Shown here piece after piece: positions 1 through 64,000 of a stretch of DNA of 64,000 bases. The notes under the pieces were generated by a model, which had not been told where the DNA came from, ran no database searches, and saw nothing but the letters and a program-made list of their open reading frames with translations. Every line of letters begins with the position of its first letter. The first letter of the stretch is position 1. Both the position numbers and the translations under genes were made by a program. The stretch spans positions 310,001 to 374,000 of the forward strand of contig NZ_JAINDZ010000001.1 in NCBI RefSeq assembly GCF_019802345.1. Direction: 5' to 3'. The DNA is from Methylosinus sp. Sm6. GTDB lineage: Bacteria; Pseudomonadota; Alphaproteobacteria; Rhizobiales; Beijerinckiaceae.

Positions 1-166
1 GCCGCACTTTGAACAGGTCGCCGACGGTCACGGTCTCGCGCGTCGTGCCGATGGAAATCCCCTCGATCTCCTTCGCCGAGCGGCCGACGAGCCGGTCCGG
101 CGTCAGGAGCGAGAGGTCGAGCCGCTGGTCGGGCTCGGCTTTCAGCGTGAAGAGAAGCGGCTTCAC
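1..166 (-). CDS. fhcC: Formylmethanofuran dehydrogenase/hydrolase subunit C (FhcC), 5' part only
   Basis: Subunit C of the formyltransferase/hydrolase complex, which releases formate from the formyl-methanofuran-type cofactor in methylotrophs. Only about the first 55 codons are in the window; the gene runs off the left edge. A GTG start directly follows the fhcD stop (TAA at 169-167, GTG at 166-164). The N-terminus reads VKPLLFTLKAEPDQRLDLS, then a segment containing GRSAKEIEGI and TRETVTVGDLF, as I recall for FhcC/FwdC N-termini. Its position as last gene of the order B-A-A-D-C agrees with known fhc operons. The family call rests on this short stretch plus context. Confidence 0.85.
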   Translation of the reverse strand, partial: MKPLLFTLKAEPDQRLDLSLLTPDRLVGRSAKEIEGISIGTTRETVTVGDLFKVR

Positions 167-1072
167 TTACACGAGATCCTTCAGATGATAGTGGAAGGGG
201 CCGAGCTTTCCGCCGTAATTTCCGGCGCCGACGCGCTTGGCGCCGGTCTTGGGGCCGAGCGCGACGATCGCCTTGATGCCGGCGCGCATCGCCGCCGCGA
301 CCGCCTCGCTGGTCAGGCCGTCGATGACGATCTCCAGCACGCAGCCGATATCGGCGTCGAGCGCGCTGTCGGTCGCGCCGCGCAGGGTCGGACAATAGGC
401 GTCATTGGTCGAGGCGCCCATGCCCTTATATTTCGAGCCGACCTTGGAGCCGGAGCGCACGACGCCGCCGGGGAAGGGCGCGATCGCGTCGGGCGTCGCA
501 TGGACGGCCTCGACGGCCGCCTCGGTCGCGCGCATGGTGCTCGCCCAATCCTCGCCCATGATCAGCAGATTGCCGCCGCCCACCGATTTCTTGGTGAGGC
601 CGACCTGGCTCTCGACCAGGAACTCGCCGTCCATCACTGGCACGCGCCAATAGCGGCGGCCGTCGATGGCCTTGGAGATCTGCCATTTGTCGCCGAACTG
701 GCGCATCGAATCGCCGACCTTGATCTTCGCCTCGCCGTCGAAGGCGGAGAAGACGGCCGAGCCGGGACAGGTCAGCACGCATTGGCCGATGCGATTGACG
801 AGCGCCTTCTCGACGCTCTTGGGTGAGAAGCCGAACAGCAGCACGCGCACGCCCGGACGTCCGTCCGGCGTCTCACGCGCGGTCAATTCGCAATCTATGC
901 CGGCCTCGCAGTCACAGCCGATCACCGATGTGGCGTAGCCGGTCATGGTGGTCGCGGCCTGAAGGGCCCATTTGCGGGTCGGCGCCGTGACGACGACGCC
1001 CGAGCCTGTCATCGGAAAAGCCTCGGCGAAGCTCTCGTCGATGCGGATTCCCTTGCGGATCAATGGCGGCAC
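167..1072 (-). CDS. fhcD: Formylmethanofuran:tetrahydromethanopterin formyltransferase (FhcD/Ftr)
   Basis: Cytoplasmic enzyme that moves the formyl group between tetrahydromethanopterin and the methanofuran-like cofactor, as part of the FhcABCD complex for formaldehyde oxidation to formate. The 301-residue protein has the usual family length. It shows Ftr-like sequence from the start (IDESFAEAFPMTGSGVVVTA) through the LLIMGEDW segment and the C-terminal GPFHYHLKDLV. The start overlaps the end of the second fhcA copy by 13 bp, and the stop abuts the fhcC start, so all are translated from one mRNA. No defects are visible. The family assignment is firm from sequence and operon order. Confidence 0.96.
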   Translation of the reverse strand: MPPLIRKGIRIDESFAEAFPMTGSGVVVTAPTRKWALQAATTMTGYATSVIGCDCEAGIDCELTARETPDGRPGVRVLLFGFSPKSVEKALVNRIGQCVLTCPGSAVFSAFDGEAKIKVGDSMRQFGDKWQISKAIDGRRYWRVPVMDGEFLVESQVGLTKKSVGGGNLLIMGEDWASTMRATEAAVEAVHATPDAIAPFPGGVVRSGSKVGSKYKGMGASTNDAYCPTLRGATDSALDADIGCVLEIVIDGLTSEAVAAAMRAGIKAIVALGPKTGAKRVGAGNYGGKLGPFHYHLKDLV

Positions 1073-2691
1073 GGGACCTCCGAAAATCTCGCCGACGCGG
1101 GAAGAGCCGCGTCCTGCACTTCGAACAGCGCACGCGGCAGGCCATAGAGCCCCTCGTAATATTTGTCGAGGCGGCTGTCGATCTGGCGATCATATTCGGG
1201 CCGCACGCGCAGCGTCCTCCCTCTGGTGTAATGTGAAACCTTGCCCTCGCGCACGACGAACTCGCCGTCCTTGAAGACATAGGCCGCGTTGCGGAACATC
1301 GCCGCTCTGTCGGCCTGGAGCTTGTAGATCGCGATATCGGCGACCGCGCCCTCGCCCAATTGGCCGCGATCCTCGAAGCCATAGAGCCGGCGCGGCGCGG
1401 CGCGGGTCATCGTCGCGATCTCATAGAGCGTGTATTCGCGCTTCAGCGCCGGCAGATTGGTGAGCTCGAGCACCTCGGCCGGCAGGCGCGAGCAATATTG
1501 CGCCCGGCGATCGGCGCTCATCAGCAGCGCGAACACTTCCGGATAGGTGGTGAAGGGCGCGCCGTTCGGATGGTCGGTGGTGAAGAACACCTGCATCGGA
1601 TCATCGCACAGCAGGAACAGCTCGAGGCCCGCCGCCCATTGCACGGCGTTGAAGAAATCCGAGACGCGATAGGAGTAGGGCACGACGCCGAGCCCGTTCG
1701 AATCGCCGTCGAAGATGACGCCCTTCTTCGGCCGCCCGCCGGGCAGGCTGTTGAACTGCTTCATCACATCGGAGGAGATGGTCACGATGTCGGAGAACAT
1801 CACCTGGCCGACATCGACCGTGACATTCTTGTTGGCGTTGATCTTCTCGGCGAATTTCGCCGCGGCCGAGGAGAAGCCGTTCTTGCCCTCGGTCCCATAG
1901 GCATAGAATTGCACATGGGCGAGATGCAGCGGCAGGCCCTGCGAGGCGTCGATCGTCGCCAGCGCCGTCTCGACATTGCCGGGCAGGCCGAGATTGTTCA
2001 TGTGCAGATGCAGCGGATGACGAATCTTCGTCGCATTCACCGCCTGCTGCAGCTTCTGGAAAATCTGCCGCGAGGAGAGGCCGTATTCCGGAACCTCGTC
2101 GTCGAGCGAGAAATGGCGGATGTTCTGCTTGAAGGCGTCGACCCCGCCGGCGTTCACGCATTTGACGCCGATCGCCCGCGTCGCCTCCAGCGTGGCGCCG
2201 ATATAATCGACGATGGACTCCTGGCTCGCGCGGTCGCGGAAGGCGGCGAGGAGGAAATCCTCATTGCCGAGGACCGTCAAAAAACCCTTGTCGATGATCG
2301 GAATGTCGGCGAGCTCGAGATGGGCGTGCAGCGCGTGATGCGGCGAGATCGCCGGCTCGATGACGGTCGTATAGCCCATTTGCGCATAGAGGCGGCCGGT
2401 CTCGAAGGTCGACCAGCCGGCGGTCGACAGCGGCGTGTCGGCCGGGCGCGGCCGATGGGCGCGATGCGCTTCGGGCAGCAGCAGCCGCGCCGTGTTCACG
2501 CCGCCGCCGGCGATATGCGAGTGAATGTCGATCGCGCCGGCCATCACCACATGGCCGGAGACGTCATGCTCCACATCGGCCGCGCGTCCCTCGGGCGCGA
2601 CGATGCGGCCGTCCTCGAAATAGAGGTCGGCGATCTCGTCGACGCCGTTGACGGGATCGACGACATGGCCGCCGTGAAGACGGGTCAGCAT
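1060..2691 (-). CDS. fhcA: Formylmethanofuran dehydrogenase/hydrolase subunit A (FhcA), second copy
   Basis: Amidohydrolase-fold subunit A (543 residues) that hydrolyses formyl-methanofuran-type substrate to formate in the Fhc complex. It keeps the HxH metal motif (IDIHSHIAGG, near residue 57), the lysine in the VKCVN segment near 178, the HLHMNNLG segment and the late aspartate in FFTTDHPNG, so the binuclear metal site looks intact. The ATG at 2691 begins MLTRLHGGHVVDP, the same N-terminus as the upstream copy; reading further upstream gives arginine-rich sequence unlike the family. It has the same length as copy 1 but is clearly diverged (about two thirds to three quarters identical by eye). 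It lies 22 bp after copy 1. Confidence 0.93.
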   Translation of the reverse strand: MLTRLHGGHVVDPVNGVDEIADLYFEDGRIVAPEGRAADVEHDVSGHVVMAGAIDIHSHIAGGGVNTARLLLPEAHRAHRPRPADTPLSTAGWSTFETGRLYAQMGYTTVIEPAISPHHALHAHLELADIPIIDKGFLTVLGNEDFLLAAFRDRASQESIVDYIGATLEATRAIGVKCVNAGGVDAFKQNIRHFSLDDEVPEYGLSSRQIFQKLQQAVNATKIRHPLHLHMNNLGLPGNVETALATIDASQGLPLHLAHVQFYAYGTEGKNGFSSAAAKFAEKINANKNVTVDVGQVMFSDIVTISSDVMKQFNSLPGGRPKKGVIFDGDSNGLGVVPYSYRVSDFFNAVQWAAGLELFLLCDDPMQVFFTTDHPNGAPFTTYPEVFALLMSADRRAQYCSRLPAEVLELTNLPALKREYTLYEIATMTRAAPRRLYGFEDRGQLGEGAVADIAIYKLQADRAAMFRNAAYVFKDGEFVVREGKVSHYTRGRTLRVRPEYDRQIDSRLDKYYEGLYGLPRALFEVQDAALPASARFSEVPCRH

Positions 2692-2713
2692 GGCGCGTCC
2701 TCCGAAGGGCCGA

Positions 2714-4345
2714 TCAATTGCGGCATGCGACCTCCGCATAGACGCTCTTGCCGGCGAGCGCCGATTCGGGAACCTCGAAGATCGCGCGCGAGAGGCCGTA
2801 GACATCGTCGTAATAAGCGTCGAGCCGCTTCTCGATCGCGCGGTCGTAGCCCGGGCGAATGCGCAGGGTCTTGCCCTTCACATATTTCGTCACCGCGCCG
2901 TCGCGCACGACCAGCTCGCCGTCCTTGAAGACATAAGCGGCGTTGCGGAACATGCCGGCCTTGTCTCTCTGGTCCTTATAGACGGCGATGTCGGCGATGG
3001 AGCCGGCGTCGAGCCGGCCGCGATCGGTAAAGCCATAGAGGCGCGCCGGCCCGACGCGGCTCATCAGCGCGATCTCGTTCAGCGTATATTCGCGCGTGAT
3101 CGAGGGCAGGGTGGTCACATCCCGCACCTCGGCCGGCAGGCGCTCCAGCCACTGCGCGCGCAGCTCGGCGCTCATCAGCAGCGCGAACAGCTCCGGATAG
3201 GTGGTGAAGGGCCCGCCATTGGGATGATCCGTGGTGAAGAAGACCTGCAGAGGGTCCTCGATCAGCAGGAACAATTCCAGCCCCGCGGCCCACTGGACGG
3301 CGTTGTAATAGTTCGAGATGCGATAGGCGTAGGGCACGACGCCGCCGCCATTGGCGTCGCCGTCGAAGATGACGCCCTTCTTCGGGATCGCGCCTTCCAG
3401 CCTGCCGTATTGGCTCAGCACGTCGGAGGAGATGGTCACCGTATCGGAGAACATCACTTGGCCGACGTCGACTGTAATGTTTTTATTGGCGTTGATCTTT
3501 GCCGCGAGCGCGGGCGCCGCAGAGGAGAAAGCGCTCTTGCCCTCGAGCCCATAGGCGTAGAACTGCACATGAGCGAGATGCAGCGGCAGGCCCTCGGCGG
3601 CGTCGATCGTCGCGAGCGCCGTGTCGATATTGCCGGCGATGCCGAGATTGTTCATGTGCAGATGCAGCGGATGCGGAATGCCGACCGTCTGCGTCGCCTT
3701 CTGCAGCGAGGTGAAGATCTGCCGCGAGGTCACGCCATAGAAGGGCACGATCTCGTCGAGCCCGAAGGCGCGCATGTTCTGCTTGAAGGCGTCGGCGCCG
3801 CCGGGATTAATGCATTTGAGCCCGAGCGTGCCGGTCGCCTCGACCGTCTGCGCGACATAATCGGTGATGGCGGTCTCGCTCTCGTTCGAGCGCAGCGCAG
3901 CGAGCAGGAAGTCGTCATTGCCGAGGACGGTCAGCGCGCCCTTGTCGATGATCGGCACGTCGCCGAGCTCGAAATGGGCGTGCAGCGCGTGATGCGGCGC
4001 GACGGCGGGCTCGACCACCGTCGTGAAGCCCATCTGCGCATAGAGCCGGCCGGTCTCGAAGGTCGACCATTTGGCGGTCGAAAGCGGCGTGCCGTCGAGC
4101 CGCGCGCGGATCGAGCGATGCATCTCGGGCAGCAGCAGCCGCGCCGAATTCACATTGCCGCCGGCGATATGGGAATGGATGTCGATCGCGCCGGCCATCA
4201 CCACATGGCCGGAGACGTCGATCTCTTCGTCCGGCGCGCGGCCGTCCGGGGCGACGATGCGCCCATCCTCGAGATAAACATCGGCGACGCCGTCGACGCC
4301 GTTGAAAGGGTCGACGACATGGCCGCCGCGCAAACGAGTCAGCAC
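2714..4345 (-). CDS. fhcA: Formylmethanofuran dehydrogenase/hydrolase subunit A (FhcA), first copy
   Basis: First of two tandem fhcA genes, also 543 residues. Amidohydrolase signature: HSH at residues 57-59, Lys177 in GLKCINPGG (aligning with the carboxylated lysine of archaeal FwdA), the histidines of HLHMNNLG, and Asp in FFTTDHPNGG. The start at 4345 overlaps the fhcB stop by 7 bp, consistent with translational coupling. The enzyme acts in the cytoplasm with FhcB, FhcC and FhcD in the tetrahydromethanopterin C1 oxidation route. Operon position directly after fhcB is the standard place for fhcA, so this is probably the ancestral copy; that order of events is inference. Confidence 0.94.
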   Translation of the reverse strand: MLTRLRGGHVVDPFNGVDGVADVYLEDGRIVAPDGRAPDEEIDVSGHVVMAGAIDIHSHIAGGNVNSARLLLPEMHRSIRARLDGTPLSTAKWSTFETGRLYAQMGFTTVVEPAVAPHHALHAHFELGDVPIIDKGALTVLGNDDFLLAALRSNESETAITDYVAQTVEATGTLGLKCINPGGADAFKQNMRAFGLDEIVPFYGVTSRQIFTSLQKATQTVGIPHPLHLHMNNLGIAGNIDTALATIDAAEGLPLHLAHVQFYAYGLEGKSAFSSAAPALAAKINANKNITVDVGQVMFSDTVTISSDVLSQYGRLEGAIPKKGVIFDGDANGGGVVPYAYRISNYYNAVQWAAGLELFLLIEDPLQVFFTTDHPNGGPFTTYPELFALLMSAELRAQWLERLPAEVRDVTTLPSITREYTLNEIALMSRVGPARLYGFTDRGRLDAGSIADIAVYKDQRDKAGMFRNAAYVFKDGELVVRDGAVTKYVKGKTLRIRPGYDRAIEKRLDAYYDDVYGLSRAIFEVPESALAGKSVYAEVACRN

Positions 4346-5436
4346 GGCAGATCCTCCGAAAATTTGGCGCTGATGGCGGCGATCGCCTCCGCGACGGTCG
4401 GCAGCTCGGCCGGCGCGCCGGCGCGGCGCAGCACCAGCGAGCTGGTCTCCTGCGCGAACTCGACCGCGTCATAGTTTTCGCCCGGCTTGCCGACGGCGAT
4501 GAAGAGGCCGCGCTTCGGCGCAGAGCCGGGCGGCCCCAGCGTGATCAGCGGAATATCGTCGCTCTCCCAGGGCGGGGCCTCGCCGTCATAGGCGGAAATC
4601 CACAAGGCCGCGTCGGCCTCGCCGCTGTCGACGAGGCGCGAGGCCTCGAAGCGCCAGGTGTCGTGCTCGGGATAGCCGCGGCCGAAGCCCGTGCGCGGCG
4701 GAAAGCCGGTCATCCAGGCGGAGGCCTGCAGCACGCCGGTGGCGCCGGAGCGGCCGCCGATCGGCACGCCGGTGAAGCGGGTCGTGACGTTGAGATCGGC
4801 GATCATGCCCTGCAGCATTTCGACGATCAGCGGATCGAGCCCGGCCGCCGCCCATACGGCGACGCCGAATCGCGCCGCTCTGAGCGCCTCGGCCGCCGCG
4901 TCGATCTTCTTCAGCGCGGCGGGGGCGAGCGCCGCCGGCCGTCCGCCGACGCGCGCCCGAAGCGCCCCGAGCACGCCGGCGAGGTCCTGCTCGGTGGCGG
5001 CGATCGTCTCGATCTCGACGCCGTCGAGCTTGGCCTCGTTGCGCTTGGGGCCGATCCACAGCACGCGGCGCTTGCTCGTCCCGCCGTGGATCGTCTCCTT
5101 GTCGAGCGCGAGACGATCGAAGATTCCGGGCCAATAGCTCTGCAGGCCGGGGCCGACCAGCAGCACGAGATCGGCGCGCACGCGCGCCTCGTTCGGCGTC
5201 GTCACGAACACGCCGGCCGAGCGCAGCACCTCGAGATCGGTCAGCGAATCGCGCGAGGCGAGATGATCGAAAGCGCCGCGCAGCCGCTCGGCCAGGAGGA
5301 TCGCCGCCTGCGCGCCGGCGACATCGGCCCCGAGGCCGGCCACCAGCGGAAAGCTCGCCTCTTGCAGAATTTTCGCGGCTTGTTCGTAGGCGTCTTCGGA
5401 AGAAATGGATTTGCCGTCGAGCGTCGCGTTGCTCAT
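4339..5436 (-). CDS. fhcB: Formylmethanofuran dehydrogenase/hydrolase subunit B (FhcB)
   Basis: Subunit B of the Fhc complex, related to the molybdopterin subunit FwdB/FmdB of methanogens. The bacterial version is shorter and is thought not to act as a formate dehydrogenase. The protein is 365 residues from the ATG at 5436 (MSNATLDGKSISSEDAYEQA), which I prefer because the upstream extension is proline/arginine-rich and unlike the family. Recognisable segments are FPLVAGLGADVAGAQ and, later, GRSGATGVLQASAW, GFGRGYPEHDTWR and ALWISAYDGEAPP. It is first gene of the minus-strand operon fhcB-A-A-D-C; the promoter must lie in the 381 bp upstream region. Confidence 0.93.
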   Translation of the reverse strand: MSNATLDGKSISSEDAYEQAAKILQEASFPLVAGLGADVAGAQAAILLAERLRGAFDHLASRDSLTDLEVLRSAGVFVTTPNEARVRADLVLLVGPGLQSYWPGIFDRLALDKETIHGGTSKRRVLWIGPKRNEAKLDGVEIETIAATEQDLAGVLGALRARVGGRPAALAPAALKKIDAAAEALRAARFGVAVWAAAGLDPLIVEMLQGMIADLNVTTRFTGVPIGGRSGATGVLQASAWMTGFPPRTGFGRGYPEHDTWRFEASRLVDSGEADAALWISAYDGEAPPWESDDIPLITLGPPGSAPKRGLFIAVGKPGENYDAVEFAQETSSLVLRRAGAPAELPTVAEAIAAISAKFSEDLPC

Positions 5437-5817
5437 TGCCTCAACCGATGTTTCCACCCGCCCGGGTTTGCGCCCGCGCCCTTTTTGTCCGCCCCTCGGC
5501 TCGCCGCGGGCGAAGGCAAGACCGGCGCCGACCCCTCGCCGGGGCCCGCGTCGCGCGCTATGCCTATCAGCCGCGGCGCAGGAAGTCGAGACATCGAAGC
5601 GCCTCAATTATGCTCTTCGGCTTCGGAGGGCGGCAATGTAGGCCGAAGCCCGCCCCGACCTCCAGCCCCCTCATCCTGAGGCGCTTTTCGCCGAAAGCGA
5701 AAAGCCTCGAAGGATGTTCCAGATCGCGCGGCGTCCCACCCTTCGAGACGCCCGCTTCGCGGGCTCCTCAGTGAGGGGCCGGGTTTTTGGCTGTCACTGT
5801 CGAGAAGGAGCCTCCGC
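5437..5817. repeat. Divergent intergenic region with dispersed palindromic repeat
   Basis: 381 bp between fhcB (minus) and ptrB (plus), so it must hold both promoters, none of which I can define. Positions about 5667-5784 carry a palindromic repeat: CATCCTGAGGCG, a short GCTTTTCGCC/GCGAAAAGC stem, CCTCGAAGGATG, and then CCTTCGAGACGCCC-GCTTCG-CGGGCTCCTCAG. The same CCTTCGAGACGC...GCTCCTCAG design recurs at about 57955-57995, so it is a dispersed element. Repeats of this type are common in alphaproteobacterial intergenic DNA (general knowledge). Confidence 0.7.
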
Positions 5818-7941
5818 ATGGCGAACGCCGCCGCCCCCGAAACCGTCTTCGCCCTTTCGGCCGCGACGCCGCCGGTCGCCGACGAGCGGCCGACCCGTCG
5901 CGTCATCCACGGCCGCGTCCTCGACGACCCCTATTCCTGGCTCGCCGCCGAGAACTGGCGCGAGGTGCTGAGCGACCCCGCGACGCTGCCGGACGACATC
6001 GCCGCGTTGGTGAGGGCCGAAAACGCCTATTGCGAGGCCGTGCTCGCCCCGCTCGGCGGCTTGCGCGAAAAGCTGCAGGCGGAGCTGCGCGGCCGCATCA
6101 AGGAGGACGACAGCGATCCGCCGTGGCCGGACGGGCGCTTCGCCTATTTCGACCGCTATCGCGAGGGCGGCGAGCATGTGCTCTATTGCCGCACGCCGCG
6201 CGGCGGCGGCGCCGAACACATCCTATTCGACGGCGACGAGGAGGCCGGCGACACGCATTTCTTCGACATCGGCCAGGTCGACCATTCGCCCGATCACGCT
6301 CAGATCGCTTGGAGCGTCGACGACAAAGGCTCGGAATATTATTCGATCCGCACGCGCGCGCTCGAAGACGGCGAGGACCGCCCCGACATCGTCGCGCACA
6401 CGGACGGCTCCTTGGTGTGGAGCGCGGATTCGCGCAGCTTCTATTATGTGCGCGTCGACGAGAATCACCGCACGACGCAAATCTTCCGCCACGACGTCGG
6501 CGCCGATCCATCGGCGGATGTTCTGACCGTCGAGGAGCCCGATCCGGCCTGGTTCGTGTCTCTGCATCGCAGCCGCTGCGGGCGATTCGCCATTGTCGCG
6601 ATCCGCGGCCATGATGCGAGCGAATGCCATCTGATCGACCTGCGCGACAAGGATGCGGCGCCTCGACTCGTCGCGCCGCGCGAAGCAAAGCTCCTTTACG
6701 ACGTCGAGCCGCATGGCGATGATCTCTACATCCGCGCCAACGCCGACGGCGCCGAGGATTTCGCGATTTTCCGCGCCCCGCTGACGAGCGCCGCGCGCGC
6801 GGATTGGCGCCCGGTCGTGCCGCATGTCCGCGGACGTCTCATCGTCATCGGCACCGTCTATGCGCGCCATCTCGCTTGGGTCGAGCGCGAGAACGGCCTG
6901 CCGCGCATCGTGATCCGCGATCTCGTCAGCGGCGAGGATCATGCCATCGCCTTCGACGAGGAGGCCTATGCGCTGCGCCTCCAGCCGGGCGTCGAGTTCG
7001 ACACCGATATTTTGCGCTTCACCTATTCCTCGATGACGACGCCAGAGGAGACCTATGATTACGACATGCGCGCGCGCACGCGCGTGCTGCTGAAGCGCGA
7101 GGAAATCCCTTCGGGCCATGATCCGCGGAATTATGTGACGCGGCGCCTGTTCGCGCGCGCGGCGGACGGCGCGGAAGTGCCCGTCACTCTGCTGCACCGC
7201 GCCGATCTTCACCTCGAGGGCGGCGCGCCGACCTTGCTCTACGGCTATGGCGCCTATGGGCATCCTCTGTCGGCGAGCTTCGACAGCCATGCTCTGTCGC
7301 TGGTCGACCGCGGCTTCGTCTATGCGCTCGCCCACACGCGCGGCGGAACCGACAAGGGTTGGAGCTGGTACGAGAACGGCAAGCTCGAGCGCAAGCCGAA
7401 CACATTCTCCGACTTCATTGCCGTCGCGCGCCATCTGATCGCGACCGGCTATGCGAGAGAGGGCGGGATCGTCGCGCAGGGCGCGAGCGCCGGCGGCTTG
7501 CTGATGGGCGTGATCGCCAATGAGGCGCCGGAGCTGTTTGCCGGAATCATCGCCGGCGTGCCCTTCGTCGACGTGCTGAACACGATGATGCGCGACGACC
7601 TGCCGCTGACGCCGCCCGAATGGGAGGAATGGGGCAATCCGATCGCCGACGTCGCCGCCTACGACCGCCTGGCCGCCTATTCGCCCTATGACAATGTGGC
7701 GGCCAAATCCTATCCCGCGATCCTCGCGCTCGCCGGCCTCACCGATCCGCGCGTGACCTATTGGGAGCCGCTGAAATGGGCGGCGCGCCTGCGCTCCGCG
7801 ATGACCGGCGGCGGGCCCGTCCTGCTGCGCACCAATATGGAAGCCGGCCACGCCGGCGCCTCGGGACGTTTCGAGCGGCTGGAGGAAGTGGCGCTGGAAT
7901 GGGCGTTCGCGCTCGCCTGCGCGGGAAGGGCGGGAGCGTAG
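5818..7941 (+). CDS. ptrB: Oligopeptidase B (S9A serine peptidase)
   Basis: Prolyl-oligopeptidase-family serine peptidase of 707 residues, the normal length for oligopeptidase B, which cleaves short peptides after basic residues. An N-terminal beta-propeller part (roughly residues 75-410) precedes the alpha/beta-hydrolase domain. The triad is visible: Ser557 in GASAGG, Asp643 in GLTDPRV and His678 in EAGHAGASG. The segment LLYGYGAYG before the nucleophile is family-typical. The ATG at 5818 has a good AAGGAG ribosome site about 9 bases upstream. No signal peptide is seen, so it is cytoplasmic. It stands alone; the next plus-strand sequence is a toxin remnant. Confidence 0.93.
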   Translation: MANAAAPETVFALSAATPPVADERPTRRVIHGRVLDDPYSWLAAENWREVLSDPATLPDDIAALVRAENAYCEAVLAPLGGLREKLQAELRGRIKEDDSDPPWPDGRFAYFDRYREGGEHVLYCRTPRGGGAEHILFDGDEEAGDTHFFDIGQVDHSPDHAQIAWSVDDKGSEYYSIRTRALEDGEDRPDIVAHTDGSLVWSADSRSFYYVRVDENHRTTQIFRHDVGADPSADVLTVEEPDPAWFVSLHRSRCGRFAIVAIRGHDASECHLIDLRDKDAAPRLVAPREAKLLYDVEPHGDDLYIRANADGAEDFAIFRAPLTSAARADWRPVVPHVRGRLIVIGTVYARHLAWVERENGLPRIVIRDLVSGEDHAIAFDEEAYALRLQPGVEFDTDILRFTYSSMTTPEETYDYDMRARTRVLLKREEIPSGHDPRNYVTRRLFARAADGAEVPVTLLHRADLHLEGGAPTLLYGYGAYGHPLSASFDSHALSLVDRGFVYALAHTRGGTDKGWSWYENGKLERKPNTFSDFIAVARHLIATGYAREGGIVAQGASAGGLLMGVIANEAPELFAGIIAGVPFVDVLNTMMRDDLPLTPPEWEEWGNPIADVAAYDRLAAYSPYDNVAAKSYPAILALAGLTDPRVTYWEPLKWAARLRSAMTGGGPVLLRTNMEAGHAGASGRFERLEEVALEWAFALACAGRAGA

Positions 7942-8012
7942 CGACGATCGTGACGCGCAATGTCGCGGACTTCGAGCCGATGGGCGTGGCGGTGGTGAAT
8001 CCTCGGGGCTGA
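7942..8012 (+). pseudogene. Remnant of a VapC-type PIN-domain toxin (C-terminal end only)
   Basis: Right after the ptrB stop, one frame encodes IVTRNVADFEPMGVAVVNP and ends in TGA at 8010-8012. This matches the typical C-terminal signature of VapC PIN-domain ribonucleases (TRNxxDFEPxGVxVxNP), including the strand that ends the fold. No start codon, no N-terminal PIN domain with its catalytic aspartates and no VapB antitoxin precede it, so this is a degraded fragment, not a working gene. The remaining DNA to 8217 has no gene. Confidence 0.6.
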
Positions 8013-8130
8013 GGCGGCCTCGGCGAGGCGTTTTGAAGCGTATCCTGCCAGTCGACGCGAGGAAGCGGCGCGCCGTCGCCGCATCGCTGCGACCGCGCGC
8101 CTCCCGATCCGTGTCTCGAGCAGTTGTCCG

Positions 8131-8217
8131 ATCCGAGTGGATCGAAAACGGCTCCAGCTTTTTTGATTTGGAGCGAATGCTGATCGATCGATCGATTCCG
8201 TTCGATCGGAAAGCGCT
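8131..8217. repeat. GATC-rich repeat element at the 3' end of the TonB receptor gene
   Basis: Short region with repeated GATC words: GTGGATCGAAAACGGC, ATCGATCGATCGATTCC and TTCGATCGGAAAGCGCTC. On the minus strand it directly follows the TonB receptor stop. It resembles short dispersed repeats ending in GGAAAGCGCTC that I recall from Rhizobiales genomes. It may help end transcription, but no clean hairpin with a T-run is visible. Confidence 0.35.
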
Positions 8218-10527
8218 CTAGAATTTCACCTTGACCGAGCCGATGAACGTCCGCGGCGCGCCGTAATTCGCATAGGCGCCGCTGCTCGCTTCGAAATATT
8301 TGGCGTCGCCGATATTCCTCACATTGAGTTGAGCTTCGATCGGCAGTCCTTCGATGACGGTTCGGCGGCCGAGCATCGCGTCGAAAGTGACATAGCCCGG
8401 GAGAGCCCATGAGTTCGTGGCGTTGCCCTCGCGCAGTCCGACCGCGTAGAAGCCGGCGCCGAAGGTCCAGCCGTCTTTCTGTCCCGGCGCCGTGTCATAT
8501 TTCGCCCACAGATTGCCGGCGTGGCGCGGGACGCCGGGCCAGCGCTTTCCGAGCTGAGCGGCCGTGCCCGTCGCCGTGTCTCTGATGATGATCGCGTCAT
8601 CATAAGTGTAGCTGCCGATCACGCTGACATTGTCGGTGAGCTTTCCGGCCAGGTCGGCTTCGACGCCGCGGCTGCGCACTTCGCCGGATGCGAGCATAAA
8701 GCCCACATGCACGGGGTCGGGGGAGAGAACATTGGTCCGGTGCAATTCGAATGCGGCGATCGACCCTGTTATCCTGCCGCCGAAGAGACTGGCCTTGCCG
8801 CCGATTTCGAATTGCCACGCCTCCTCCGGCTTGAACTGCGTCCCGTCGAAGCTGAGAGAGGTGGCGTTCGAATTCGCGAAGGATTGCGAATAGCTGGAAT
8901 AGAGGGAATAATCCGGCGTCGGCTTGAACAGCAATCCGGCGTTCGGCGAAAATTTGCGCTCTGTTGGATTGCCTTTGCCCAGCGGGCTGTAGTGACCGTC
9001 ACAGAAAGGAAAACATTTCGGCGTGGCCGGTCCGTATATATCGGAGCCGGAAGCGACCGAAACGCCGTACACCTCCGCGCTGGCGTCGAATGCGACATCA
9101 TAGCGGCCTCCCAACAGCAGATGGATCGAGTCTTCATACGAAATGTCGTCCTGAATATAATATCCGAAGTCCTGCTGCTTCGAGCGAGAAAGGATATTTC
9201 CTCGCGAATAGGCGTGCTCTTCGGCAATCTGGGACCAGTTCCCGCCGCCATAGACCGGCGCAAAAACATTGAACAAGGGAAACTCCGGGCCCGGGCCCTG
9301 TGGATTGTCGCCCTTGCTGATGCTGTGGTAATCGAAATAATCGAAGCCTAGCAGCAAATTATGCTTCACCGGGCCGGTGTGCAGCTCTCCGCTGAAATCG
9401 AGGTTGAGGGAATAGGTGTCGCGCGTAAAATATGTCCAGCTGACGCGACGCGACATATCGCCGGTCTTCAGGTTGAAGCTGCGATAGAGGATGTATTCTT
9501 GATCCTCGTCGGCGCGAGCGTAATGAAAGCGGTTCGTCACCTTCCACGCATCGTCGAAGCGATAGGTCCATTCCCCATAGACCAAGATGCGCTCGGCGGT
9601 GCTGGGAAAATTGCCGAACATCGACGGATCGTTCTGTGTCCAATTGCGCGGAAGATCGGCCGGGCGGCCGACGATCCCCGGCGCCCTGTAGGACAGGGCC
9701 ATTGCTGGAATTTGTTGCCCGAACTGGCCCAGATTGGTCGATTTATTGTTGTAGTATTCGATCTGGATATCGCCGTCGAACTGCATGGTCGGCCGCCAGG
9801 ACAGAGCGCCATAAACTGCGCCATTGTCGCGGTGGCGGAAATCGATGAAATCATCGGCATGGTCATAGACGCCGATCACCCGATAGAGCAGCGTCTTATC
9901 CTTGTCGATCGGCCCGGTGACATCGACGGTCGTGCGCGACAAGCCCCAGCTGCCGAACTGCTCCTGAACGCTGTAGGCAGGCTCTTCCTCGGGCTTTTTC
10001 GTGACGAAATTCACGAGGCCTCCCGGTTGAACCCGGCCAAAGAGCATGGCGACCGGTCCTTTGACGATCTCGACGCGGTCGACGAATGACACGTCCTCGG
10101 ATCCGGTGACGCCGAATAGCTTGAGATTGTTGCGGTAGGTGCTGTTCGAGTTGGTGAAGCCGCGAAGGAGATAGCTGTCGTAGAAGGCGCCGGTCTGCTG
10201 CACGCCCGATACGAATTTGACGGCGTCCTGCACGTTCAAGACCTGCGTGTCGTTCAGGACTTGATGAGGAATGACGACGATGGACCTCGGCGTATCGAGG
10301 ATCGGAGCGCTGGTCTTCGTCGCCGAAGAGGATATCGCTCGCGAATATCCGAGCTCCTTGTCTGTTCTCTCGCGACCGGCAGAGGAGTGCCCCTCGCTGG
10401 TCGAGGGCCCGCGTTCCGCGTCGATATCGATTGTCGGCAGGGCCTCCTGAGTCGCCGCAGCCGACGAAAAAAAGATCATGGTCAACGCGCCGACGGAAAC
10501 GCCGCGCGATAGAGTCGAACGAAGCAT
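8218..10527 (-). CDS. TonB-dependent siderophore receptor
   Basis: Outer-membrane 22-strand barrel receptor (769 residues) of the ferric-siderophore type. It starts with a signal peptide (MLRSTLSRGVSVGALTMIFF...SSAAA). A TonB-box-like segment follows (LPTIDIDAE), then the plug domain with IVVIPHQVLNDTQVLNVQDAV, LRGF and VEIVKGPVAMLFGRVQPGGLVN. The barrel ends in FIGSVKVKF with a terminal aromatic residue. There is no N-terminal STN signalling domain, unlike the paralogue at 17131-19686. AGGAG lies 6-7 bases before the ATG. A DUF2946-like gene lies 74 bp upstream on the same strand, likely co-transcribed. The ligand cannot be read from sequence; an iron chelator or, in a methanotroph, methanobactin are candidates. 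Confidence 0.9.
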   Translation of the reverse strand: MLRSTLSRGVSVGALTMIFFSSAAATQEALPTIDIDAERGPSTSEGHSSAGRERTDKELGYSRAISSSATKTSAPILDTPRSIVVIPHQVLNDTQVLNVQDAVKFVSGVQQTGAFYDSYLLRGFTNSNSTYRNNLKLFGVTGSEDVSFVDRVEIVKGPVAMLFGRVQPGGLVNFVTKKPEEEPAYSVQEQFGSWGLSRTTVDVTGPIDKDKTLLYRVIGVYDHADDFIDFRHRDNGAVYGALSWRPTMQFDGDIQIEYYNNKSTNLGQFGQQIPAMALSYRAPGIVGRPADLPRNWTQNDPSMFGNFPSTAERILVYGEWTYRFDDAWKVTNRFHYARADEDQEYILYRSFNLKTGDMSRRVSWTYFTRDTYSLNLDFSGELHTGPVKHNLLLGFDYFDYHSISKGDNPQGPGPEFPLFNVFAPVYGGGNWSQIAEEHAYSRGNILSRSKQQDFGYYIQDDISYEDSIHLLLGGRYDVAFDASAEVYGVSVASGSDIYGPATPKCFPFCDGHYSPLGKGNPTERKFSPNAGLLFKPTPDYSLYSSYSQSFANSNATSLSFDGTQFKPEEAWQFEIGGKASLFGGRITGSIAAFELHRTNVLSPDPVHVGFMLASGEVRSRGVEADLAGKLTDNVSVIGSYTYDDAIIIRDTATGTAAQLGKRWPGVPRHAGNLWAKYDTAPGQKDGWTFGAGFYAVGLREGNATNSWALPGYVTFDAMLGRRTVIEGLPIEAQLNVRNIGDAKYFEASSGAYANYGAPRTFIGSVKVKF

Positions 10528-10601
10528 GGGAAATCTCCTGGTTCGGCGTCATCGGCCGTTCGAGCGCGAACAAAGCGCCGCAGCCGACAGGGTTGCGCTG
10601 T

Positions 10602-10961
10602 TCAGGAGAAAAACGGCGGCGCCCTCGAGGACCATGTGCTGATCCACCCGGCGAGCGGCGCCGTCGGATCGTCGGAAGACGACCAGCCTTCGATCTTCAC
10701 AGGACGGACCGCGACAGGAGCGAGCCGCGTCGCTTTGAGCGCGCGATCGAGAGGCTGGCCTTGATCGTCGACGACGCACAGAATGCAGTCTCGCCGATGA
10801 TCGTGGAGAGGCGCCGGCGTTCTGCCGTCCTCTGTCGTCGATGTCCGGCAATATTGGCCTGCGAGCGACAAATCCGGCGCGGAGACTTCGCGCAGGGCGG
10901 AGAGCGGACCGCCGTAAAGCAGCATCAACGCAGCGATCCACTGCAGAATCAGCGACCGCAT
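10602..10961 (-). CDS. DUF2946-like small secreted/membrane protein
   Basis: 119-residue protein with an N-terminal hydrophobic signal/anchor (MRSLILQWIAALMLLYGG), a HDHRRDCILC motif with two closely spaced cysteines, and the C-terminus GWISTWSSRAPPFFS. The aromatic 'W-S-x-RAPP' end and CxxC-like site resemble DUF2946-type proteins often found near TonB receptor or metal genes (from memory). I chose the ATG at 10961 because it gives a clean signal peptide; upstream codons give charged sequence. It lies upstream of and collinear with the TonB receptor. A paralogue with the same C-terminal motif sits at 14929-15330. Function unknown; a periplasmic metal-linked role is a guess. Confidence 0.6.
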   Translation of the reverse strand: MRSLILQWIAALMLLYGGPLSALREVSAPDLSLAGQYCRTSTTEDGRTPAPLHDHRRDCILCVVDDQGQPLDRALKATRLAPVAVRPVKIEGWSSSDDPTAPLAGWISTWSSRAPPFFS

Positions 10962-11278
10962 CGCCCACCCGTCTTGCGTGGACGTCGCTCGACCGAATTG
11001 GCGCTGCTTGCTCACAGCATCGTCGTCCCGGATCGCAATTCTGATTTTGTCGCGCCGCGTTCGGCGATCGCAGACGGCTCGATCGGCTTCTCGATCGACA
11101 CCGTGAGCCTCTCCTGGCTCGTTCGTCACCGTAATCGAGAAGAATTTCCTGAGAATTCCCCCACGGTTAAAGGGACGGCAGGATTTTCCGATTTGCTTTC
11201 GACAAGCGGGCGGGCGAGTCGCGCGCCGATTCTGCTTCGACTCGCGTCAAAGCTCGCTTGCTTCAGAAGTAGTTGAAC
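10962..11278. other. Intergenic region without a recognisable gene
   Basis: 317 bp between the DUF2946-like gene (minus) and tRNA-Ser (minus). No coding sequence I would support. It should hold the promoter of the DUF2946-TonB receptor pair; an A/T-richer patch (GAAGAATTTCCTGAGAATTC near 11138-11157) is the only notable feature, and I cannot assign an operator to it. Confidence 0.4.
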
Positions 11279-11372
11279 TGGCGGAGACGGAGGGATTCGA
11301 ACCCTCGATAGGGCTTTACAACCCTATAACGGTTTAGCAAACCGCCGCCTTCAGCCTCTCGGCCACGTCTCC
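11279..11372 (-). tRNA. tRNA-Ser (anticodon GCT)
   Basis: The minus strand gives a complete class II tRNA. The acceptor stem GGAGACG pairs with CGTCTCC, followed by G and an encoded CCA. The D-arm contains TGGCCGAGAGGCTGAAGGC. The anticodon arm CGGTTTGCTAAACCG has anticodon GCT. A long variable arm (ATAGGGTTGTAAAGCCCTAT) follows, then the T-arm with GGTTCGAATCC. Long variable arm plus GCT identifies a serine tRNA reading AGC/AGT codons. Confidence 0.97.
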
Positions 11373-11453
11373 GCTCGCCCCGCAGGCGTCCTGTCGGGGC
11401 GAAGGACATATGCCAAACCGACGAATCCTTGGCAAGAGGCCGTTCTCGTTCTT

Positions 11454-11966
11454 TCAGCCTCGGCTCGGCTCTTTGAGAGCGAGCGGCAGGCCGGCGGCGA
11501 GGAAGACGACGCGGTCGGCGGCCGCGGCGATCGCCTGATTGACCCGGCCGGCCTCGTCGCGGAACCGGCGCGCCAGAGCGTTGTCGGGCACGACGCCGAG
11601 GCCGACCTCATTGGCGACGAGCAGCAGCTCCTTTCCGCGCATCGCGGCGATGAGCCGCTCCGTCTCGCGGGGGACATCGCGCTCGGCGTGCATCAAATTC
11701 GACACCCAGAGCGTGAGGCAGTCGATCACGGCCGTTTCGTCCGCCGCGATCTCGGCCAGGGCGCCGGAGAGGTCGAGCGGCGCCTCGATCGTGCGCCAGG
11801 CCCGGCCGCGCTCGGCCCGGTGGCGCGCGATGCGCTCCGCCATTTCCGCGTCCAGGGCCTGCGCCGTCGCGATCATCACCGGCCGGCGGCCGCCGGCCTC
11901 GGCGCTGCGAAGCGCATAGGCGCTCTTGCCGGAGCGGGCGCCGCCGAGAACGAGGGTCGATGTCAA
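11454..11966 (-). CDS. cobU: Adenosylcobinamide kinase / adenosylcobinamide-phosphate guanylyltransferase
   Basis: Bifunctional cytoplasmic enzyme of the cobalamin nucleotide-loop assembly (CobU/CobP). It shows the P-loop LVLGGARSGKS at its N-terminus, the HRAERGRAW motif (guanylylated histidine region), DCLTLWVSNL and ANEVGLGVVP, all typical. I chose a TTG at 11966, about 8 bases after AGAGG, giving 170 residues beginning at the P-loop strand. A GTG at 11975 or an ATG at 12062 are alternatives, but the ATG would place coding sequence over the cobalamin riboswitch on the other strand. Divergent from cobQ-cobT, with which it shares the pathway. Confidence 0.9.
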   Translation of the reverse strand: MTSTLVLGGARSGKSAYALRSAEAGGRRPVMIATAQALDAEMAERIARHRAERGRAWRTIEAPLDLSGALAEIAADETAVIDCLTLWVSNLMHAERDVPRETERLIAAMRGKELLLVANEVGLGVVPDNALARRFRDEAGRVNQAIAAAADRVVFLAAGLPLALKEPSRG

Positions 11967-12017
11967 GGGCCGCACCTCTGCGTTGACGGACTTTGCGAGC
12001 CGCTGATATAGGGGCCC

Positions 12018-12161
12018 TCGCGACAGGTTCCCCGCGAGGGAACGAAAAAGCGCGTCCGTCATATGCCACTGGGCGGCGCTTCGAAAGCGCTCTGGGAAGG
12101 CGGCGGACCATCGCGACGACCCGCGAGCCAGGAGACCAAGCCTGGAGACCTGCCTGTCGCA
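12018..12161 (+). promoter_or_regulatory. Cobalamin (adenosylcobalamin) riboswitch
   Basis: Leader RNA upstream of cobQ-cobT. The closing stem pairs GCGACAGG (from 12020) with CCTGTCGC (ending 12160). Inside are ATGCCACTG (12061-12069), GGGAAGGCGG and the conserved GAGCCAGGAGACC, then a second AAGCCTGGAGACCTGCC just before the closing stem. These are the B12-box elements of the family. By family precedent, bound adenosylcobalamin would lower expression of the cobalamin genes downstream. The conserved AGCC-GGAGACC element is present twice in tandem (13 bp units at 12126-12138 and 12139-12151), which is unusual; see findings. Confidence 0.88.
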
Positions 12162-12276
12162 TCTGTCGGCCATGCGCGCGGGGCGCGGCGTGGCGCGGGG
12201 TTCCTCCGTCGACGGCGGTTCGCGCCGCTTCGGACCCGCATGGCCTGCGCCCCGGTCGACGTCTGAAAGGCCTTTC

Positions 12277-12327
12277 ATGAGCAATTCGACCGCCTGCGCG
12301 GACCGGTGGGCGCGATGCCGGCGCTGA
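12277..12327 (+). other. Possible 16-codon leader ORF overlapping the cobQ start
   Basis: ATG at 12277 is preceded by AAAGG about 6 bases upstream and encodes [16 protein letters not shown], ending in TGA at 12325-12327, just inside cobQ. It has a better ribosome site than either cobQ start candidate. It could couple translation of cobQ to an upstream ribosome-binding site controlled by the riboswitch. It could equally be chance; the evidence is only the start/ribosome-site geometry. Confidence 0.3.
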
Positions 12328-13778
12328 TGGTGCAGGGATGCGGCTCGGATGTGGGCAAGTCGACCCTCGTCGCCGGCCTCTGCCGCGTCTTCGCGGATCG
12401 CGGCCTCGCGGTGCGGCCGTTCAAGCCGCAGAATATGAGCAACAACGCTGCGGTCGCGCGCGAGGGCGGCGAGATCGGGCGCGCCCAGGCGCTGCAGGCC
12501 CGCGCCTGCCGCGTGGAGCCCAGCGTCCATATGAACCCCGTGCTGCTGAAGCCGCAGAGCGACGTCGGCGCGCAGCTCATCGTGCGCGGCCGCCTGGCCG
12601 GCGAGCTGCAGGCGAAGGACTTCGTCTCGCGCAAGGCGGCGCTGCTGGACGTCGCGCTCGACAGCTTTCGCCGGCTCGCGGCCGAGGCGGATCTGGTGCT
12701 GGTGGAAGGCGCCGGCAGTCCGGCCGAGACCAATCTGCGCGCCGGCGACATCGCCAATATGGGCTTCGCCCATGCGGCCGATCTGCCTGTCGTGCTGGCC
12801 GGCGATATCGAGCGGGGCCATGTGATCGCCGCGCTGGTCGGCGCTCATGCGGTGCTGGACGCAGCCGACCGCGCCCGCATCCGCGGGTTCATCGTCAACA
12901 AGTTCCGTGGCGAGCCGAGCCTCTTCGACGCCGGCCGCCGCGACATCTTCGCGCGCACCGGCTGGCGCGATCTCGGCATGGTCCCCTGGTCGCCCGCGGC
13001 GCGGCGGCTGCCGGCCGAGGACGCCGTGGCGCTGGAGCGGGGGGCGCCCGCGGGCGCCGCCGGACGCGCTCTGCGCGTCGCCGCGCTGCTGTTCCCGCAT
13101 ATCGCAAATTTCGATGATCTCGATCCGCTGCGGGCCGAGCCCGGGGTCGACTTCGGCTTCATCGAGCCCGGCCGGGCCATTCCCGGCGACGTCGATCTCG
13201 TGATCCTGCCGGGAACGAAGACGACCATCGCCGATCTCGCCTTCTTGCGGGGGCAGGGCTGGGACATCGACATAGCCGCCCATGCGCGCAGGGGCGGGGG
13301 CGTGCTCGGCCTTTGCGGCGGCTATCAGATGCTCGGCCGCCGCATCGCCGATCCGCTCGGCCTCGAGGGACCCGCCGGCGAGGTCGAGGGACTCGGCCTG
13401 CTGGACCTCGAGACGACGCTCGGGAAGGACAAGGTCGTGCGGCCGGCGAGCGGCGCGCTCGCCGAGGGCGGCGCGGCCTATTCGGGCTATGAGATTCACG
13501 CCGGCGTCAGCCGGGGGCCGGCGCTCGGCCGCCCGCTGCTGCGGCGGTCGGACGGCTCGGGAGAGGGCGCGGTCAGCGCCGACGGACGCATCGCCGGCGC
13601 CTATGTCCACGGCCTCTTCGACCGCGGGAGCGCCCGCGAGGCGCTGCTCGCCCGTTTCGGCGGGACCTCCGCGGGCGGCGACCATGATGCGACGGTCGAA
13701 GCGGCGCTCGACGCGCTCGCCGAGACCGTCGCGCGCAGCCTCGATATTCCCGCCCTCGAGAGGATCGCCGGACTTTGA
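12315..13778 (+). CDS. cobQ: Cobyric acid synthase
   Basis: Glutamine-dependent amidotransferase that amidates four side chains of adenosylcobyrinic acid a,c-diamide. The N-terminal ATPase domain shows [13 protein letters not shown] and KPQNMSNNA, followed by [13 protein letters not shown]. The C-terminal class I glutaminase-like domain has the nucleophile Cys334 in [11 protein letters not shown] and a histidine in YVHGLFD. The product is 487 residues from ATG 12315; a GTG at 12306 adds three residues and is equally possible. It lies behind a cobalamin riboswitch and overlaps cobT by 4 bases (TTGA). The organism therefore makes or remodels B12. Confidence 0.95.
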
Positions 13779-14803
13779 CCTTTCATACGCCCGTTCTGCC
13801 GCCCTTCGATCCCGTCCTCGCCGCGCGCCTGCGCGCGCGCATAAACGGCCTGGCCAAGCCGCCGGGCGCGCTCGGCCGCCTCGAGGAGCTCGCCCTGCAG
13901 CTCGCCCTGATCCAGGAAACAGAGCGCCCGAGCATAGATCGCGTCGAGGCCTATGTGTTCGCCGGCGACCATGGGCTCACGGCGGAGGGCGTGTCCGCCT
14001 ATCCGTCCGCCGTCACCGCCGCAATGGTCGCGACCTTCTTGGCCGGACGCGCGAGCGTCAACGCCCTCGCGGCGGCCTGCGGCGTCGAGGTGATCGTCGT
14101 CGACGCCGGCGTCGACGCCGAGCTGGCCGTCCATCCCGGCCTCGTTGCGGCCAAGATCCGGCGCGGCTCGCGCAATGCCGCGGTCGAGCCGGCGCTCACT
14201 GCGGCCGAGGCGGCGGCGGCGCTCGCGCGCGGCGGCGAGATCGCCGCGGCCTCGCAGGCCGAGGCTCTGGTCGTCGGAGAGATGGGCATCGGCAACAGCG
14301 CCTCCGCGGCGCTGATCATGCATCGTCTCGCGCCGGCGTCCCTGGCGGATTGCGTCGGCGCCGGCGCCGGACATGACGCCGCGGGCCTCGCGCGCAAGCT
14401 CGCGGCGCTGGAGCGCGCGGCCGCGCGCTCGGATGCGCGCGAGCCGCTCGCCGTTCTGGCCGAGTTCGGCGGATTGGAGATCGCCATGATGGCCGGCGCC
14501 TTCCTCGGCGGCGCGGCGGCGGGCAAGGCGATGGTGGCGGACGGATTTATTTCCAGCGCCGCGGCGCTCGTGGCCCTGCGCCTCTCGCCCGGGCTCGCCG
14601 AGCGGCTGATCTTCGCCCATGCCTCCGCCGAGCGCGGCCACGCCGGCATGCTGGCGGCGATCGGCGCGCGCCCGCTGCTCGATCTCGGAATGCGGCTCGG
14701 CGAGGGCAGCGGCGGCGTGCTCGCCGCGCCGCTCCTGCGCTCGGCCGCGCGGCTGATGAGCGAGACCGCCGCGCTCGAGGATGTGCTGGCCGGACGGCTG
14801 TGA
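13775..14803 (+). CDS. cobT: Nicotinate-nucleotide:dimethylbenzimidazole phosphoribosyltransferase
   Basis: Activates the lower-ligand base of cobalamin by making alpha-ribazole phosphate. The 342-residue length is normal. Motifs: [13 protein letters not shown] near the N-terminus, [35 protein letters not shown] and, near the C-terminus, [12 protein letters not shown] containing the catalytic-type glutamate. The start is a TTG overlapping the cobQ stop, giving translational coupling. It is the second gene of the riboswitch-controlled transcript. In many alphaproteobacteria this gene is called cobU, so symbols differ between naming schemes. Confidence 0.95.
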
Positions 14804-14928
14804 CGAGCCCGGCCGCGCTCGTTCGGCGCAGCCCCTTCTGTGGCGGCGCTGCAACAGAGGCCGATCTTTCGTGGAGCTTTCCTCGCGCGCCCTTGACTCG
14901 GCTCCGCCCCGAGGGTTCCGATGCGGGC

Positions 14929-15330
14929 ATGGACGAGCTCGCGCTTTTGCTGCGGAGAATCGCCCGCGTTGTCATCGCGGGCCTCTTTGCATGGGGACTG
15001 ATCGCGCAGAGCGTCGCCGCGGCGACGGCGACCGGCGGCTCCGCCCATGCCGGCGTCATGTCCGCGGAGCAGGCCTTTTGCGCCGAGCGCGGCGACCACC
15101 GTCCACATGGGCCCGAGCGTCATCTCCCTTGCTCCAGCTCCTGCTGCCTCTCGTGCCGATCCGCTCAACTCGGCGACCTCACGCTCCATCTGGCGTTTCC
15201 GGTCGCGAGCGAGTCTGTCTCGTTTCCCGCGGCGGACGGTCTCGAAGCCGAGCATTTTCTCGTCGTGGAAGCAGGTCCGCCGCCCGGCTGGATCGGCTCA
15301 TGGTCGCAGCGAGCGCCGCCTCGCTGCTGA
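14929..15330 (+). CDS. DUF2946-like secreted/membrane protein (paralogue)
   Basis: 133-residue protein from ATG 14929 with a hydrophobic N-terminal segment (IARVVIAGLFAWGLIAQSVAAA), a cysteine-rich central stretch (CSSSCCLSC) and the C-terminus GWIGSWSQRAPPRC. The final motif matches the protein at 10602-10961 (GWISTWSSRAPPFFS), so the two are paralogues although their middles differ. It precedes an ECF sigma factor, FecR and a TonB receptor, just as its paralogue precedes another TonB receptor. Function unknown; the cysteine cluster would suit metal or haem handling in the periplasm, but that is only a guess. Confidence 0.55.
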   Translation: MDELALLLRRIARVVIAGLFAWGLIAQSVAAATATGGSAHAGVMSAEQAFCAERGDHRPHGPERHLPCSSSCCLSCRSAQLGDLTLHLAFPVASESVSFPAADGLEAEHFLVVEAGPPPGWIGSWSQRAPPRC

Positions 15331-15422
15331 GCGCTCTCGCCCGAGCGCTTTTCGGCGCATGCGCCGGCGCGGCGCCGCCGCAACTGGCCGGAAAGCCCCC
15401 TTCGCTCCCTCTGGAGCCTCCC

Positions 15423-15920
15423 ATGTTCGATGACAGGAAGTCGCTCGCCCGCGACTTGTTCGAGCGCAACCAACGCGCCATGCTGCGTTATTTCACGCGC
15501 AAGGTCGGCCGCGACGCGGCTCCCGATCTGCTGCAGGACGCGTTCGTGCGCGTTCTCGGACGTGGTCGGCTCGAGGCCGTCGCCGATCCGCCCGCCCTGC
15601 TGCAGAAGATCGCGATCAATCTCGCTCACGACTTCGCGCGCAAGCGAAAGACCGAGACGACCTATGTTCGCCCGGGACAGGATCAGGACGACGCGCCTTC
15701 GGATGAAGCGCCGCCAGAGGAGCGCATCGAATATGATCGCAAGTCGCGCCTGCTCGATTCCGCGGTCGACCGGCTCCCGCCCCGCTGCCGCGAGGTGTTC
15801 GAGCTCAGCATGGAGGACATGACGGTCGGCGAGATCGCCATGCGCCTCGGCATTTCCGACCGCATGGTGCGCAAGCACCTCGCCCATGCGATGCAGGTCT
15901 GCCGCGCCGCGCTCGATTGA
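15423..15920 (+). CDS. ECF sigma factor, FecI type
   Basis: RNA polymerase sigma factor of 165 residues with sigma-2 region (FERNQRAMLRYFTRKVGRDAAPDLLQDAF, roughly residues 13-45, given as separate motifs RYFTRKVGR and DLLQDAFVR) and sigma-4 region (LPPRCREVFELSMEDMTVGE, then IAMRLGISDRMVRKHL, residues about 115-155). It belongs to the iron-starvation group that works with a FecR partner and an STN-bearing receptor, both of which follow. Expected target: the receptor gene at 17131. The start at 15423 gives a standard N-terminus; the upstream DUF2946-like gene ends 92 bp before. Confidence 0.9.
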   Translation: MFDDRKSLARDLFERNQRAMLRYFTRKVGRDAAPDLLQDAFVRVLGRGRLEAVADPPALLQKIAINLAHDFARKRKTETTYVRPGQDQDDAPSDEAPPEERIEYDRKSRLLDSAVDRLPPRCREVFELSMEDMTVGEIAMRLGISDRMVRKHLAHAMQVCRAALD

Positions 15921-16046
15921 CGGGGCTTTTGATGATCTTCTCCGCCCGCGACGTCCTGCTTTCGGCCCGGCTTCGCCATAGGCTATACGAGATCGCAAGA
16001 TCCGATTCTCGATCGGCGCGGCTCGGGGGCTCCGACGGACGTCGCC

Positions 16047-16979
16047 ATGATCGATGACAGCGACCGCTCGCTCGCGGACGAGGCTCGCGCGGCGGCCATC
16101 GAATGGTGGGTCGTCTCGCGAGCGGGGTTTTCGCGCGAGGAGCGGGCGAAATTCGAGGCCTGGCTCGCGGCCGATCCCGTCCACGCGGAGGCCTATGCCG
16201 ATATCGAGCGGACCTATGCGCAGGTTCGGCGCGTGCGGCGAAAGCATGTGCGGGTTGCGGCGCCGCGCCGGAGGCGGCTCGTTGCCGCAGTGGCGCTCGC
16301 GGCCGCGGCGAGCCTCGCGCTCTGGCTTGCGCTTCGCCCGATCTCGATCTTGCTGCGGGCGGATTTTGCGACGGGAACGGGCGAGACCCGCATGGTGACG
16401 CTCGACGACGGCTCCAAGGTCACGCTCGACGCAAGCTCGGCGATCGCGCTGCGTTTCGACGCCGGCGAGCGGCGCGTCGAGCTGCTCGAGGGCGAAGCCT
16501 GGTTCGAGGTCGCGGCAGATCCGGCGCGGCCCTTCGTCGTGGAGGCCATGGGCGGAACGATCACCGCGCTCGGCACGGCCTTCGACGTCGACATCGTCGA
16601 TGGCGGCGCGCGCGTCTCGGTCGGCCAGCACAGCGTCGCCGTCGCCAGCAATGGCGAGACGGTCGTCGTCGGCGAGCGCCAGCAGACCAGCTATGAGACG
16701 CAGGCGCCGCCGGCGCCCCCGTCGCCGGCGGCGCGCAGCCTCGCGGCCTGGCGGCGGGGCAGCCTCATTTTCGAGGATCGGCCTCTCGGCGAGGCGCTCG
16801 CGGCGCTCGGCCGCTATCGCCGCGGGCGCGTCCATTGCGCGACGCGGGAGATTTGCGCGCGGCCGGTGACGGCCGTGCTCCCCGCCGACGATCCGCGCCA
16901 AGCGCTGCGCGAGATCGAGCTGTTTCTCGGCCTGCGCTCCGTCCGCTTCACCGAGCTGATGGTCGTCCTCTACGAGTGA
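16047..16979 (+). CDS. FecR family anti-sigma factor / signal transducer
   Basis: Inner-membrane regulator of 310 residues. An N-terminal cytoplasmic DUF4880 domain (residues about 10-65, with AAIEWWVVSRAG and FEAWLAADPVHAEAY) would bind the sigma factor. One transmembrane segment lies at about 78-97. The periplasmic FecR domain (about 105-230) shows ATGTGETRMVTLDDGSKVTLD and VELLEGEAWFEVA, and a C-terminal STN-like part (FEDRPLGEALAALGRYRRG) follows. It sits 126 bp after the sigma gene and 151 bp before the STN-bearing TonB receptor: a complete FecI-FecR-FecA type cell-surface signalling set. Confidence 0.92.
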   Translation: MIDDSDRSLADEARAAAIEWWVVSRAGFSREERAKFEAWLAADPVHAEAYADIERTYAQVRRVRRKHVRVAAPRRRRLVAAVALAAAASLALWLALRPISILLRADFATGTGETRMVTLDDGSKVTLDASSAIALRFDAGERRVELLEGEAWFEVAADPARPFVVEAMGGTITALGTAFDVDIVDGGARVSVGQHSVAVASNGETVVVGERQQTSYETQAPPAPPSPAARSLAAWRRGSLIFEDRPLGEALAALGRYRRGRVHCATREICARPVTAVLPADDPRQALREIELFLGLRSVRFTELMVVLYE

Positions 16980-17019
16980 AAGGCGGCGGCTCGCCGACAG
17001 TTCCGCCCATTCCGGCATG

Positions 17020-17130
17020 AGCGGATTTTCAAATTTTTTCTCACCGATCGAGGTTCCGAATTGTCGACCTCCACGTGGAGCAAAGCAGGAGCGTCGCAGC
17101 TCCGGCGAACGACATGCGGAGGATCGAGAG
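17020..17130 (+). promoter_or_regulatory. Putative ECF-dependent promoter region of the TonB receptor
   Basis: The 151 bp gap after fecR contains an A/T tract (TTTTCAAATTTTTTCTC at 17027-17043) in otherwise GC-rich DNA, followed by CACCGATCGAGG. A/T-rich -35 regions are usual for FecI-type sigma factors. Similar tracts lie before tpsB (about 29363-29395) and, on the other strand, before the PstS-like gene. The ribosome site GGAGG is 8 bases before the ATG at 17131. Promoter call is inference. Confidence 0.35.
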
Positions 17131-19686
17131 ATGGAACGGCAGGCGGCGCGATCGAAAACGTCTCGTGAGGGCAAGGACATGGAGTCGGTGCTGGCGGCGG
17201 TGGCGATGAGCGCTCTCGCCATTGGATCGCCCTCCGCCCCGGCCGAGGCGGCCGTCCCGCCGCAGGACATATTGTCCGACGCTGTCATGGATTATGCGAT
17301 TCCGGCGGGCTCGATGTCGACCGCGCTCACCGCCTTCGCGGAGAGCAACGGACTTCATCTGCTGTATGACGCGCGCGCGACGCGGCGCCTGACCTCGCCG
17401 GGACTTTCCGGCCGCCACGGGCTGCGCGAGGGGCTCGAGCGGCTGCTCGCCGGCACCGGCTACAGCTATCGCTTCGCCGAGGTCGACGGGAATGTCTCGA
17501 TCGTGCTGGCGCAGGCGGACACGGTGCGCAACGACGCCGGGGCCGAGGCGCTGCCGACGATCGATATCGGCGCCGAAGAGAAGAAGCGGACCAGCCACGC
17601 CGACAAGCCGGGCGACAGCCAGCGCGGCGCCGGGCTCGGCGGCCGCTTCACCGGCTATAATGTCACCGGGGGCTCGGTCGCCGGCAAGGCCGACCTTTCG
17701 ATTCTGAAGACGCCCTTCAGCATTCAGGTGGTGCCGCGTCAGGCGCTCGACGATCAAGGAGCCATCTCGGTCCAGGACGGCATCGTCGGCAATGTCAGCA
17801 GCGTGCAGCCCGGCGGCAATCTCTTCTACGACGGCTTCACGATCCGCGGTCTCCCCAACGCCAGCATCTACCGGCAGAATTTGAAAATGCCGAACACGAC
17901 GCATCTGCAGACCGCCAATCTGCAGTCGATCGAGGTGCTCAAAGGGCCGGCGGCGATGCTGTTCGGCCGGCTCGAGCCCGGCGGCGTCGTCAATATGGTG
18001 GTGAAGCGTCCGCTCGCCGATCCCTATTTCTCGGTGCAGGAGCAGGCGGGATCATGGGGCAGGACGCGCACCAGCGTCGATGCGACCGGACCGCTGACGG
18101 ACGACAAGACTTGGCTCTATCGCGTGAACGCCTCGTTCGACCGCAGCGACTCGTTTCGAAATTTCGTCACCAGTCAGGACGGGTTCATCGCCCCGACCCT
18201 CACCTACCGGCCGACCGAACAGTTCCGGCTGAATATCGACGCCGAATATCAAAACGAGATTTTCGTATCGGACTACAATAATGTGATTCCGGCGGTCGGA
18301 AACCGGCCCGCCAATATTCCGATCAGCCGCTATCTTCAGGATCCGGCGGTGACGGCCGCCAATCCGAGCCGCATGGACCGCAAGTTCATCGGCTTCGACT
18401 GGACCTATGAATTCGACAAGGATTGGAGCCTGACCAATCGGTTCAGCTATACGGCGATCGACTGGGCGCAGCGGGTCGCCACTTTCCGCAAGATCGACGA
18501 GACAACGGGCGATATCTCGCGCGGCGTGTGGGAGGTGGACAATCAGCGCAACTATCTCGCCACCAATCTCGACCTCCAGGGCAAATTCGAAACCGGCCCA
18601 TTCCAGCACTCCATTCTCGTCGGATTCGATTATTTCAAGGAGGCCGACAACGACGCCGGCGTGTCCGGCCCCGTCGCCGGCGTCGACCCGATCAACATGT
18701 ACGCTCCGACCTACAGCTTTTCCACCTATGCGAAGCCGCAGAACAATTTCTATTGGAGGTTTCGCCAGAGCTGGAAGGGCGTCTATGCGCAGGACTATAT
18801 CTCGTTCCTGAACGATAAATTGCATCTGCTGCTCGGCGGACGCTACGACTGGGCGAACTACGGCTATGGCGAAGGCGACTCGTCCTATGCGCAGACGACG
18901 GCGGCCTATGATGCGAGCACTGGCTTCGGCTATCTCGGCTCCTCGGACAAGGCGTTCAGCCCGCGGGTCGGCGTCGTCCTTCAACCCATGGAGTGGGTGT
19001 CTTTCTACGGCAGCTATTCGCAGTCCTTCGGCACGACGAACGGCCTCCCCGTTCCCGGCCAGCCGCCTTTCCGGCCCCAAAAGGGCGAGCAATTCGAGGG
19101 CGGCGTGAAGGCCGAGCTGCTGGACGGCCGCCTCACCGCGAGCATGGCCTATTTCGCCATCACCAAATCGGGCATTCTTCAGACCGTCGGCCTCACGCCC
19201 TACCAGACGCCGGTCGGCGAGATCGAAAGCAATGGATTCGAAATCGATATCGCCGGACGCATCGACGACAATTGGAGCCTGATCGGCAGCTACAGCCATG
19301 ACACGGTGCGCATCACCAAGGACGCCAACGCCGCCAATATCGGACACAGATTGATCAACGCGCCGATCGACTCCGGCAACATCTGGGTGAAATATGACGC
19401 CGACGGAGATTTCAAAGGGCTCAGCCTCGGCGGCGGACTCAATGTGGTCGGCGAACGGCAGGGCGACAACGCCAACACGTTCCAATTGCCGGCCTATGCG
19501 AGCGCCAATGCGATGATCGCCTATTCCTTCCAGCCGCCGGAACTGCCCTGGACCAAAAATGTGACCGTGCAGCTCAATGTGAAGAACCTGTTCGACTCGG
19601 TCTATTACGTCAACTCGCAGAGCCGCGGCATCATCATGCCCGGAACGCCGCGCACCTTCCTCGCCTCGATTCGCGCGGAGTTCTGA
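17131..19686 (+). CDS. TonB-dependent receptor with N-terminal STN signalling domain
   Basis: Outer-membrane transducer/receptor, 851 residues from ATG 17131 (GGAGG upstream). A signal sequence (ending near SAPAEA) is followed by the secretin/TonB N-terminal domain (YAIPAGSMSTALTAFAESNG to GTGYSYRFAEVDGNVSI, about residues 52-125) that would contact FecR in the periplasm. The plug domain has IQVVPRQALDDQG, TIRGLPNASIYRQN and VLKGPAAMLFGRLEPGGVVN; the barrel ends in FLASIRAEF. It is paralogous to the receptor at 8218-10527. With the FecI/FecR pair just upstream it should induce its own synthesis on ligand binding. Ligand unknown; the arrangement resembles mbnI-mbnR-mbnT of methanotrophs, but no methanobactin precursor follows. 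Confidence 0.92.
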   Translation: MERQAARSKTSREGKDMESVLAAVAMSALAIGSPSAPAEAAVPPQDILSDAVMDYAIPAGSMSTALTAFAESNGLHLLYDARATRRLTSPGLSGRHGLREGLERLLAGTGYSYRFAEVDGNVSIVLAQADTVRNDAGAEALPTIDIGAEEKKRTSHADKPGDSQRGAGLGGRFTGYNVTGGSVAGKADLSILKTPFSIQVVPRQALDDQGAISVQDGIVGNVSSVQPGGNLFYDGFTIRGLPNASIYRQNLKMPNTTHLQTANLQSIEVLKGPAAMLFGRLEPGGVVNMVVKRPLADPYFSVQEQAGSWGRTRTSVDATGPLTDDKTWLYRVNASFDRSDSFRNFVTSQDGFIAPTLTYRPTEQFRLNIDAEYQNEIFVSDYNNVIPAVGNRPANIPISRYLQDPAVTAANPSRMDRKFIGFDWTYEFDKDWSLTNRFSYTAIDWAQRVATFRKIDETTGDISRGVWEVDNQRNYLATNLDLQGKFETGPFQHSILVGFDYFKEADNDAGVSGPVAGVDPINMYAPTYSFSTYAKPQNNFYWRFRQSWKGVYAQDYISFLNDKLHLLLGGRYDWANYGYGEGDSSYAQTTAAYDASTGFGYLGSSDKAFSPRVGVVLQPMEWVSFYGSYSQSFGTTNGLPVPGQPPFRPQKGEQFEGGVKAELLDGRLTASMAYFAITKSGILQTVGLTPYQTPVGEIESNGFEIDIAGRIDDNWSLIGSYSHDTVRITKDANAANIGHRLINAPIDSGNIWVKYDADGDFKGLSLGGGLNVVGERQGDNANTFQLPAYASANAMIAYSFQPPELPWTKNVTVQLNVKNLFDSVYYVNSQSRGIIMPGTPRTFLASIRAEF

Positions 19687-19705
19687 GCGGCGGCGGCATC
19701 ATGAC

Positions 19706-19731
19706 GGACACGCTCCTCTCGGGGCGTGTCC
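19706..19731 (+). terminator. Hairpin after the TonB receptor gene
   Basis: GGACACGC and GCGTGTCC form an 8 bp stem with a 10-base loop, 20 bases after the receptor stop. There is no T-run, so it is at best a weak or Rho-assisted terminator. Confidence 0.35.
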
Positions 19732-19891
19732 CGGAGCCTTCCTCGCATGTCCCGCCACAGCGTCCCGTCGGCGTTGCCTCGGGCGGGCGCCGCTCCCATT
19801 TGCAAGGGGGAATGGCCCGAGCAGCCCGGACATCGAAAGCCGCGCATTCGCTCGGAGATCGTTCGCCGCGAGACCGCCGAGGGAGGATCGA

Positions 19892-22273
19892 ATGATCGAC
19901 GCTGCGCGCAATGTGGTCTGGCTCGAGGAGGTGACGCGCGGGGATGTGGCGAGCGTCGGAGGCAAGAATGCTTCGCTCGGCGAGATGATCGTTCATCTCA
20001 CGGCGAAGGGCGTCAGGACGCCGCCGGGATTCGCCACGACGGCCGACGCCTTTCGCCGCTTCGTCGAGGGCAATGGGCTGAAAGAGGCGATCGCCGCGAC
20101 CCTCGCCGAGCTGGAAGACGGCAGGATCGCGCTCGCCGATGCGGGCGCGACCATTCGCGGGGCCATTCTGCGCGGCCGCTGGTCGCCGGAGATGGCGAGC
20201 GCGATCGTCGCGGCCTATCGCGAGCTCGGACGGCGCGTCGGCGAGGCGGAGCCCGATGTCGCCGTGCGGTCGAGCGCCACCGCCGAAGATCTGCCCAATG
20301 CGAGCTTCGCCGGCCAGCAGGAGACCTATCTCGACATTCGCGGCGAGCGCGCGCTGCTCGACGCCTGCCGGCGCTGCTACGCCTCGCTGTTCACCGATCG
20401 CGCCATCGCCTATCGCGAGGCGCAGGGCTTCGACCATATGAAGGTCGCGCTGTCGGTCGGCGTGCAGATCATGGTCCGCTCGGATATGGGCGGCGCGGGC
20501 GTGATGTTCTCGATCGACACCGAGACCGGCTTCGACGAGGTCGTGCTGATCGACGCCTCCTGGGGGCTCGGCGAGACTGTCGTGCAAGGCGCCGTCGACC
20601 CGGACGAATATGTCGTGTTCAAGCCCTTCCTCGCGGACGGCGCGCTCACGCCGATCATCGAGAAGAAGCGCGGCGCCAAGATGGTGAAGATGATCTATGC
20701 GCCGCAGGGCGATCGTCCCACCCGCAATGTCCCGACCTCCAAGGCCGAGCGCGCCGCTTTCGTTCTCGGCGACGCGGATATTCTCCAGCTCGCGCGCTGG
20801 GCGCGGCTGATCGAGGACCATTACGGCCGGCCGATGGATATGGAATGGGCCAAGGACGGCGAGACCGGCGCGCTCTATATCGTGCAGGCGCGTCCAGAGA
20901 CGGTGCAGTCGCGGCGCGGCGCGAGCGCGCTCGCGACCTATCATATCCATCGCAAGGGCCGCACCCTCTGCTCGGGGCTGGCGATCGGCGACGCCGTGAC
21001 GGCGGGCAAGATCTGCGTGATCGAGGATGTGCGCGAGATCGGCCGCTTCGTCGACGGCGCGATATTGGTGACGCGCACGACCGATCCCGATTGGGCGCCG
21101 ATCATGAAGCGCGCCGCCGCCATCGTCACCGAGCATGGCGGCCGCACCTCGCACGCCGCCATCGTCAGCCGCGAGCTCGGACTGCCGGCGATCGTCGGCG
21201 CGGCGGATGCGACGCACGTTCTTCACGACGAGCAGCTCGTCACTTTGTCCTGCGCGGAAGGCGACACGGGTTTCGTCTATGAGGGCGTCGCCGATTTCGA
21301 GGCGGAGGAGCTCGATCTCTCCGCCGTTCCGGAGACGCGCGTGAAGGTCATGCTCAATCTGGCCGATCCGGCCGCGGCCTTTCGCTGGTGGCGTCTTCCC
21401 GCCGACGGCGTCGGCCTCGCGCGCATGGAGTTCGTCGTCAACAACGACATCAAGATCCATCCGATGGCGCTCGTGCATTACGACGGGCTGAAGGACGAGG
21501 ACGCCAAGCGGAAAATCGCCGAGGCGACGATCGGCTATGACGACAAGACCGAATATTTCGTCGACCGCCTGTCGCGCGCGCTCGGCCGCATCGCGGCCTC
21601 CGTGCATCCGCGGCCGGTCATCGTGCGCATGAGCGACTTCAAGACCAATGAATACGCCCAATTGATCGGCGGCGCCGAGTTCGAGCCGAAAGAAGAAAAT
21701 CCGATGATCGGCTTTCGCGGCGCCTCACGCTATTATTCGCCGCGCTATCGCGAGGGCTTCGCGCTCGAATGCCGCGCCGTCCGCCGTCTGCGCGAGGAGA
21801 TGGGTTTTACAAACGTCATCGTGATGATCCCCTTCTGCCGCGCGGTGAAGGAGGCGGATCGCGTGCTCGAGGTCATGGCGGCGAATGGGCTGAGGCGCGG
21901 CGAGAACGGGCTGCAGGTCTATGTGATGTGCGAGATTCCCTCCAATGTCATTCTGGCGAAGGCCTTTGCCGAACGCTTCGACGGCTTCTCCATCGGCAGC
22001 AATGATCTCACTCAGCTCACGCTCGGCGTCGACCGCGATTCGGCCGAGCTCGCCGAACTGTTCGACGAGCAGGACGAGGCGGTGAAATGGATGATCCGCA
22101 CCGTGATCGCCGCCGCGCGCGGCGCCGGCGCCAAGATCGGCCTGTGCGGGCAGGCGCCGAGCGATCATCCGGAATTCGCCGAGTTCCTGGTCGAGTGCGG
22201 AATAGATTCGGTGTCGGTGACGCCGGACAGCTTCCTCGCCGTGAAGCGTCATGTGGCGGCGGCGGAGCAATGA
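19892..22273 (+). CDS. ppsA: Phosphoenolpyruvate synthase
   Basis: Converts pyruvate, ATP and water to phosphoenolpyruvate, AMP and phosphate; a gluconeogenic entry step. 793 residues, the usual length. The N-terminal ATP-binding domain has SVGGKNASLGEM and VRSSATAEDLPNASFAGQQ. The swivelling domain has the phospho-accepting His421 in EHGGRTSHAAIVSRELG. The C-terminal PEP-binding domain has GLARMEF, FKTNEYAQLIGG and FSIGSNDLTQLTLGVDRDS with the GLCGQAPSDHPE segment near the end. The upstream GGGAGGATCGA gives a good ribosome site. It appears to stand alone, with a hairpin behind it. Confidence 0.96.
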   Translation: MIDAARNVVWLEEVTRGDVASVGGKNASLGEMIVHLTAKGVRTPPGFATTADAFRRFVEGNGLKEAIAATLAELEDGRIALADAGATIRGAILRGRWSPEMASAIVAAYRELGRRVGEAEPDVAVRSSATAEDLPNASFAGQQETYLDIRGERALLDACRRCYASLFTDRAIAYREAQGFDHMKVALSVGVQIMVRSDMGGAGVMFSIDTETGFDEVVLIDASWGLGETVVQGAVDPDEYVVFKPFLADGALTPIIEKKRGAKMVKMIYAPQGDRPTRNVPTSKAERAAFVLGDADILQLARWARLIEDHYGRPMDMEWAKDGETGALYIVQARPETVQSRRGASALATYHIHRKGRTLCSGLAIGDAVTAGKICVIEDVREIGRFVDGAILVTRTTDPDWAPIMKRAAAIVTEHGGRTSHAAIVSRELGLPAIVGAADATHVLHDEQLVTLSCAEGDTGFVYEGVADFEAEELDLSAVPETRVKVMLNLADPAAAFRWWRLPADGVGLARMEFVVNNDIKIHPMALVHYDGLKDEDAKRKIAEATIGYDDKTEYFVDRLSRALGRIAASVHPRPVIVRMSDFKTNEYAQLIGGAEFEPKEENPMIGFRGASRYYSPRYREGFALECRAVRRLREEMGFTNVIVMIPFCRAVKEADRVLEVMAANGLRRGENGLQVYVMCEIPSNVILAKAFAERFDGFSIGSNDLTQLTLGVDRDSAELAELFDEQDEAVKWMIRTVIAAARGAGAKIGLCGQAPSDHPEFAEFLVECGIDSVSVTPDSFLAVKRHVAAAEQ

Positions 22274-22287
22274 CCGAGACGCTCGGA

Positions 22288-22311
22288 AGAGCGAGCCTTC
22301 AAGCTCGCTCT
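22288..22311. terminator. Hairpin between convergent ppsA and GST genes
   Basis: AGAGCGAGC-CTTCAA-GCTCGCTCT, a perfect 9 bp stem, lies 15 bases after the ppsA stop and overlaps the last codons of the GST gene on the other strand. A near-identical hairpin is found at 24622-24641. It may end transcription from both sides or be a small dispersed palindrome. Confidence 0.5.
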
Positions 22312-23039
22312 CGAGGGTTCGAACGGGAGTCGAGCTCCGGATAGTGACGGAATATTCCATAGTCGTTGAACGCGATGCGGCGCCCGCTCGTCAGATGGGC
22401 GCGGATGCGCGGGCGTTGCGCGATCGCGCCGTGCAGGCGCGCGACCCGCGACGTCTCGGCGAGGGCGGCTCTCGTGGCTGTGGGGAAGGCGTAGAGCAAT
22501 CCCTCGACCGCCTGAAACAGCGACAGATCGGCGGTGGTGACGGCGTCGCCGACGAGGCAGGCGTCCCCACGCGGATTATTGGCGAGGATGGTCTCGAACC
22601 AGCGCAGGAATTTCGGAATGCGCGTCTCGCGAAAGCTCTTCGCGCGCCTCGCGGCGGCGTCCTTCTGCTCCTCGTAGGAGAGATCGGCGCCGAGCGGGTG
22701 ATGCGTCTCGTGAGCCTCTGAGACGAGATCGGCGATGGTGAGCTGGATCTGGTGAGTCCAGAGCCGCAGCGATGCGTCTCGCGGCGCGAGGCCGTGCCGG
22801 TCGCCGAGATAGAGCAGGATCGCGGCGGTCTGGCCGATGATGATGTCGCCGTCCTTCAGGAAGGGCGCCGCGAAAGGCGGCGTCGCAATGTCCTCGCGCG
22901 CGAGCAGCGCCAGCATTCTCGCTTCGCCGTCGCGTTCGCGCGCGACATCGACATAATCGGCGCCCGCCTCCTCGAGCACGAGGCGGACGAATTCGCCGCG
23001 GCCTTGTATGTCCGGCCAGTAGTCGAGCTCGTAAGCCAT
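22299..23039 (-). CDS. Glutathione S-transferase family protein
   Basis: 246-residue cytoplasmic protein of the GST superfamily. The N-terminal thioredoxin-like domain starts YELDYWPDIQGRGEFVRLVLEEAG and has the cis-proline region PPFAAPFLKDGDIIIGQTAAILLYLG. The C-terminal helical domain follows (to about residue 230). The start at 23039 (MAYELDYWPD) has GGAG 6 bases upstream; an ATG at 23051 adds four residues. The C-terminal end runs through the hairpin at 22288-22311. It lies 41 bp downstream of a nitroreductase on the same strand, so the two may be co-transcribed. Substrate unknown. Confidence 0.88.
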   Translation of the reverse strand: MAYELDYWPDIQGRGEFVRLVLEEAGADYVDVARERDGEARMLALLAREDIATPPFAAPFLKDGDIIIGQTAAILLYLGDRHGLAPRDASLRLWTHQIQLTIADLVSEAHETHHPLGADLSYEEQKDAAARRAKSFRETRIPKFLRWFETILANNPRGDACLVGDAVTTADLSLFQAVEGLLYAFPTATRAALAETSRVARLHGAIAQRPRIRAHLTSGRRIAFNDYGIFRHYPELDSRSNPRERA

Positions 23040-23080
23040 CGGCTTCTCCATCGACGCCGCCGTCTCCAGGCGTCCGCCGG

Positions 23081-23725
23081 TCAGCCGCGGGGATAGCCGA
23101 CCGTTTGCGACAGCAGGATATGCTGGTCGTGGGTCAGCCCCAGCGCCTCGGCGATCGCCTCGCGGTCGATCCAGGCGCGGATCACGGCGGCGAGCCCATT
23201 GGCGGCGGCGAACAAATAGACATTCTGCGAGATGGCGCCGGCGGCGACCGCCGCAAAGCTCTCGCGCTGGGCGACCGGCGCGAGCCTCATGCGGCCGATG
23301 TCCGCGGCCAGGATGAGGTCCAGCGGCGCGTCGTCGACGAAATCCTGATAGCCGGTCACGCGCCTGATGTCGCTCGAGACGACGAGCGACAGGACATGGG
23401 CGTCGGGTTCATAGAGATAGGCGCCCGACGGAAGCGCGACATAGAGATCGACCTCCCGCGCATCGAGGGCGGAGGGCGCGGTGCGCAGCCCGTCTGGACC
23501 GTTCACGCCGCAGGCCGCCCACAGCAGGTCGGAGAGCAGCGGCAGCGGCAGCTCCGCCGGCGCGAACTCGCGGGTCGAGCGGCGCTTCCCCAGCGCCTCC
23601 ATCAGGGGCATGCCGCCCTCCTTGTGCGCGGCGGGGAGGGCGATCTGCGCCAGCGCTTCGCCGCGCACGGGCTTGGGGCGCAGCCGTCCCATCATGCCGA
23701 GCGCGAGCTTCGTCAGAGTGCTCAT
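23081..23725 (-). CDS. Nitroreductase family / SagB-type oxidoreductase
   Basis: 214-residue protein with the nitroreductase fold: LMEALGKRRSTREFAPAELP near the start (FMN-binding RRSxRxF), LLSDLLWAACGVN, an internal YLYEPDAHVL stretch and the C-terminal LGLTHDQHILLSQTVGYPRG. Such enzymes bind FMN and reduce small organic compounds with NAD(P)H; the short form resembles SagB-type proteins. Upstream of the GST gene on the same strand. No signal peptide is certain. The specific substrate cannot be inferred. Confidence 0.85.
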   Translation of the reverse strand: MSTLTKLALGMMGRLRPKPVRGEALAQIALPAAHKEGGMPLMEALGKRRSTREFAPAELPLPLLSDLLWAACGVNGPDGLRTAPSALDAREVDLYVALPSGAYLYEPDAHVLSLVVSSDIRRVTGYQDFVDDAPLDLILAADIGRMRLAPVAQRESFAAVAAGAISQNVYLFAAANGLAAVIRAWIDREAIAEALGLTHDQHILLSQTVGYPRG

Positions 23726-23853
23726 CGGACCGCTCCTTTTCTCCTTTCGCGCGCAGTTAAGGCGGCGCGCGAGAATGTCGACGGCGGTTGCGCGCCGCCG
23801 CCGGCGCTTCTACTCTCCCCCCGCGCCTGGGGCTCGGGTCCGAGCCGTCGCAC

Positions 23854-24621
23854 ATGCAGCTTCCGACGATGATGACCATCCTTCGACGTCCGGTCTTTTT
23901 TCTTCTCGTCCGTCTCGGCCTCGCTTGCCTCGTCGGCCTCGCGCCGGCGCTGGCGGAGCGTCTGCCGCTCGCCGACAATCTCGTCGATCTGCGCAGCGCG
24001 CAGGGACGCGAATGGTTCCTCGAGGCGGAGGCGCGCGAGGCTTATTGGCCGCTCGCGACGGAATTCGTCACCCAGGCGAACGGCGCTTTCTGCGGCGTCG
24101 CGACGCTCGTGATGGTGCTGAACAGCCTCGAGCTGCCGGCGCCTCCCGCCAAAGGCCTCGATCCGGCGAGCTTCACGCAGGAGAATGTGTTCGACGACCG
24201 GACCGAAGCGATCGTGCGCCGAGACAGCATCCTGCAGAGAGGCATGACGCTGGACGAACTCGGCGCGCTCTTCGCGCGCTTCGGCCTTTCGGCGCGCACG
24301 GTTCACGCGGCGCAGTCCTCGCTCGAGGAGTTCCGCGCGCTCGCCATCGATCATCTCTCCAGGAAGAAGCATCATGTGGTCGTCAATTATCTGCGCGCCG
24401 CGCTCGGGCAGCAGCGCGGCGGGCATATTTCGCCGCTCGCCGCCTATGACGGCAGGACCGACCGCTTTCTCGTGCTCGATGTGGCGCGCTACAAATATCC
24501 GCCGGTCTGGATCGCCGCCGCCGATCTCTTCGCCGCGATGAACACGAGCGATGCGGGCAATGACGGCCGCAGCCGGGGCTTCGTGCTGGTGGCGGGGGAG
24601 GCGGTCGGAAGCCGGCGATAG
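23854..24621 (+). CDS. Phytochelatin synthase-like cysteine protease, secreted
   Basis: 255-residue bacterial phytochelatin-synthase-family protein (papain-like clan). A signal peptide or anchor (RRPVFFLLVRLGLACLVGLAPALA) precedes the catalytic domain. The triad is visible: Cys80 in NGAFCGVATLVMVLN, His191 in GGHISPLAAYD and Asp209 in LVLDVARYKYPPVW. Short bacterial members mainly hydrolyse glutathione to gamma-glutamylcysteine and glycine rather than making long phytochelatins (known for the cyanobacterial enzyme). The metal-binding C-terminal domain of plants is absent. The next gene is gamma-glutamyltransferase, which suggests stepwise periplasmic breakdown of glutathione. Start at 23854 is chosen for its signal peptide; 23869 is possible. 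Confidence 0.88.
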   Translation: MQLPTMMTILRRPVFFLLVRLGLACLVGLAPALAERLPLADNLVDLRSAQGREWFLEAEAREAYWPLATEFVTQANGAFCGVATLVMVLNSLELPAPPAKGLDPASFTQENVFDDRTEAIVRRDSILQRGMTLDELGALFARFGLSARTVHAAQSSLEEFRALAIDHLSRKKHHVVVNYLRAALGQQRGGHISPLAAYDGRTDRFLVLDVARYKYPPVWIAAADLFAAMNTSDAGNDGRSRGFVLVAGEAVGSRR

Positions 24622-24641
24622 AGCGAGCCTTCAGGCTCGCT
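24622..24641 (+). terminator. Hairpin after the phytochelatin synthase-like gene
   Basis: AGCGAGCC-TTCA-GGCTCGCT, an 8 bp perfect stem directly after the stop codon, followed by TATTT. It shares the core GCGAGCCTTCA with the hairpin at 22288-22311. A possible attenuating terminator before ggt. Confidence 0.5.
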
Positions 24642-24678
24642 TATTTCCATCGCTCATCGCCAGGACAGGATCGACCGA

Positions 24679-26352
24679 ATGCAACGCCTGCTCGCCGCCG
24701 CTCTCCTCCTCCTCGTCGCCTACGCCGCCACGGCGGAGCCCGTGGCGACGGGGCGGCGCGGCATGGTCGTCACCGAGCACAGGCTCGCGAGCGAAGTGGG
24801 CCTTTCCATTCTGAAGGCGGGCGGCAACGCCGTCGACGCCGCCGTCGCCGTCGGCTATGCGCTCGCCGTCGTGCATCCCTGCTGCGGCAATCTCGGCGGC
24901 GGCGGCTTTCTGCTGCTTCATCGCGCCGACGGCGAGGACCGATTCGTCAATTTTCGCGAGAGTGCGCCGGCGGCGGCGACCGCCGACATGTTCCTCGACC
25001 CGTCGGGCGAGGTCGTCGCCGATGCGAGCCGCATCGGCTTTCGCGCCGTCGCGGTTCCTGGGACAGTGCTCGGCCTCGAAACCGCGCGCGAGCACTATGG
25101 GCGCCTGCCGCGCGAGAGCTTGATCGCGCCGGCGATCGCGCTCGCCGAGCAAGGCTTCGTCCTGGAGGAGAGCGACCTGCCGCCGCTGCGGGCGGCCAAG
25201 CGTCTGAAGGATGATCCCGCCGCCGCGACGATTTTCTTTCGCCCCGATGGCTCGCCTCTGCAGGCGGGCGACCGGCTCGTGCAGAGCGATCTCGCGCGGC
25301 TGTTGCGCGAGATCGCGGCGCGCGGGCCGCGCGCCTTCTACGAGGGGCGCGTTCCGCAAGCGATCGAGCGCGCCGCCACGGCGGCCAACGGCGTCGTTTC
25401 CGCCGAGGATTTCGCGCGCTATCGGGTCGAGGAGCGAGAGCCGGTGCGCTGCGCCTATCGCGGCTATGCAATCCTCTCCTCGGCGCCGCCGAGCTCCGGC
25501 GGCGTCGCGCTGTGCGAGATTTTGAACATTCTCGAGGGCTATGACCTCGCCGCGCTCGGCTTCCATGCGCCGCGGTCATTGCATCTGCTGATCGAGGCGG
25601 AGCGCCACGCCTTTAAGGACCGCAATCTGCTGCTCGGCGATCCGGCCTTCGTGCGCAATCCGGTCGAGCGTCTGACCTCAAAAACTTACGCCGCCGAGAT
25701 TCGCGCGCGAATATCCCCGGAGCGGGCCACGCCTTCCGCAGATCTCGCGACGGGCGCGGCGCTGCGCGAGCGGCCGGAGACGACGCATTACTCGATTCTC
25801 GACGGCGAAGGCTCGGCCGTCGCCGTGACCTACACGCTCAACGGCTCCTTCGGCGCGCAGGTGATGGCGCCGGAAACGGGCGTGCTGCTCAACGACGAGA
25901 TGGATGATTTCGCCGCGCGCCCGGGCGCCTCCAACGGCTTTAGACTCGTGCAGGGGAGCGCCAATGCGATCGCGCCGGGCAAGCGTCCGCTCTCGTCCAT
26001 GTCGCCGACCATTGTGACGAAGGACGGCAAGGTCGTCCTCGTGCTCGGCAGCCCCAATGGTCCGCGCATCATCTCGGTGACGCTGCAAGCCCTGCTCGAT
26101 GTCGTCGACCACCGCATGAGCCTCGAGCAGGCGGTCGCGGCGCCGCGCATTCATCATCAATGGCTGCCGGACGTGGCGCTCGCCGAGCCGGGCGCGCTCA
26201 CGCCGCAGACGCGGCGCCGGCTCGAGGAGATGGGCCATCAGATCGAGGATCATGCGCCCTTCGGCGCTTGCGAGGCGATCGGAGTCGTCGACGGCGTCAT
26301 CACCGGCGTCAACGATCCGCGCTCGCCCGCAGGCGCGGCGCGCGGCTATTGA
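24679..26352 (+). CDS. ggt: Gamma-glutamyltransferase
   Basis: Periplasmic N-terminal-nucleophile hydrolase that cleaves or transfers the gamma-glutamyl group of glutathione. The precursor is 557 residues with a signal peptide (MQRLLAAALLLLVAYAATAEP). The large subunit has GMVVTEHRLASEVGLSILKAGGNAVDAA and HPCCGNLGGGGF. Self-cleavage should occur before Thr368 in ETTHYSILDGEGSAVA, giving the small subunit, which contains VTYTLNGSFGAQV and RPLSSMSPTIV. It lies 57 bp after the phytochelatin-synthase-like gene; both act on glutathione. Its stop overlaps the convergent MFP-fusion gene by 7 bp. Confidence 0.95.
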   Translation: MQRLLAAALLLLVAYAATAEPVATGRRGMVVTEHRLASEVGLSILKAGGNAVDAAVAVGYALAVVHPCCGNLGGGGFLLLHRADGEDRFVNFRESAPAAATADMFLDPSGEVVADASRIGFRAVAVPGTVLGLETAREHYGRLPRESLIAPAIALAEQGFVLEESDLPPLRAAKRLKDDPAAATIFFRPDGSPLQAGDRLVQSDLARLLREIAARGPRAFYEGRVPQAIERAATAANGVVSAEDFARYRVEEREPVRCAYRGYAILSSAPPSSGGVALCEILNILEGYDLAALGFHAPRSLHLLIEAERHAFKDRNLLLGDPAFVRNPVERLTSKTYAAEIRARISPERATPSADLATGAALRERPETTHYSILDGEGSAVAVTYTLNGSFGAQVMAPETGVLLNDEMDDFAARPGASNGFRLVQGSANAIAPGKRPLSSMSPTIVTKDGKVVLVLGSPNGPRIISVTLQALLDVVDHRMSLEQAVAAPRIHHQWLPDVALAEPGALTPQTRRRLEEMGHQIEDHAPFGACEAIGVVDGVITGVNDPRSPAGAARGY

Positions 26353-27761
26353 GGCCGCGCGCCGGTCTCGATCTCGACTTTCGCCGTCATGCCGGGCTTC
26401 AGCACATGGTCCGGGTCTGGCGCGTCGATGACGACGAGATCGGCGTCGGGGCTCTTGTCGGCGCCGTCGGCCGCCGGCCGGCCGATCTTGCCGACGGCTC
26501 CCGTGAAGGCGCGGTTGTCCAGCCCGTCGACGGTGAATGTCGCCTTGTCGCCGACATGGACCTCGCTCGGGTCGGCGACGCGCGCTTCGATCTGCAGAGC
26601 GATCGGGGCGGGCGCGACGACGAATAGCTCCTCGCCTTCGGCGACGGTCGCGCCAGCCTCGGCCTTGCGCGAGGCGACGGCGCCGTCGATCGGCGAGACG
26701 ATCCGAGCGCGAGAGGCGCTCTCGCTGGCCGATTCGAACGCGGCGGTCGCCCGCTCGAACGCCGTCTTGGATCGCGCCGCTCGCTGCTGCGCCTCGTCGA
26801 GGGCGGCCTGCGCCTTCTCGGCCGCGCGAGCGCCGGCGCGGCGCTTGCGCTTTTCCCGGTCCAGCGCGGCGGTCGCGGCCTCGACGCGCCCTTCGTCGAT
26901 CCGGATCTGCTCCTCGGCCTCGGCCATGACCAATTCGGCGTGGTCGCGAGCCGCTTCTCTCGCGCGTTCGTCGATCGTCGCGCAGACGGTCCCCGACACG
27001 ACCTCTCCGCCGATATCGCAATCGACCAGCTCGATCGGTCCCGCGACTTCGGCGCGCAGCGCAACGGCGCCGACAGCGACGAGCGCGCCGGTCGCGCTCG
27101 CCTTGTGAGCGACCGGCCCGGGCCCGGTCGCCGCCGCATTGGGCGTCTGCTGCATGGTCCAATACACGCCGCCGCCCGCGAGCGCGACGAGAACGGCGAG
27201 CGCCGCCGCGATGCGGCCGAGCGGCCTGGCCGTCCTCCGCTCGCCCGGCGCGGCGACCGGCGCCGGCGGATCGTCCATCGCCGCGGCGTCTCCGTATTGC
27301 AGATGGTCCGCGAGACGGTCGAGCAGCTGCGCCGCCCGCTTCTCGAGCCCGGAGGCGACATGGCGGTCGCGGCTCGCGGCCGACGCATGGGTGATGGTGC
27401 TGGTCAGCAGCGTCTTGCCGTCGGCTTCGGAGAAGACCAGAGTCTCCAACGCCTGCGTCTGCGGCGCGTCATCGGAGCGCAGCGTCTGCACGAGCCGCTG
27501 CGGCGCGTCGATCTCGCGATATTCGCCGCTGAGGCGATGCGTCTCGCCCTGCGGACCGCGCAGCGCGACGCGCCAGCTTCCGCCGACACGCAAATCGATC
27601 TCGCATTCCACGAGGCGGAAGCCGCTCGGCTTGAACCAGCGGTCGACGTCCTCGGCGCGCGTGAACGCCTCGAAGACGCGCGAGCGCGGCGCATCGAAGC
27701 TGCGCTGCAGAGAAATGACGGGGTTGTCCGCGTCCATGGTGATCTCGGGTTTCTCGCCCAT
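26346..27761 (-). CDS. AHSA1/SRPBCC domain fused to HlyD/RND-type membrane-fusion protein
   Basis: 471-residue protein with an unusual build. Residues about 18-156 form an AHSA1/SRPBCC domain (SFDAPRSRVFEAFTRAEDVD, then RWFKPSGFRLVECEIDLRVGG). A transmembrane segment lies at about 183-203. Residues about 220-471 form a periplasmic adaptor with a long coiled coil (AEAEEQIRIDEGRVEAATAA to about 335), a lipoyl-like ARIVSPIDGAVASRKAEAGATVAEG part and a beta-barrel ending in LKPGMTAKVEIET. The ATG at 27761 has AGAGGAG upstream, and the reading frame is continuous through the joint. No transporter gene is adjacent, so its partner is unknown. I know of no described example of this fusion. Confidence 0.75.
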   Translation of the reverse strand: MGEKPEITMDADNPVISLQRSFDAPRSRVFEAFTRAEDVDRWFKPSGFRLVECEIDLRVGGSWRVALRGPQGETHRLSGEYREIDAPQRLVQTLRSDDAPQTQALETLVFSEADGKTLLTSTITHASAASRDRHVASGLEKRAAQLLDRLADHLQYGDAAAMDDPPAPVAAPGERRTARPLGRIAAALAVLVALAGGGVYWTMQQTPNAAATGPGPVAHKASATGALVAVGAVALRAEVAGPIELVDCDIGGEVVSGTVCATIDERAREAARDHAELVMAEAEEQIRIDEGRVEAATAALDREKRKRRAGARAAEKAQAALDEAQQRAARSKTAFERATAAFESASESASRARIVSPIDGAVASRKAEAGATVAEGEELFVVAPAPIALQIEARVADPSEVHVGDKATFTVDGLDNRAFTGAVGKIGRPAADGADKSPDADLVVIDAPDPDHVLKPGMTAKVEIETGARPQ

Positions 27762-28118
27762 TACTCCTCTTTCCTGTATGCGCGCCCGGGGCCTGGGGCG
27801 AAAAAATGGCCGCAAGGCGCCGCTCCCGCGACCACGGGATTTCACGAGGATTGTGTGACAGCGCGATGACTCGTCCGGAGCCGGTTCGCGTCCGCTCGCC
27901 CTCGAGCGCTCTCAACCGTTTGGGAGCCCGATAGTTTCCCGGCAGCCGCTCCGGCTCGGCGGCGCCGCGCCTCATGGCGGCGGGACGGCCGAAACATGGC
28001 CGACCGCGGCACGCTCGGGGCAGCCCCGGCGTGAGCGTCACAAATCTGTAGCTCTGCCTCGTTACTTACTGCCGCGCCCCCATTTAGCGGGGGATGGCGG
28101 CTCGGGGGCGGGTGTCAC
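27762..28118. other. Divergent intergenic region
   Basis: 357 bp between the fusion gene (minus) and an ECF sigma gene (plus). No convincing gene. It contains CGCGCCCGGGGCCTGGGGCG followed by AAAAAA near 27781-27807, and CCGCGCCCCCATTTAGCGGGGG near 28072-28092 just before the sigma gene, the latter a weak stem that might affect the GTG start. Promoters are not defined. Confidence 0.35.
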
Positions 28119-28661
28119 GTGATCGAAACCAACCGCGCGCGTTTGTGCGCTCAGCTCGTGCAAAACTATGACGAGCTGGCGCGGCAGCTGACGAGGCGAT
28201 TGGGCTCGTCCGATTTCGCGCATGAGGCGCTGCACGAGGCGTTTCTGCGCTTCGACCGGGTAAATGACGTGACCCCGGTACGCAGCCCGAAGGACTATAT
28301 ATTCTGCGCGGCCGTCAATATCGCCAAGGATCGCAAGAAGGCCGGACAACGTCGCCTGAGCGCGACGACGGTCGATGAGCTGCTCGATCTTTGCGACGAG
28401 TCGCCGGACCCTTCGCGGGTCGCGGAGGCGCGCTCGGAGATCGAGGCGTTCAAGCGCGCGATGGAAGCGCTTCCCGCGCGGCGGCGCGAAGTTCTGCACA
28501 GAATCGCCATCGAGGGGCGGACCGCGCAGGAAGTCGCCGCCAGCCTGCAGGTGACGACGCGCACCGTCGAGACCGATCTGAAGCATGCTCTGATGCATTG
28601 CGCCGATAGTCTGAGCCGAACGCCGGTCGTCCGGCTCGGCGGCCCGCGGCCGAGGGCGTGA
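28119..28661 (+). CDS. ECF sigma factor (FecI-like), upstream of the secretion locus
   Basis: 180-residue sigma factor from a GTG start. Region 2: LVQNYDELARQLTRRLGSSDFAHEAL with HEAFLRF and SPKDYIFCAAVNIAKDRKK. Region 4: MEALPARRREVLHRIAIEGR followed by TAQEVAASLQVTTRTVETDL. This is FecI-like, but divergent from the sigma factor at 15423. A small FecR-type protein follows 194 bp later and then the tpsB operon, so the operon at 29508 is its most likely target. No receptor with an STN domain is linked to this pair, unlike the first set. Confidence 0.87.
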   Translation: MIETNRARLCAQLVQNYDELARQLTRRLGSSDFAHEALHEAFLRFDRVNDVTPVRSPKDYIFCAAVNIAKDRKKAGQRRLSATTVDELLDLCDESPDPSRVAEARSEIEAFKRAMEALPARRREVLHRIAIEGRTAQEVAASLQVTTRTVETDLKHALMHCADSLSRTPVVRLGGPRPRA

Positions 28662-28855
28662 GCCGGCGCGAAAAAACGCGGACGCGCCTTTCGGGATAGA
28701 AAGCCGCCGATCGTCTCTCTATGTGTAGGTTCGACGACATCGACTCGCCGAAGCGTCGGGCGCGGGGGCTCTTCGCGGCTGGCGTCTCGAGGGCGCTTCG
28801 CCGAGCGGCGGCGGGCGGACCGGACGAATGGGACGCAGGCATATCCGGGGCGCGC

Positions 28856-29284
28856 ATGGATATAAGCCAGGAACATCGCCGATATTCGGATGATCGCCCT
28901 CCCGCGGATGCTCGCCGTGGGGTCGAACCCGTCTGCGAGCCTCCCATTGCCGGGGAAGGGAGCGCGTCCCTCGAGCCGCGCCAGCTTCTCGACGACGCCC
29001 TGAATTGGATCGTGCGGTTGAAATCCGGCGAGGCGACGGAGGCCGATCTCGAGGCGTTGCGGCGCTGGCGCGATCGGAGCGCCCGTCATGACGAGGCGTT
29101 TCGCGACGCGGCTCGTCTCTGGCGTCGCGTCGGCGTTGCTGCTCGAGAACTCGCCGCAGAGCGGCGGGCCGAGCGATGGGCCGCGGCGCGCGAGCGCTGG
29201 ACCTGGCGCAGCGCCGTTTCATCGCTTCGCACGACCTTCGAAACGCTTTCCGCCGACGCCCGCCCCGGCAAACGCCGGCGGTGA
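28856..29284 (+). CDS. FecR-like protein reduced to the DUF4880 (cytoplasmic) domain
   Basis: 142-residue protein from ATG 28856. The only recognisable part is the FecR N-terminal domain (residues about 43-90): LLDDALNWIVRLKSGEATEADLEALRRW given as motifs ALNWIVRLKSGEAT and LEALRRWRDRSARHDEAF. The transmembrane and periplasmic FecR domains are missing; the C-terminus is a basic tail (ADARPGKRRR) ending in a normal stop. It could be a soluble partner or a truncated anti-sigma factor of the ECF factor upstream. No frame continuation with a FecR periplasmic domain follows downstream, so the short form seems genuine or long since truncated. Confidence 0.7.
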   Translation: MDISQEHRRYSDDRPPADARRGVEPVCEPPIAGEGSASLEPRQLLDDALNWIVRLKSGEATEADLEALRRWRDRSARHDEAFRDAARLWRRVGVAARELAAERRAERWAAARERWTWRSAVSSLRTTFETLSADARPGKRRR

Positions 29285-29507
29285 CGCATAAATCCGGCGC
29301 CCGACGCGGCGCCGGGCGCGTCGTCATCTCCCCTCGAAACCGCGTCGTCGTGGCGCCCGCGAAATTTTTCCCCGGGTCCATGACGAATTTTTTTCGGGTC
29401 CGGTCTCTCCCGATCGTCTCCCAAGTAGAGAGCGTGTGCTTTTTCGTCGCTCCGAGCGGAAGTCATCCGCACGGAGGGGATTTTCACTGTGCGGCGTGAG
29501 AGGCGGA
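29285..29507 (+). promoter_or_regulatory. Putative promoter region of the tpsB operon
   Basis: 223 bp without a gene. It holds two imperfect direct copies: GAAATTTTTCCCCGGGTCC (about 29361-29379) and GAATTTTTTTCGGGTCC (about 29386-29402), spaced about 25 bp apart. The second is followed by CGATCGTCTCCC. A/T tracts of this kind fit a FecI-type -35 element, and tandem copies could be two promoters or an activator site. The reading is inference; no mapped start is known. Confidence 0.4.
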
Positions 29508-31349
29508 ATGATTCTGTCCAAGGATGAGGCGGGAGGCCGCGAATGCTTGCGGTTCCGCGGCGAGATCAATTGTTCCGCCGTGGCCGTCCTCGTGATGTGC
29601 GGCGCTGTGACGGCGGCCGCTCCGGCATGGTCGGCGAGCGCCGCGAAAGCGGGGGAGGGCGAAGCGCGCCGCGCCGCAACGACACCCGTGGCCGCCGACG
29701 CTGAAAAGCCTTCTGGCGCTTCATCGGGCGAGGCAGGTTCGGGAAAGGCTGGTTCGGCCGACGCCGGCTCGGCCAAGGCCGGCGCCGACAAGGCGGCGAG
29801 CAAGCCGGCGCCGCCGGCGCGTTTCGACATCGACGATTTCGCCGTCGAGGGCGCCGAGCGCCTGACGCAGGTCGAGGTCGAGGAGGCGATCTATCCCTTC
29901 GTCGGACCCCGAAAGACGGCCGACGACGTCGAGAAGGCGCGCGCCGCGCTGGAGAAGGCCTATCACGACAGGGGCTTTCAAACCGTCGGCGTGTCGGTGC
30001 CTCAGCAGAGCGTGAAGGGCGGCGTTGTCGTCCTGAAGGTGGCGGAGCTGAAGGTCGGCCGGCTGCGCGTGAAGAACGCGCGCTATTTCGACATCGACAA
30101 AATCAAAGAGAAAGCCCCCTCTCTGAAGGAGGGAAACGTCCCGAATTTCGGCGCGGTGACGAAGGAGATCGTCGCGCTCAATCAATGGCCAGACCGGCGC
30201 GTGACGCCGTCGCTGCGGGCCGGCGTCACGCCGGGCACGGTGGACGTCGATCTCACCGTCGACGACAAGCTCCCCGTGCACGCCAATGTGGAGCTCAACA
30301 ACCGGCGCTCGCCGAATACGTCGGCGCTGCGCGTCGTCGGAACCGTGCGATACGACAATCTCTGGCAACTCGGCCATTCGCTGAGCTTCACCTATCAGGT
30401 CGCGCCCGAGCGGCGCTCCAATGCGGAAGTCTTCTCGGCCTCCTATCTCGCGCGCATTCCCGACGTCGATTGGCTCTCCGTCCTCGCCTATGGCCTCACG
30501 TCGAGCAGCGACGTCGCGACCGTCGGCGGAATCAATGTCGTCGGCCCGGGCCAGACGATCGGCGCGCGCGCCGTGATGTCGCTTCCGGCGATCGAAAATC
30601 TGTATCATTCGCTGTCGGCCGGGCTCGACTATAAACACTATGGCGAGATCGTCCGGCTCGGCGGCGCCGAGGCCACCTCGACGCCGATCACATATTATCC
30701 CTTCGTGCTCACCTATGGCGGCGCCTATCAGACCGAGGACTTCACCTCGCAGCTCAGCGCGTCGCTCACCTTGAACATGCGGACGGCGAGCAGCGACTTT
30801 TCCGCCTTCGACAACAAGCGCGCTTATGCGTCTGGACGCTTCGCCCATTTCAATCTCGAGGCCTCGCATCTGCAGGCGCTGCCGGCGGGATTCCAGGCCT
30901 ATGGGCGTTTCGTCGGCCAGATCGCCGACGGCCCGCTGGTGTCGAGCGAGCAGATCAGCGTCGGCGGCCTCGACAGCGTCCGCGGCTATCTCGAATCGGA
31001 GATCCTGGGCGACACCGGCGCCATCGGCAGTTTCGAGCTGCGCAGTCCCGATGTGGGCGAGATGCTGCAGGACGCGATCAAGCGCGAAGCTGCCGAAGGG
31101 GAGCCGACGGTCGCGATCTTCGATGAATGGCGCCTGTTCGGCTTCGTCGACAAGGGCGCGGCCGAAGTGCTGCATCCGCTGGCCGAGCAGCAGGCGCATT
31201 TCAATCTGTGGAGCTACGGCTTCGGCGCGCGCGTCAAGCTGCTCGATCATGTGAGCGGCATGTTCGTCTATTCGACGCCGATGATCCGCCAAGTCTACAC
31301 GCAGGCGAGGGAGCCACGCCTGAATTTTCGCGTCTGGGGTGAATTCTGA
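29508..31349 (+). CDS. Two-partner secretion outer-membrane transporter (TpsB; ShlB/FhaC family)
   Basis: 613-residue Omp85-superfamily transporter. A signal segment (about residues 20-45, SAVAVLVMCGAVTAAAPAWSA) is followed by a low-complexity Ala/Gly/Ser/Lys linker, then a POTRA domain (FDIDDFAVEGAERLTQVEVE to about residue 205), a second POTRA-like part, and the C-terminal barrel. The barrel holds the family motif SVGGLDSVRGYLESE and ends in LNFRVWGEF with a terminal Phe. It should export the TpsA protein at 38489. The ATG at 29508 follows GAGAGGCGGA. The stop overlaps the next start (TGATG), so tpsB is coupled to the ExbB-fusion gene. Confidence 0.9.
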   Translation: MILSKDEAGGRECLRFRGEINCSAVAVLVMCGAVTAAAPAWSASAAKAGEGEARRAATTPVAADAEKPSGASSGEAGSGKAGSADAGSAKAGADKAASKPAPPARFDIDDFAVEGAERLTQVEVEEAIYPFVGPRKTADDVEKARAALEKAYHDRGFQTVGVSVPQQSVKGGVVVLKVAELKVGRLRVKNARYFDIDKIKEKAPSLKEGNVPNFGAVTKEIVALNQWPDRRVTPSLRAGVTPGTVDVDLTVDDKLPVHANVELNNRRSPNTSALRVVGTVRYDNLWQLGHSLSFTYQVAPERRSNAEVFSASYLARIPDVDWLSVLAYGLTSSSDVATVGGINVVGPGQTIGARAVMSLPAIENLYHSLSAGLDYKHYGEIVRLGGAEATSTPITYYPFVLTYGGAYQTEDFTSQLSASLTLNMRTASSDFSAFDNKRAYASGRFAHFNLEASHLQALPAGFQAYGRFVGQIADGPLVSSEQISVGGLDSVRGYLESEILGDTGAIGSFELRSPDVGEMLQDAIKREAAEGEPTVAIFDEWRLFGFVDKGAAEVLHPLAEQQAHFNLWSYGFGARVKLLDHVSGMFVYSTPMIRQVYTQAREPRLNFRVWGEF

Positions 31350-33241
31350 TGAGAACGAATCATATCGACTTGCGGCCGCGAATCGAAGCGCGCCCTTCTC
31401 GTTTTGCGCGTGCTGCGGCGCGGCGGATGCTGCTGCTGCTGGCGATGCTGACCTTGTGCTCGTCCTCCGCCATGGCCTGGTGGAACGACGAATGGGAGAT
31501 GCGCAAGAAGATCACCATCGACGCCGGCGCTTCGGGCGCCAATATCACCGACGCGATCGGTCCGGCGCCGGTGCTGGTGCGGCTGCATATGGGCAATTTC
31601 CGCTTCTCTTCGGCGAAGGAGGACGGCGCGGATCTTCGCTTCGTCGCCGGCGACGACAAGACGCCGCTCAAATATCACATCGAGAAATTCGATTCTCTGC
31701 TCGGAGAGGCGCTCGTCTGGGTCGGCGCGCCGAATGTTCCGGCGGGCGGCAAGACCGATATCTGGCTCTACTACGGAAACAAGAAAGCGGTCGCGGGCGC
31801 CGACGCCAAAGGCACCTACGATCCCGACGCCTCGCTGGTGTATCATTTCGCCGAGCGCGGAACGCCGGCGATGGATGCGACCATCTGGGCGCATAATGCG
31901 TCGAGCATCGTGCAGAGCGCGGATGGCGCGCTGATCGGCTCGGGCCTGCGGCTCGACGGCCACGCGCCCTTCGCTATGCCGGCTTCTCCGACCATGGCCG
32001 TTCCGGCCGGCTCCGCCTTCAGCCTATCGCTGTGGGCGAAGCCGCTCGCGCATGCGCCGAACGCCGTTCTCTATAGCCGGCGCGATGGCGCCGACGCTCT
32101 GGTGGTCGGCTTCGACAATGGCGCGCCTTTCGTCGAGGTGACCAATGCGGGCGTCGCGACCCGCACCGCCGCCGGCGCCGCGGTCGCCGCCAACGCCTGG
32201 CGCCACATCGCCGTGGTCGCCGGCGCGGGGCGCGTGACTCTCTATGTCGACGGCGCCGTCTATGCGAACATCGACGCCGCGCTGCCGGCCCTGCAGAGCG
32301 TCGCCACGATGGGCGGCGAGGCGGGCGATACGGCCTCAGCCTTCGTCGGCGACGTGGACGAACTGCAGATGGCGAAGGCCGCCCGCTCCGCCGGCTTCGT
32401 CAAATTCGCCGCCATCAGCCAGGGCTCCGATCCGTCGAAGCTCGTCGCCTTCAGCGTCGACGAGGAGGCCGCCGGCTGGTCCTCCGGCTATCTCGCGGTG
32501 ATCCTGCGCTCCGTCACGCTCGACGGCTGGATCGTGATCGGCCTGTTGATGATCATGGCGGCGATCAGCTGGATGGTGATGATCGACCGTGCCTCCTATG
32601 TGAGCCGCCAGGCCAAGGCCAATGAGCAGTTCATGAAGAGCTTTCGCGAGATGGCGACCGATCTGACGGCGCTCGACCACGGCGACGCCGAGGAGGTCGC
32701 CACGATCGGCGGCCGCATCGGCGAGGCCGAGGCCGAGATGATGCGTCTCTCGGCGCTGTATCGCATCTATCACATCGGCGCCTCCGAGATTGCGCACCGC
32801 TTCGTGGCGGGCGGACGGCCGACGGTTCTGTCGGGCGCGTCGATCGCGGCGATCCGCGCGGCGCTCGACAGCGGCGTCGTCAAGGAGACGCAGGCGCTCA
32901 ACCGCATGATGGTGGTGCTGACGATCGCCATTTCCGGCGGGCCCTTCCTCGGCCTGCTCGGCACGGTGGTCGGCGTGATGATCACCTTCGCCGCGATTGC
33001 GGCGAGCGGCGATGTGAACGTCAACGCCATCGCGCCGGGCATTGCGGCGGCGCTGGTCGCCACTGTCGCCGGCCTCGGCGTCGCGATCCCGGCGCTGTTC
33101 GGCTACAATTATCTCATCTCCCGCATCAAGGATTTGACCAGCGAGATTCACGTCTTCGTCGACGAGTTCGTGACGAAGATGGCCGAAGCCTATTCCGAGC
33201 CTCGCGGCGGTCTCGCCGAGCGGCCGACGGCGGGGGAGTGA
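31349..33241 (+). CDS. ExbB/TolQ proton-channel protein with N-terminal DUF2341 and LamG-like domains
   Basis: 630-residue inner-membrane protein. After a signal/anchor (MLLLLAMLTLCSSSAMA, about residues 27-43) comes a DUF2341 domain (WWNDEWEMRKKITIDAG to about 150), then a LamG/concanavalin-like jelly roll (about 175-345, with FSLSLWAKPL, WRHIAVVAGAG and VTLYVDGAVYANID). The C-terminal 240 residues are ExbB/TolQ/MotA-like: transmembrane segments near 391-412, 520-552 (MMVVLTIAISGGPFLGLLGT) and 562-588 (VATVAGLGVAIPALFGYNYL). The extra modules would face the periplasm. ExbD and TonB follow, so it is the stator of a dedicated motor in this operon. Confidence 0.87.
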   Translation: MRTNHIDLRPRIEARPSRFARAAARRMLLLLAMLTLCSSSAMAWWNDEWEMRKKITIDAGASGANITDAIGPAPVLVRLHMGNFRFSSAKEDGADLRFVAGDDKTPLKYHIEKFDSLLGEALVWVGAPNVPAGGKTDIWLYYGNKKAVAGADAKGTYDPDASLVYHFAERGTPAMDATIWAHNASSIVQSADGALIGSGLRLDGHAPFAMPASPTMAVPAGSAFSLSLWAKPLAHAPNAVLYSRRDGADALVVGFDNGAPFVEVTNAGVATRTAAGAAVAANAWRHIAVVAGAGRVTLYVDGAVYANIDAALPALQSVATMGGEAGDTASAFVGDVDELQMAKAARSAGFVKFAAISQGSDPSKLVAFSVDEEAAGWSSGYLAVILRSVTLDGWIVIGLLMIMAAISWMVMIDRASYVSRQAKANEQFMKSFREMATDLTALDHGDAEEVATIGGRIGEAEAEMMRLSALYRIYHIGASEIAHRFVAGGRPTVLSGASIAAIRAALDSGVVKETQALNRMMVVLTIAISGGPFLGLLGTVVGVMITFAAIAASGDVNVNAIAPGIAAALVATVAGLGVAIPALFGYNYLISRIKDLTSEIHVFVDEFVTKMAEAYSEPRGGLAERPTAGE

Positions 33242-33244
33242 GCG

Positions 33245-33649
33245 ATGAAGGCGCAGGACGACGGCAAGCCCTATGACGACATCAACATCACGCCGATGCT
33301 CGATCTCGCCTATGTGCTGCTGGTGATCTTCATCATCATGACGACAGCGACCGTGCAGGGGCAGAAGGTCAATCTGCCCAAGGCCTCGGCGGCGCCGAGC
33401 CTTGCGACGCAGACGACCAAGGCGATCACCGTCGGCGCCGACGGCAAGCTTTTCCTCGACACGATACCCGTGACATTGCCGGAGCTGGAGCAGCGGCTCA
33501 TTCAGCAGAAGGCGCTGACACCCGACTTTCCGATCGTGCTGCGCGGCGATTCGCAGGCGCAATATCAGAGCGTCATCGACGTTCTCGATCTCTTGTCCCG
33601 TATCGGCCTGGCGCAGGTCGGTCTCGCCACCAAGCCGCTCGTGAAATGA
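33245..33649 (+). CDS. ExbD/TolR-type biopolymer transport protein
   Basis: 134-residue single-pass inner-membrane protein. It has the family hallmark INITPMLDLAYVLLVIFIIMTT, with Asp in the transmembrane helix for proton conduction, after a short cytoplasmic N-terminus (MKAQDDGKPYDD). The periplasmic domain follows (LPKASAAPSLATQTTKAIT to QYQSVIDVLDLLSRIGLAQVGL). It begins 3 bp after the ExbB-fusion stop, so both are made together. It should pair with that protein and the TonB encoded next to convert proton flow into mechanical work across the periplasm. Confidence 0.95.
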   Translation: MKAQDDGKPYDDINITPMLDLAYVLLVIFIIMTTATVQGQKVNLPKASAAPSLATQTTKAITVGADGKLFLDTIPVTLPELEQRLIQQKALTPDFPIVLRGDSQAQYQSVIDVLDLLSRIGLAQVGLATKPLVK

Positions 33650-33690
33650 GACGCAAGTCGGCGCGACGCCGGCACAGCGGAGACGCATTC

Positions 33691-34440
33691 ATGAAATGGC
33701 CGATTGATCCAAAGCATCAGCGCACGCGCGATCCATCGCGGCAATCGCCGCGCCGGCGGCGCGGCTGGTTCGAGCGCTACAAGGCCGCCATCGCCGTCGG
33801 CGGCGTGACATTGACGGTCGGCGGCATCGTCGTCGCTCTCACGCGGCACGACGATCTTCCGCCGCCCAGGCAGGTGCGCGAGCTGACGGTCATCAGCCTT
33901 CCGCCGCCGCCCCCTCCGCCGCCGCCGCCCGATCAAAAGCCGATCGAGGAGACGAAGTTCGAGGAGCAGCAGCAGGAGTTTCAGGAGCAAAAGCCGATCG
34001 AGGAGGCGAAGGCCGATCCGGTGAAGGACGCCAAGGCCGACGAGCCGCCGGGTCCGCTGTCGCTCGATGCGAAAGGGCAGGGGCCGGGCGACAGCTTCGG
34101 CCTCGGCGGCAAGCCGGGCGGCAGCGCCTTCGGCGGGGGCGGGGGCGGGGGCGGCGGCGGAGGCTGGGGCTGGTACGCCTCCATCGTGACATCGCAGCTG
34201 CGCTCCGCGCTCGAGCAGAACAAGAAGACGCGCAAGGCCAACATGCGCGGCAAGATTCGGCTCTGGGCGGATCAGAGCGGCCGCGTCGTCCGCGTGCAGC
34301 TCGCCGGCTCGACCGGCGATGCGGAGCTCGACGCGGCGCTTCGCAGCGAGGTGTTCGGCAATCTGACGCTGCGCGAGCCGCCGCCCAAGGGAATGCCGAT
34401 GCCGATCATCATCAGCATCACGGAGCAACGTCCGAGCTGA
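33691..34440 (+). CDS. TonB-like energy transducer
   Basis: 249-residue protein with a basic cytoplasmic N-terminus and one transmembrane helix (AAIAVGGVTLTVGGIVVAL, about 32-50). A proline run (ten prolines near 71-80) and a charged Glu/Gln/Lys stretch follow, then a glycine-rich hinge (encoded by a G-rich run at about 34134-34160) and a C-terminal TonB domain (WYASIVTSQLRSALEQ to PPPKGMPMPIIISIT). The start at 33691 is chosen for its GGAG site; an ATG at 33646, overlapping the exbD stop, would add 15 arginine-rich residues. It completes an ExbB-ExbD-TonB set. Its outer-membrane partner is not known; TpsB or the porin are candidates. Confidence 0.88.
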   Translation: MKWPIDPKHQRTRDPSRQSPRRRRGWFERYKAAIAVGGVTLTVGGIVVALTRHDDLPPPRQVRELTVISLPPPPPPPPPPDQKPIEETKFEEQQQEFQEQKPIEEAKADPVKDAKADEPPGPLSLDAKGQGPGDSFGLGGKPGGSAFGGGGGGGGGGGWGWYASIVTSQLRSALEQNKKTRKANMRGKIRLWADQSGRVVRVQLAGSTGDAELDAALRSEVFGNLTLREPPPKGMPMPIIISITEQRPS

Positions 34441-34512
34441 TCGTTCGGGCGCTCGAAAACGATAAATCGTCGAGCGGCGCGACGCGGCGCTGCGGGTAGG
34501 CTGGGGAGTTCG

Positions 34513-36369
34513 ATGTTGGAGAGAAATTCAATTTTTCGTCGCGGGGCGTTGCTCGTCGCCGCATCGCTCCATGCTCTGATCTGCGCGACGCCGGCCTTTG
34601 CGCAGAGCGCGGCGGATGCTGCGGATGCGGTGGACGTCGGCAAGCCGAGCGAGGCGACGCGGCCGAAGGTTTCGAAAGCGCGGGGGATTTCGCCCAATGC
34701 GACCGTCAATCTCGTCAATCTTCTCGTGAAGCAGGGCGTGCTCAGCGAGGAGCAGGCGCGCTCGCTGATCGATCAGGCCGAGAAGGAGGCCTATGTGCAG
34801 CGTCAGGCGACGAAGGACGCGACGGCGAAAGCCGGGGACGCGGCCAAGACCGCCGCCGCCGCGAGCGCCGCCGCCTCGCCGCCCGGCGTCAAGCATGTGA
34901 CCTATGTGCCCGAGATCGTGAAACGCCAATTGCGCGAGGACATCAAGAAGGACGTGATGGCGCAAGCGCAGAAGGAGAATTGGGCGTCTCCCGGCGTGTT
35001 TCCGGAATGGGCGACGCGCATCCATTTCTATGGCGACATGCGCCTGCGCTATCGCGGCATTTTCTATCCGGACGGAAACGATCAGATCAATGCGGTCAAC
35101 TTCAACGCCATCAACACCGGCTCGCCCTATAATGTGAGCAAGGCCTACGAGTACTACTATCCGACCTATAATGTGACGCAGGACCGCAGCCAGTTCCGCT
35201 TCCGCGGCCGCCTCGGCATGATCGCCGAGCTCGACGACAGCTTCTCGGTCGGACTGCGCTTCGCCGGCGGCGAGAATAATTCGCCCGTGTCGCAGAACCA
35301 GACCTTCGGCGCGGGCGGCGGCAATTTCTCGAAATATTCGCTGTGGATCGACCGCGCCTTCTTCAAATTTCGGCCGGTCGAGGAGTTCTCGATCACGGCC
35401 GGGCGAATGGACAATCCGTTCTGGTCGCCGACCAATCTCGTCTGGTATCGCGACATCGGGTTCGACGGCTTCGCCGCGCAGGGCAAGTATCAAGTCGCCG
35501 AGAATGTCACGGCCTTCGCCTCCGGCGGCGCCTTTCCGCTCTTCAACACCGATCTCAACGCCGGCATCAACCTCCCGGCCTATGACTACGGTCCGCCGTC
35601 GAAGCTGCCGAGCCGTGACAAATGGCTGTTCGCCGGCCAGCTCGGCGTCGCCGCCAAGATCGGCGCCGATTATTCTTTCAAGCTCGCTGCGACTTATTAT
35701 GATTTCAGCAATGTGCAGGGGCAGCTCTCGACTCCCTGCTCCGTCTCCAGCGCGTCCGACCTGTGCGACACGGATCTGACGCGGCCGTCCTTCGCGCAGC
35801 GCGGCAACACCTATTTCCCACTGCGCTCGATCATCAGCACCATCGCGAACAATGGCAACCAGCTCAATCAATTTCAATATTTCGGGCTTGCCCAGCAGTA
35901 TCGGCCGGTCGTTGCCGCCGCCCAGGCCGATTTCGGACATTTCGATCCGATTCACATCGTGCTCGATGGTGAATATATTTTAAATACAGCGTTTAACGGA
36001 AACTTGAACACTTCTTTCCTCGCCAATAATGTGGTGGGCGCGATCCAGGATGTGTTTCCGGGCTGGTATGTCGGCGGGCGATACGGCTATCTCGCCAGCG
36101 CCACAGTCGGCCACAAGGATATTCGGCATCTTTGGGATTGGAATGTGTTCGGGGGGTATAAATATCTGGGGTCGGATGCGATGGTCGACGCTTTCGTCGA
36201 CGCGGATTTCGGCCTCGGCGGCACGAATTTGAAAGGCTATTTCCTCGGCGGCAATCTCGGCGTCGGCGAGAATGTGTGGCTCGCGCTGCGCTGGATGAGC
36301 GCAAATAACATCTCCGGCTCGCCCTACGCCGCCGACGTTCTGCATCTCGATCTCAACGGAAAGTTCTGA
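34513..36369 (+). CDS. Putative outer-membrane porin (Porin_5-like)
   Basis: 618-residue protein with a signal peptide (LLVAASLHALICATPAFA), a helical/coiled N-terminal part (LVNLLVKQGVLSEEQARSLID to about 165) and a C-terminal beta-barrel with alternating aromatic strands (RIHFYGDMRLRYRGIF, SQFRFRGRLGMIAEL, NVWLALRWMSANN), ending LHLDLNGKF. The N-terminal 'keep one periplasmic helix pair' build matches putative porins of family PF16930. It lies in the tps/exb/tonB operon, 72 bp after tonB and 2 bp before the coiled-coil gene. No clear TonB box is visible. Possible roles are an accessory channel or a surface partner for TpsA. Confidence 0.75.
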   Translation: MLERNSIFRRGALLVAASLHALICATPAFAQSAADAADAVDVGKPSEATRPKVSKARGISPNATVNLVNLLVKQGVLSEEQARSLIDQAEKEAYVQRQATKDATAKAGDAAKTAAAASAAASPPGVKHVTYVPEIVKRQLREDIKKDVMAQAQKENWASPGVFPEWATRIHFYGDMRLRYRGIFYPDGNDQINAVNFNAINTGSPYNVSKAYEYYYPTYNVTQDRSQFRFRGRLGMIAELDDSFSVGLRFAGGENNSPVSQNQTFGAGGGNFSKYSLWIDRAFFKFRPVEEFSITAGRMDNPFWSPTNLVWYRDIGFDGFAAQGKYQVAENVTAFASGGAFPLFNTDLNAGINLPAYDYGPPSKLPSRDKWLFAGQLGVAAKIGADYSFKLAATYYDFSNVQGQLSTPCSVSSASDLCDTDLTRPSFAQRGNTYFPLRSIISTIANNGNQLNQFQYFGLAQQYRPVVAAAQADFGHFDPIHIVLDGEYILNTAFNGNLNTSFLANNVVGAIQDVFPGWYVGGRYGYLASATVGHKDIRHLWDWNVFGGYKYLGSDAMVDAFVDADFGLGGTNLKGYFLGGNLGVGENVWLALRWMSANNISGSPYAADVLHLDLNGKF

Positions 36370-36371
36370 TC

Positions 36372-36968
36372 ATGCGCCCTCGCACGCTTGCTTTCGCTCT
36401 GGCGCTGGCCGCCTCGCCGTTCTTGCCGGCGGCGGCCGCGGATTCCGAGGCGGACCGGCTCCGCGAGGCTCTGCGTGGCGCGATCACGCAGCAGCGCGCA
36501 TTGGAGGACCAGCGCGCCGCGCTGCAGGCCAAGCTCACCGAAGCGGACGCCGTGCGCGCGAAGCTCGAGGGGCAGGTGAAGGCGGCCAAGGCCGATATCA
36601 AACAGGTGGAGAAGGCGCATCGCGACGCGGTCGAGGAGTTCAATCAGCGCCTCACCGAACGCGATCAGACGCTGGAGAAATGGAAGGCGGCCTATGAAGA
36701 GGCGGCTGATGTCGCGCGCGCCAAGGACGCCGAGCGCGCCAAATTCGAGGCGCAGGCCGCGAGCTTCAAGGCGGGCCTGAAGACCTGCAAGGCGAAGAAC
36801 ACGGAGCTCGCCAGAATCGGCCGCGAGCTGCTGCAGCATTACGAAACGGCCAACTTCGCCGATCTCGCGGTCGCGAGCGAGCCGCTCTCGGGCGTGCGCC
36901 GGGTCGAGATTCAAAATCTGCTGCAGGACTACAATGACAAGATTCTCGATCAGAAGGTGACGCCATGA
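36372..36968 (+). CDS. Secreted coiled-coil protein of unknown function
   Basis: 198-residue protein with a signal peptide (MRPRTLAFALALAASPFLPAAAA) followed by an almost continuous coiled coil rich in Ala, Glu, Lys and Gln (residues about 25-150), with RAALQAKLTEADAVRAKLEG as a typical stretch. A short C-terminal part follows (IGRELLQHYETANF, then VRRVEIQNLLQDYNDKILDQ). It has two cysteines near residues 137-140 region (TCKAK). Two bp after the porin gene, it overlaps the PpiC gene by 4 bp (ATGA). Likely a periplasmic helper or spacer protein in the exoprotein export pathway; I cannot assign a family. Confidence 0.7.
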   Translation: MRPRTLAFALALAASPFLPAAAADSEADRLREALRGAITQQRALEDQRAALQAKLTEADAVRAKLEGQVKAAKADIKQVEKAHRDAVEEFNQRLTERDQTLEKWKAAYEEAADVARAKDAERAKFEAQAASFKAGLKTCKAKNTELARIGRELLQHYETANFADLAVASEPLSGVRRVEIQNLLQDYNDKILDQKVTP

Positions 36969-37963
36969 GCAGTGTGACGAAACGGCCCGCATTCCTGTCC
37001 CGAGCGCTTCGCGCTCTCGTGATCGGAGCCGCGCTCTCGTCGCCCGCGTGCGCCCTGGCGCAAACGCAGGCTCCGGCTCAAAAGCCCAGGCCGGCGGCGC
37101 CGCAGGTCTCGGCGATCAAGCCGCAGCCGCCCGCGGCCGCGAAGGTGGGCGAGGACGTCGTCGCCCATGTCGGCGGTACCGACATCACGGCGGGCCAGCT
37201 GCGCGCCTATGTCGAGGCGCTCGGCGCGCGCGAGCAAGCGGCCATCGCCAAGGAGCCCGGCCTGCTGAATCAGGCCGTTCGGCAGATGCTCAGCGAGCGC
37301 GTCGTGCTGCAGGAGGCGCTCGCCAAGAAGTGGGATCAGGAGCCCAAGGTGGCGGCGCAGCTCGAGCGGCTGCGCGAGCGCGCTGTGGTCGAGCTCTATC
37401 TGCAGTCCGTGTCTGTTCCGCCCACCGGCTATCCGGGCGAGGAGGAGATGCAGAAGGCTTATGACGCCAATCGCAGCGCCTTCGTGGTTCCGCGGCAATT
37501 CCAGCTCGGCCACATTTTTGTCCAGGCGCCGAAGGACGCCGACCGCGCGACGGAGGACAAGGCGAAGAAGACGCTGGAGGAGATTCAGCGCAAGCTGAAA
37601 TCCGGCGCGGATTTCGCCGCGGTCGCGAGGACAGAGAGCGAAGGCAAGGACGGCGGCGAACTCGGCTGGCTGTCGGAAGGGCAGATTCGACCCGAGATCC
37701 GGCAGCGGGCGATGGGGCTCGCCAAGGGGGGCGTGTCGGAGCCGATTCAGCTCGACGACGGCTGGCACATCGTGAAGCTGCTCGACACCAAGCCGTCCTA
37801 CACGCGCCCGCTCGCGGAAGCGCGCGAGCAGCTCGCACAGCAGATGCGGGCCGAGCGCGCGTCCATGCTGCGCCGAGCCTATGTGGCGGAGCTCGTCAAG
37901 CGCAATCCGCCCGTCGTCAACGAGATCGCGCTGTCGAATCTTCTCGACGGCGTCCGCAAGTAA
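36965..37963 (+). CDS. PpiC/SurA-type periplasmic peptidyl-prolyl isomerase
   Basis: 332-residue secreted chaperone-isomerase. A signal peptide (ALRALVIGAALSSPACALAQ) is followed by a proline-rich linker, a SurA_N-like helical part (about 60-150, VAHVGGTDITAGQLRAYVEA) and a parvulin domain (about 155-270; FQLGHIFVQAPKDA, FAAVARTESEGKDGGELGWL, PIQLDDGWHIVKLLD). The C-terminal helices return to the chaperone body. In this operon it most likely keeps the very large TpsA, or the porin and TpsB, unfolded in the periplasm. It overlaps the preceding gene by 4 bp. Confidence 0.9.
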   Translation: MSSVTKRPAFLSRALRALVIGAALSSPACALAQTQAPAQKPRPAAPQVSAIKPQPPAAAKVGEDVVAHVGGTDITAGQLRAYVEALGAREQAAIAKEPGLLNQAVRQMLSERVVLQEALAKKWDQEPKVAAQLERLRERAVVELYLQSVSVPPTGYPGEEEMQKAYDANRSAFVVPRQFQLGHIFVQAPKDADRATEDKAKKTLEEIQRKLKSGADFAAVARTESEGKDGGELGWLSEGQIRPEIRQRAMGLAKGGVSEPIQLDDGWHIVKLLDTKPSYTRPLAEAREQLAQQMRAERASMLRRAYVAELVKRNPPVVNEIALSNLLDGVRK

Positions 37964-37984
37964 GCCACGCAGGAAAGGCTGCCC

Positions 37985-38458
37985 ATGTCGGATTCCCTCA
38001 TCGCTCGCCTGACGCTCGACGATCTGCGCGAGCTCCTGCAACGAGCCGGCTATCGTGTGGAGGCCGCGACCGATCCGGTCGCGGCCATTCCTTATCTGCG
38101 CTCGGCGACGAGCGGCCTCGGCTTCGATATCCGGCCGGGCAGCCGCCTCGCCGGCGAGGGCGAAGCGCAGTTCGCCGACGTCGCTTTCGTCTGCGTGCTG
38201 CAGATCGTCGGCGAGCTGCCGGCGGATCTGATCAATGGCTGGAATGTCGCGCGCCGCTTCGCGCGGCTCCAGCGCGGCGGCTCATTCGTCGCGCTGTGCA
38301 TGGACGTCTCGGTGGTCGGCGGCGTGACAGAGGCGTATCTGCGCGCGCAGATCGAGATCTGGGACCGTCTCATTCAAGATCTCGTCGTCTATCTGCGCGA
38401 AGGTCTTCGCGAGCAGGCGGTCGCGACAGAATCGCCCGCGCCTGCCTCGGTGGCGTGA
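37985..38458 (+). CDS. YbjN-domain protein
   Basis: 157-residue protein without a signal peptide. The pattern LQRAGYRVEAATD, GFDIRPGSRL, FADVAFVCVLQIVGEL, INGWNVARRFARLQRGGSFV and LCMDVSVVGGVTEAYLRAQI-E follows the YbjN family (type III secretion chaperone-like fold). The conserved Asn-x-Trp-Asn and Asp-x-x-x-x-Gly-Gly-Val positions are present. It lies 22 bp after ppiC and 30 bp before tpsA. By fold and position it could act as a cytoplasmic chaperone or regulator of the giant exoprotein; that is inference. YbjN proteins have no firm biochemical role. Confidence 0.7.
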   Translation: MSDSLIARLTLDDLRELLQRAGYRVEAATDPVAAIPYLRSATSGLGFDIRPGSRLAGEGEAQFADVAFVCVLQIVGELPADLINGWNVARRFARLQRGGSFVALCMDVSVVGGVTEAYLRAQIEIWDRLIQDLVVYLREGLREQAVATESPAPASVA

Positions 38459-38488
38459 AGACGTCTTGAAATCACGGATGGGTCGGTC

Positions 38489-41400
38489 ATGACATTGCGC
38501 GCGCGCGCCCACTCCCGCCGGTCGGTCGCTCCGTCGGCGGGCTTCGTCGCCTCCTTTTCCCGCAAGCGGCTGCTGGCGGGCGCCAGCGCGCTCGTTCTGG
38601 CCGCCTTCGTCACGCAAGGTTTCGAGGGCGCCGCGGCGCGGCCGTTGGGCGGCGCGAGCGTTCCGGCGCCGGCCGTCGCAGCGGTGGACGGGGCGAACGC
38701 CGCAGCGCAGCAGGCCGCCACGATCGCGCGCCAAAGCGAGAGCTCGTTGACGCGCGCGACGCAGGCGATCCAGGCGATGCAGGCCGCGCAGGCGGCGGCG
38801 CGCGCCGCGGCGGGCGCTGCGGTCCAACCGCAGATCGCGGATGGCCTCAGCCTCGGGGGCGGAGGCAGGCTGCCGGGGCTCGTCGTCGATCCGCGCGTCG
38901 GCTCCGATCCAAATCTCTGGATCAACGCCGATCTGCCCAAGCAGAGCGTCGGCGACGGCAAGACCGAGGTCACCATCAAGCAGAACGCCGCGCAGGCGGT
39001 GATGACCTGGCTCTACTACAATGTCTCGCCCAATACGTCCGTCGTCTACGACCAGCAGGGCCATGAGAATTGGGTGGCGCTCAACCGCATCGACGCGACC
39101 GGCGCGCCGAGCCGCATCCTCGGCCAAATCAAAGCCGACGGCACAGTGCTGCTGATCAATCCCAACGGAATCATCTTCGGCGCCGGCTCGCAGGTCAATG
39201 TGCATTCGCTGATCGCCTCCTCGCTCGACATCGACGGGACGGCGGCGGCGAGCGTGTTCAACGGAAACGCCGCCTACAATAAGATGACCTTCGAGATCGC
39301 CGGGCTCGGAGCGGTGACGGCCTTTGCGCCGCCCAACGAAGCGGCGGCAAATCGCAATTTCGTCGGAACCGGGTCGGGGCAGGGATTATTCCCCATTGCG
39401 ACCAAGCTCGGCGTGACGGTCGGCAATTCGACGCGCTTCTCGATGGGGACGATGGACGGCGTCGCGGCGTCGCAGGCTCCGGGCGGCGGCGCGATCGTCG
39501 TCGAGCGCGGCGCATCGCTCACGACCTCGGTCAATGAGACCGACGATGGCGGCTATGTCGCGCTGCTCGGGCCGCGGGTCGCCAATTCCGGCAGCATCAA
39601 GACGCAGAACGGGCAGGTCATCCTCGCGGCGCAGGGCTCGGCGCTGCTCAGCGAGCCGCAGGCGACGGCGACGGGCGTGCACACCTCGATCGTCGTCGAC
39701 CAGGATTTTTCTGGAGGCGAAAATCCGTCGAATTCGACCTTCACGTCGCTTACGCTCGGCGGGGCGGGGCTCGCGACGAATGACGGATTGCTGTTCGCTC
39801 CGAATGGCGCGGTCACCATCTCCAGCGACCGCATCGAGCAGAAGGGCGTTGTCGCGGCGACGACCAGCGTGGCGCGTCCCGGCTCGATCACCTTCTCCGC
39901 GTCGGGCGACGTGATCTTCGGCGGCGACAGCGTGACCACTATTCTGCCGGACGAAGGCAGCGGAACGACTCCGGCCGGAACAGCCACTCCCGACTATTTT
40001 GCCGACAGCCTGCAGCCCCGCATCGAGATCAGCGGCGCCGGCGTCGATTTTCAATCGGGCTCGCTGCTGCGGGCTCCGAGCGCGGCGGTGGTGATTCGCG
40101 GCTTCTCCTCTCCGGTGCTGCTCGAATCCGGCGCGACCATCGACGTCTCCGGCCTCGCGGATGTGCAGGTTCCGGTCTCCAAATTTCTCGTCACTTTCGT
40201 CGTCACGCCGAATGAGGTCGCCGATTCCCCGCTCGCCGCGGCGCTCATCGGCCAGACGGTGACCATCGACACGCGCCTCTCCGGCACGCGCGCCGACGGC
40301 GTGAGCTGGGTCGGGTCGCCGGTCGTCGACGCGTCCGGCTACGCCGGCCTCATTCCCAAGACGATCGAGGAGCTTCTGACGGTCGGCGGGTCGCTGAACA
40401 TATCCGGCAAGACCTTCATTCAGCAGCGCGGCTCCGTCGTCGATCTCTCGGGCGGCTATGTCACCTATACCGGAGGCGCGATCAACACGACGCGCCTCAT
40501 CGGCGCCGACGGCCGCTTTTACGACATCGGCTCCGCCGATCCGGGCATGCGTTATGTCGGCTCCGCGGCGGCGGGCGGCTTCACCGTGAATCATTCACGT
40601 TGGGGCGTCAGCGAAACCTACGTCAATTCGCTGCTCAATCGCGCGCATTACGAAGAAACCTATATCGCCGGGGCGAGCGCGGGCTCGCTGTCGACCACGG
40701 CGATTCCGATTTTGGACGGAACCATCATCGCGCGCACGGTCGCGGGCCTGCGTCAGCGCGCCAACGCGGTCGGCGGCGGCGCGACGCGGCAGACCTCGCT
40801 CGAGCAATTGCCGGCAGGCGCCTCGCTGACCATCACCCGCGGCGGCAATTATCTGCTCGAGACGAGCGAGCAGGCCGGCGACGATCCTTATGGGCTCGCC
40901 GATTATGCTTATGGGGCGGATTATTCCACGCCGACGACGGTGGCGCTGCTCACGGACCGGCTCTCGGCGACCGGCTTCGGCTCCATCGAGATCAATCCCG
41001 CCGGGGACGTCCAGCCGGTCGTGAACATGGCCGAGGGCGCGACGCTGACCGTTGCGGCGGGCGGCGCGGTCGATCTCGCCGGCGTGCAGAGGATCGACGG
41101 CGTCATCAGAGCGGCGGGCGGAAGCATCACCCTCACCGGCAGCTACGCCAGCGCCGACGCCGTCTCCGCTCCGCCGCCGCTGGTGCTCGGCTCGCATGCC
41201 GAGCTGAATGTGCGGGGCCTCTGGGTCAATGACCAGGGCGCGGTCGGCGATGCGCTGCAGGGCGCCGCCTTCGTGAACGGCGGCTCGGTCAGCATCAATA
41301 CGGTCGCGGCGAGCTATCGGCTCGTGCAGAACGACGACAGCCACATATTGGACGCGACGCAGAGCATCATCCTCTCGTCCGGCAGCGTCATCGACGTGTC

Positions 41401-44400
41401 GAGCGGCGGCTATGTCCGCGCCGACGGCCAGTTGAAGCTCGGCGCGGATGGACTGCCCGTCGGCCGCGGCGGCAATCTCTCGCTGCGAACCTATGTCGGC
41501 GACTGGGTCGCGCTCAATCCCAACGCCAACGTCTATAACGAGCATCCGAGCGGCGGCAATCAGCCGAATGCGGCGACGGTCGTGCTCGGCGGAACGATCC
41601 GTTCCGAAGGGCTCGGCGCCGGCGGAAAATTCACGCTGCAGGCGCCGACCGTCACGATCGACGGCGCCGCGAATGCGATCGCCTCCTATACGTCGGGCGA
41701 GCGCTCGGGCGAGGTCGTGCTGCCCGCGCGCTTTTTCGCCGCGAACGGCTTTTCCGATTATGCGCTGACCAGCGTCTATGGAAGCTCGACGGTGACGGCG
41801 GGAACCCATGTGCTCCTGCAGCAGACGAGCTATCTGCCGACGGACGCGCTGACGGCGTTGCCGACCGGCGCCGATTTGCGTGATGTGGCGCGGATCGGCC
41901 TCGCGCCGGACGGATTGCGCAATCCGGTGAGCTTCGCGCTCGGCCATGTCGCTTACGTCTATGGCGAGACGGGGCCGAGCACGACGGCGGGCGTGCTGCT
42001 CGATTCCGGCGCGCGCATCGTCGCGGAAGCGAGCGCGAAGGCGCAGGCGTCGGTCCGGCTCGAATCTCTCGGCGGCTCGGTCACTGTGCTCGGCGCGATC
42101 ACGGTGCCCGGCGGCGAGATCGAATTGCGCGCCGAGCGCACCAATGTCAGCGGATCGAGTCGCCTGACCGTCACCGTCGGCGCCGAGGCGTCGCTCGATG
42201 TGAGCGGCGTCTTTGTCCGAGATCCGACGCAAATCGCCTATCGCACCGGAGTCGCGCTCGACGGCGGATCGATCGATCTGTTCGCCGAACGCGCGATCGA
42301 TGTGCAGCGCGGCGCGCGGCTGCTGCTCGAGGGAACGTCGGCCAGCGTCGAAATCCCCTCGGGCGCGGCGCTGTCGGGGGAGCGTCTCGTCGCGCAGCCG
42401 ATCTGGAGCGACGGCGGCGTGCTGACGCTCGACGGGCCGGGCGCCTTCGCCGGAACCGTGAGCGCGCGCGGCGGCGCGCCGCTGGCGAACAATGGCTCGC
42501 TGGTCGTGACGGATCCGACGGTTATCGAGCAGGCCGGCGTCGTTGGAGTTTCCACCAGTCGATACGCGACCGCGGACAGTCTGGTCATCGGCGTCGACAC
42601 GCTCAATAGCAGCGGCTTCGACTCCCTTTCATTGCCCGACGTCTCCTTCGTCGGGTCCATGTCGGTCGCCCTGCGCGGATCGCTGATCCTCGGCGGAATG
42701 CTGACCGCGCGACCGGGGAGCGACGGATCGCCGGCGATGGTCGCGCTCGACGCCGGCTATGTCTGGCTGCGGCAGTCCGATATCGATCCATCGCCGGCGC
42801 GGACGGGCGACGGCGTTCTCCAGGTTTCGGCGCAATGGATCGATATCGGCACGCCGGACACGCATGTGCGCGACGAAGGCTCGCAGGTCACCTTCCGGAA
42901 TTTCGGTTCGGTCACGCTCGAGAGCGCCGATGCGATCCGCCTCATCGGCTCCAATGTCTCGTCCACGCGCACGGGCAATCGCTTCGTCGGCTCGCTCGCG
43001 GTGGCCGGCGATCTGACGCTGAAGGCGGCGGAGATTTATCCGACGAGCGGGACCAGCTTCACGCTGCGGGCGACCGGCAAGATCACCGTCGAGCAGAACG
43101 GCGTGGCGAGCGCGCCTCTGTCGGCCGGGGGCTCGATCATACTCGACGCGCGTGAGATCGTGCAGAACGGGACGCTCTGGGCGCCCTTCGGACAGGTCGT
43201 TCTCGGCAACAAGACCACGACGGCGAGCGTGACCCTCGGCGCGGGCAGCCTGACCTCGGTGTCGGGCGCTGGAACGGTCGTTCCTTACGGCTATACGGTC
43301 GACGGCGAGAGATGGTTCGTCGGCGACACGACGTCCGACGGAAAGGATTACGAAGGTTTCCGCCTCACCTCGAGCCCGGCGCGCGCGATCACGCTCAATG
43401 GCGCGGAAGTCGACACGCTCCAAGGCGCGCGGCTCGATCTTTCGGGCGGCGGCGACATCTACGCCAGCGAGTTCGTGGCGGGCGTCGGCGGCAGCCAGAA
43501 TGTGCTCGCCGGCCCGAATGTCTATGCGCTCGTTCCGACCTCTTCGGCTCGGGTCGCGCCCTATGATCCGACCTTTGCCTCGTCGGCGACCGGCGCGCCG
43601 TTCGATTCGAGCCTGCTGAATGCGACAGCGGGCCAGGCGATCTACATCTCCGGCGGCAATGGCGTGCCGGCGGGCTATTACACGCTGATGCCGGGCATGT
43701 ATGCGACGCTGCCCGGCGCCTATCGCGTCACGGTCGCTTCCGCTTCGACCGCCAGCGCCGCGTCCTGGAGCCTGACGTCGATGGACGGCTCCATCTATGT
43801 GACGGGCCAGTTCGCCAATCTCATCACCGGCGCGCGATCGTCGCAGAACATGGTGTTCCAGCTGCAGGCGCAGTCGACCTGGTCGCGCTATTCGCAGATC
43901 GACATCACCTCGGGCGCGCGCTACATTCGCGAACTCGCCCTGACCGCCGGAACGGCCATTCCCGCTCTGCCGCTCGACGGCGGCGCGCTGACCTTCGCCG
44001 CGCGCGATCGTCTGTCGATCGGCGGCTCCTTCGATTTCAGCGCTGGCGAGAGCCCGCTCGAGACGGGCCTGACAGGCGTCGGCGGACAGCTGGCGATCAG
44101 CGCCGCGAAGATCCTCGTGCTGGCTTCGGACAAGACCCCGGCGCCGGGCCAAACCGGCTATCTCACCGTCGACGCCGATCAGATCAGCCGGGTCGGCGCG
44201 ACGACGGTGCTGATCGGCGGCTCCTCGAGCGTCGACTCTTCCGGCGATCTCGCCGTGACCGGCGTCGCGACCGATGTCGAGATCGCGACGGACGCTTCGC
44301 ACAGATTGACCGCTCCCGAGCTCGTCGTCGTCACGCGGGCGGGCGGCGGCGGCATCGTCGTCGACGAGGGCGCCGCCATAGGGGCCATCGGAACGGCCGG

Positions 44401-47400
44401 GAGCGGCGGCGACCGCGACATCGTCGTCGACGGCGACGGCTCGCTGCTGCGCGTCTCCGCCGGCGCCATGGTTTCGGTCACGCGCAGCGGCGCGACGGCG
44501 CAGAACGGCGGCATTCTCATCAGCGAGAATGTCTCGATCGCCGCTGTTGCGCTCACGATCGATTCGAGCGGCTCCAATCGGCTCGGCGCGAATGTCGCGC
44601 TCACGGCGAAGGCCTTCGACCTCTCCGCCAAGATTGTCGATTTCGGCGGCGACGGCGCGTCGGGCGGCCTCGTTCTGAGCGACGCCATCATCGCCAATTT
44701 CGCCGGCGCGGATTCTGTGCGTCTGCGCAGCGCCTCGGCCATTAATTTCCATGACGCGGACGGTTTATCGATCGGCGACGCCGCGCATCCGATCGGCGCG
44801 CTGATCCTGGACGGCGGCGGAGTTTATGGCGAGGGCGGCGAGACCCGCGTCTTCGCCGCCAACATCGTGCTGACCAACACCCGTGGCGCCTCGACGACCG
44901 CCAACGGCCTCACGGGACGCGATGGTCGTCTGAGGCTCGACGCGACGCAGACGATCACGCGCGACGCCGGCTCCATGACGGCGAACGGCTTTGGCCGGAT
45001 CGATCTCGTGGCGGGCGAGGAGATTCGCTTCTCCGGCTCGGGCTCGCTGACCGCGCGCAACGGCTCCGGCGACGCGGATGTCGTCCTGTCGGCGCGCAAT
45101 GTGATCGCGATGGCCGGCAGCGCCCAGTCGCTGAAAACGAGCGGCGCGCTGACGATCGTTTCCACAGGCGCGGCGACAGCGGTCACGCCCACCGAGATCG
45201 GCGGCAGCCTGTCCCTGACCGCGGCGAGCATCCTGAGCTCCGGCGCGCTGACGGCGCTGGGCGGAACCTTGGCGCTGACGGCGACCGAGGGCGATGTCAC
45301 GCTCGCGGCAGGCGCGCTCGTGAACGCATCCGGCACGCGCGTCGCGATCGGCGGCGTCACCCAGGACACGCCCGGCGGAACGGTGCGGATCGCGTCGCAA
45401 AAGGGCGATGTGACGATCGAGGACGGGGCGAAAGTGACGGTCGCGGCGTCCGGCAGAGGATATGCGGGCGGCGTCTATATCGCGACAGGCGCGGAGGGCG
45501 TCACCACATTGCACGGGGCCTTCGACGCCTCGGCCGCCTACAAGGATTCGGGCGGGACCTTCGTGCTGAGCACAGGGAGCATCGTCGGCGACTTGCCCTG
45601 GAACGGCTTCACGCGCCGCTTCGAGACCGTTGTCGGTCACGGCGATCTCGTCGTGCCGACGGGTCAAACATTGAATTCGACCGAGGTGCGGCTCGTCGCC
45701 AATCGCGGCAGCGTCATCGTCGACGGAACCATCGACGCGAGCGGACCGACCGGCGGCGTGATCGGGCTCTATGGCGCAGGCGAGACGAATGCGCGCGGCG
45801 TCACGACCGGCGGCGTCGCCATCAATGCGGGCGCAAAGCTTCTCGCCCGTTATGCGGCGCCGGAGGCCGACGATCCCGGCTACGCCAATGGCGAGGCCGA
45901 GCTCAACCGCAATGGCGGCAGCATCACGCTCGGCGTGACCGGCTATTGGGACGGCGTCAGGCTCAACGCCGACGGCAGCGAGCGGGTGACGCGCGAGGGG
46001 TCCGGCAAGATCGTGGTCGCTTCGGGCGCGACGATCGATGTGAGCGCAGGAGCGGGCGGGACCGGCGGAACAGTGTCCTTGCGCGCGCCGGTGGTCACCG
46101 ACGCCGATGGTCGCCGCGACGTGAATGTCAGCTTCTACGAGAACGCTTCCGACAGCGTCATCGGCGCGAGCGCTGTGACGCTGAACGCCTTCGCCGTGTG
46201 GAGCACGACCGATCCGACCACGAGGGGCGCCGGTCGGCACTTCGACGGCGTCATCGATCCCGCCGGCTGGTTCCGCTCGAATGGTACGCGGGTCGCCGGA
46301 ACGACGGACCCCGTGACCGGCATTTTCACGCCGAGCGGGTCCGTCAACGCCAATCACGTGACCTTCTACCAGCAGACGCTGCTCGGCTTCGTCAATGATC
46401 CGTTCGGCGGCGCGCAGGCGACGGTCGAGGGGCATTTCGGCGAGAATGTGCGGAGCGCTCTGCATCTGCGGCCGGAAATCGATCTCTACAATCCGAGCGC
46501 CAGCGTCAATGGCGGCAATATCACGGTCGCCAGCAATTGGAATTTCGGCGCGGGCTCGATCGACAAGTCCGGCGCGTTCAATCTGCTCTATCGCACCACC
46601 AATGGCGGCGAGCCCGGGACGCTGGTGCTGCGCGCCGCCAATAATATCGACGTCAAAGCCACGATCACCGACGGCTTCTATGTGCGCTACGACGTCGGCG
46701 GCGCCGGCGCGACCGATGCGGCGACGCTCTACAACAACGAAATCAACTCGGGTCTCTATCAGACCTATCTCACCATGTTCTCGAATGGCGCGCTGCGCTA
46801 TTCGGCGCAAGGCCTCAACGATCTCGTGAGCGCGCTCGGCTCCTCCTGGGGGGATTTCGGCCTCACCGGCCCCGCGAACTCCTCGCCGGCGAGCGCCGAC
46901 TTCTTCGACCTGTCGCAGAGCGTGTTCAATTCGCTGCAGTTCAGTCTACGCGCGCCGACCGTGGTCGCCGGCTCGGCCGAGGTCGTCGATCAGTACAATC
47001 AATATTACGCGCAATATCTAGAGATGTTCCGCGCCTATGAGACCGAGCTCACCGGGCTCGACCTGCATGGCATAGACGTCAACGCCGCCAACACCGGCGT
47101 TTCCGTCACCGGCGGCAACATCGTCTCCTACGCCGATTATTCCGCCATTCTTTCCGCCGTGGTCGGCAGCGTCGCCATCGATCCGTCGACGCTCGTCGTT
47201 CCGACGGCCCCGACGACTTCTTCGGCATATTATGATATCCGCCACGGATTGGGCGCCATCCAGTTCGCCGAGAACGGCTCCGCGACGACCTCCGCCTCCG
47301 ATTATGCGACGCGCTGGGCGGCGTATTTCTACAGCACGATCAATCTCAACATCTTCAATATGACGCAGACGATCACATTGAGCCAAGTCGTCTCCGATCT

Positions 47401-50400
47401 CACTCTCTCCAGCGCGGCCGGCGCCGACGCGGCGTTCGGAGCCCTCGCGGCCGTCGCCGTCACGCCGCCCTTCGCGCCGCCGGCCTATACGACGCTGCAG
47501 CCGGGCTATGTGTCGTCCGAGACGATCAATCCGCCGCATCCGGCGGACCTCATCGCCAATAATCCGGCGATCTACAGCGTCGGCAATGTCGCCGTGTCCA
47601 ACACGACGTCGGCCGCGAGCCTGATGCCCGTGAGCCTCGGCAACAGCTTCTCCTATGATCTCGTCGCCGGGGCGAGCTTCCTGACCAGCAACAAGGCTTC
47701 GGTCGATCCCAATGCGGTCGTCTCGCGCAAGTCGGCGGTCGATGCGACGGCGCCGAAGGCCAGCATCGTGATCAGCGGCCACACGAGCTATGATTTCACC
47801 TACGTCGACACAGAGACGCATACGACGACGATCCATATTCCGACGATGCTGCGGACGGGGACGGGCTCGATCACGCTCGCCGCCGCAGGCAATGTGGAAT
47901 TCACCGACGAGGTCGTTCAAGGCGCCGTCTATACGGCGGGCGCCGCGGCGGCGACGCCGTCCGATTACGTCGCGCCGAGCCTGACCAGCAGCTATCTCGC
48001 CAATCCAAACGGGCTCGTATCCACCCCCGCCTGGGGCACGGGCGGAGGATCGGTCGATGTGGCGGTGGGAGGCTCGATCATCGGCCTCTCTTCCGCGCGC
48101 GCGAGCGAGACATGGGCGGACTGGCTCATTCACTATGGCGCCTCGGATGGCGACGGCACGCCTTTCTCCGCCTGCGACGGCGGCGCCATCGCCTGCCAGA
48201 CGGCGACCTTCGTGAATTATGCCGCCTTCTTCCAGCAGTTCGGGGCGCTCGGCGGCGGCGACGTCACGCTGCGGGCCGGCCGCGACATCACCGACATTTC
48301 CGCCTCGCTTCCAGAAACGATGATCGTCGCCGGCGGCTTCTCCGCTTCCGATCCCGCGCATGCGATTTATTACGGCGGCGGCAATCTGCTCGTGCAGGCC
48401 GGCGGCGACCTGAACTCCGGCACCTTTCTCGTCGGACGCGGCGTCGGCCGCATAGAGATCGGCGGCTCGGTGCGGCAAACCGCCGACAATCCGATCACGC
48501 GCGGGCGCGACGCCGCGACCTATCCGCTGATGCTCGCAGCGCAGAACGGCTTCGTTTCCATTGTCGCCAAGGGCGATATCACGCTCGGGACGATGCTCGA
48601 TCCGACGACGACGCAGCAGTACGAGCTCGAGCGGATGACGTTCATTCAGAACCTCACGCCGATCGCCTGGCTGCCGGGCTTCGACGGAACGGGCAATGTG
48701 CTGTGGGGCAACAGCTTCACCAGCTATGGCGCGCAGGCGGGCCTCTCGCTCCTCAGCGTCGCCGGCAATGTGAATGCGATGACGCTCGCGGTCGACAATA
48801 GCCAGCCGGACGGCCCGGGACGCATCGCCTCGTCGTCGCTGCTGCCGCCGAGCCTCTCGGTCACGGCGCTGCAGGGGAATGTCACGATCGGCGAAGGCGG
48901 CTCGCGGACGATCCTCGCGTTTCCGACCGACGGCGCCGGCCATGACACGGGGGGCCTCACGCTCGCCGCCGCGGGCTCGATCGTCGTCGACCTGCAGCTC
49001 GACACGCCGTCGGCCGCCGTCATTGGAACGGCGGCGCACGATTCCAATTATGTCAATCCGCTCGGCTTGTCGTCCTATTCCATGGCGTCGACGGCCTTGT
49101 CGACCAGCGGGCCGGTCGTCGTCGGCGCCGACGTCGATCTCGACGGCGCGCTATCGGTGAACCGGCCCGCGCAAATTAACGTCGGCCGCGACATCGGCTC
49201 CGACGTCTTCACCTTCATAGGCCTCAATTTCACTGACGCGGATGTGACGAGCTTCGTCGCCGGCCGCGACATCGGCGGCGCCTATCATCTCTACGGTCCC
49301 GGGTCGCTGTTGATCCAGGCGGGCCGCAATGTGCGCAGGCCGTTGAACGCCTCGCCGGAGAACGAGTTCTCGATCTACACGATCGGCAACGGGTCGGGCG
49401 GGACGCTCGCCGACGGCGTCATTCCGACGCTGCACAGCTATCTTCCCGACGAAGGCGCGAGCATCTTCGTGCTTTATGGCGTAGCCAGCGGCGTCGACTA
49501 TGACACGGCGACGAGGCTCTATGTCGATCCCGCGTCGGCGGCGACGAGCGGCGTCGACCTCCTGCGCTTCGTCGCATCGAGCCTCGGCCAGTCGCGGACG
49601 GAGGCCTGGACCACTTTCCAGGGACTCTCGGAGACGCGCCGGCATCTGCTGATCGACGAGGCTTTTCTCTCCTATCGCTATGAGCAAGCGGTCCGGCTCT
49701 ATATCGATCCCGCGTCGGCCGGAACGAATGGCGTCGACTTCCTCGCCCTCATCGCGGCGAGTCTCGGTCAGTCGCGCGAAGAGGCTTGGACGAGCTTCCA
49801 GAATTTGTCCGCGACGCGGCAGCGGCTCATGATCGACGAAGCGTTTCTCTCGTTCCTGACCAGCGTCGCGACGGACTATCGCGACTCGTCGAGCCCCTAT
49901 TATCTCAAATATTCGCGCGCCTATGAAGTGATCGACACGCTGTTCCCGAAGAGCGAGCGCGTCGATCCCGCCGCGGTCGGTCGGCTGGTGACGCCTTATT
50001 CGCTCATCGAGACGCAGGCGGGCGGCGACATCAATGTCATCGGCCCCGTCGGCGGCATTCGCGTCGGCTCGGCCGGACGCGACACGCTCACGCCGGACAA
50101 GGAAGGCATATTGACGCTGCGCGGCGGCGCGATCCGCATCTACACGGATCAGACGGTGCTGGTGAACCAGAGCCGCATCATGACGCAGCAGGGCGGCAAT
50201 GTGGAGATCTTCAGCGGCAATGGCGATATCGACGCCGGCTCGGGCCCGAAGACCTATGTCGCCAATCCGGTGCTGAGCGAGGTGTGCAATTATTCGACCG
50301 GCTATTGCTCGGTCAATCCGCAGGGTCTCGTCACCGGCGCGGGCATCGGCGCCATCGTCACGCTGCCGTCGCAGGATCCGAGCCTTTCCAACGCCGTTCT

Positions 50401-50764
50401 GTCGGCGCCGCGCGGCACGGTGGATGCGGGCGCCGCGGGCATTCGCGTGAGCGGCAATCTCGTCATTGTCGCGCAGAGAGTGAGCAATGGCGCCAATATC
50501 AGCTTCGGAGGCAATGCATCCGGTTTGCCGGCCAGCTCCTCCTCGGCCAATGTGGGCGCTCTGACCTCGGCTTCGAGCACCGCCGGCGCCGCCGCCAAGG
50601 CGGTGGAGACGCCGCGCGCCGGCAATGCGGGCTCGGATGCGCCGTCGATCATCACGGTCGAAGTGCTCGGCTATGGCGGCTCCGAGCACGACGCCGAAAG
50701 CGCCGGCGCCGCGGCGCCGCCGAGCAACGGCGGAGCGGATGATCAGAAGCGCCGCCGGCGCTGA
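38489..50764 (+). CDS. Giant two-partner secretion exoprotein (TpsA, filamentous haemagglutinin family, DUF3739-type)
   Basis: 4091-residue secreted protein. A long N-terminal signal region ends in LLAGASALVLAAFVTQGFEG. The TPS secretion domain (about residues 115-400) has LLINPNGIIFGAGSQVNVHSL, with the NPNG motif at 224-227. The body is a beta-helix built of short Gly/Ala/Ser/Thr/Asp repeats. A C-terminal DUF3739-like part ends in ITVEVLGYGG and a basic RRRR tail. Two 60-residue tandem modules occupy 3671-3790. The only cysteines I noticed are two CX6C pairs (3229/3236 and 3933/3940). TpsB at 29508 should export it, and the exb/tonB, porin and chaperone genes lie between them. Probably an adhesin or surface fibre. 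Confidence 0.92.
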   Translation: MTLRARAHSRRSVAPSAGFVASFSRKRLLAGASALVLAAFVTQGFEGAAARPLGGASVPAPAVAAVDGANAAAQQAATIARQSESSLTRATQAIQAMQAAQAAARAAAGAAVQPQIADGLSLGGGGRLPGLVVDPRVGSDPNLWINADLPKQSVGDGKTEVTIKQNAAQAVMTWLYYNVSPNTSVVYDQQGHENWVALNRIDATGAPSRILGQIKADGTVLLINPNGIIFGAGSQVNVHSLIASSLDIDGTAAASVFNGNAAYNKMTFEIAGLGAVTAFAPPNEAAANRNFVGTGSGQGLFPIATKLGVTVGNSTRFSMGTMDGVAASQAPGGGAIVVERGASLTTSVNETDDGGYVALLGPRVANSGSIKTQNGQVILAAQGSALLSEPQATATGVHTSIVVDQDFSGGENPSNSTFTSLTLGGAGLATNDGLLFAPNGAVTISSDRIEQKGVVAATTSVARPGSITFSASGDVIFGGDSVTTILPDEGSGTTPAGTATPDYFADSLQPRIEISGAGVDFQSGSLLRAPSAAVVIRGFSSPVLLESGATIDVSGLADVQVPVSKFLVTFVVTPNEVADSPLAAALIGQTVTIDTRLSGTRADGVSWVGSPVVDASGYAGLIPKTIEELLTVGGSLNISGKTFIQQRGSVVDLSGGYVTYTGGAINTTRLIGADGRFYDIGSADPGMRYVGSAAAGGFTVNHSRWGVSETYVNSLLNRAHYEETYIAGASAGSLSTTAIPILDGTIIARTVAGLRQRANAVGGGATRQTSLEQLPAGASLTITRGGNYLLETSEQAGDDPYGLADYAYGADYSTPTTVALLTDRLSATGFGSIEINPAGDVQPVVNMAEGATLTVAAGGAVDLAGVQRIDGVIRAAGGSITLTGSYASADAVSAPPPLVLGSHAELNVRGLWVNDQGAVGDALQGAAFVNGGSVSINTVAASYRLVQNDDSHILDATQSIILSSGSVIDVSSGGYVRADGQLKLGADGLPVGRGGNLSLRTYVGDWVALNPNANVYNEHPSGGNQPNAATVVLGGTIRSEGLGAGGKFTLQAPTVTIDGAANAIASYTSGERSGEVVLPARFFAANGFSDYALTSVYGSSTVTAGTHVLLQQTSYLPTDALTALPTGADLRDVARIGLAPDGLRNPVSFALGHVAYVYGETGPSTTAGVLLDSGARIVAEASAKAQASVRLESLGGSVTVLGAITVPGGEIELRAERTNVSGSSRLTVTVGAEASLDVSGVFVRDPTQIAYRTGVALDGGSIDLFAERAIDVQRGARLLLEGTSASVEIPSGAALSGERLVAQPIWSDGGVLTLDGPGAFAGTVSARGGAPLANNGSLVVTDPTVIEQAGVVGVSTSRYATADSLVIGVDTLNSSGFDSLSLPDVSFVGSMSVALRGSLILGGMLTARPGSDGSPAMVALDAGYVWLRQSDIDPSPARTGDGVLQVSAQWIDIGTPDTHVRDEGSQVTFRNFGSVTLESADAIRLIGSNVSSTRTGNRFVGSLAVAGDLTLKAAEIYPTSGTSFTLRATGKITVEQNGVASAPLSAGGSIILDAREIVQNGTLWAPFGQVVLGNKTTTASVTLGAGSLTSVSGAGTVVPYGYTVDGERWFVGDTTSDGKDYEGFRLTSSPARAITLNGAEVDTLQGARLDLSGGGDIYASEFVAGVGGSQNVLAGPNVYALVPTSSARVAPYDPTFASSATGAPFDSSLLNATAGQAIYISGGNGVPAGYYTLMPGMYATLPGAYRVTVASASTASAASWSLTSMDGSIYVTGQFANLITGARSSQNMVFQLQAQSTWSRYSQIDITSGARYIRELALTAGTAIPALPLDGGALTFAARDRLSIGGSFDFSAGESPLETGLTGVGGQLAISAAKILVLASDKTPAPGQTGYLTVDADQISRVGATTVLIGGSSSVDSSGDLAVTGVATDVEIATDASHRLTAPELVVVTRAGGGGIVVDEGAAIGAIGTAGSGGDRDIVVDGDGSLLRVSAGAMVSVTRSGATAQNGGILISENVSIAAVALTIDSSGSNRLGANVALTAKAFDLSAKIVDFGGDGASGGLVLSDAIIANFAGADSVRLRSASAINFHDADGLSIGDAAHPIGALILDGGGVYGEGGETRVFAANIVLTNTRGASTTANGLTGRDGRLRLDATQTITRDAGSMTANGFGRIDLVAGEEIRFSGSGSLTARNGSGDADVVLSARNVIAMAGSAQSLKTSGALTIVSTGAATAVTPTEIGGSLSLTAASILSSGALTALGGTLALTATEGDVTLAAGALVNASGTRVAIGGVTQDTPGGTVRIASQKGDVTIEDGAKVTVAASGRGYAGGVYIATGAEGVTTLHGAFDASAAYKDSGGTFVLSTGSIVGDLPWNGFTRRFETVVGHGDLVVPTGQTLNSTEVRLVANRGSVIVDGTIDASGPTGGVIGLYGAGETNARGVTTGGVAINAGAKLLARYAAPEADDPGYANGEAELNRNGGSITLGVTGYWDGVRLNADGSERVTREGSGKIVVASGATIDVSAGAGGTGGTVSLRAPVVTDADGRRDVNVSFYENASDSVIGASAVTLNAFAVWSTTDPTTRGAGRHFDGVIDPAGWFRSNGTRVAGTTDPVTGIFTPSGSVNANHVTFYQQTLLGFVNDPFGGAQATVEGHFGENVRSALHLRPEIDLYNPSASVNGGNITVASNWNFGAGSIDKSGAFNLLYRTTNGGEPGTLVLRAANNIDVKATITDGFYVRYDVGGAGATDAATLYNNEINSGLYQTYLTMFSNGALRYSAQGLNDLVSALGSSWGDFGLTGPANSSPASADFFDLSQSVFNSLQFSLRAPTVVAGSAEVVDQYNQYYAQYLEMFRAYETELTGLDLHGIDVNAANTGVSVTGGNIVSYADYSAILSAVVGSVAIDPSTLVVPTAPTTSSAYYDIRHGLGAIQFAENGSATTSASDYATRWAAYFYSTINLNIFNMTQTITLSQVVSDLTLSSAAGADAAFGALAAVAVTPPFAPPAYTTLQPGYVSSETINPPHPADLIANNPAIYSVGNVAVSNTTSAASLMPVSLGNSFSYDLVAGASFLTSNKASVDPNAVVSRKSAVDATAPKASIVISGHTSYDFTYVDTETHTTTIHIPTMLRTGTGSITLAAAGNVEFTDEVVQGAVYTAGAAAATPSDYVAPSLTSSYLANPNGLVSTPAWGTGGGSVDVAVGGSIIGLSSARASETWADWLIHYGASDGDGTPFSACDGGAIACQTATFVNYAAFFQQFGALGGGDVTLRAGRDITDISASLPETMIVAGGFSASDPAHAIYYGGGNLLVQAGGDLNSGTFLVGRGVGRIEIGGSVRQTADNPITRGRDAATYPLMLAAQNGFVSIVAKGDITLGTMLDPTTTQQYELERMTFIQNLTPIAWLPGFDGTGNVLWGNSFTSYGAQAGLSLLSVAGNVNAMTLAVDNSQPDGPGRIASSSLLPPSLSVTALQGNVTIGEGGSRTILAFPTDGAGHDTGGLTLAAAGSIVVDLQLDTPSAAVIGTAAHDSNYVNPLGLSSYSMASTALSTSGPVVVGADVDLDGALSVNRPAQINVGRDIGSDVFTFIGLNFTDADVTSFVAGRDIGGAYHLYGPGSLLIQAGRNVRRPLNASPENEFSIYTIGNGSGGTLADGVIPTLHSYLPDEGASIFVLYGVASGVDYDTATRLYVDPASAATSGVDLLRFVASSLGQSRTEAWTTFQGLSETRRHLLIDEAFLSYRYEQAVRLYIDPASAGTNGVDFLALIAASLGQSREEAWTSFQNLSATRQRLMIDEAFLSFLTSVATDYRDSSSPYYLKYSRAYEVIDTLFPKSERVDPAAVGRLVTPYSLIETQAGGDINVIGPVGGIRVGSAGRDTLTPDKEGILTLRGGAIRIYTDQTVLVNQSRIMTQQGGNVEIFSGNGDIDAGSGPKTYVANPVLSEVCNYSTGYCSVNPQGLVTGAGIGAIVTLPSQDPSLSNAVLSAPRGTVDAGAAGIRVSGNLVIVAQRVSNGANISFGGNASGLPASSSSANVGALTSASSTAGAAAKAVETPRAGNAGSDAPSIITVEVLGYGGSEHDAESAGAAAPPSNGGADDQKRRRR
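49499..49858 (+). repeat. Tandem 180 bp (60-codon) duplication inside tpsA
   Basis: Two adjacent in-frame units, 49499-49678 and 49679-49858, encode the same module. Each has LYxDPASA, then GVD, SLGQSR-EAW, F, LS-TR and IDEAFLS at matching positions. The module is helical and unlike the surrounding beta-helix repeats, and it sits before the DUF3739-like end. Confidence 0.9.
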
Positions 50765-50983
50765 GCGCCGCGGGACAAGGGACGCGCGCTCGTTGCCGCC
50801 GATCAGGGCGGCGTAGCCGAAAACTCGCAAATGGCGTCGCGCGCTTTGTGCCGCGCGAGCTCGACTTCGTCTTCGCCCGCCTATTCCCGCAGCGCGTCGC
50901 GCGTCGAACGCGACATTGATCCCGCAGGCTCCGGCGTATATCGGCGTCGCCGACAGGGCGGCGCGAAACGAACTCCACGGCGC

Positions 50984-51017
50984 AAAAAAAACCGGGCGCG
51001 TCTGACGACGCGCCCGG
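50984..51017 (-). terminator. Rho-independent terminator of the PstS-like gene
   Basis: Read on the minus strand: CCGGGCGCGTC-GTCA-GACGCGCCCGG, a perfect 11 bp stem with a 4-base loop, followed by eight T. It lies about 30 bases after the stop of the PstS-like gene. It would also shield it from tpsA transcription. The other 220 bp between tpsA and this site show no gene. Confidence 0.93.
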
Positions 51018-51048
51018 CCGAAGGTGATCGAAGGCGAAGAGCGAAAGC

Positions 51049-52929
51049 TTACTTCGCGCCGCCGGTCACGCCCTGGCAGCCGTTGACCTTGCTGAGAGCG
51101 TTGTAGGCGGTGATCGACGTGCTGGTCGCGCCCTGCAGATACTCCGCCTTGATGTTCTGGACCCAGCTGCTCGCCAGCGGACGGAAGCCATTGTTGAGAG
51201 TGATCTTCCGCGCGCGGGAGTCGTCGTAGAACCACAGCAGGAACGACTTCAGATTGGCGACGCGGGTCGCGGACGAACCCACGGAGCCGGCGCCGTAGCA
51301 GCTGTAGAAATACGCATAAGCGGTGCCGACCACCGGATAAGCGCCGCCCGCCTTGGCCAGAGGCAGAATGGAAAGGCCCGAGATATTGACCTTGCTGCCG
51401 CTGCCCGGAAGATAGGTGGGGCTCGGGAAGGCCTTGGTGTAAACATTGTAGTCATTGTACGTCCAGCTCGTGGACGGCGTGACGCCAAAGATGGCGAGAG
51501 ACGCCCAAGCCAGATCGGCGTTGGCCGGAGTCGGAGCGATGAAGTTCTTCGCCACGCCCGAGGCCGACTGACCGGGATGATAGACGCCGGCGGAGCGCAG
51601 ATAGTCGTTCTGCAGCCGCGCAGCGGCCGGACGCGTCGTCGTGACCGGATTGTAAGGCACGACGAAGTCGTTGCTCAGATAGCCGATGCGGCCGTATTTC
51701 GAGATGCTGTTGCCGATCCCCAGCGCAACGGCGTCGCTGCCGGACGCGCCGATCCAGTTGATGTTGCGGCCTTGGGCCTTGACCGCGTCCACGAGCTTCT
51801 GGAAGCTGTTGTCGGGCACGATGCCGGCGGTGAAGATGGTCTTGTAGCCGTAGGTGTTGTTCGGATCGAGCAGCGGGCAGACCGTGCGCAGATAATTGCC
51901 GAAGATGAAGCTGGTGCCGCTTCCATCCGAACGATAGACGACGGTGATCGGAACGCTCTTGTTGGCGTAGGGCGTGCCGCCGCCGGTGCCCGGAGCCGCC
52001 GCGCCGGCATGCCAAGTGTTGGAGGCCGCAAAGCTCTCCGTGCCGGTCGTGCCATTGGACTTGAGATAGGGAATCGTGGCCGTGGAGTTCCAATTGGTCA
52101 CGAGGCCGGAGAAGATCGCGCAGACCTGGGCGGTGGAGAGCTGGATGCGGTCGCCCGCGCCGGTCGCCGAGACCTGCGACTTGATGGTCCACTTGACCCC
52201 GTTGAGGACCCTCGTGCCGGTGGAGCCCATGGAGGGAACATTGACGGCGACGGCGACCGGCGCCTCGAACAGCGGCAGCTGCAGCGGCTTGCCGAACTTC
52301 GTCGCGTCATAGGCGACCGTAGAGGTCGTATCGGCGCGCGTCGCGGTGATCGAGGCCGCGGATTGCCAATTGGCCGCGGGAGACACGTTGTAGGAGAAGA
52401 CGCTGGCCGTGCCCGTCGTGCTCACGAGAGCCGAGGGGAGAGGCGAGTCGCCAGCGCCGAAGTCGACGCTCGGATAGGGATAGGCGTTGAACGGAGCCGG
52501 GCCGGCGCTCTCGAGATATTTCGGCGGATCGGCCGGAAGCTGGATCGTCTGCGCAGCCGTGGTGGTGCTGACGCTGCCGCGGAACAGCTGCTTGGGATCA
52601 TTGGTCACGAAGCCGCGCAGGCCGGCGCTGCTGCCCACGCCGCCATAGAGCAAGAGAATCGGCGAGGTGGTGCAGCTGTTCGGCAGCTTGCCGGGCGTCG
52701 GGGTGTTTTCGTTGAAGGAGCTGCTGAACGTGTAGCCGTCGCCGGTGACCGTCTTCTTCAGATAGCAGTCGCCGACCTGACGCATGACGAGAGAGGCGAG
52801 CGTGCTGCCGCCGCCGAAGATGCCGGAGTTCGCGGCGTGAGCCGGCTGCGCGGCGATCAGGGCGACGGTCGAAAGCGCCAGAAGCGAGCTTCCGTCGCGC
52901 AGACCTTTGCCGACTGAAAAAGCAGACAT
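51049..52929 (-). CDS. Secreted PstS-like phosphate/substrate-binding protein
   Basis: 626-residue protein with a signal peptide (LLALSTVALIAAQPAHA) and the PstS-like periplasmic-binding fold. Near the N-terminus is GGGSTLAS; the centre has the phosphate-loop motif YRSDGSGTSFIF and STAQVCAIFSGLVTNW. It is nearly twice as long as PstS, with Ser/Thr/Gly/Asn-rich insertions such as SVSTTTAAQTIQLPADPPK, and no pst transporter genes are nearby, so it may be extracellular or surface-attached rather than a transport subunit. GGGAGA precedes the ATG at 52929. A strong terminator follows. The ligand is not proven. Confidence 0.8.
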   Translation of the reverse strand: MSAFSVGKGLRDGSSLLALSTVALIAAQPAHAANSGIFGGGSTLASLVMRQVGDCYLKKTVTGDGYTFSSSFNENTPTPGKLPNSCTTSPILLLYGGVGSSAGLRGFVTNDPKQLFRGSVSTTTAAQTIQLPADPPKYLESAGPAPFNAYPYPSVDFGAGDSPLPSALVSTTGTASVFSYNVSPAANWQSAASITATRADTTSTVAYDATKFGKPLQLPLFEAPVAVAVNVPSMGSTGTRVLNGVKWTIKSQVSATGAGDRIQLSTAQVCAIFSGLVTNWNSTATIPYLKSNGTTGTESFAASNTWHAGAAAPGTGGGTPYANKSVPITVVYRSDGSGTSFIFGNYLRTVCPLLDPNNTYGYKTIFTAGIVPDNSFQKLVDAVKAQGRNINWIGASGSDAVALGIGNSISKYGRIGYLSNDFVVPYNPVTTTRPAAARLQNDYLRSAGVYHPGQSASGVAKNFIAPTPANADLAWASLAIFGVTPSTSWTYNDYNVYTKAFPSPTYLPGSGSKVNISGLSILPLAKAGGAYPVVGTAYAYFYSCYGAGSVGSSATRVANLKSFLLWFYDDSRARKITLNNGFRPLASSWVQNIKAEYLQGATSTSITAYNALSKVNGCQGVTGGAK

Positions 52930-53141
52930 GAGTTTCTCCCAATGGATCGTCGTCGTAAGGTCGCGCGAAATCGATCGGCCGCCATTGGTTCGCCGCCGTC
53001 ACGCCCCCTACACCTTCACAGACGGCGCCGCATCGACGATCACGAAAAAAAAATCCCGAATTTTGCAAAAAATATGAGTCGCGGCGAATGGCGCTCCTTT
53101 TTATACTTCGTGAGGGTTCGATGCGCAGGAGATCCGATACA
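52930..53141. promoter_or_regulatory. Divergent promoter region of the PstS-like and GT41 operons
   Basis: 212 bp. It includes an A/T-rich block (about 53043-53073) with runs of nine and six A; on the minus strand this reads GGGATTTTTTTTTCGTG, similar to the tracts before tpsB. I see no convincing Pho box. Promoter assignment is tentative. Confidence 0.3.
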
Positions 53142-55343
53142 ATGGCCGCAACGTCAGGCGCGTTGGAGTCGTCGGCGCATGATTGCTCCGACCTCTCGGA
53201 CGCCCGGCTCGCGCGCGGGCGCAAATATTATGCGCGCGGGGTCGAGCATGCGCGCGCCGATCAGTGGCGGGACGCGCTGCACGCATTCGCGGAGGCGGCC
53301 CGCTGCGCGTCGGATCAGCCCGGCTATAATTTCGTGCATGGCGTCGCGCTATGCCGGAACGATCGCTTCGACGAGGCGATCGCCGCCTTCGAGCGCGAGC
53401 TCGTCGTGACGCCGGAACATCCTCGGTCCCTCACCGAGATCGGCACGTGTCTCGCGCGCACCGGGCGAACGCGACAAGGCGTTCCATTCCTGCAGCGCGG
53501 ACTCGCGCTGATGCCCAATCTGCCGCTCGCGCATTATAGTCTCGGCCTGGCGCTGCTCACCGAGAACCGCCGCGCCGAGGCGCTCGCCGCGCTCGACCGT
53601 GCGCTGGCGCTCGACGGCGCCTTCGCGGACGCCTATCGCACGCGCGGCCTCGCCCGGGTGATGGAAGGCGAGTATGACAAGGCGGTCGACGATCTGCAGG
53701 CCGCCGCCGCGCTGGACAGCAAGAATTATCGGGCGATGCTGGAGCTCGGAGTCGATTTCGGCGCCGCCGCCCGCGACCGGCAGGCGGGACGCCTGTTCGA
53801 GATGGCGGCGAAAGTCGCGCCGGACGTGGCGCTGCCGCAATATGTCTTCGGCCAGTTCCTCGTGAACCAGCGCTTCTTCGAGAAAGGCCTGCAATATATC
53901 GAGCGCGCCATCGCGCTCGATCCGCGGCAGTCGGAGCATTATGTCGCCAAGGGCTTCGGCCTGCTGGGGCAGGGACGCATCGACGACGCCGTCGCCTCCT
54001 ATCGACACGCCTGCGAGCTCGCGCCGGACAGCGCCAACGCCGCCGGCACGCTGCTGTTCGCGCTTCAGCACTATCCGAGCGTCACCAAGCGCGATTTGCT
54101 CGAGGCGCATGAGAAATGGGCGGCGCTGTATCGGCCGAGCGCCCCGCGCGATCCGCTCGCCTTCGACAATGATCCGGACCCCTCGCGCAGGCCGCGGATC
54201 GGCCTCGTGTCCGGCGATCTGCATCGGCATGCCGCCGCCTTCCTCACGCTTCGCGCGTTCGAGCAGCTCGCGGCGTTCGGCTACGAGCTCTACTGCTACA
54301 AGACCGACGCGCGGCGCGAGGACGATGATTTCAGCGAACGCTACAAGACCGCGGCGAAGAGCTGGAACGACGTGTCCGGTCTCGACGACGATTCACTCGC
54401 CGCGCTGATCGAGGCGCATCGGATCGATGTTCTCTTCGATCTCTCGGGACACACGGCCGGCAATCGCCTCGCCGTGTTCGCGCGCCGCGCCGCGCCGATC
54501 CAGCTGAGCTGGGCGGGATATGTCGGCACTGTCGGCCTCGACACTTATGACGGCGTCATCGCCGACGCGGTCGAAATTCCGCCGCAGGACGACGAATTCT
54601 ATTCGGAGCCGGTCATTCGCCTGCCGGATTGCTATGTGTGCTATCATCCGCCGACGAGCGCGCCGGAGGCGGCGCCGCTTCCCGCGCTAGCGAGCGGCGT
54701 CGTCACCTTCGGCTGCTTCAATCGTCCGGCAAAGATCAATCCGGAGGTCGGGCGCGCCTGGGCGCGCATCATCGAGCAGCTTCCCGGCTCGCGCGTTCTC
54801 ATGGTCTATGGCGGGCTGGACGAGAGCGCCACGCAGGACGCGCTCTATCGCGTGCTCGAGCAAGGCGGCCTCGCGCGCGCGCATGTCGAGCTCGTCGGCC
54901 GCACCGAGCAGCGCGACCTTCTCGACTTCTACGCGAACAGAGTCGATCTCGCGCTCGATCCTTTTCCCTATTCCGGCGGCGTCACCACGCTCGAGGCCAT
55001 GTGGATGGGCGTGCCGACTGTCGCTCTGGTCGGCGAAACTTTCGCGGGTCGTCATGCGGCCTCGCATCTGACCGCCGCCGGCCTCGCGGATTTCTGCGCG
55101 CAGTCGATCGACGATTATGTGGCGCTGGCGGTGGATTGGGCAAAGCGCCCGCGCGATCTCGCCGCGCTGCGCGCCGGCCTGCGCGAGAAGGTCGCGGCGT
55201 CTCCGCTCAATGATCAGCAGCGCTTCGGGGCGAATTTGTCGAAGGAATTGGAGGCGCTGTGGACGCGATGGTGCGCTCTGCGGCGGGAGCAGGGCAGCGG
55301 CCAAAGAGCGCAAGCGCAGAGTTCGGATGAACGACATGACTGA
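53142..55343 (+). CDS. TPR protein with GT41 (SPINDLY/O-GlcNAc transferase-like) glycosyltransferase domain
   Basis: 733-residue cytoplasmic protein. Residues about 30-300 are tetratricopeptide repeats (for example AHYSLGLALLTENRRAEALA and HYVAKGFGLLGQGRIDDAVA). Residues about 340-715 are the GT41 catalytic region: RIGLVSGDLHRHAAAFL with the conserved histidine, DVLFDLSGHTAGNRL, PIQLSWAGYVGTVGLDTYDG, FGCFNRPAKINPEV and PYSGGVTTLEAMWMGVPTV. It should attach a sugar to Ser/Thr or Asn of a protein. HMW1C, which glycosylates TPS adhesins in the cytoplasm, is also GT41, so TpsA is a candidate substrate. Start 53142 has AGGAG 10 bases upstream; 53121 is an alternative. Confidence 0.88.
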   Translation: MAATSGALESSAHDCSDLSDARLARGRKYYARGVEHARADQWRDALHAFAEAARCASDQPGYNFVHGVALCRNDRFDEAIAAFERELVVTPEHPRSLTEIGTCLARTGRTRQGVPFLQRGLALMPNLPLAHYSLGLALLTENRRAEALAALDRALALDGAFADAYRTRGLARVMEGEYDKAVDDLQAAAALDSKNYRAMLELGVDFGAAARDRQAGRLFEMAAKVAPDVALPQYVFGQFLVNQRFFEKGLQYIERAIALDPRQSEHYVAKGFGLLGQGRIDDAVASYRHACELAPDSANAAGTLLFALQHYPSVTKRDLLEAHEKWAALYRPSAPRDPLAFDNDPDPSRRPRIGLVSGDLHRHAAAFLTLRAFEQLAAFGYELYCYKTDARREDDDFSERYKTAAKSWNDVSGLDDDSLAALIEAHRIDVLFDLSGHTAGNRLAVFARRAAPIQLSWAGYVGTVGLDTYDGVIADAVEIPPQDDEFYSEPVIRLPDCYVCYHPPTSAPEAAPLPALASGVVTFGCFNRPAKINPEVGRAWARIIEQLPGSRVLMVYGGLDESATQDALYRVLEQGGLARAHVELVGRTEQRDLLDFYANRVDLALDPFPYSGGVTTLEAMWMGVPTVALVGETFAGRHAASHLTAAGLADFCAQSIDDYVALAVDWAKRPRDLAALRAGLREKVAASPLNDQQRFGANLSKELEALWTRWCALRREQGSGQRAQAQSSDERHD

Positions 55344-56385
55344 CGAGAATGCGCCGGGCGCGCGCCATCCTGATTACATCCGCGCCGTTTTCGATCGCTC
55401 GATCGCGATGATCGAGGCAGGCCGGCTGGACAGCGCCGATGTGCTGCTGAAGACATTGAGCGCCGAGCCGAGCGCCGTGGAGGCGGTCGCTTATCTGCGC
55501 GGCGTGATCGCGGCGCGTCTCGGCGAGACGGTCGCGGCGCAGCTGTTGTTCAAAACGGCTCTCGAGAGCAATCCGCACAATGCCGACGCGCATGCGCAGC
55601 TCGGCGCGCTGCTGCTCGAGGAGCGCCCGGTGTCGGCGGCCGCCGCTTTCGCCGCCGCTCTCGCGCTCGACGCTCGCAACGCCGACTGGCATTGCGGATT
55701 TGCCGAAGCGCTGCGGCGGCTCGGCTTCGGCGATTTCGCGAGGGATAGTCTCGACGAAGCGCTGGCGCGCGCGCCCGGTCATCAGCGGGCCGAGCAGGCG
55801 GCGGCCCTTTTGGAGCAGGAGGACGCGCGCGAGTTCGAGGCTCTGTCGCCGGAGGACGAGGCGCTGCTCTGCGACGCTCTGTTCTCCGAGGCGACGCGGC
55901 GCCTCGGCGCCGGCGAGACGGTGCGGGCGAAGGCGATGTACGAGCGCGTGCTGAAGCGCGCGCCGTCCCATCTCTTCAGTCTCTGCAATCTCGGCGCGCT
56001 CGAGCGGGCGCTCGGCCATGAAGAGCAATCGAGATCGCTGCTGGAGCAGGCGGTCGGCCTCGATCCGAATTTCCTTCCCGCGCGTCTCGCGCTCGCGGAA
56101 ACTCATCTTGCGGCAGGGCGCGCGCAAGAGGCGCGCGCGCAATTTCTGAAGGCGATCGCGCTCGCGCCGCAGGACGCCGCGCCGCATGCCGCTTTTGCGA
56201 TGGCGCTGCAGAAGCTGGGCGCGCCGCAGGAGGCGATCGAGCATTTTCATCGCGCGATCATGATCGATCAGAATCAGCCCGCCGAATTCTATGCGGCTCT
56301 CGGCGCCGCGCTCGAGGCCATGGGGATGCGCGATCGGGCGGAGGTCGCGCTCCAGCACGCCGCTGCGCTGGCGCGGCCGTCGTGA
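55327..56385 (+). CDS. Tetratricopeptide repeat protein
   Basis: 352-residue protein made of TPR-like helices: AVAYLRGVIAARLGETVAAQ, AHAQLGALLLEERPVSAAAA, LFSLCNLGALERALGHEEQS, ARLALAETHLAAGRAQEARA and FYAALGAALEAMGMRDRAEV. No catalytic domain or signal peptide. The start at 55327 overlaps the GT41 gene by 17 bp (55336 also possible), so the two are coupled. It probably serves as a scaffold or substrate adaptor for the GT41 enzyme or for the envelope proteins that follow. Specific role unknown. Confidence 0.82.
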   Translation: MNDMTDENAPGARHPDYIRAVFDRSIAMIEAGRLDSADVLLKTLSAEPSAVEAVAYLRGVIAARLGETVAAQLLFKTALESNPHNADAHAQLGALLLEERPVSAAAAFAAALALDARNADWHCGFAEALRRLGFGDFARDSLDEALARAPGHQRAEQAAALLEQEDAREFEALSPEDEALLCDALFSEATRRLGAGETVRAKAMYERVLKRAPSHLFSLCNLGALERALGHEEQSRSLLEQAVGLDPNFLPARLALAETHLAAGRAQEARAQFLKAIALAPQDAAPHAAFAMALQKLGAPQEAIEHFHRAIMIDQNQPAEFYAALGAALEAMGMRDRAEVALQHAAALARPS

Positions 56386-56393
56386 GGTCCGCC

Positions 56394-56831
56394 ATGTCAC
56401 GTCGTCGCTTCGCATTTCTCGCGATCGCCGCAGCGGGGATCCTCGCCGGCGCGCCGGCCGTCGCCTTCAAATCGCCGGCCGATGCTCCCGCCGCCTGGCG
56501 CGACTATGCCGCTCTGGTGAAGAGCCGCGTGCAGGATTGGCTCTCGGGCGACGACGAGCCGGCAAAGCGGCTGCGCGCGTCCCTCGACGCGCGCGCGCCG
56601 GAACGCGGCGCGGCGACGCGCTTCGTCGCGCGGCTCTGGTTCCTCGCGGACGGCGAGGTGACGCGCGCGGAATTCGAGGGTGTGGAAGCGGCGGCCGCCG
56701 TCGAGCTGCGCGCGCTGGTCCTGCATCGGCGCATCGGCGCGCCGCCGCCGGCGGATATGGCGCAGCCGATGCATCTGCAGCTGTCTCTGCAGGTCGAGAG
56801 CCATGCGGCGCTTCCGGAGCGGCGCGGATGA
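56394..56831 (+). CDS. Small exported protein with TonB C-terminal-like domain
   Basis: 145-residue protein. It starts with an Arg-rich signal or anchor (MSRRRFAFLAIAAAGILAGA) and then WRDYAALVKSRVQDWLSG, aligning with YASIVTSQLRSALEQ of the TonB at 33691. Next comes VARLWFLADGEVTRAEFEGV, matching GKIRLWADQSGRVVRVQLAG, and PPPADMAQPMHLQLSLQV, matching PPPKGMPMPIIISIT. So the fold is probably that of the TonB C-terminal domain, without the proline-rich bridge. A GTG at 56382 overlapping the TPR stop is an alternative start. It overlaps the lytic transglycosylase gene by 4 bp. Confidence 0.55.
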   Translation: MSRRRFAFLAIAAAGILAGAPAVAFKSPADAPAAWRDYAALVKSRVQDWLSGDDEPAKRLRASLDARAPERGAATRFVARLWFLADGEVTRAEFEGVEAAAAVELRALVLHRRIGAPPPADMAQPMHLQLSLQVESHAALPERRG

Positions 56832-57541
56832 TCGCGGCGCGCCCCTGCGTGATCCTTCTCGCAATGCTGGCGGCGTTCGCCCCGCGCCTGTGCCTCGCGG
56901 CGGAAGAGCAGGCGGCCCCGCGTCTGGCTTCGGCGGAAGCGGGTCCATCCCTGACGCGCGCCGTCCCCGCGACGGATTATCGATCGCTCGCCCATGACGA
57001 GGCGCGGCGCGCCGGCCTGCCGGGCGAGGTCGCCGACGCTGTCATGGCCGTCGAGAGCGGCTATGATCCGCGTGCGATCGGCTCCTCCGGCGAAATCGGC
57101 CTGATGCAGGTGCTGCCGTCGACGGCGCGCATGATGGGCTTTGCCGGAGGCGCCGAATCCCTCGCGGCTCCGGCGACCAATATCCATTATGGCGTGACCT
57201 ATCTCGCGGGAGCTTGGCGGCTCGCCGGCGGCGATCTGTGCACGGCCGTCATGAAATATCGCGCCGGCCATGGCGAGACGCGCTTTTCTCGCAGGTCGGT
57301 GGACTATTGTCTCGCCGTGCGCGCGAAGCTCGCGGCGCGCGGCTATCGGGTGACCGGATCCGTGCCGGTCGCCACTTTCGGCGATCCGCCGCTGCGCGGA
57401 GGGCTCGGCGGGGCGCTCGCGTCGCGCTGCCGGCGCGATTGTCTCGCGGCGCCGTCGCGCGGTCCCGATTTCGATGCTATCAATGCGCGTCTCGATCATC
57501 TCGTCACGCAGGCGAGCGCCAATGTGGTGAGGCTGCGATGA
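56828..57541 (+). CDS. Lytic transglycosylase (SLT domain)
   Basis: 237-residue secreted murein lytic transglycosylase. Signal peptide: MIAARPCVILLAMLAAFAPRLCLA (two segments, hydrophobic core LLAMLAAFA). The SLT domain (about 50-165) shows the catalytic Glu76 in AVMAVESGYDPRAIGSSG, then EIGLMQVLPSTARMMGF, NIHYGVTYLAGA and a KYRAGHGETRF segment. It opens peptidoglycan, and may make room for a trans-envelope apparatus. The start overlaps the previous stop (ATGA), as does its own stop with the next gene, so this is a translationally coupled operon. Confidence 0.92.
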   Translation: MIAARPCVILLAMLAAFAPRLCLAAEEQAAPRLASAEAGPSLTRAVPATDYRSLAHDEARRAGLPGEVADAVMAVESGYDPRAIGSSGEIGLMQVLPSTARMMGFAGGAESLAAPATNIHYGVTYLAGAWRLAGGDLCTAVMKYRAGHGETRFSRRSVDYCLAVRAKLAARGYRVTGSVPVATFGDPPLRGGLGGALASRCRRDCLAAPSRGPDFDAINARLDHLVTQASANVVRLR

Positions 57542-57906
57542 AGATGTTTTTATTCGTTACTGGCGTGATCTTGTCGCTCGCGGGGCCGGTCCGGGCCGAG
57601 GACGCCGCTGCGAAAGAGGAGATCATCATCGGCGGGGCGCCGTCCGTCGCGTCCTCCGGTCCTTGCGTCGATGTGCAGATCGGCGCCCACCGCTCCTTCG
57701 ATTGTCTCAATCGGCGGCTGCGCAGCGAGGTGAGCAAGACGGAGCCGCATCTTCCGGCCCCGCCGATCGACGCGAGATCCTCGGATTTGAAGACTGGCGT
57801 CGTCAACATCCCGGCCATACGCCAGCAGTTCGGTCGCAATTTCGGGATTTCGACCGTTCCCTACCGCGATCCGGTCGTCCGGGCGTCGCCGGTCCTGGGA
57901 CGCTGA
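57538..57906 (+). CDS. Small secreted protein of unknown function
   Basis: 122-residue protein with a signal peptide (MKMFLFVTGVILSLAGPVRA). The mature part has GPCVDVQIGAHRSFDCLNRRL with two cysteines about 13 residues apart, likely a disulphide, and the C-terminal VVNIPAIRQQFGRNFGISTV. I do not recognise a family. It is the last gene of the GT41-TPR-TonB-like-transglycosylase run, its ATG overlapping the transglycosylase stop. A repeat-rich region follows. Confidence 0.7.
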   Translation: MKMFLFVTGVILSLAGPVRAEDAAAKEEIIIGGAPSVASSGPCVDVQIGAHRSFDCLNRRLRSEVSKTEPHLPAPPIDARSSDLKTGVVNIPAIRQQFGRNFGISTVPYRDPVVRASPVLGR

Positions 57907-58339
57907 ACCGGGCCTTCAGGGCAATCGGGTAAAGGACTATAGCCCCATCATCCTCGTCCTTCGAGACGCCGCCTTGCGGCGGCTCCTCAGGACGAGGGTT
58001 TGGGATTTTTATCCTTCACCCGTTGCCCTGAACCGGGCCTCCACGGCTTCGAATCCAGGTTAACAAATTCCGTGCAACCGCGTCATGCCCGCGCTTGTCG
58101 CGGGCATCCACGCCGTGACATCGCGACGTGCGGGAAAAAGAGGCGGTGATGTTCGGCTCATGTTCCGGCTTTGCGGGCCGTCACGGCGTGGATGGCCGCG
58201 ACAAGCGCGGCCATGACGCTGGAAACTCTCTGCTCGTTAACCCGAATTCGGAGCCCTGAACCGGGCCTCGCGCTCGCTTTACCGGAGGGGGCGCCCATGT
58301 TAGGAGCCGCCTTCCGTCGAGCTTGCGTGGGTCGATCGC
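57907..58339. repeat. Repeat-dense intergenic region (three palindromic families)
   Basis: 433 bp without a gene. CCTTCGAGACGCC-GCCTTGCGGC-GGCTCCTCAGG at about 57958-57993 belongs to the family seen at 5667-5784. TGAACCGGGCCT occurs three times (57904, 58029, 58257); the first two are in opposed surroundings (TTCAGGGCAATCGGG versus CCCGTTGCCCTGAA). A 39-base inverted repeat has arms at 58081-58119 and 58180-58218 that match at 37 of 39 positions, and each arm holds its own hairpin (ATGCCCGCG-CTTGT-CGCGGGCAT and ATGGCCGCG-ACAAG-CGCGGCCAT). Confidence 0.85.
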
Positions 58340-59536
58340 ATGGAGGACAAGGTTCCGGGATTCGGGCCGCCGCTGGTCAGCATCGTCATCACCAATTTCA
58401 ATTATGGGCGCTTTCTGCAGGATGCGGTCGCGTCGGTGTCGGCCCAGACCTATCCGCGCATCGAATGCGTGATCGTCGACGACGCGTCGACCGACGATAG
58501 TCCGGCGATCATCGAGGCGCTCGCTCAGCGGACGCCGGGACTGAAGCTCGCTCTCCACGAGACCAATCGCGGACAGTCGATGGCGTTTCGCACGGGCCTG
58601 CTGGCGAGCCGCGGAGAATATGTCGTCTTTCTCGACGCCGACGACATGCTGTTCCCGCGCTTCGTCGAGACGCATATCTTCGTCCATCTCTCATCGCGCA
58701 GGGCGGTCGGCTTCACGTCGTCGGACATGGTTCAGTCGAAGGGGCGCCATGTCGTCACCTCCGCCTGGGAGCGAATGAACCGCTATATCGTCTCCGGGCG
58801 CGGGCGACGGAGCGGGCTGCTGCGGCGCATCGACGCCTGCGCTCCCGATGTGTGGCCGATGACGAGCGATGGTTTCGACGACATCGAGTCGCGCGTCCAT
58901 TTCGTCGGCACGACCCATGAGTGGGAAGACTGGATCTATGCGCCGACCTCGGGCAATTGCTTTCGTCGCGAGGCGCTCGAGCTCCTCCTCGGCGACGACG
59001 GCGTCGAGGCGCTGAGGTTTCATTCCGATAATTATGTGAACAAGGGCGCCTGCCTGTTGTGCGGCGCAATTCTGATCGATCTGCCCTTATTCGTCTATCG
59101 CTTCCACGACCGCAATGGCTTCATCGATCATCCGGAGCTGCACGGCTTTCACGGCGCGAATATGAGCAAAGCCGGTCGCGCTGACCAAATCGCCTGGCGC
59201 ATGCTCGTCGATCGGCTGATCGCCGACGCGGCGCCGCTCGTCGCGAAGGTCGGCTTGCAGCGCTATGCGGAAATGCTGGCCACGCTGCAGAGAGCTTCCG
59301 CCATGATCCCGGAGCTCTCCGACGTCCCCGGCGCGGAATCCTATATCGCGACGAAGCTGCGCGGCGTGTCCGCAAAGGAGGGACATGTCGACCGCCGTTT
59401 CCTGCGTCGTGTGATCGAGATCGAGCGTCGAAGGCGGCGAAGGATACGACGCGTCGCCGAGTTTTTCCTGACGATGGGAAGGTTCTTTCACGCTTCGGCG
59501 ATTTCGGCGCTGGGCGAGCGTCTCTGGCGGGCCTGA
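58340..59536 (+). CDS. Family 2 glycosyltransferase
   Basis: 398-residue cytoplasmic GT-A enzyme. N-terminal nucleotide-sugar domain: LVSIVITNFNYGRFLQDAVA, VSAQTYPRIECVIVDDAST and VVFLDADDMLFPRFVE, where the Asp-Ala-Asp acts as the metal-binding motif. The C-terminal half contains a FHSDNYVNKGACLL stretch and a basic end with LRRVIEIERRRRRRIR that may bind membranes. The sugar and acceptor are unknown; capsule, lipopolysaccharide or protein glycosylation are possible. It is separated from the GT41 operon by the repeat region, so it probably has its own promoter. Confidence 0.87.
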   Translation: MEDKVPGFGPPLVSIVITNFNYGRFLQDAVASVSAQTYPRIECVIVDDASTDDSPAIIEALAQRTPGLKLALHETNRGQSMAFRTGLLASRGEYVVFLDADDMLFPRFVETHIFVHLSSRRAVGFTSSDMVQSKGRHVVTSAWERMNRYIVSGRGRRSGLLRRIDACAPDVWPMTSDGFDDIESRVHFVGTTHEWEDWIYAPTSGNCFRREALELLLGDDGVEALRFHSDNYVNKGACLLCGAILIDLPLFVYRFHDRNGFIDHPELHGFHGANMSKAGRADQIAWRMLVDRLIADAAPLVAKVGLQRYAEMLATLQRASAMIPELSDVPGAESYIATKLRGVSAKEGHVDRRFLRRVIEIERRRRRRIRRVAEFFLTMGRFFHASAISALGERLWRA

Positions 59537-59597
59537 AGCTCCCCGATTCGACAGCGAGAGCAAAAAATGTCTTGCTCGCAGGCCGGCGCGACAGGTC

Positions 59598-61895
59598 CTA
59601 TTTGCGTCGCCTGGTCTTGGGAAGCTCGGAGCGCCCGCGCCCGGAGATTCGCCCGCCTTTCGAGCCGCCTGCTGCTCGTCCGCCGCCCGTCACCTCGAAG
59701 CGCAGGGCGCCGGCGATGGGCGTCGCCTCGACGAGCCGCACCTCGATAATGTCGCCGAGCCGGAAGCTCTCGCCGGTTCCGCGCGCGGTCAGCGCATGGG
59801 CGCCTTCGTCATAGCGAAAATAATCGCGGCCGAGCGTCGCCGCCGGCACGAATCCGTCCGCGCCGGTGTCGAGGAGGCGCACGAACAGGCCGGCCCTGGC
59901 GACCCCCGAGATACGTGCAGAAAATCGCGCGCCGATCTGTTCGGCGAGATGAGCGGCGATGAGCCTATCGACCGTCTCGCGCTCCGCCGCCATGGCGCGC
60001 CGTTCCGCGCCGGAGATGCGCGCCGCCACTTCGGCGAGCTCGCCCGCGGCGACATCGGGCATGGCGCCCGGCCCGAATTTCAACGCGCGAATGAGCGCGC
60101 GATGCACCACGAGATCGGCGTAGCGGCGGATCGGCGAGGTGAAATGCGCATAGCGGCGCAGGTTGAGACCGAAATGGCCGTAATTGTCATGCGTATATTC
60201 GGCCTGCGCCTGAGTGCGCAGGATGATCTCGTTGACGATATTCTCATGCTCCATGCCGCGCACGCGCGCGAGGATCACATTGAAATGTGACGGACGCAGC
60301 ACCTGGCCCTTGGCGAGCTTCACGCCGATCGTCGCGAGAAATTCCGAAAGCGCCGCGATTTTTTCGCGCGAGGGCTCGTCATGCGCGCGATAGATGAGCT
60401 TTTGCCGGTTCTCTTCGAGGACTTCGGCCGCCGACACATTGGCGAGGATCATGAACTCTTCGATCAGCCGGTGCGTTGACAGACGAGGCGGGACGACGAC
60501 GCGGTCGACCGTTCCGTCCGGCTTCAATAGAATTTTCCGTTCCGGCAGCTCGAGCTCGAGCGGCGCGCGCAAGCCGCGCGCATGATCGGCGGCCTGATAG
60601 GCGCGATAGAGCGGCGACAGCACGCGCTCCATCAGCGGCGCGCAGATCTCGTCCGGTCGACCGTCGATCGCTTCCTGCGCCTGCGCGTAATTCAGCTTGG
60701 CCTTTGACCGCATCATGATGCGATGGAAGGAATGGTCGAGCTTGCGGCCATTGTCGGCGATGCGCATGCGCACGGCGAGGGCGGGGCGGTCCTCATTGGG
60801 GCGCAGCGAGCAGAGATCGTTGGAGATGCGCTCGGGCAGCATGGGCACGACGCGATCGGGGAAATAGACCGAGTTGCCGCGCTCCAGCGCGTCCTTGTCC
60901 AAAGCCGAATGGGGGCGGACGTAAAAAGCGACGTCGGCGATGGCGACGGTCACGATATGCCCGCCCGCATTGTCCAGTGCCGTGTCGGGCTCGGCGAAGA
61001 CGGCGTCGTCATGGTCCTTGGCGTCGGGCGGATCGATGGTGACGAGCGGCAGCTCGCGCCAATCCTCGCGATGCGCGTCGACCAAAGCGGGCTTCGCCGC
61101 GGCGGCCTCGGCGAGGGCCTCGGCGCGGAACACGTCGGGAATGCCATGGACCTTGAGCGCGATCATGCTGATCGCCTTCTCGGTCGTGAGCGATCCCAGC
61201 GTCTCGCGCACGCGCGCGCGCGGCGCGCCGAAACGGGTCTTGCCGATGAGATCGACGGCGACGAGATCGCCGTCCTCCGCTTCGCCGCGATCCTCGGCAG
61301 AGATGGAAAGCTCGCGGCCGGCCTGCTTCTTGTCCACCGGCTCGATGCGCGCCACGCCATTGGCCGCGACGCGCAGCACGCCGATGATGCGCCCGCGCGC
61401 CCGCGAGAGCAGCTTGACGATGCGGCCGGCATAGGGCGGCTCGTTCGGCCCGGCGTCGCGGTCGGGCTCGGCGCGGATCAGCGCCCGGTCGCCGACGCCG
61501 GGCAAAGGCTCGCCGGGCTTCGGGCGGCGCGGCGCCTTCACCAGAATGCGCGGCGCAGGGCCGAACTCGTCGGCGTTCCATTCGGCGGGGACGGCAATCA
61601 ACTCACCGTCACTGTCGCGTCCCGTAATGTCGGCCAGCACGACGGCGGGGAGAACGCCGGGACGCGCGAGGCGCTTGCCGCGCCGCTCCAGCGCGCCCTC
61701 GGCCTCGAGCTCCGCGATGAGGCGCTTCAGCTCGACGCGATCCGCGCCTTTGACGCCGAAGGCGCGGGCGATCTCGCGCTTGCCGATTTTTCCGGCGCCG
61801 CCGACGGCTTCGCGCTCGCGGGCGATGAAGGCGAGAATATCCTCTTTCGAGGGGAGGGTGGAAAGCAGGTCGGTCTCGCGCTGTCTTCTGGTCAA
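59598..61895 (-). CDS. rnr: Ribonuclease R
   Basis: 765-residue 3'-5' exoribonuclease of the RNase II family, used in mRNA decay and rRNA quality control. An N-terminal winged-helix/cold-shock part (KREIARAFGVKGADRVELKR) is followed by the RNB catalytic domain with IDPPDAKDHDDAVFAEPD (metal-binding aspartates) and NYGHFGLNLRRYAHFTSPIR-RYADLVVHR. A C-terminal S1 domain (FSARISGVARAGLFVRLLDT) and a basic, glycine-rich tail ending RRRK complete it. Convergent with the glycosyltransferase gene and divergent from the Tad genes. Confidence 0.95.
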   Translation of the reverse strand: MTRRQRETDLLSTLPSKEDILAFIAREREAVGGAGKIGKREIARAFGVKGADRVELKRLIAELEAEGALERRGKRLARPGVLPAVVLADITGRDSDGELIAVPAEWNADEFGPAPRILVKAPRRPKPGEPLPGVGDRALIRAEPDRDAGPNEPPYAGRIVKLLSRARGRIIGVLRVAANGVARIEPVDKKQAGRELSISAEDRGEAEDGDLVAVDLIGKTRFGAPRARVRETLGSLTTEKAISMIALKVHGIPDVFRAEALAEAAAAKPALVDAHREDWRELPLVTIDPPDAKDHDDAVFAEPDTALDNAGGHIVTVAIADVAFYVRPHSALDKDALERGNSVYFPDRVVPMLPERISNDLCSLRPNEDRPALAVRMRIADNGRKLDHSFHRIMMRSKAKLNYAQAQEAIDGRPDEICAPLMERVLSPLYRAYQAADHARGLRAPLELELPERKILLKPDGTVDRVVVPPRLSTHRLIEEFMILANVSAAEVLEENRQKLIYRAHDEPSREKIAALSEFLATIGVKLAKGQVLRPSHFNVILARVRGMEHENIVNEIILRTQAQAEYTHDNYGHFGLNLRRYAHFTSPIRRYADLVVHRALIRALKFGPGAMPDVAAGELAEVAARISGAERRAMAAERETVDRLIAAHLAEQIGARFSARISGVARAGLFVRLLDTGADGFVPAATLGRDYFRYDEGAHALTARGTGESFRLGDIIEVRLVEATPIAGALRFEVTGGGRAAGGSKGGRISGRGRSELPKTRRRK

Positions 61896-62351
61896 GGTCG
61901 GTCTCGGGGCGGCCGGAGGCGTCCGGCCGACGTCGCTCGCAATATATACGGCCTTCGCGAGAAGCCGAAACGCCGACCGCGGCCGATTTCGCTCTCCTCA
62001 GATATGGGCTTCATCGATTGTCCTGGCCGCTGTCCTGGCCGCTGTCCTGGCCGCTGTCCTGGCCGCTGTCCTGGCCGCTTGCCGCGTGCGGACGAAGTTC
62101 GGGACATTTTCGTAAAACATGTTCGGTTTTCGCTGATCGCGTTAGCGGTTTATTGCAGCTTGGCCGGCTTAATCGCGAGCGTGCATCGTCGCTTCGCCTT
62201 GAAGGCGAAGGGAGTTCGACGCCATCGGGCGGCATCGCCGCCCCGTCGCCGCAAGGTGCGGCGCAGATCTCGAAGCCCCCCGGATCGGCTGGGTGGGCCA
62301 CTCCGTCAGGAAAGCGCCGCATTCGACTGCAATCGGCCGCGAGGTGAGAAA
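61896..62351. other. Divergent intergenic region upstream of Tad-type genes
   Basis: 456 bp between rnr (minus) and the first TadE-like gene (plus). Besides the 12 bp tandem repeat noted separately it shows no gene I would support. An A/T-richer stretch at about 62103-62160 (TTTTCGTAAAACATG, GGTTTATTGCAG) is the most promoter-like part for the plus strand. Confidence 0.4.
62019..62078. repeat. 12 bp tandem repeat, five exact copies
   Basis: Five perfect head-to-tail copies of TGTCCTGGCCGC (62019-62030 through 62067-62078), followed by a decayed TTGCCGCG. The copies are identical, so the array is young or kept uniform and may vary in number between strains. Lies 124 bp upstream of the rnr start and 273 bp before the TadE-like gene. 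Confidence 0.97.
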
Positions 62352-62999
62352 GTGCGATCTGTCGCTCCGTTCCGTAACGTTATATCCGGCGCCTCGCGCC
62401 GAAAGCGGTTCGACACGTCCGCGACGGCCGGGCGGGGCCTCGTCGCCGAGGTGGCGCGGCGCGTCCGTCGTTCGATCCGGCGCTTGGCGACCTGCCGGCG
62501 GGGCGTCGCCGCCGTCGAATTCGCTTTCATCGCCCTGCCGCTGCTCGCGCTTCTGGTCGCGATCGTGCAGATCGGAATCGTCTTTCTCGCGCAGGACGAA
62601 TTGGAGACCGCCACCGAAAAGGCCGCTCGCACCTTGCTGACCGGCCATGTGCAACAGAATAGCTCGACGCGAGACGAGTTCATTGCCACAGTCTGCGCCA
62701 ATCTGCCGGCGCTGTTCGAATGTTCCGGCGTCATGGTCGATCTGCGGACGGCGAACGCCTTCTCCTCCCTCGATACGTCGACGCCGGTCCTGACCTTCGA
62801 CAGGACGGGCAACGTCACCAATAACTGGCTTTTCGAGACCGGCGGCGCCGGCGCGATCATGGTGCTGCGCGTCATCTATCAGTTTCCCGTCGTGAACGGT
62901 CCGTTGCGCTTTCATCTCGCCAATCTGCCGGGCGGCAAGCGCTTGCTGGCGTCCGTCGCCGTCTTCAAGGTCGAACCCTATTCAACGACGGGACTTTAG
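62352..62999 (+). CDS. TadE-like pseudopilin/pilus assembly protein
   Basis: 215-residue protein from a GTG start at 62352 (GAGGTGAG upstream). After a basic N-terminus comes the TadE hallmark CRRGVAAVEFAFIALPLLAL with the Glu at +5-like position and a transmembrane helix (VEFAFIALPLLALLVAIVQIG). The rest is extracytoplasmic (TEKAARTLLTGHVQQ, RVIYQFPVVNG, LPGGKRLLASVAVFK). TadE, TadF and TadG are minor pseudopilins of Flp/Tad pili used in adhesion. It is first of three such genes, 3 bp from the next. An earlier in-frame start is unlikely given the poor upstream sequence. Confidence 0.85.
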   Translation: MRSVAPFRNVISGASRRKRFDTSATAGRGLVAEVARRVRRSIRRLATCRRGVAAVEFAFIALPLLALLVAIVQIGIVFLAQDELETATEKAARTLLTGHVQQNSSTRDEFIATVCANLPALFECSGVMVDLRTANAFSSLDTSTPVLTFDRTGNVTNNWLFETGGAGAIMVLRVIYQFPVVNGPLRFHLANLPGGKRLLASVAVFKVEPYSTTGL

Positions 63000-63002
63000 A
63001 CA

Positions 63003-63572
63003 ATGATCCGCCCGCCCTACCGCGCCTTGATGGGAATGCGCGACCTGCGCGATGCCGCGCGGCGCCTGTCGTGCGATCAGCGCGCCATCTCCGCAGTGGA
63101 ATTCGCTCTGCTGGCGCCGGTTTTCGTTCTGCTGCTCGTCGGCGAATTCGCGCTGGGAGAAGCCATCTCCATCAGTCGAAAGGTCGCGATCACCGGTCGT
63201 GTCGTCGTCGATCTCGTCGCGCAAGAGTCGGATGTGACGGAGTCCAAGGTCACATCCATTCTCAGCGCCTCGGCGCAGATCGCGGCGCCCTATTCGTCCG
63301 CGGACATGGTGATCGTGCTCTCGCATCTGAAAATCGACGGGGATGGAAACGCGACCGTCGACTGGAGCAGAGCGCTCCATGGCGACCGGCTCGCCTTGGG
63401 CGCGACAGTCGCGCTTCCCGCCGGGGTCGCGCAGGCGAACACATCGCTGATCTACGGATCCGTGCGGCTCGACTACCGCCCGCCGGTCGGCTCCAGCCTG
63501 CTGGGCGCCATACCGATCTCCTATTCGCTCTACATGAACCCGCGCGTTTCTGCATCCATCCCACTGAACTGA
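63003..63572 (+). CDS. TadE/TadF-like pilus assembly protein
   Basis: 189-residue protein with the same build: a short basic N-terminus, AISAVEFALLAPVFVLLLVGEFALGEA as pilin-like helix (motif AISAVEFALLAPVF), and a periplasmic part (SISRKVAITGRVVVDLVAQES, ISYSLYMNPRVSASIPL). It resembles the preceding gene only in architecture. It starts 3 bp after that gene and is followed after 16 bp by a TadG-like gene, so the three form an operon. Together they provide minor pseudopilins for a Tad pilus whose other genes lie outside the window. Confidence 0.85.
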   Translation: MIRPPYRALMGMRDLRDAARRLSCDQRAISAVEFALLAPVFVLLLVGEFALGEAISISRKVAITGRVVVDLVAQESDVTESKVTSILSASAQIAAPYSSADMVIVLSHLKIDGDGNATVDWSRALHGDRLALGATVALPAGVAQANTSLIYGSVRLDYRPPVGSSLLGAIPISYSLYMNPRVSASIPLN

Positions 63573-63588
63573 CGACCGAGTGGAAACC

Positions 63589-64000
63589 ATGACATTTTCA
63601 GTCCTGTCCCGACTTTCCTCTCTCGTCCATGATCGTCGCGGCAACACTGCGATCATCTTCGCGCTGGGGGCGACGCCCTTGTTCGTGGCCGCAGGAGTGG
63701 CGATCGACTATGGCTTCGCCGCGAAGATCAAAACCCAGCTCGCCGCCATCGCCGACGCCGCGGCCCTGTCCGCGACGACCCCCGCGATGATGAAGCAGTC
63801 CGAAGCGGATGCGGAGACCGCCGCGACGAACATGTTCGCGGCCCAGGCCAATCTGATAAAGGGGTTTGCTTATGACGGACGCAATTTGACGATCGACGTC
63901 GCCGATAGCGCGGAGGTCAACAAGATGCGCACGGTCACCGTGTCATATTCCGGGAGGGTCGCCAACTCGTTCGGCGGACTGTATTATTCGAGATACACCA
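63589..64000 (+). CDS. TadG-like pilus assembly protein, 5' part only
   Basis: The open frame from ATG 63589 runs past the right edge; 137 residues are visible. It begins MTFSVLSRLSSLVHDRRGNT and then AIIFALGATPLFVAAGVAID, the 'Flp pilus-assembly TadG N-terminal' signature (D-RRG-AIIFALA-P). It continues with YGFAAKIKTQLAAIADAAAL, the usual helix that follows. Full-length TadG proteins carry a von Willebrand A domain, which here would be beyond the window. Confidence 0.85.
   Translation, partial: MTFSVLSRLSSLVHDRRGNTAIIFALGATPLFVAAGVAIDYGFAAKIKTQLAAIADAAALSATTPAMMKQSEADAETAATNMFAAQANLIKGFAYDGRNLTIDVADSAEVNKMRTVTVSYSGRVANSFGGLYYSRYT

Follow-up and report, generated by a model that had tools for sequence, protein, structure and literature searches.

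A TonB-ExbB-ExbD motor encoded with DUF3739-type two-partner secretion genes in Methylosinus sp. Sm6 and other bacteria

The closest described relative of the locus analyzed here is the sigma-VreI (PUMA3) regulon of Pseudomonas aeruginosa, which comprises pdtA, phdA, pdtB, exbB2, exbD2, tonB4 and PA0696-PA0699, is under phosphate-starvation control, and is linked to VreA, a protein that is half signalling domain and half TolA/TonB-like (PMC2729926, PMC7035377, PMC4971064). In the accessible text of these papers, the conserved association of two-partner secretion (TPS) genes with ExbBD and PA0696 is already noted in 2009, the motor is still termed "still uncharacterized" in 2020, and mutants in PA0695 (the tonB homologue), tpsA, tpsB or PA0696 retain wild-type virulence in zebrafish. 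No export test of exbB2, exbD2 or tonB4 was found in the accessible portions of the literature on this cluster and related systems.

The window, a stretch of 64,000 nucleotides from Methylosinus sp. Sm6, contains a TPS locus with its own motor genes that the original prediction put forward as an undescribed system, a claim that falls away since the gene set is that of the published P. aeruginosa regulon and the association was reported in 2009. Judged by the annotation and order of its structural genes, and against the published descriptions as far as they extend, the Sm6 run is an alphaproteobacterial member of the sigma-VreI gene cluster. Both have the TPS pair, ExbB, ExbD, TonB, the porin, a PA0697-type signal-peptide protein, YbjN, PpiC and a nearby ECF-sigma system. 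The Sm6 locus differs from its P. aeruginosa counterpart in that tpsA ends the run, the order of YbjN and PpiC is swapped and the anti-sigma gene is truncated; in addition, neither vreA nor hxc genes were found next to the Sm6 cluster, unlike in P. aeruginosa.

Gene content and regulators of the Sm6 locus

Nine genes, from tpsB to tpsA in the order of Table 1, form one plus-strand run in which, according to the ORF calls, neighbours overlap by at most 4 bases or are separated by gaps of at most 72 bases. ORFs and Pfam matches agree with every gene named in the original prediction, whose tpsB start at 29508 is a later start in the identical frame. The domain content is that of two-partner secretion (type Vb), with POTRA_2 and the ShlB barrel in TpsB and an N-terminal TPS domain in the exoprotein, which also matches TIGR01901 (NCBIfam, 9.5e-18), and ExbB, ExbD and TonB domains are encoded side by side, the TonB_2 match being weak. 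The ExbB protein is a fusion in which a signal-peptide-like start is followed by DUF2341, a LamG-like domain and the ExbB/TolQ channel, and its matches in the Protein Data Bank were to TolQ and ExbB only. The tonB product has one membrane helix (by eye), a Pro-rich and Gly-rich linker and the C-terminal TonB_2 domain; a Protein Data Bank search with it gave no TonB entry, the matches falling mostly on the Pro/Gly-rich linker. The C-terminal part of the tpsA product consists of DUF3739 (residues 3902-4014), an Ala-rich linker, the tail motif SIITVEVLGYGG and a basic end.

Table 1. Features of the Sm6 locus, in window coordinates
Feature	Position	Strand	Domain matches
ECF sigma factor, VreI-like in position	28119..28661	+	Sigma70_r4_2 6e-10; Sigma70_ECF 9e-6; TIGR02937 9e-20
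Truncated FecR/VreR-type anti-sigma factor	28721..29284	+	DUF4880 2e-11, sole domain matched
tpsB, outer-membrane transporter, POTRA + ShlB barrel	29436..31349	+	POTRA_2 PF08479 2e-14; ShlB PF03865 2e-18
exbB fusion	31349..33241	+	DUF2341 PF10102 2.6e-18; Laminin_G_3 PF13385 9e-16; MotA_ExbB PF01618 7e-27
exbD	33245..33649	+	PF02472 1.6e-28; channel Asp conserved
tonB	33646..34440	+	TonB_2 PF13103 4e-5, weak but above cut-off
Porin_5 outer-membrane porin	34513..36369	+	PF16930 6e-199
Coiled-coil protein, signal-peptide-like start, PA0697-like position	36372..36968	+	weak coiled-coil matches only
PpiC/SurA-like peptidyl-prolyl isomerase	36965..37963	+	PF00639 3e-22
YbjN-family protein, PA0698-like	37985..38458	+	PF10722 6.6e-5, weak but above cut-off
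tpsA, 4,091 aa	38489..50764	+	TPS domain PF05860 4e-18; DUF3739 PF12545 1.4e-22
PstS-like phosphate-binding protein, convergent	51049..52929	-	PF12849 1e-13

The PstS-like gene matches TIGR00975 at 9e-11, far under that model's cut-off, and a homologue also adjoins the tpsA copy on contig C92; the gene is possibly associated with the cluster, outside its core.

Directly upstream of tpsB lie the ECF sigma and truncated FecR/DUF4880 genes, which the original prediction did not include. The anti-sigma gene, cut down to DUF4880, gave no FecR match in Pfam and no match in NCBIfam, and no vreA-like gene was present among the neighbours examined in the window. The window holds one pho-box-like site (3 mismatches) versus 1.92 expected by chance. 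Methylosinus sp. C49 has a FecR-domain gene at the position matching the truncated anti-sigma gene and a full vreA-vreI-vreR regulator set annotated beside its cluster, with TonB-domain and STN-domain genes alongside ECF sigma and FecR upstream. This arrangement would suit a motor that takes part, together with VreA (whose C-terminus is TonB-like) and VreR, in envelope signalling or stress control and that acts on neither the TPS proteins nor the porin, as would the similar profile matches that precede many Bradyrhizobium copies and the partly TolA/TonB-like VreA described for P. aeruginosa. However, of 64 loci of exbB-fusion relatives only 25 have ECF sigma and FecR genes upstream, whereas the motor is constant, and we regard this role as very improbable.

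Co-inheritance with one class of two-partner secretion

DUF3739 occurs in 11 of 349 Pseudomonadota genomes, full-length Porin_5 in the identical 11 and DUF2341 in 10 of them, while ShlB-type TpsB is found in 148. Among 200 genomes from the order to which G324 belongs, 23 carry DUF3739 and 22 carry DUF3739, Porin_5 and DUF2341 together. We also scored 75 loci of exbB-fusion relatives wherever the contig was long enough: ExbD was present in 68/69, TonB in 67/68, a TPS gene directly upstream in 70/71, Porin_5 no more than 5 kb downstream from exbB in 64/66 (mostly directly after tonB), a coiled-coil or YbjN gene downstream in 54/55 and PpiC in 30/55. In five of the 75 (L055, L070, L076, L080 and L082) the match to the query covers fewer than 450 residues; metagenome assemblies make up many of the records, and groups are named as in the record titles. 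The counts from 349 genomes, 200 genomes and 75 loci bear out the original prediction that the motor belongs with the TPS locus, the shared genomes and the upstream TPS genes lying clearly beyond chance, and they exclude the gene run as an artefact or chance arrangement.

At 120 loci sampled around other TpsB genes, home-made profiles detected neither ExbB nor ExbD nor Porin_5 at a distance of up to about 6 kb. Contig ends cut 21 of these regions to less than 12 kb, 114 of the 120 gave a match to the TpsB profile, and one region (L229) has a 60-residue TonB-profile match without ExbB or ExbD. The 120 are a subset of 150 TpsB places listed among the 349 genomes, whose total TpsB matches exceed 150; six cluster places were excluded, one (on contig C140 of the Sm6 genome) was treated apart, two lay inside sampled regions and 21 high-scoring places were left out. 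The ExbB and ExbD profiles, seeded with the ExbB genes of the Sm6 genome and cluster members, recovered the exbB and exbD annotated in Trichlorobacter, which is outside the seed, and missed a divergent MotA/TolQ-family gene in the same record. The link of the motor to DUF3739-type TPS is near-obligate and class-specific, a finding new in this analysis.

The original prediction had suggested that the motor may drive export of TpsA. A chain of about 4,000 residues perhaps exceeds what folding energy can move through TpsB. The tight link with DUF3739-type TpsA, whose uncut reading frames span about 3,300 to 5,100 residues, is consistent with this idea, and, in the available account, secretion of protease PopC through Oar, once reconstituted in E. 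coli, requires ExbB, ExbD and TonB, with secretion only reduced in Myxococcus exb mutants (PMC6434023). The 120 motor-less loci speak against it, although some TpsA proteins there may be large too, as do the reported dispensability of the related motor SiiAB for SiiE secretion in Salmonella (PMC12607715), TPS translocation into liposomes without external energy (as summarized in a review), and the 53 TpsB sequences in which no conserved motif, and hence no conserved contact site, was found before POTRA1. The length of that region has a median of 32 residues in the cluster TpsB (48/53) versus 45 in other TpsB frames (80/116), with an overlap too wide for the difference to count as evidence. Powered export appears improbable.

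In one genome (G268) the motor lies on a separate contig from tpsA, tpsB and the porin, at about 39 kb from the nearer end of that contig, both sets being present. G499 was rejected as a second such split: a TPS-domain frame heads for the end of its motor contig C27 and a DUF3739 frame reaches the end of C67, so that these are probably neighbours in one broken locus. Elsewhere, L043 has motor and porin with no TPS gene found in the stretch examined, L060 (a metagenome assembly with unread bases) has no porin match, G469 and G420 show incomplete gene sets where their contigs end, G392 is represented by a 3.5 kb contig that holds only exbB, two exbD-like frames and tonB, and in G381 and G471 DUF2341 lies inside reading frames longer than 1,350 aa.

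Closely matching gene sets are present on a Methylosinus plasmid and on a conjugative plasmid of Klebsiella quasipneumoniae. The Sm6 genome itself has a second locus on contig C140, ordered tpsA-tpsB-exbB-exbD-tonB, with a short ExbB and a TpsA bearing a GLUG motif. As a second motor-bearing TPS class it would favour the TPS proteins as client, and it was weighted low on two comparisons: a related tpsA-tpsB pair in Methylosinus sp. C49 has no exbB, exbD or tonB annotated beside it, and the best plasmid relative of the C140 ExbB is accompanied by exbD, tonB and a TonB-dependent receptor. The juxtaposition on C140 is therefore probably local.

Channel residues and candidate TonB contacts

The residues that matter for the proton channel are the channel Asp of ExbD, the channel Thr of ExbB and the pore Glu, E176 in E. 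coli ExbB numbering. In alignments the ExbD Asp is kept in 82/82 sequences and both ExbB Thr residues in all 83 readable of 86, while the canonical pore Glu is absent from all 83, replaced by Ala in 75 (including Sm6), Ser in 7 and Gly in 1, and an E. coli ExbB-like channel function is therefore not certain. Four other ExbB genes of the Sm6 genome retain the Glu; the short C140 ExbB also lacks it, and hence the loss is not unique to the cluster. The motor ExbB probably works like its family, with no claim to strict equivalence with E. coli ExbB.

Two conserved motifs were found at candidate contact sites. The TpsA tail motif is present in 40 of 46 C-termini versus 0 of 2,200 background windows and is retained in tpsA paralogues on other contigs of the Sm6 genome. 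In the porin, HVTYVPE (about 34894-34914) follows an Ala/Pro linker, and the pattern VxYVPE occurs in 71/78 motor-linked porins versus 0/8 Porin_5 relatives from genomes without the cluster, these eight coming from three genera only. Five of the seven motor-linked porins without the motif are from Nitrospirae or delta members, in which the TpsA tail motif is also altered, and the Klebsiella plasmid copy carries both motifs. The patterns were written after viewing the alignments, and the sequences are mutually related. Both motifs, each after a flexible linker, are candidate TonB handles by inference; they only resemble a TonB box, and contact with TonB is putative. Alternatively, the TpsA tail motif could have TpsB, PpiC or the LamG domain as its binding partner.

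The porin motif raises the alternative that the motor serves the porin, whose gating the original prediction also mentioned, with Porin_5 as a TonB-gated uptake channel, VxYVPE as its TonB box, and TpsA as a surface catcher that passes it a phosphorus-containing substrate, much as HxuA works with HxuC. The near-constant position of the porin downstream of exbB and the presence of the motif in most motor-linked porins but in none of the eight relatives favour this alternative, as do the L043 locus, the phosphate-starvation control reported for P. aeruginosa, the PstS-like gene beside Sm6 tpsA and the alkaline phosphatases near the motor on a Methylomagnum plasmid. However, that same plasmid lacks an annotated porin next to the motor, a search of the 31 kb stretch giving none either, the G268 porin stays with the TPS genes apart from the motor, and the porin matched Porin_5 only, with no Plug domain in Pfam (a Protein Data Bank search with it returned no match up to E 1). 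A porin client would also leave the conserved TpsA tail and the partnership with DUF3739-type TpsA unexplained, and on balance we consider it somewhat unlikely.

A proposed role for the motor after export, compared with known systems

We tentatively favour, at somewhat less than an even chance, a motor that works at the outer membrane, with TpsA that has already been exported or the porin as its target, and is not an export pump. TpsB would export TpsA in the usual, folding-powered way, while the TpsA C-terminal tail, with DUF3739, a flexible linker perhaps long enough for threading TpsB, and the hydrophobic strand-like motif, would stay in the periplasm. TonB, drawing its energy from the ExbB-ExbD proton channel, would bind the tail motif, the porin N-terminal motif or both, and would pull on or release the anchored TpsA fibre, or gate a TPS-porin assembly, after export. 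Within the ExbB fusion, the DUF2341-LamG part may serve as a dock for this assembly or for the cell wall, with PpiC, the coiled-coil protein and YbjN as possible helpers. More specifically, and unlikely as we judge it, TpsA would have its own TonB handle, a periplasmic C-terminal motif gripped by the dedicated TonB so that proton-motive force holds, retracts, stretches or releases the surface fibre, the porin carrying a second handle.

We read the motor as acting after export because of the co-occurrence (11/349; 22 of 23) and the absence of the motor from the 120 other TpsB loci, because G268 keeps both parts on separate contigs, because the TpsA tail and porin motifs are conserved with none before POTRA1, and because the plasmid copies keep the gene set, that of Klebsiella with both motifs. 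Precedents from the portions of the literature at hand point the same way: SiiE is secreted without SiiAB, and the HxuA C-terminus is expected to remain periplasmic (PMC5422565). Counted against it are the altered Nitrospirae and delta motifs, the wild-type zebrafish virulence of the mutants, the missing ExbB pore Glu and the L043 locus without a TPS gene.

Inheritance of a TPS class with its own Ton motor across several bacterial groups implies that the class does something beyond usual TPS, and the two motifs make the question of what the motor holds tractable by peptide binding and deletions. HxuC of Haemophilus influenzae depends on TonB and relies on the general Ton system. HxuABC shares with the Sm6 cluster, as far as its published description extends, a surface-kept TPS exoprotein that works with an outer-membrane importer (PMC5422565, PMC4873976), but that importer is the heme receptor HxuC (PMC5422565), where the Sm6 cluster has a Porin_5 porin and a dedicated motor. 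The Salmonella SiiAB-SiiE system likewise dedicates a Mot/Exb/Tol-family proton channel to one giant surface adhesin; it differs in using type I secretion, with no TonB or porin named in the available text (PMC12607715). Oar/ExbBD-TonB secretion of PopC in Myxococcus also places a Ton system in outer-membrane protein export, but Oar is a TonB-dependent transporter, whereas the Sm6 transporter is TpsB (PMC6434023). Set beside the available accounts of the P. aeruginosa cluster, the gene set and its conserved association were already known, and what is new is the near-obligate, class-specific link and the two sequence motifs.

The gene run and its surroundings in Methylosinus sp. Sm6

All nine genes that the original prediction placed in a single plus-strand run were recovered, separated by short gaps or overlapping, and its domain assignments agree with the profile matches for the cluster proteins. 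Pfam profile searches assign ShlB and POTRA_2 domains to the tpsB product, DUF2341, LamG-like and MotA_ExbB domains to a single exbB product, and an ExbD domain to the exbD product. The TonB_2 match of the tonB product is weak, the Porin_5 match spans nearly the full profile, the isomerase gene carries a PpiC domain next to a weakly matched YbjN gene, and the coiled-coil protein of the run matched no family of its own. The 4,091-residue tpsA product combines a TPS domain with DUF3739. The 5' flank of the run holds an ECF sigma gene followed by a truncated FecR-type gene; a normal-length FecR-domain gene is annotated at this position in Methylosinus sp. C49, and regulation of the Sm6 copy may differ given that its anti-sigma gene is cut to DUF4880.

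The source genome contains one DUF2341 match, one Porin_5 match and three DUF3739 genes. PstS-like genes lie convergent to tpsA at two of the three DUF3739 tpsA loci, in agreement with the phosphate theme of the Pseudomonas aeruginosa system. TPR proteins near two tpsA genes carry a domain of glycosyltransferase 41, the family of HMW1C, and are possible TpsA glycosylation enzymes; a search of related loci found no such genes. The second motor-bearing locus, on contig C140, is not of the DUF3739 class, and in Methylosinus C49 the annotation shows no motor genes alongside the related tpsA-tpsB pair. Genes downstream of the cluster possibly form part of a separate envelope locus.

Features at the Sm6 cluster and related loci (bare coordinates, window; L numbers, fetched loci)
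Feature	Position	Remark
FecR/VreR-type anti-sigma gene	28721-29284	only DUF4880 part matched; ~150 bases to tpsB
PstS-like phosphate-binding gene	51049-52929	downstream of tpsA, convergent
Second PstS-like phosphate-binding gene	L115:16001-18331	convergent to another tpsA
TPR protein with glycosyltransferase 41 domain	53088-55343	near tpsA of window
TPR protein with glycosyltransferase 41 domain	L144:4027-6258	near tpsA of contig C140
tpsA (GLUG motif), tpsB, short exbB, exbD, tonB in a row	L144:6411-13370	second motor-bearing TPS locus, contig C140
Lytic transglycosylase domain, family 2 glycosyltransferase and TadE-like genes	56291-62999	downstream of cluster
Free TonB C-terminal domain (~100 residues) and STN-domain protein genes	L134:10595-11771	Methylosinus C49
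Extra ankyrin-repeat gene directly after porin	L041:14474-15307	betaproteobacterium, second layout
Extra ankyrin-repeat gene directly after porin	L124:17550-18437	G019, second layout

Association of the motor with DUF3739-class secretion

The co-occurrence search proposed in the original prediction was run, and DUF3739, DUF2341 and Porin_5 were found together in both genome samples. Among 349 Pseudomonadota genomes, DUF3739 was detected in 11, DUF2341 in 10 and Porin_5 in 15 (11 full-length, 4 partial), and the DUF3739 genomes and full-length-porin genomes are the same 11. The only one of these without DUF2341, G284, has its porin on a 3.8-kb contig that begins within the exbB gene. The probability of two identical random sets of 11 is about 5e-21, a figure that is overstated as the genomes are related (10 genera). 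A sample of 200 genomes from the order of genome G324 gave 23 with DUF3739, 25 with DUF2341 and 27 with Porin_5 (23 strong, 4 partial), all three domains occurring together in 22; the mismatched genomes are G469, G420, G392, G381 and G471. The samples overlap, with G324, G255 and G019 among the positives in both. ShlB-type TpsB was present in 148 of the 349 genomes, among them 10 of the 11 with DUF3739. Of at least 150 TpsB places, 120 outside the cluster were searched with profiles, and no ExbB, ExbD or Porin_5 was found within approximately 6 kb. Because the domain sets coincide and no ExbB or ExbD was found at these 120 places, the ExbB-ExbD-TonB motor accompanies DUF3739-class TPS, not TPS at large.

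When bacterial genomes were scanned once using the ExbB fusion as query, 75 loci were obtained, assigned by record title to alpha-, beta- and gammaproteobacteria, Nitrospirae, deltaproteobacteria and Verrucomicrobia. Scored only where the contig allows, ExbD was present in 68 of 69 loci, TonB in 67 of 68, Porin_5 in 64 of 66, a coiled-coil or YbjN gene in 54 of 55, PpiC in 30 of 55 and an upstream ECF sigma-FecR pair in 25 of 64; a TPS gene lies immediately 5' of the fusion in 70 of 71 (TpsB 41, TpsA 29). One layout, which includes Sm6, reads tpsB-exbB-exbD-tonB-porin-helpers-tpsA, and a second reads tpsA-exbB-exbD-tonB-porin, with an ankyrin-repeat gene and a coiled-coil gene 3' of the porin in both copies examined; tpsB lies 5' of tpsA in G019 and, as far as the contig reaches, in G469. 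Plasmid pMSC49a of Methylosinus C49 has the Sm6 gene order plus regulators, and VreA function there seems to be split over two genes, the free TonB domain and the STN protein. The order on a Klebsiella quasipneumoniae plasmid is tpsA, tpsB, exbB, exbD, tonB, porin, hypothetical, YbjN, PpiC, hypothetical, LysR, which from the porin onward is the P. aeruginosa order PA0696-PA0701 given in a 2020 paper; G130 likewise has YbjN, PpiC and LysR in order. This Klebsiella cluster may move as a unit, since the plasmid is typed conjugative and an IS26 element and arsenic-resistance genes lie nearby. On a Methylomagnum plasmid, approximately 17 kb separates exbB-exbD-tonB from tpsA, alkaline phosphatases are encoded in between, and the 31 kb viewed gave no match to a porin or to tpsB.

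Motor residues and candidate TonB-contact motifs

The ExbD channel Asp is kept in 82 of 82 sequences. All 83 readable ExbB sequences (of 86) keep both channel Thr residues and have Ala, Ser or Gly at the Glu position of canonical ExbB; in the source genome, four other ExbB proteins retain the Glu and the short ExbB of C140 also lacks it. From ExbB topology, the DUF2341-LamG part of the fusion is presumably periplasmic.

Past DUF3739 and a linker of variable length, often Ala-rich, TpsA carries the motif phi-phi-x-V-[EDKQR]-[VIL]-phi-x-[FY], which in many cases closes the protein. A strict pattern occurs in 40 of 46 C-termini and in 0 of 2,200 windows drawn at random from these proteins; five of the six misses have a variant recognisable by eye, locus L129 does not, and Nitrospirae and delta tails read WLDVK[VI][VI]D. 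At the porin N-terminus, an Ala/Pro linker is followed by [RH]-V-[TP]-Y-V-P-E-x-V-K. Of the 78 motor-linked porins aligned, 71 contain [VI]-x-[YF]-[VIL]-P, and five of the seven that lack it are Nitrospirae or delta members. In eight Porin_5 relatives whose genomes lack the cluster, representing three genera only and thus not independent, the N-terminal region looks similar by eye but has no such motif, and no ExbB, ExbD, TpsB, TonB or DUF3739 profile match was found in the 10-12 kb fetched around them. No conserved motif was found N-terminal to POTRA1 among 53 TpsB sequences. Both motifs resemble TonB boxes, a likeness that is suggestive only.

Either the TpsA tail or the porin could be the client, as both bear a motif and two split loci point in opposite directions: in G268 the motor is on a different contig from tpsA-tpsB-porin, with approximately 39 kb between it and the closer end of its contig, so that the porin stays with the TPS genes, and in L043 the porin stays with the motor. 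A further apparent split, in G499, was rejected as probably a single locus interrupted by contig ends; our assessment is unchanged because G268 remains and the split case is a minor argument.

Comparison with known systems

The cluster had been proposed as an undescribed system, a claim overtaken by the P. aeruginosa gene set already published in two reports (PMC2729926, PMC4971064). In the first, overexpression of VreI, the sigma factor of PUMA3, raises tpsA (PA0690), tpsB (PA0692), exbB2, exbD2, PA0696-PA0698 and PA0699, a PpiC gene; its authors state that PUMA3 homologues in other bacteria are accompanied by TPS, ExbBD and PA0696 homologues (PMC2729926). In the second, phdA, pdtB, exbB2D2, tonB4 and PA0696-PA0701 are transcribed from one promoter that needs PhoB (PMC4971064). 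The Sm6 cluster is thus a real, strongly conserved, new member of a known cluster whose gene set is known and whose motor is unexplained within the literature found on it; the literature search found no paper on DUF3739. Its interest rests on that motor, whose role the TpsA-tail and porin motifs make testable.

TpsB would export TpsA, the tail of which would remain in the periplasm by analogy with HxuA, whose C-terminus is expected to stay there (PMC5422565), and TonB would act after export on the tail, the porin or both. PopC is a reported case of protein export that depends on TonB (PMC6434023). The nearest functional analogue of the motor is Salmonella SiiAB, without which SiiE secretion goes on while invasion and virulence drop; how SiiAB draws on the proton-motive force to retain and release SiiE is described as unclear (PMC12607715).
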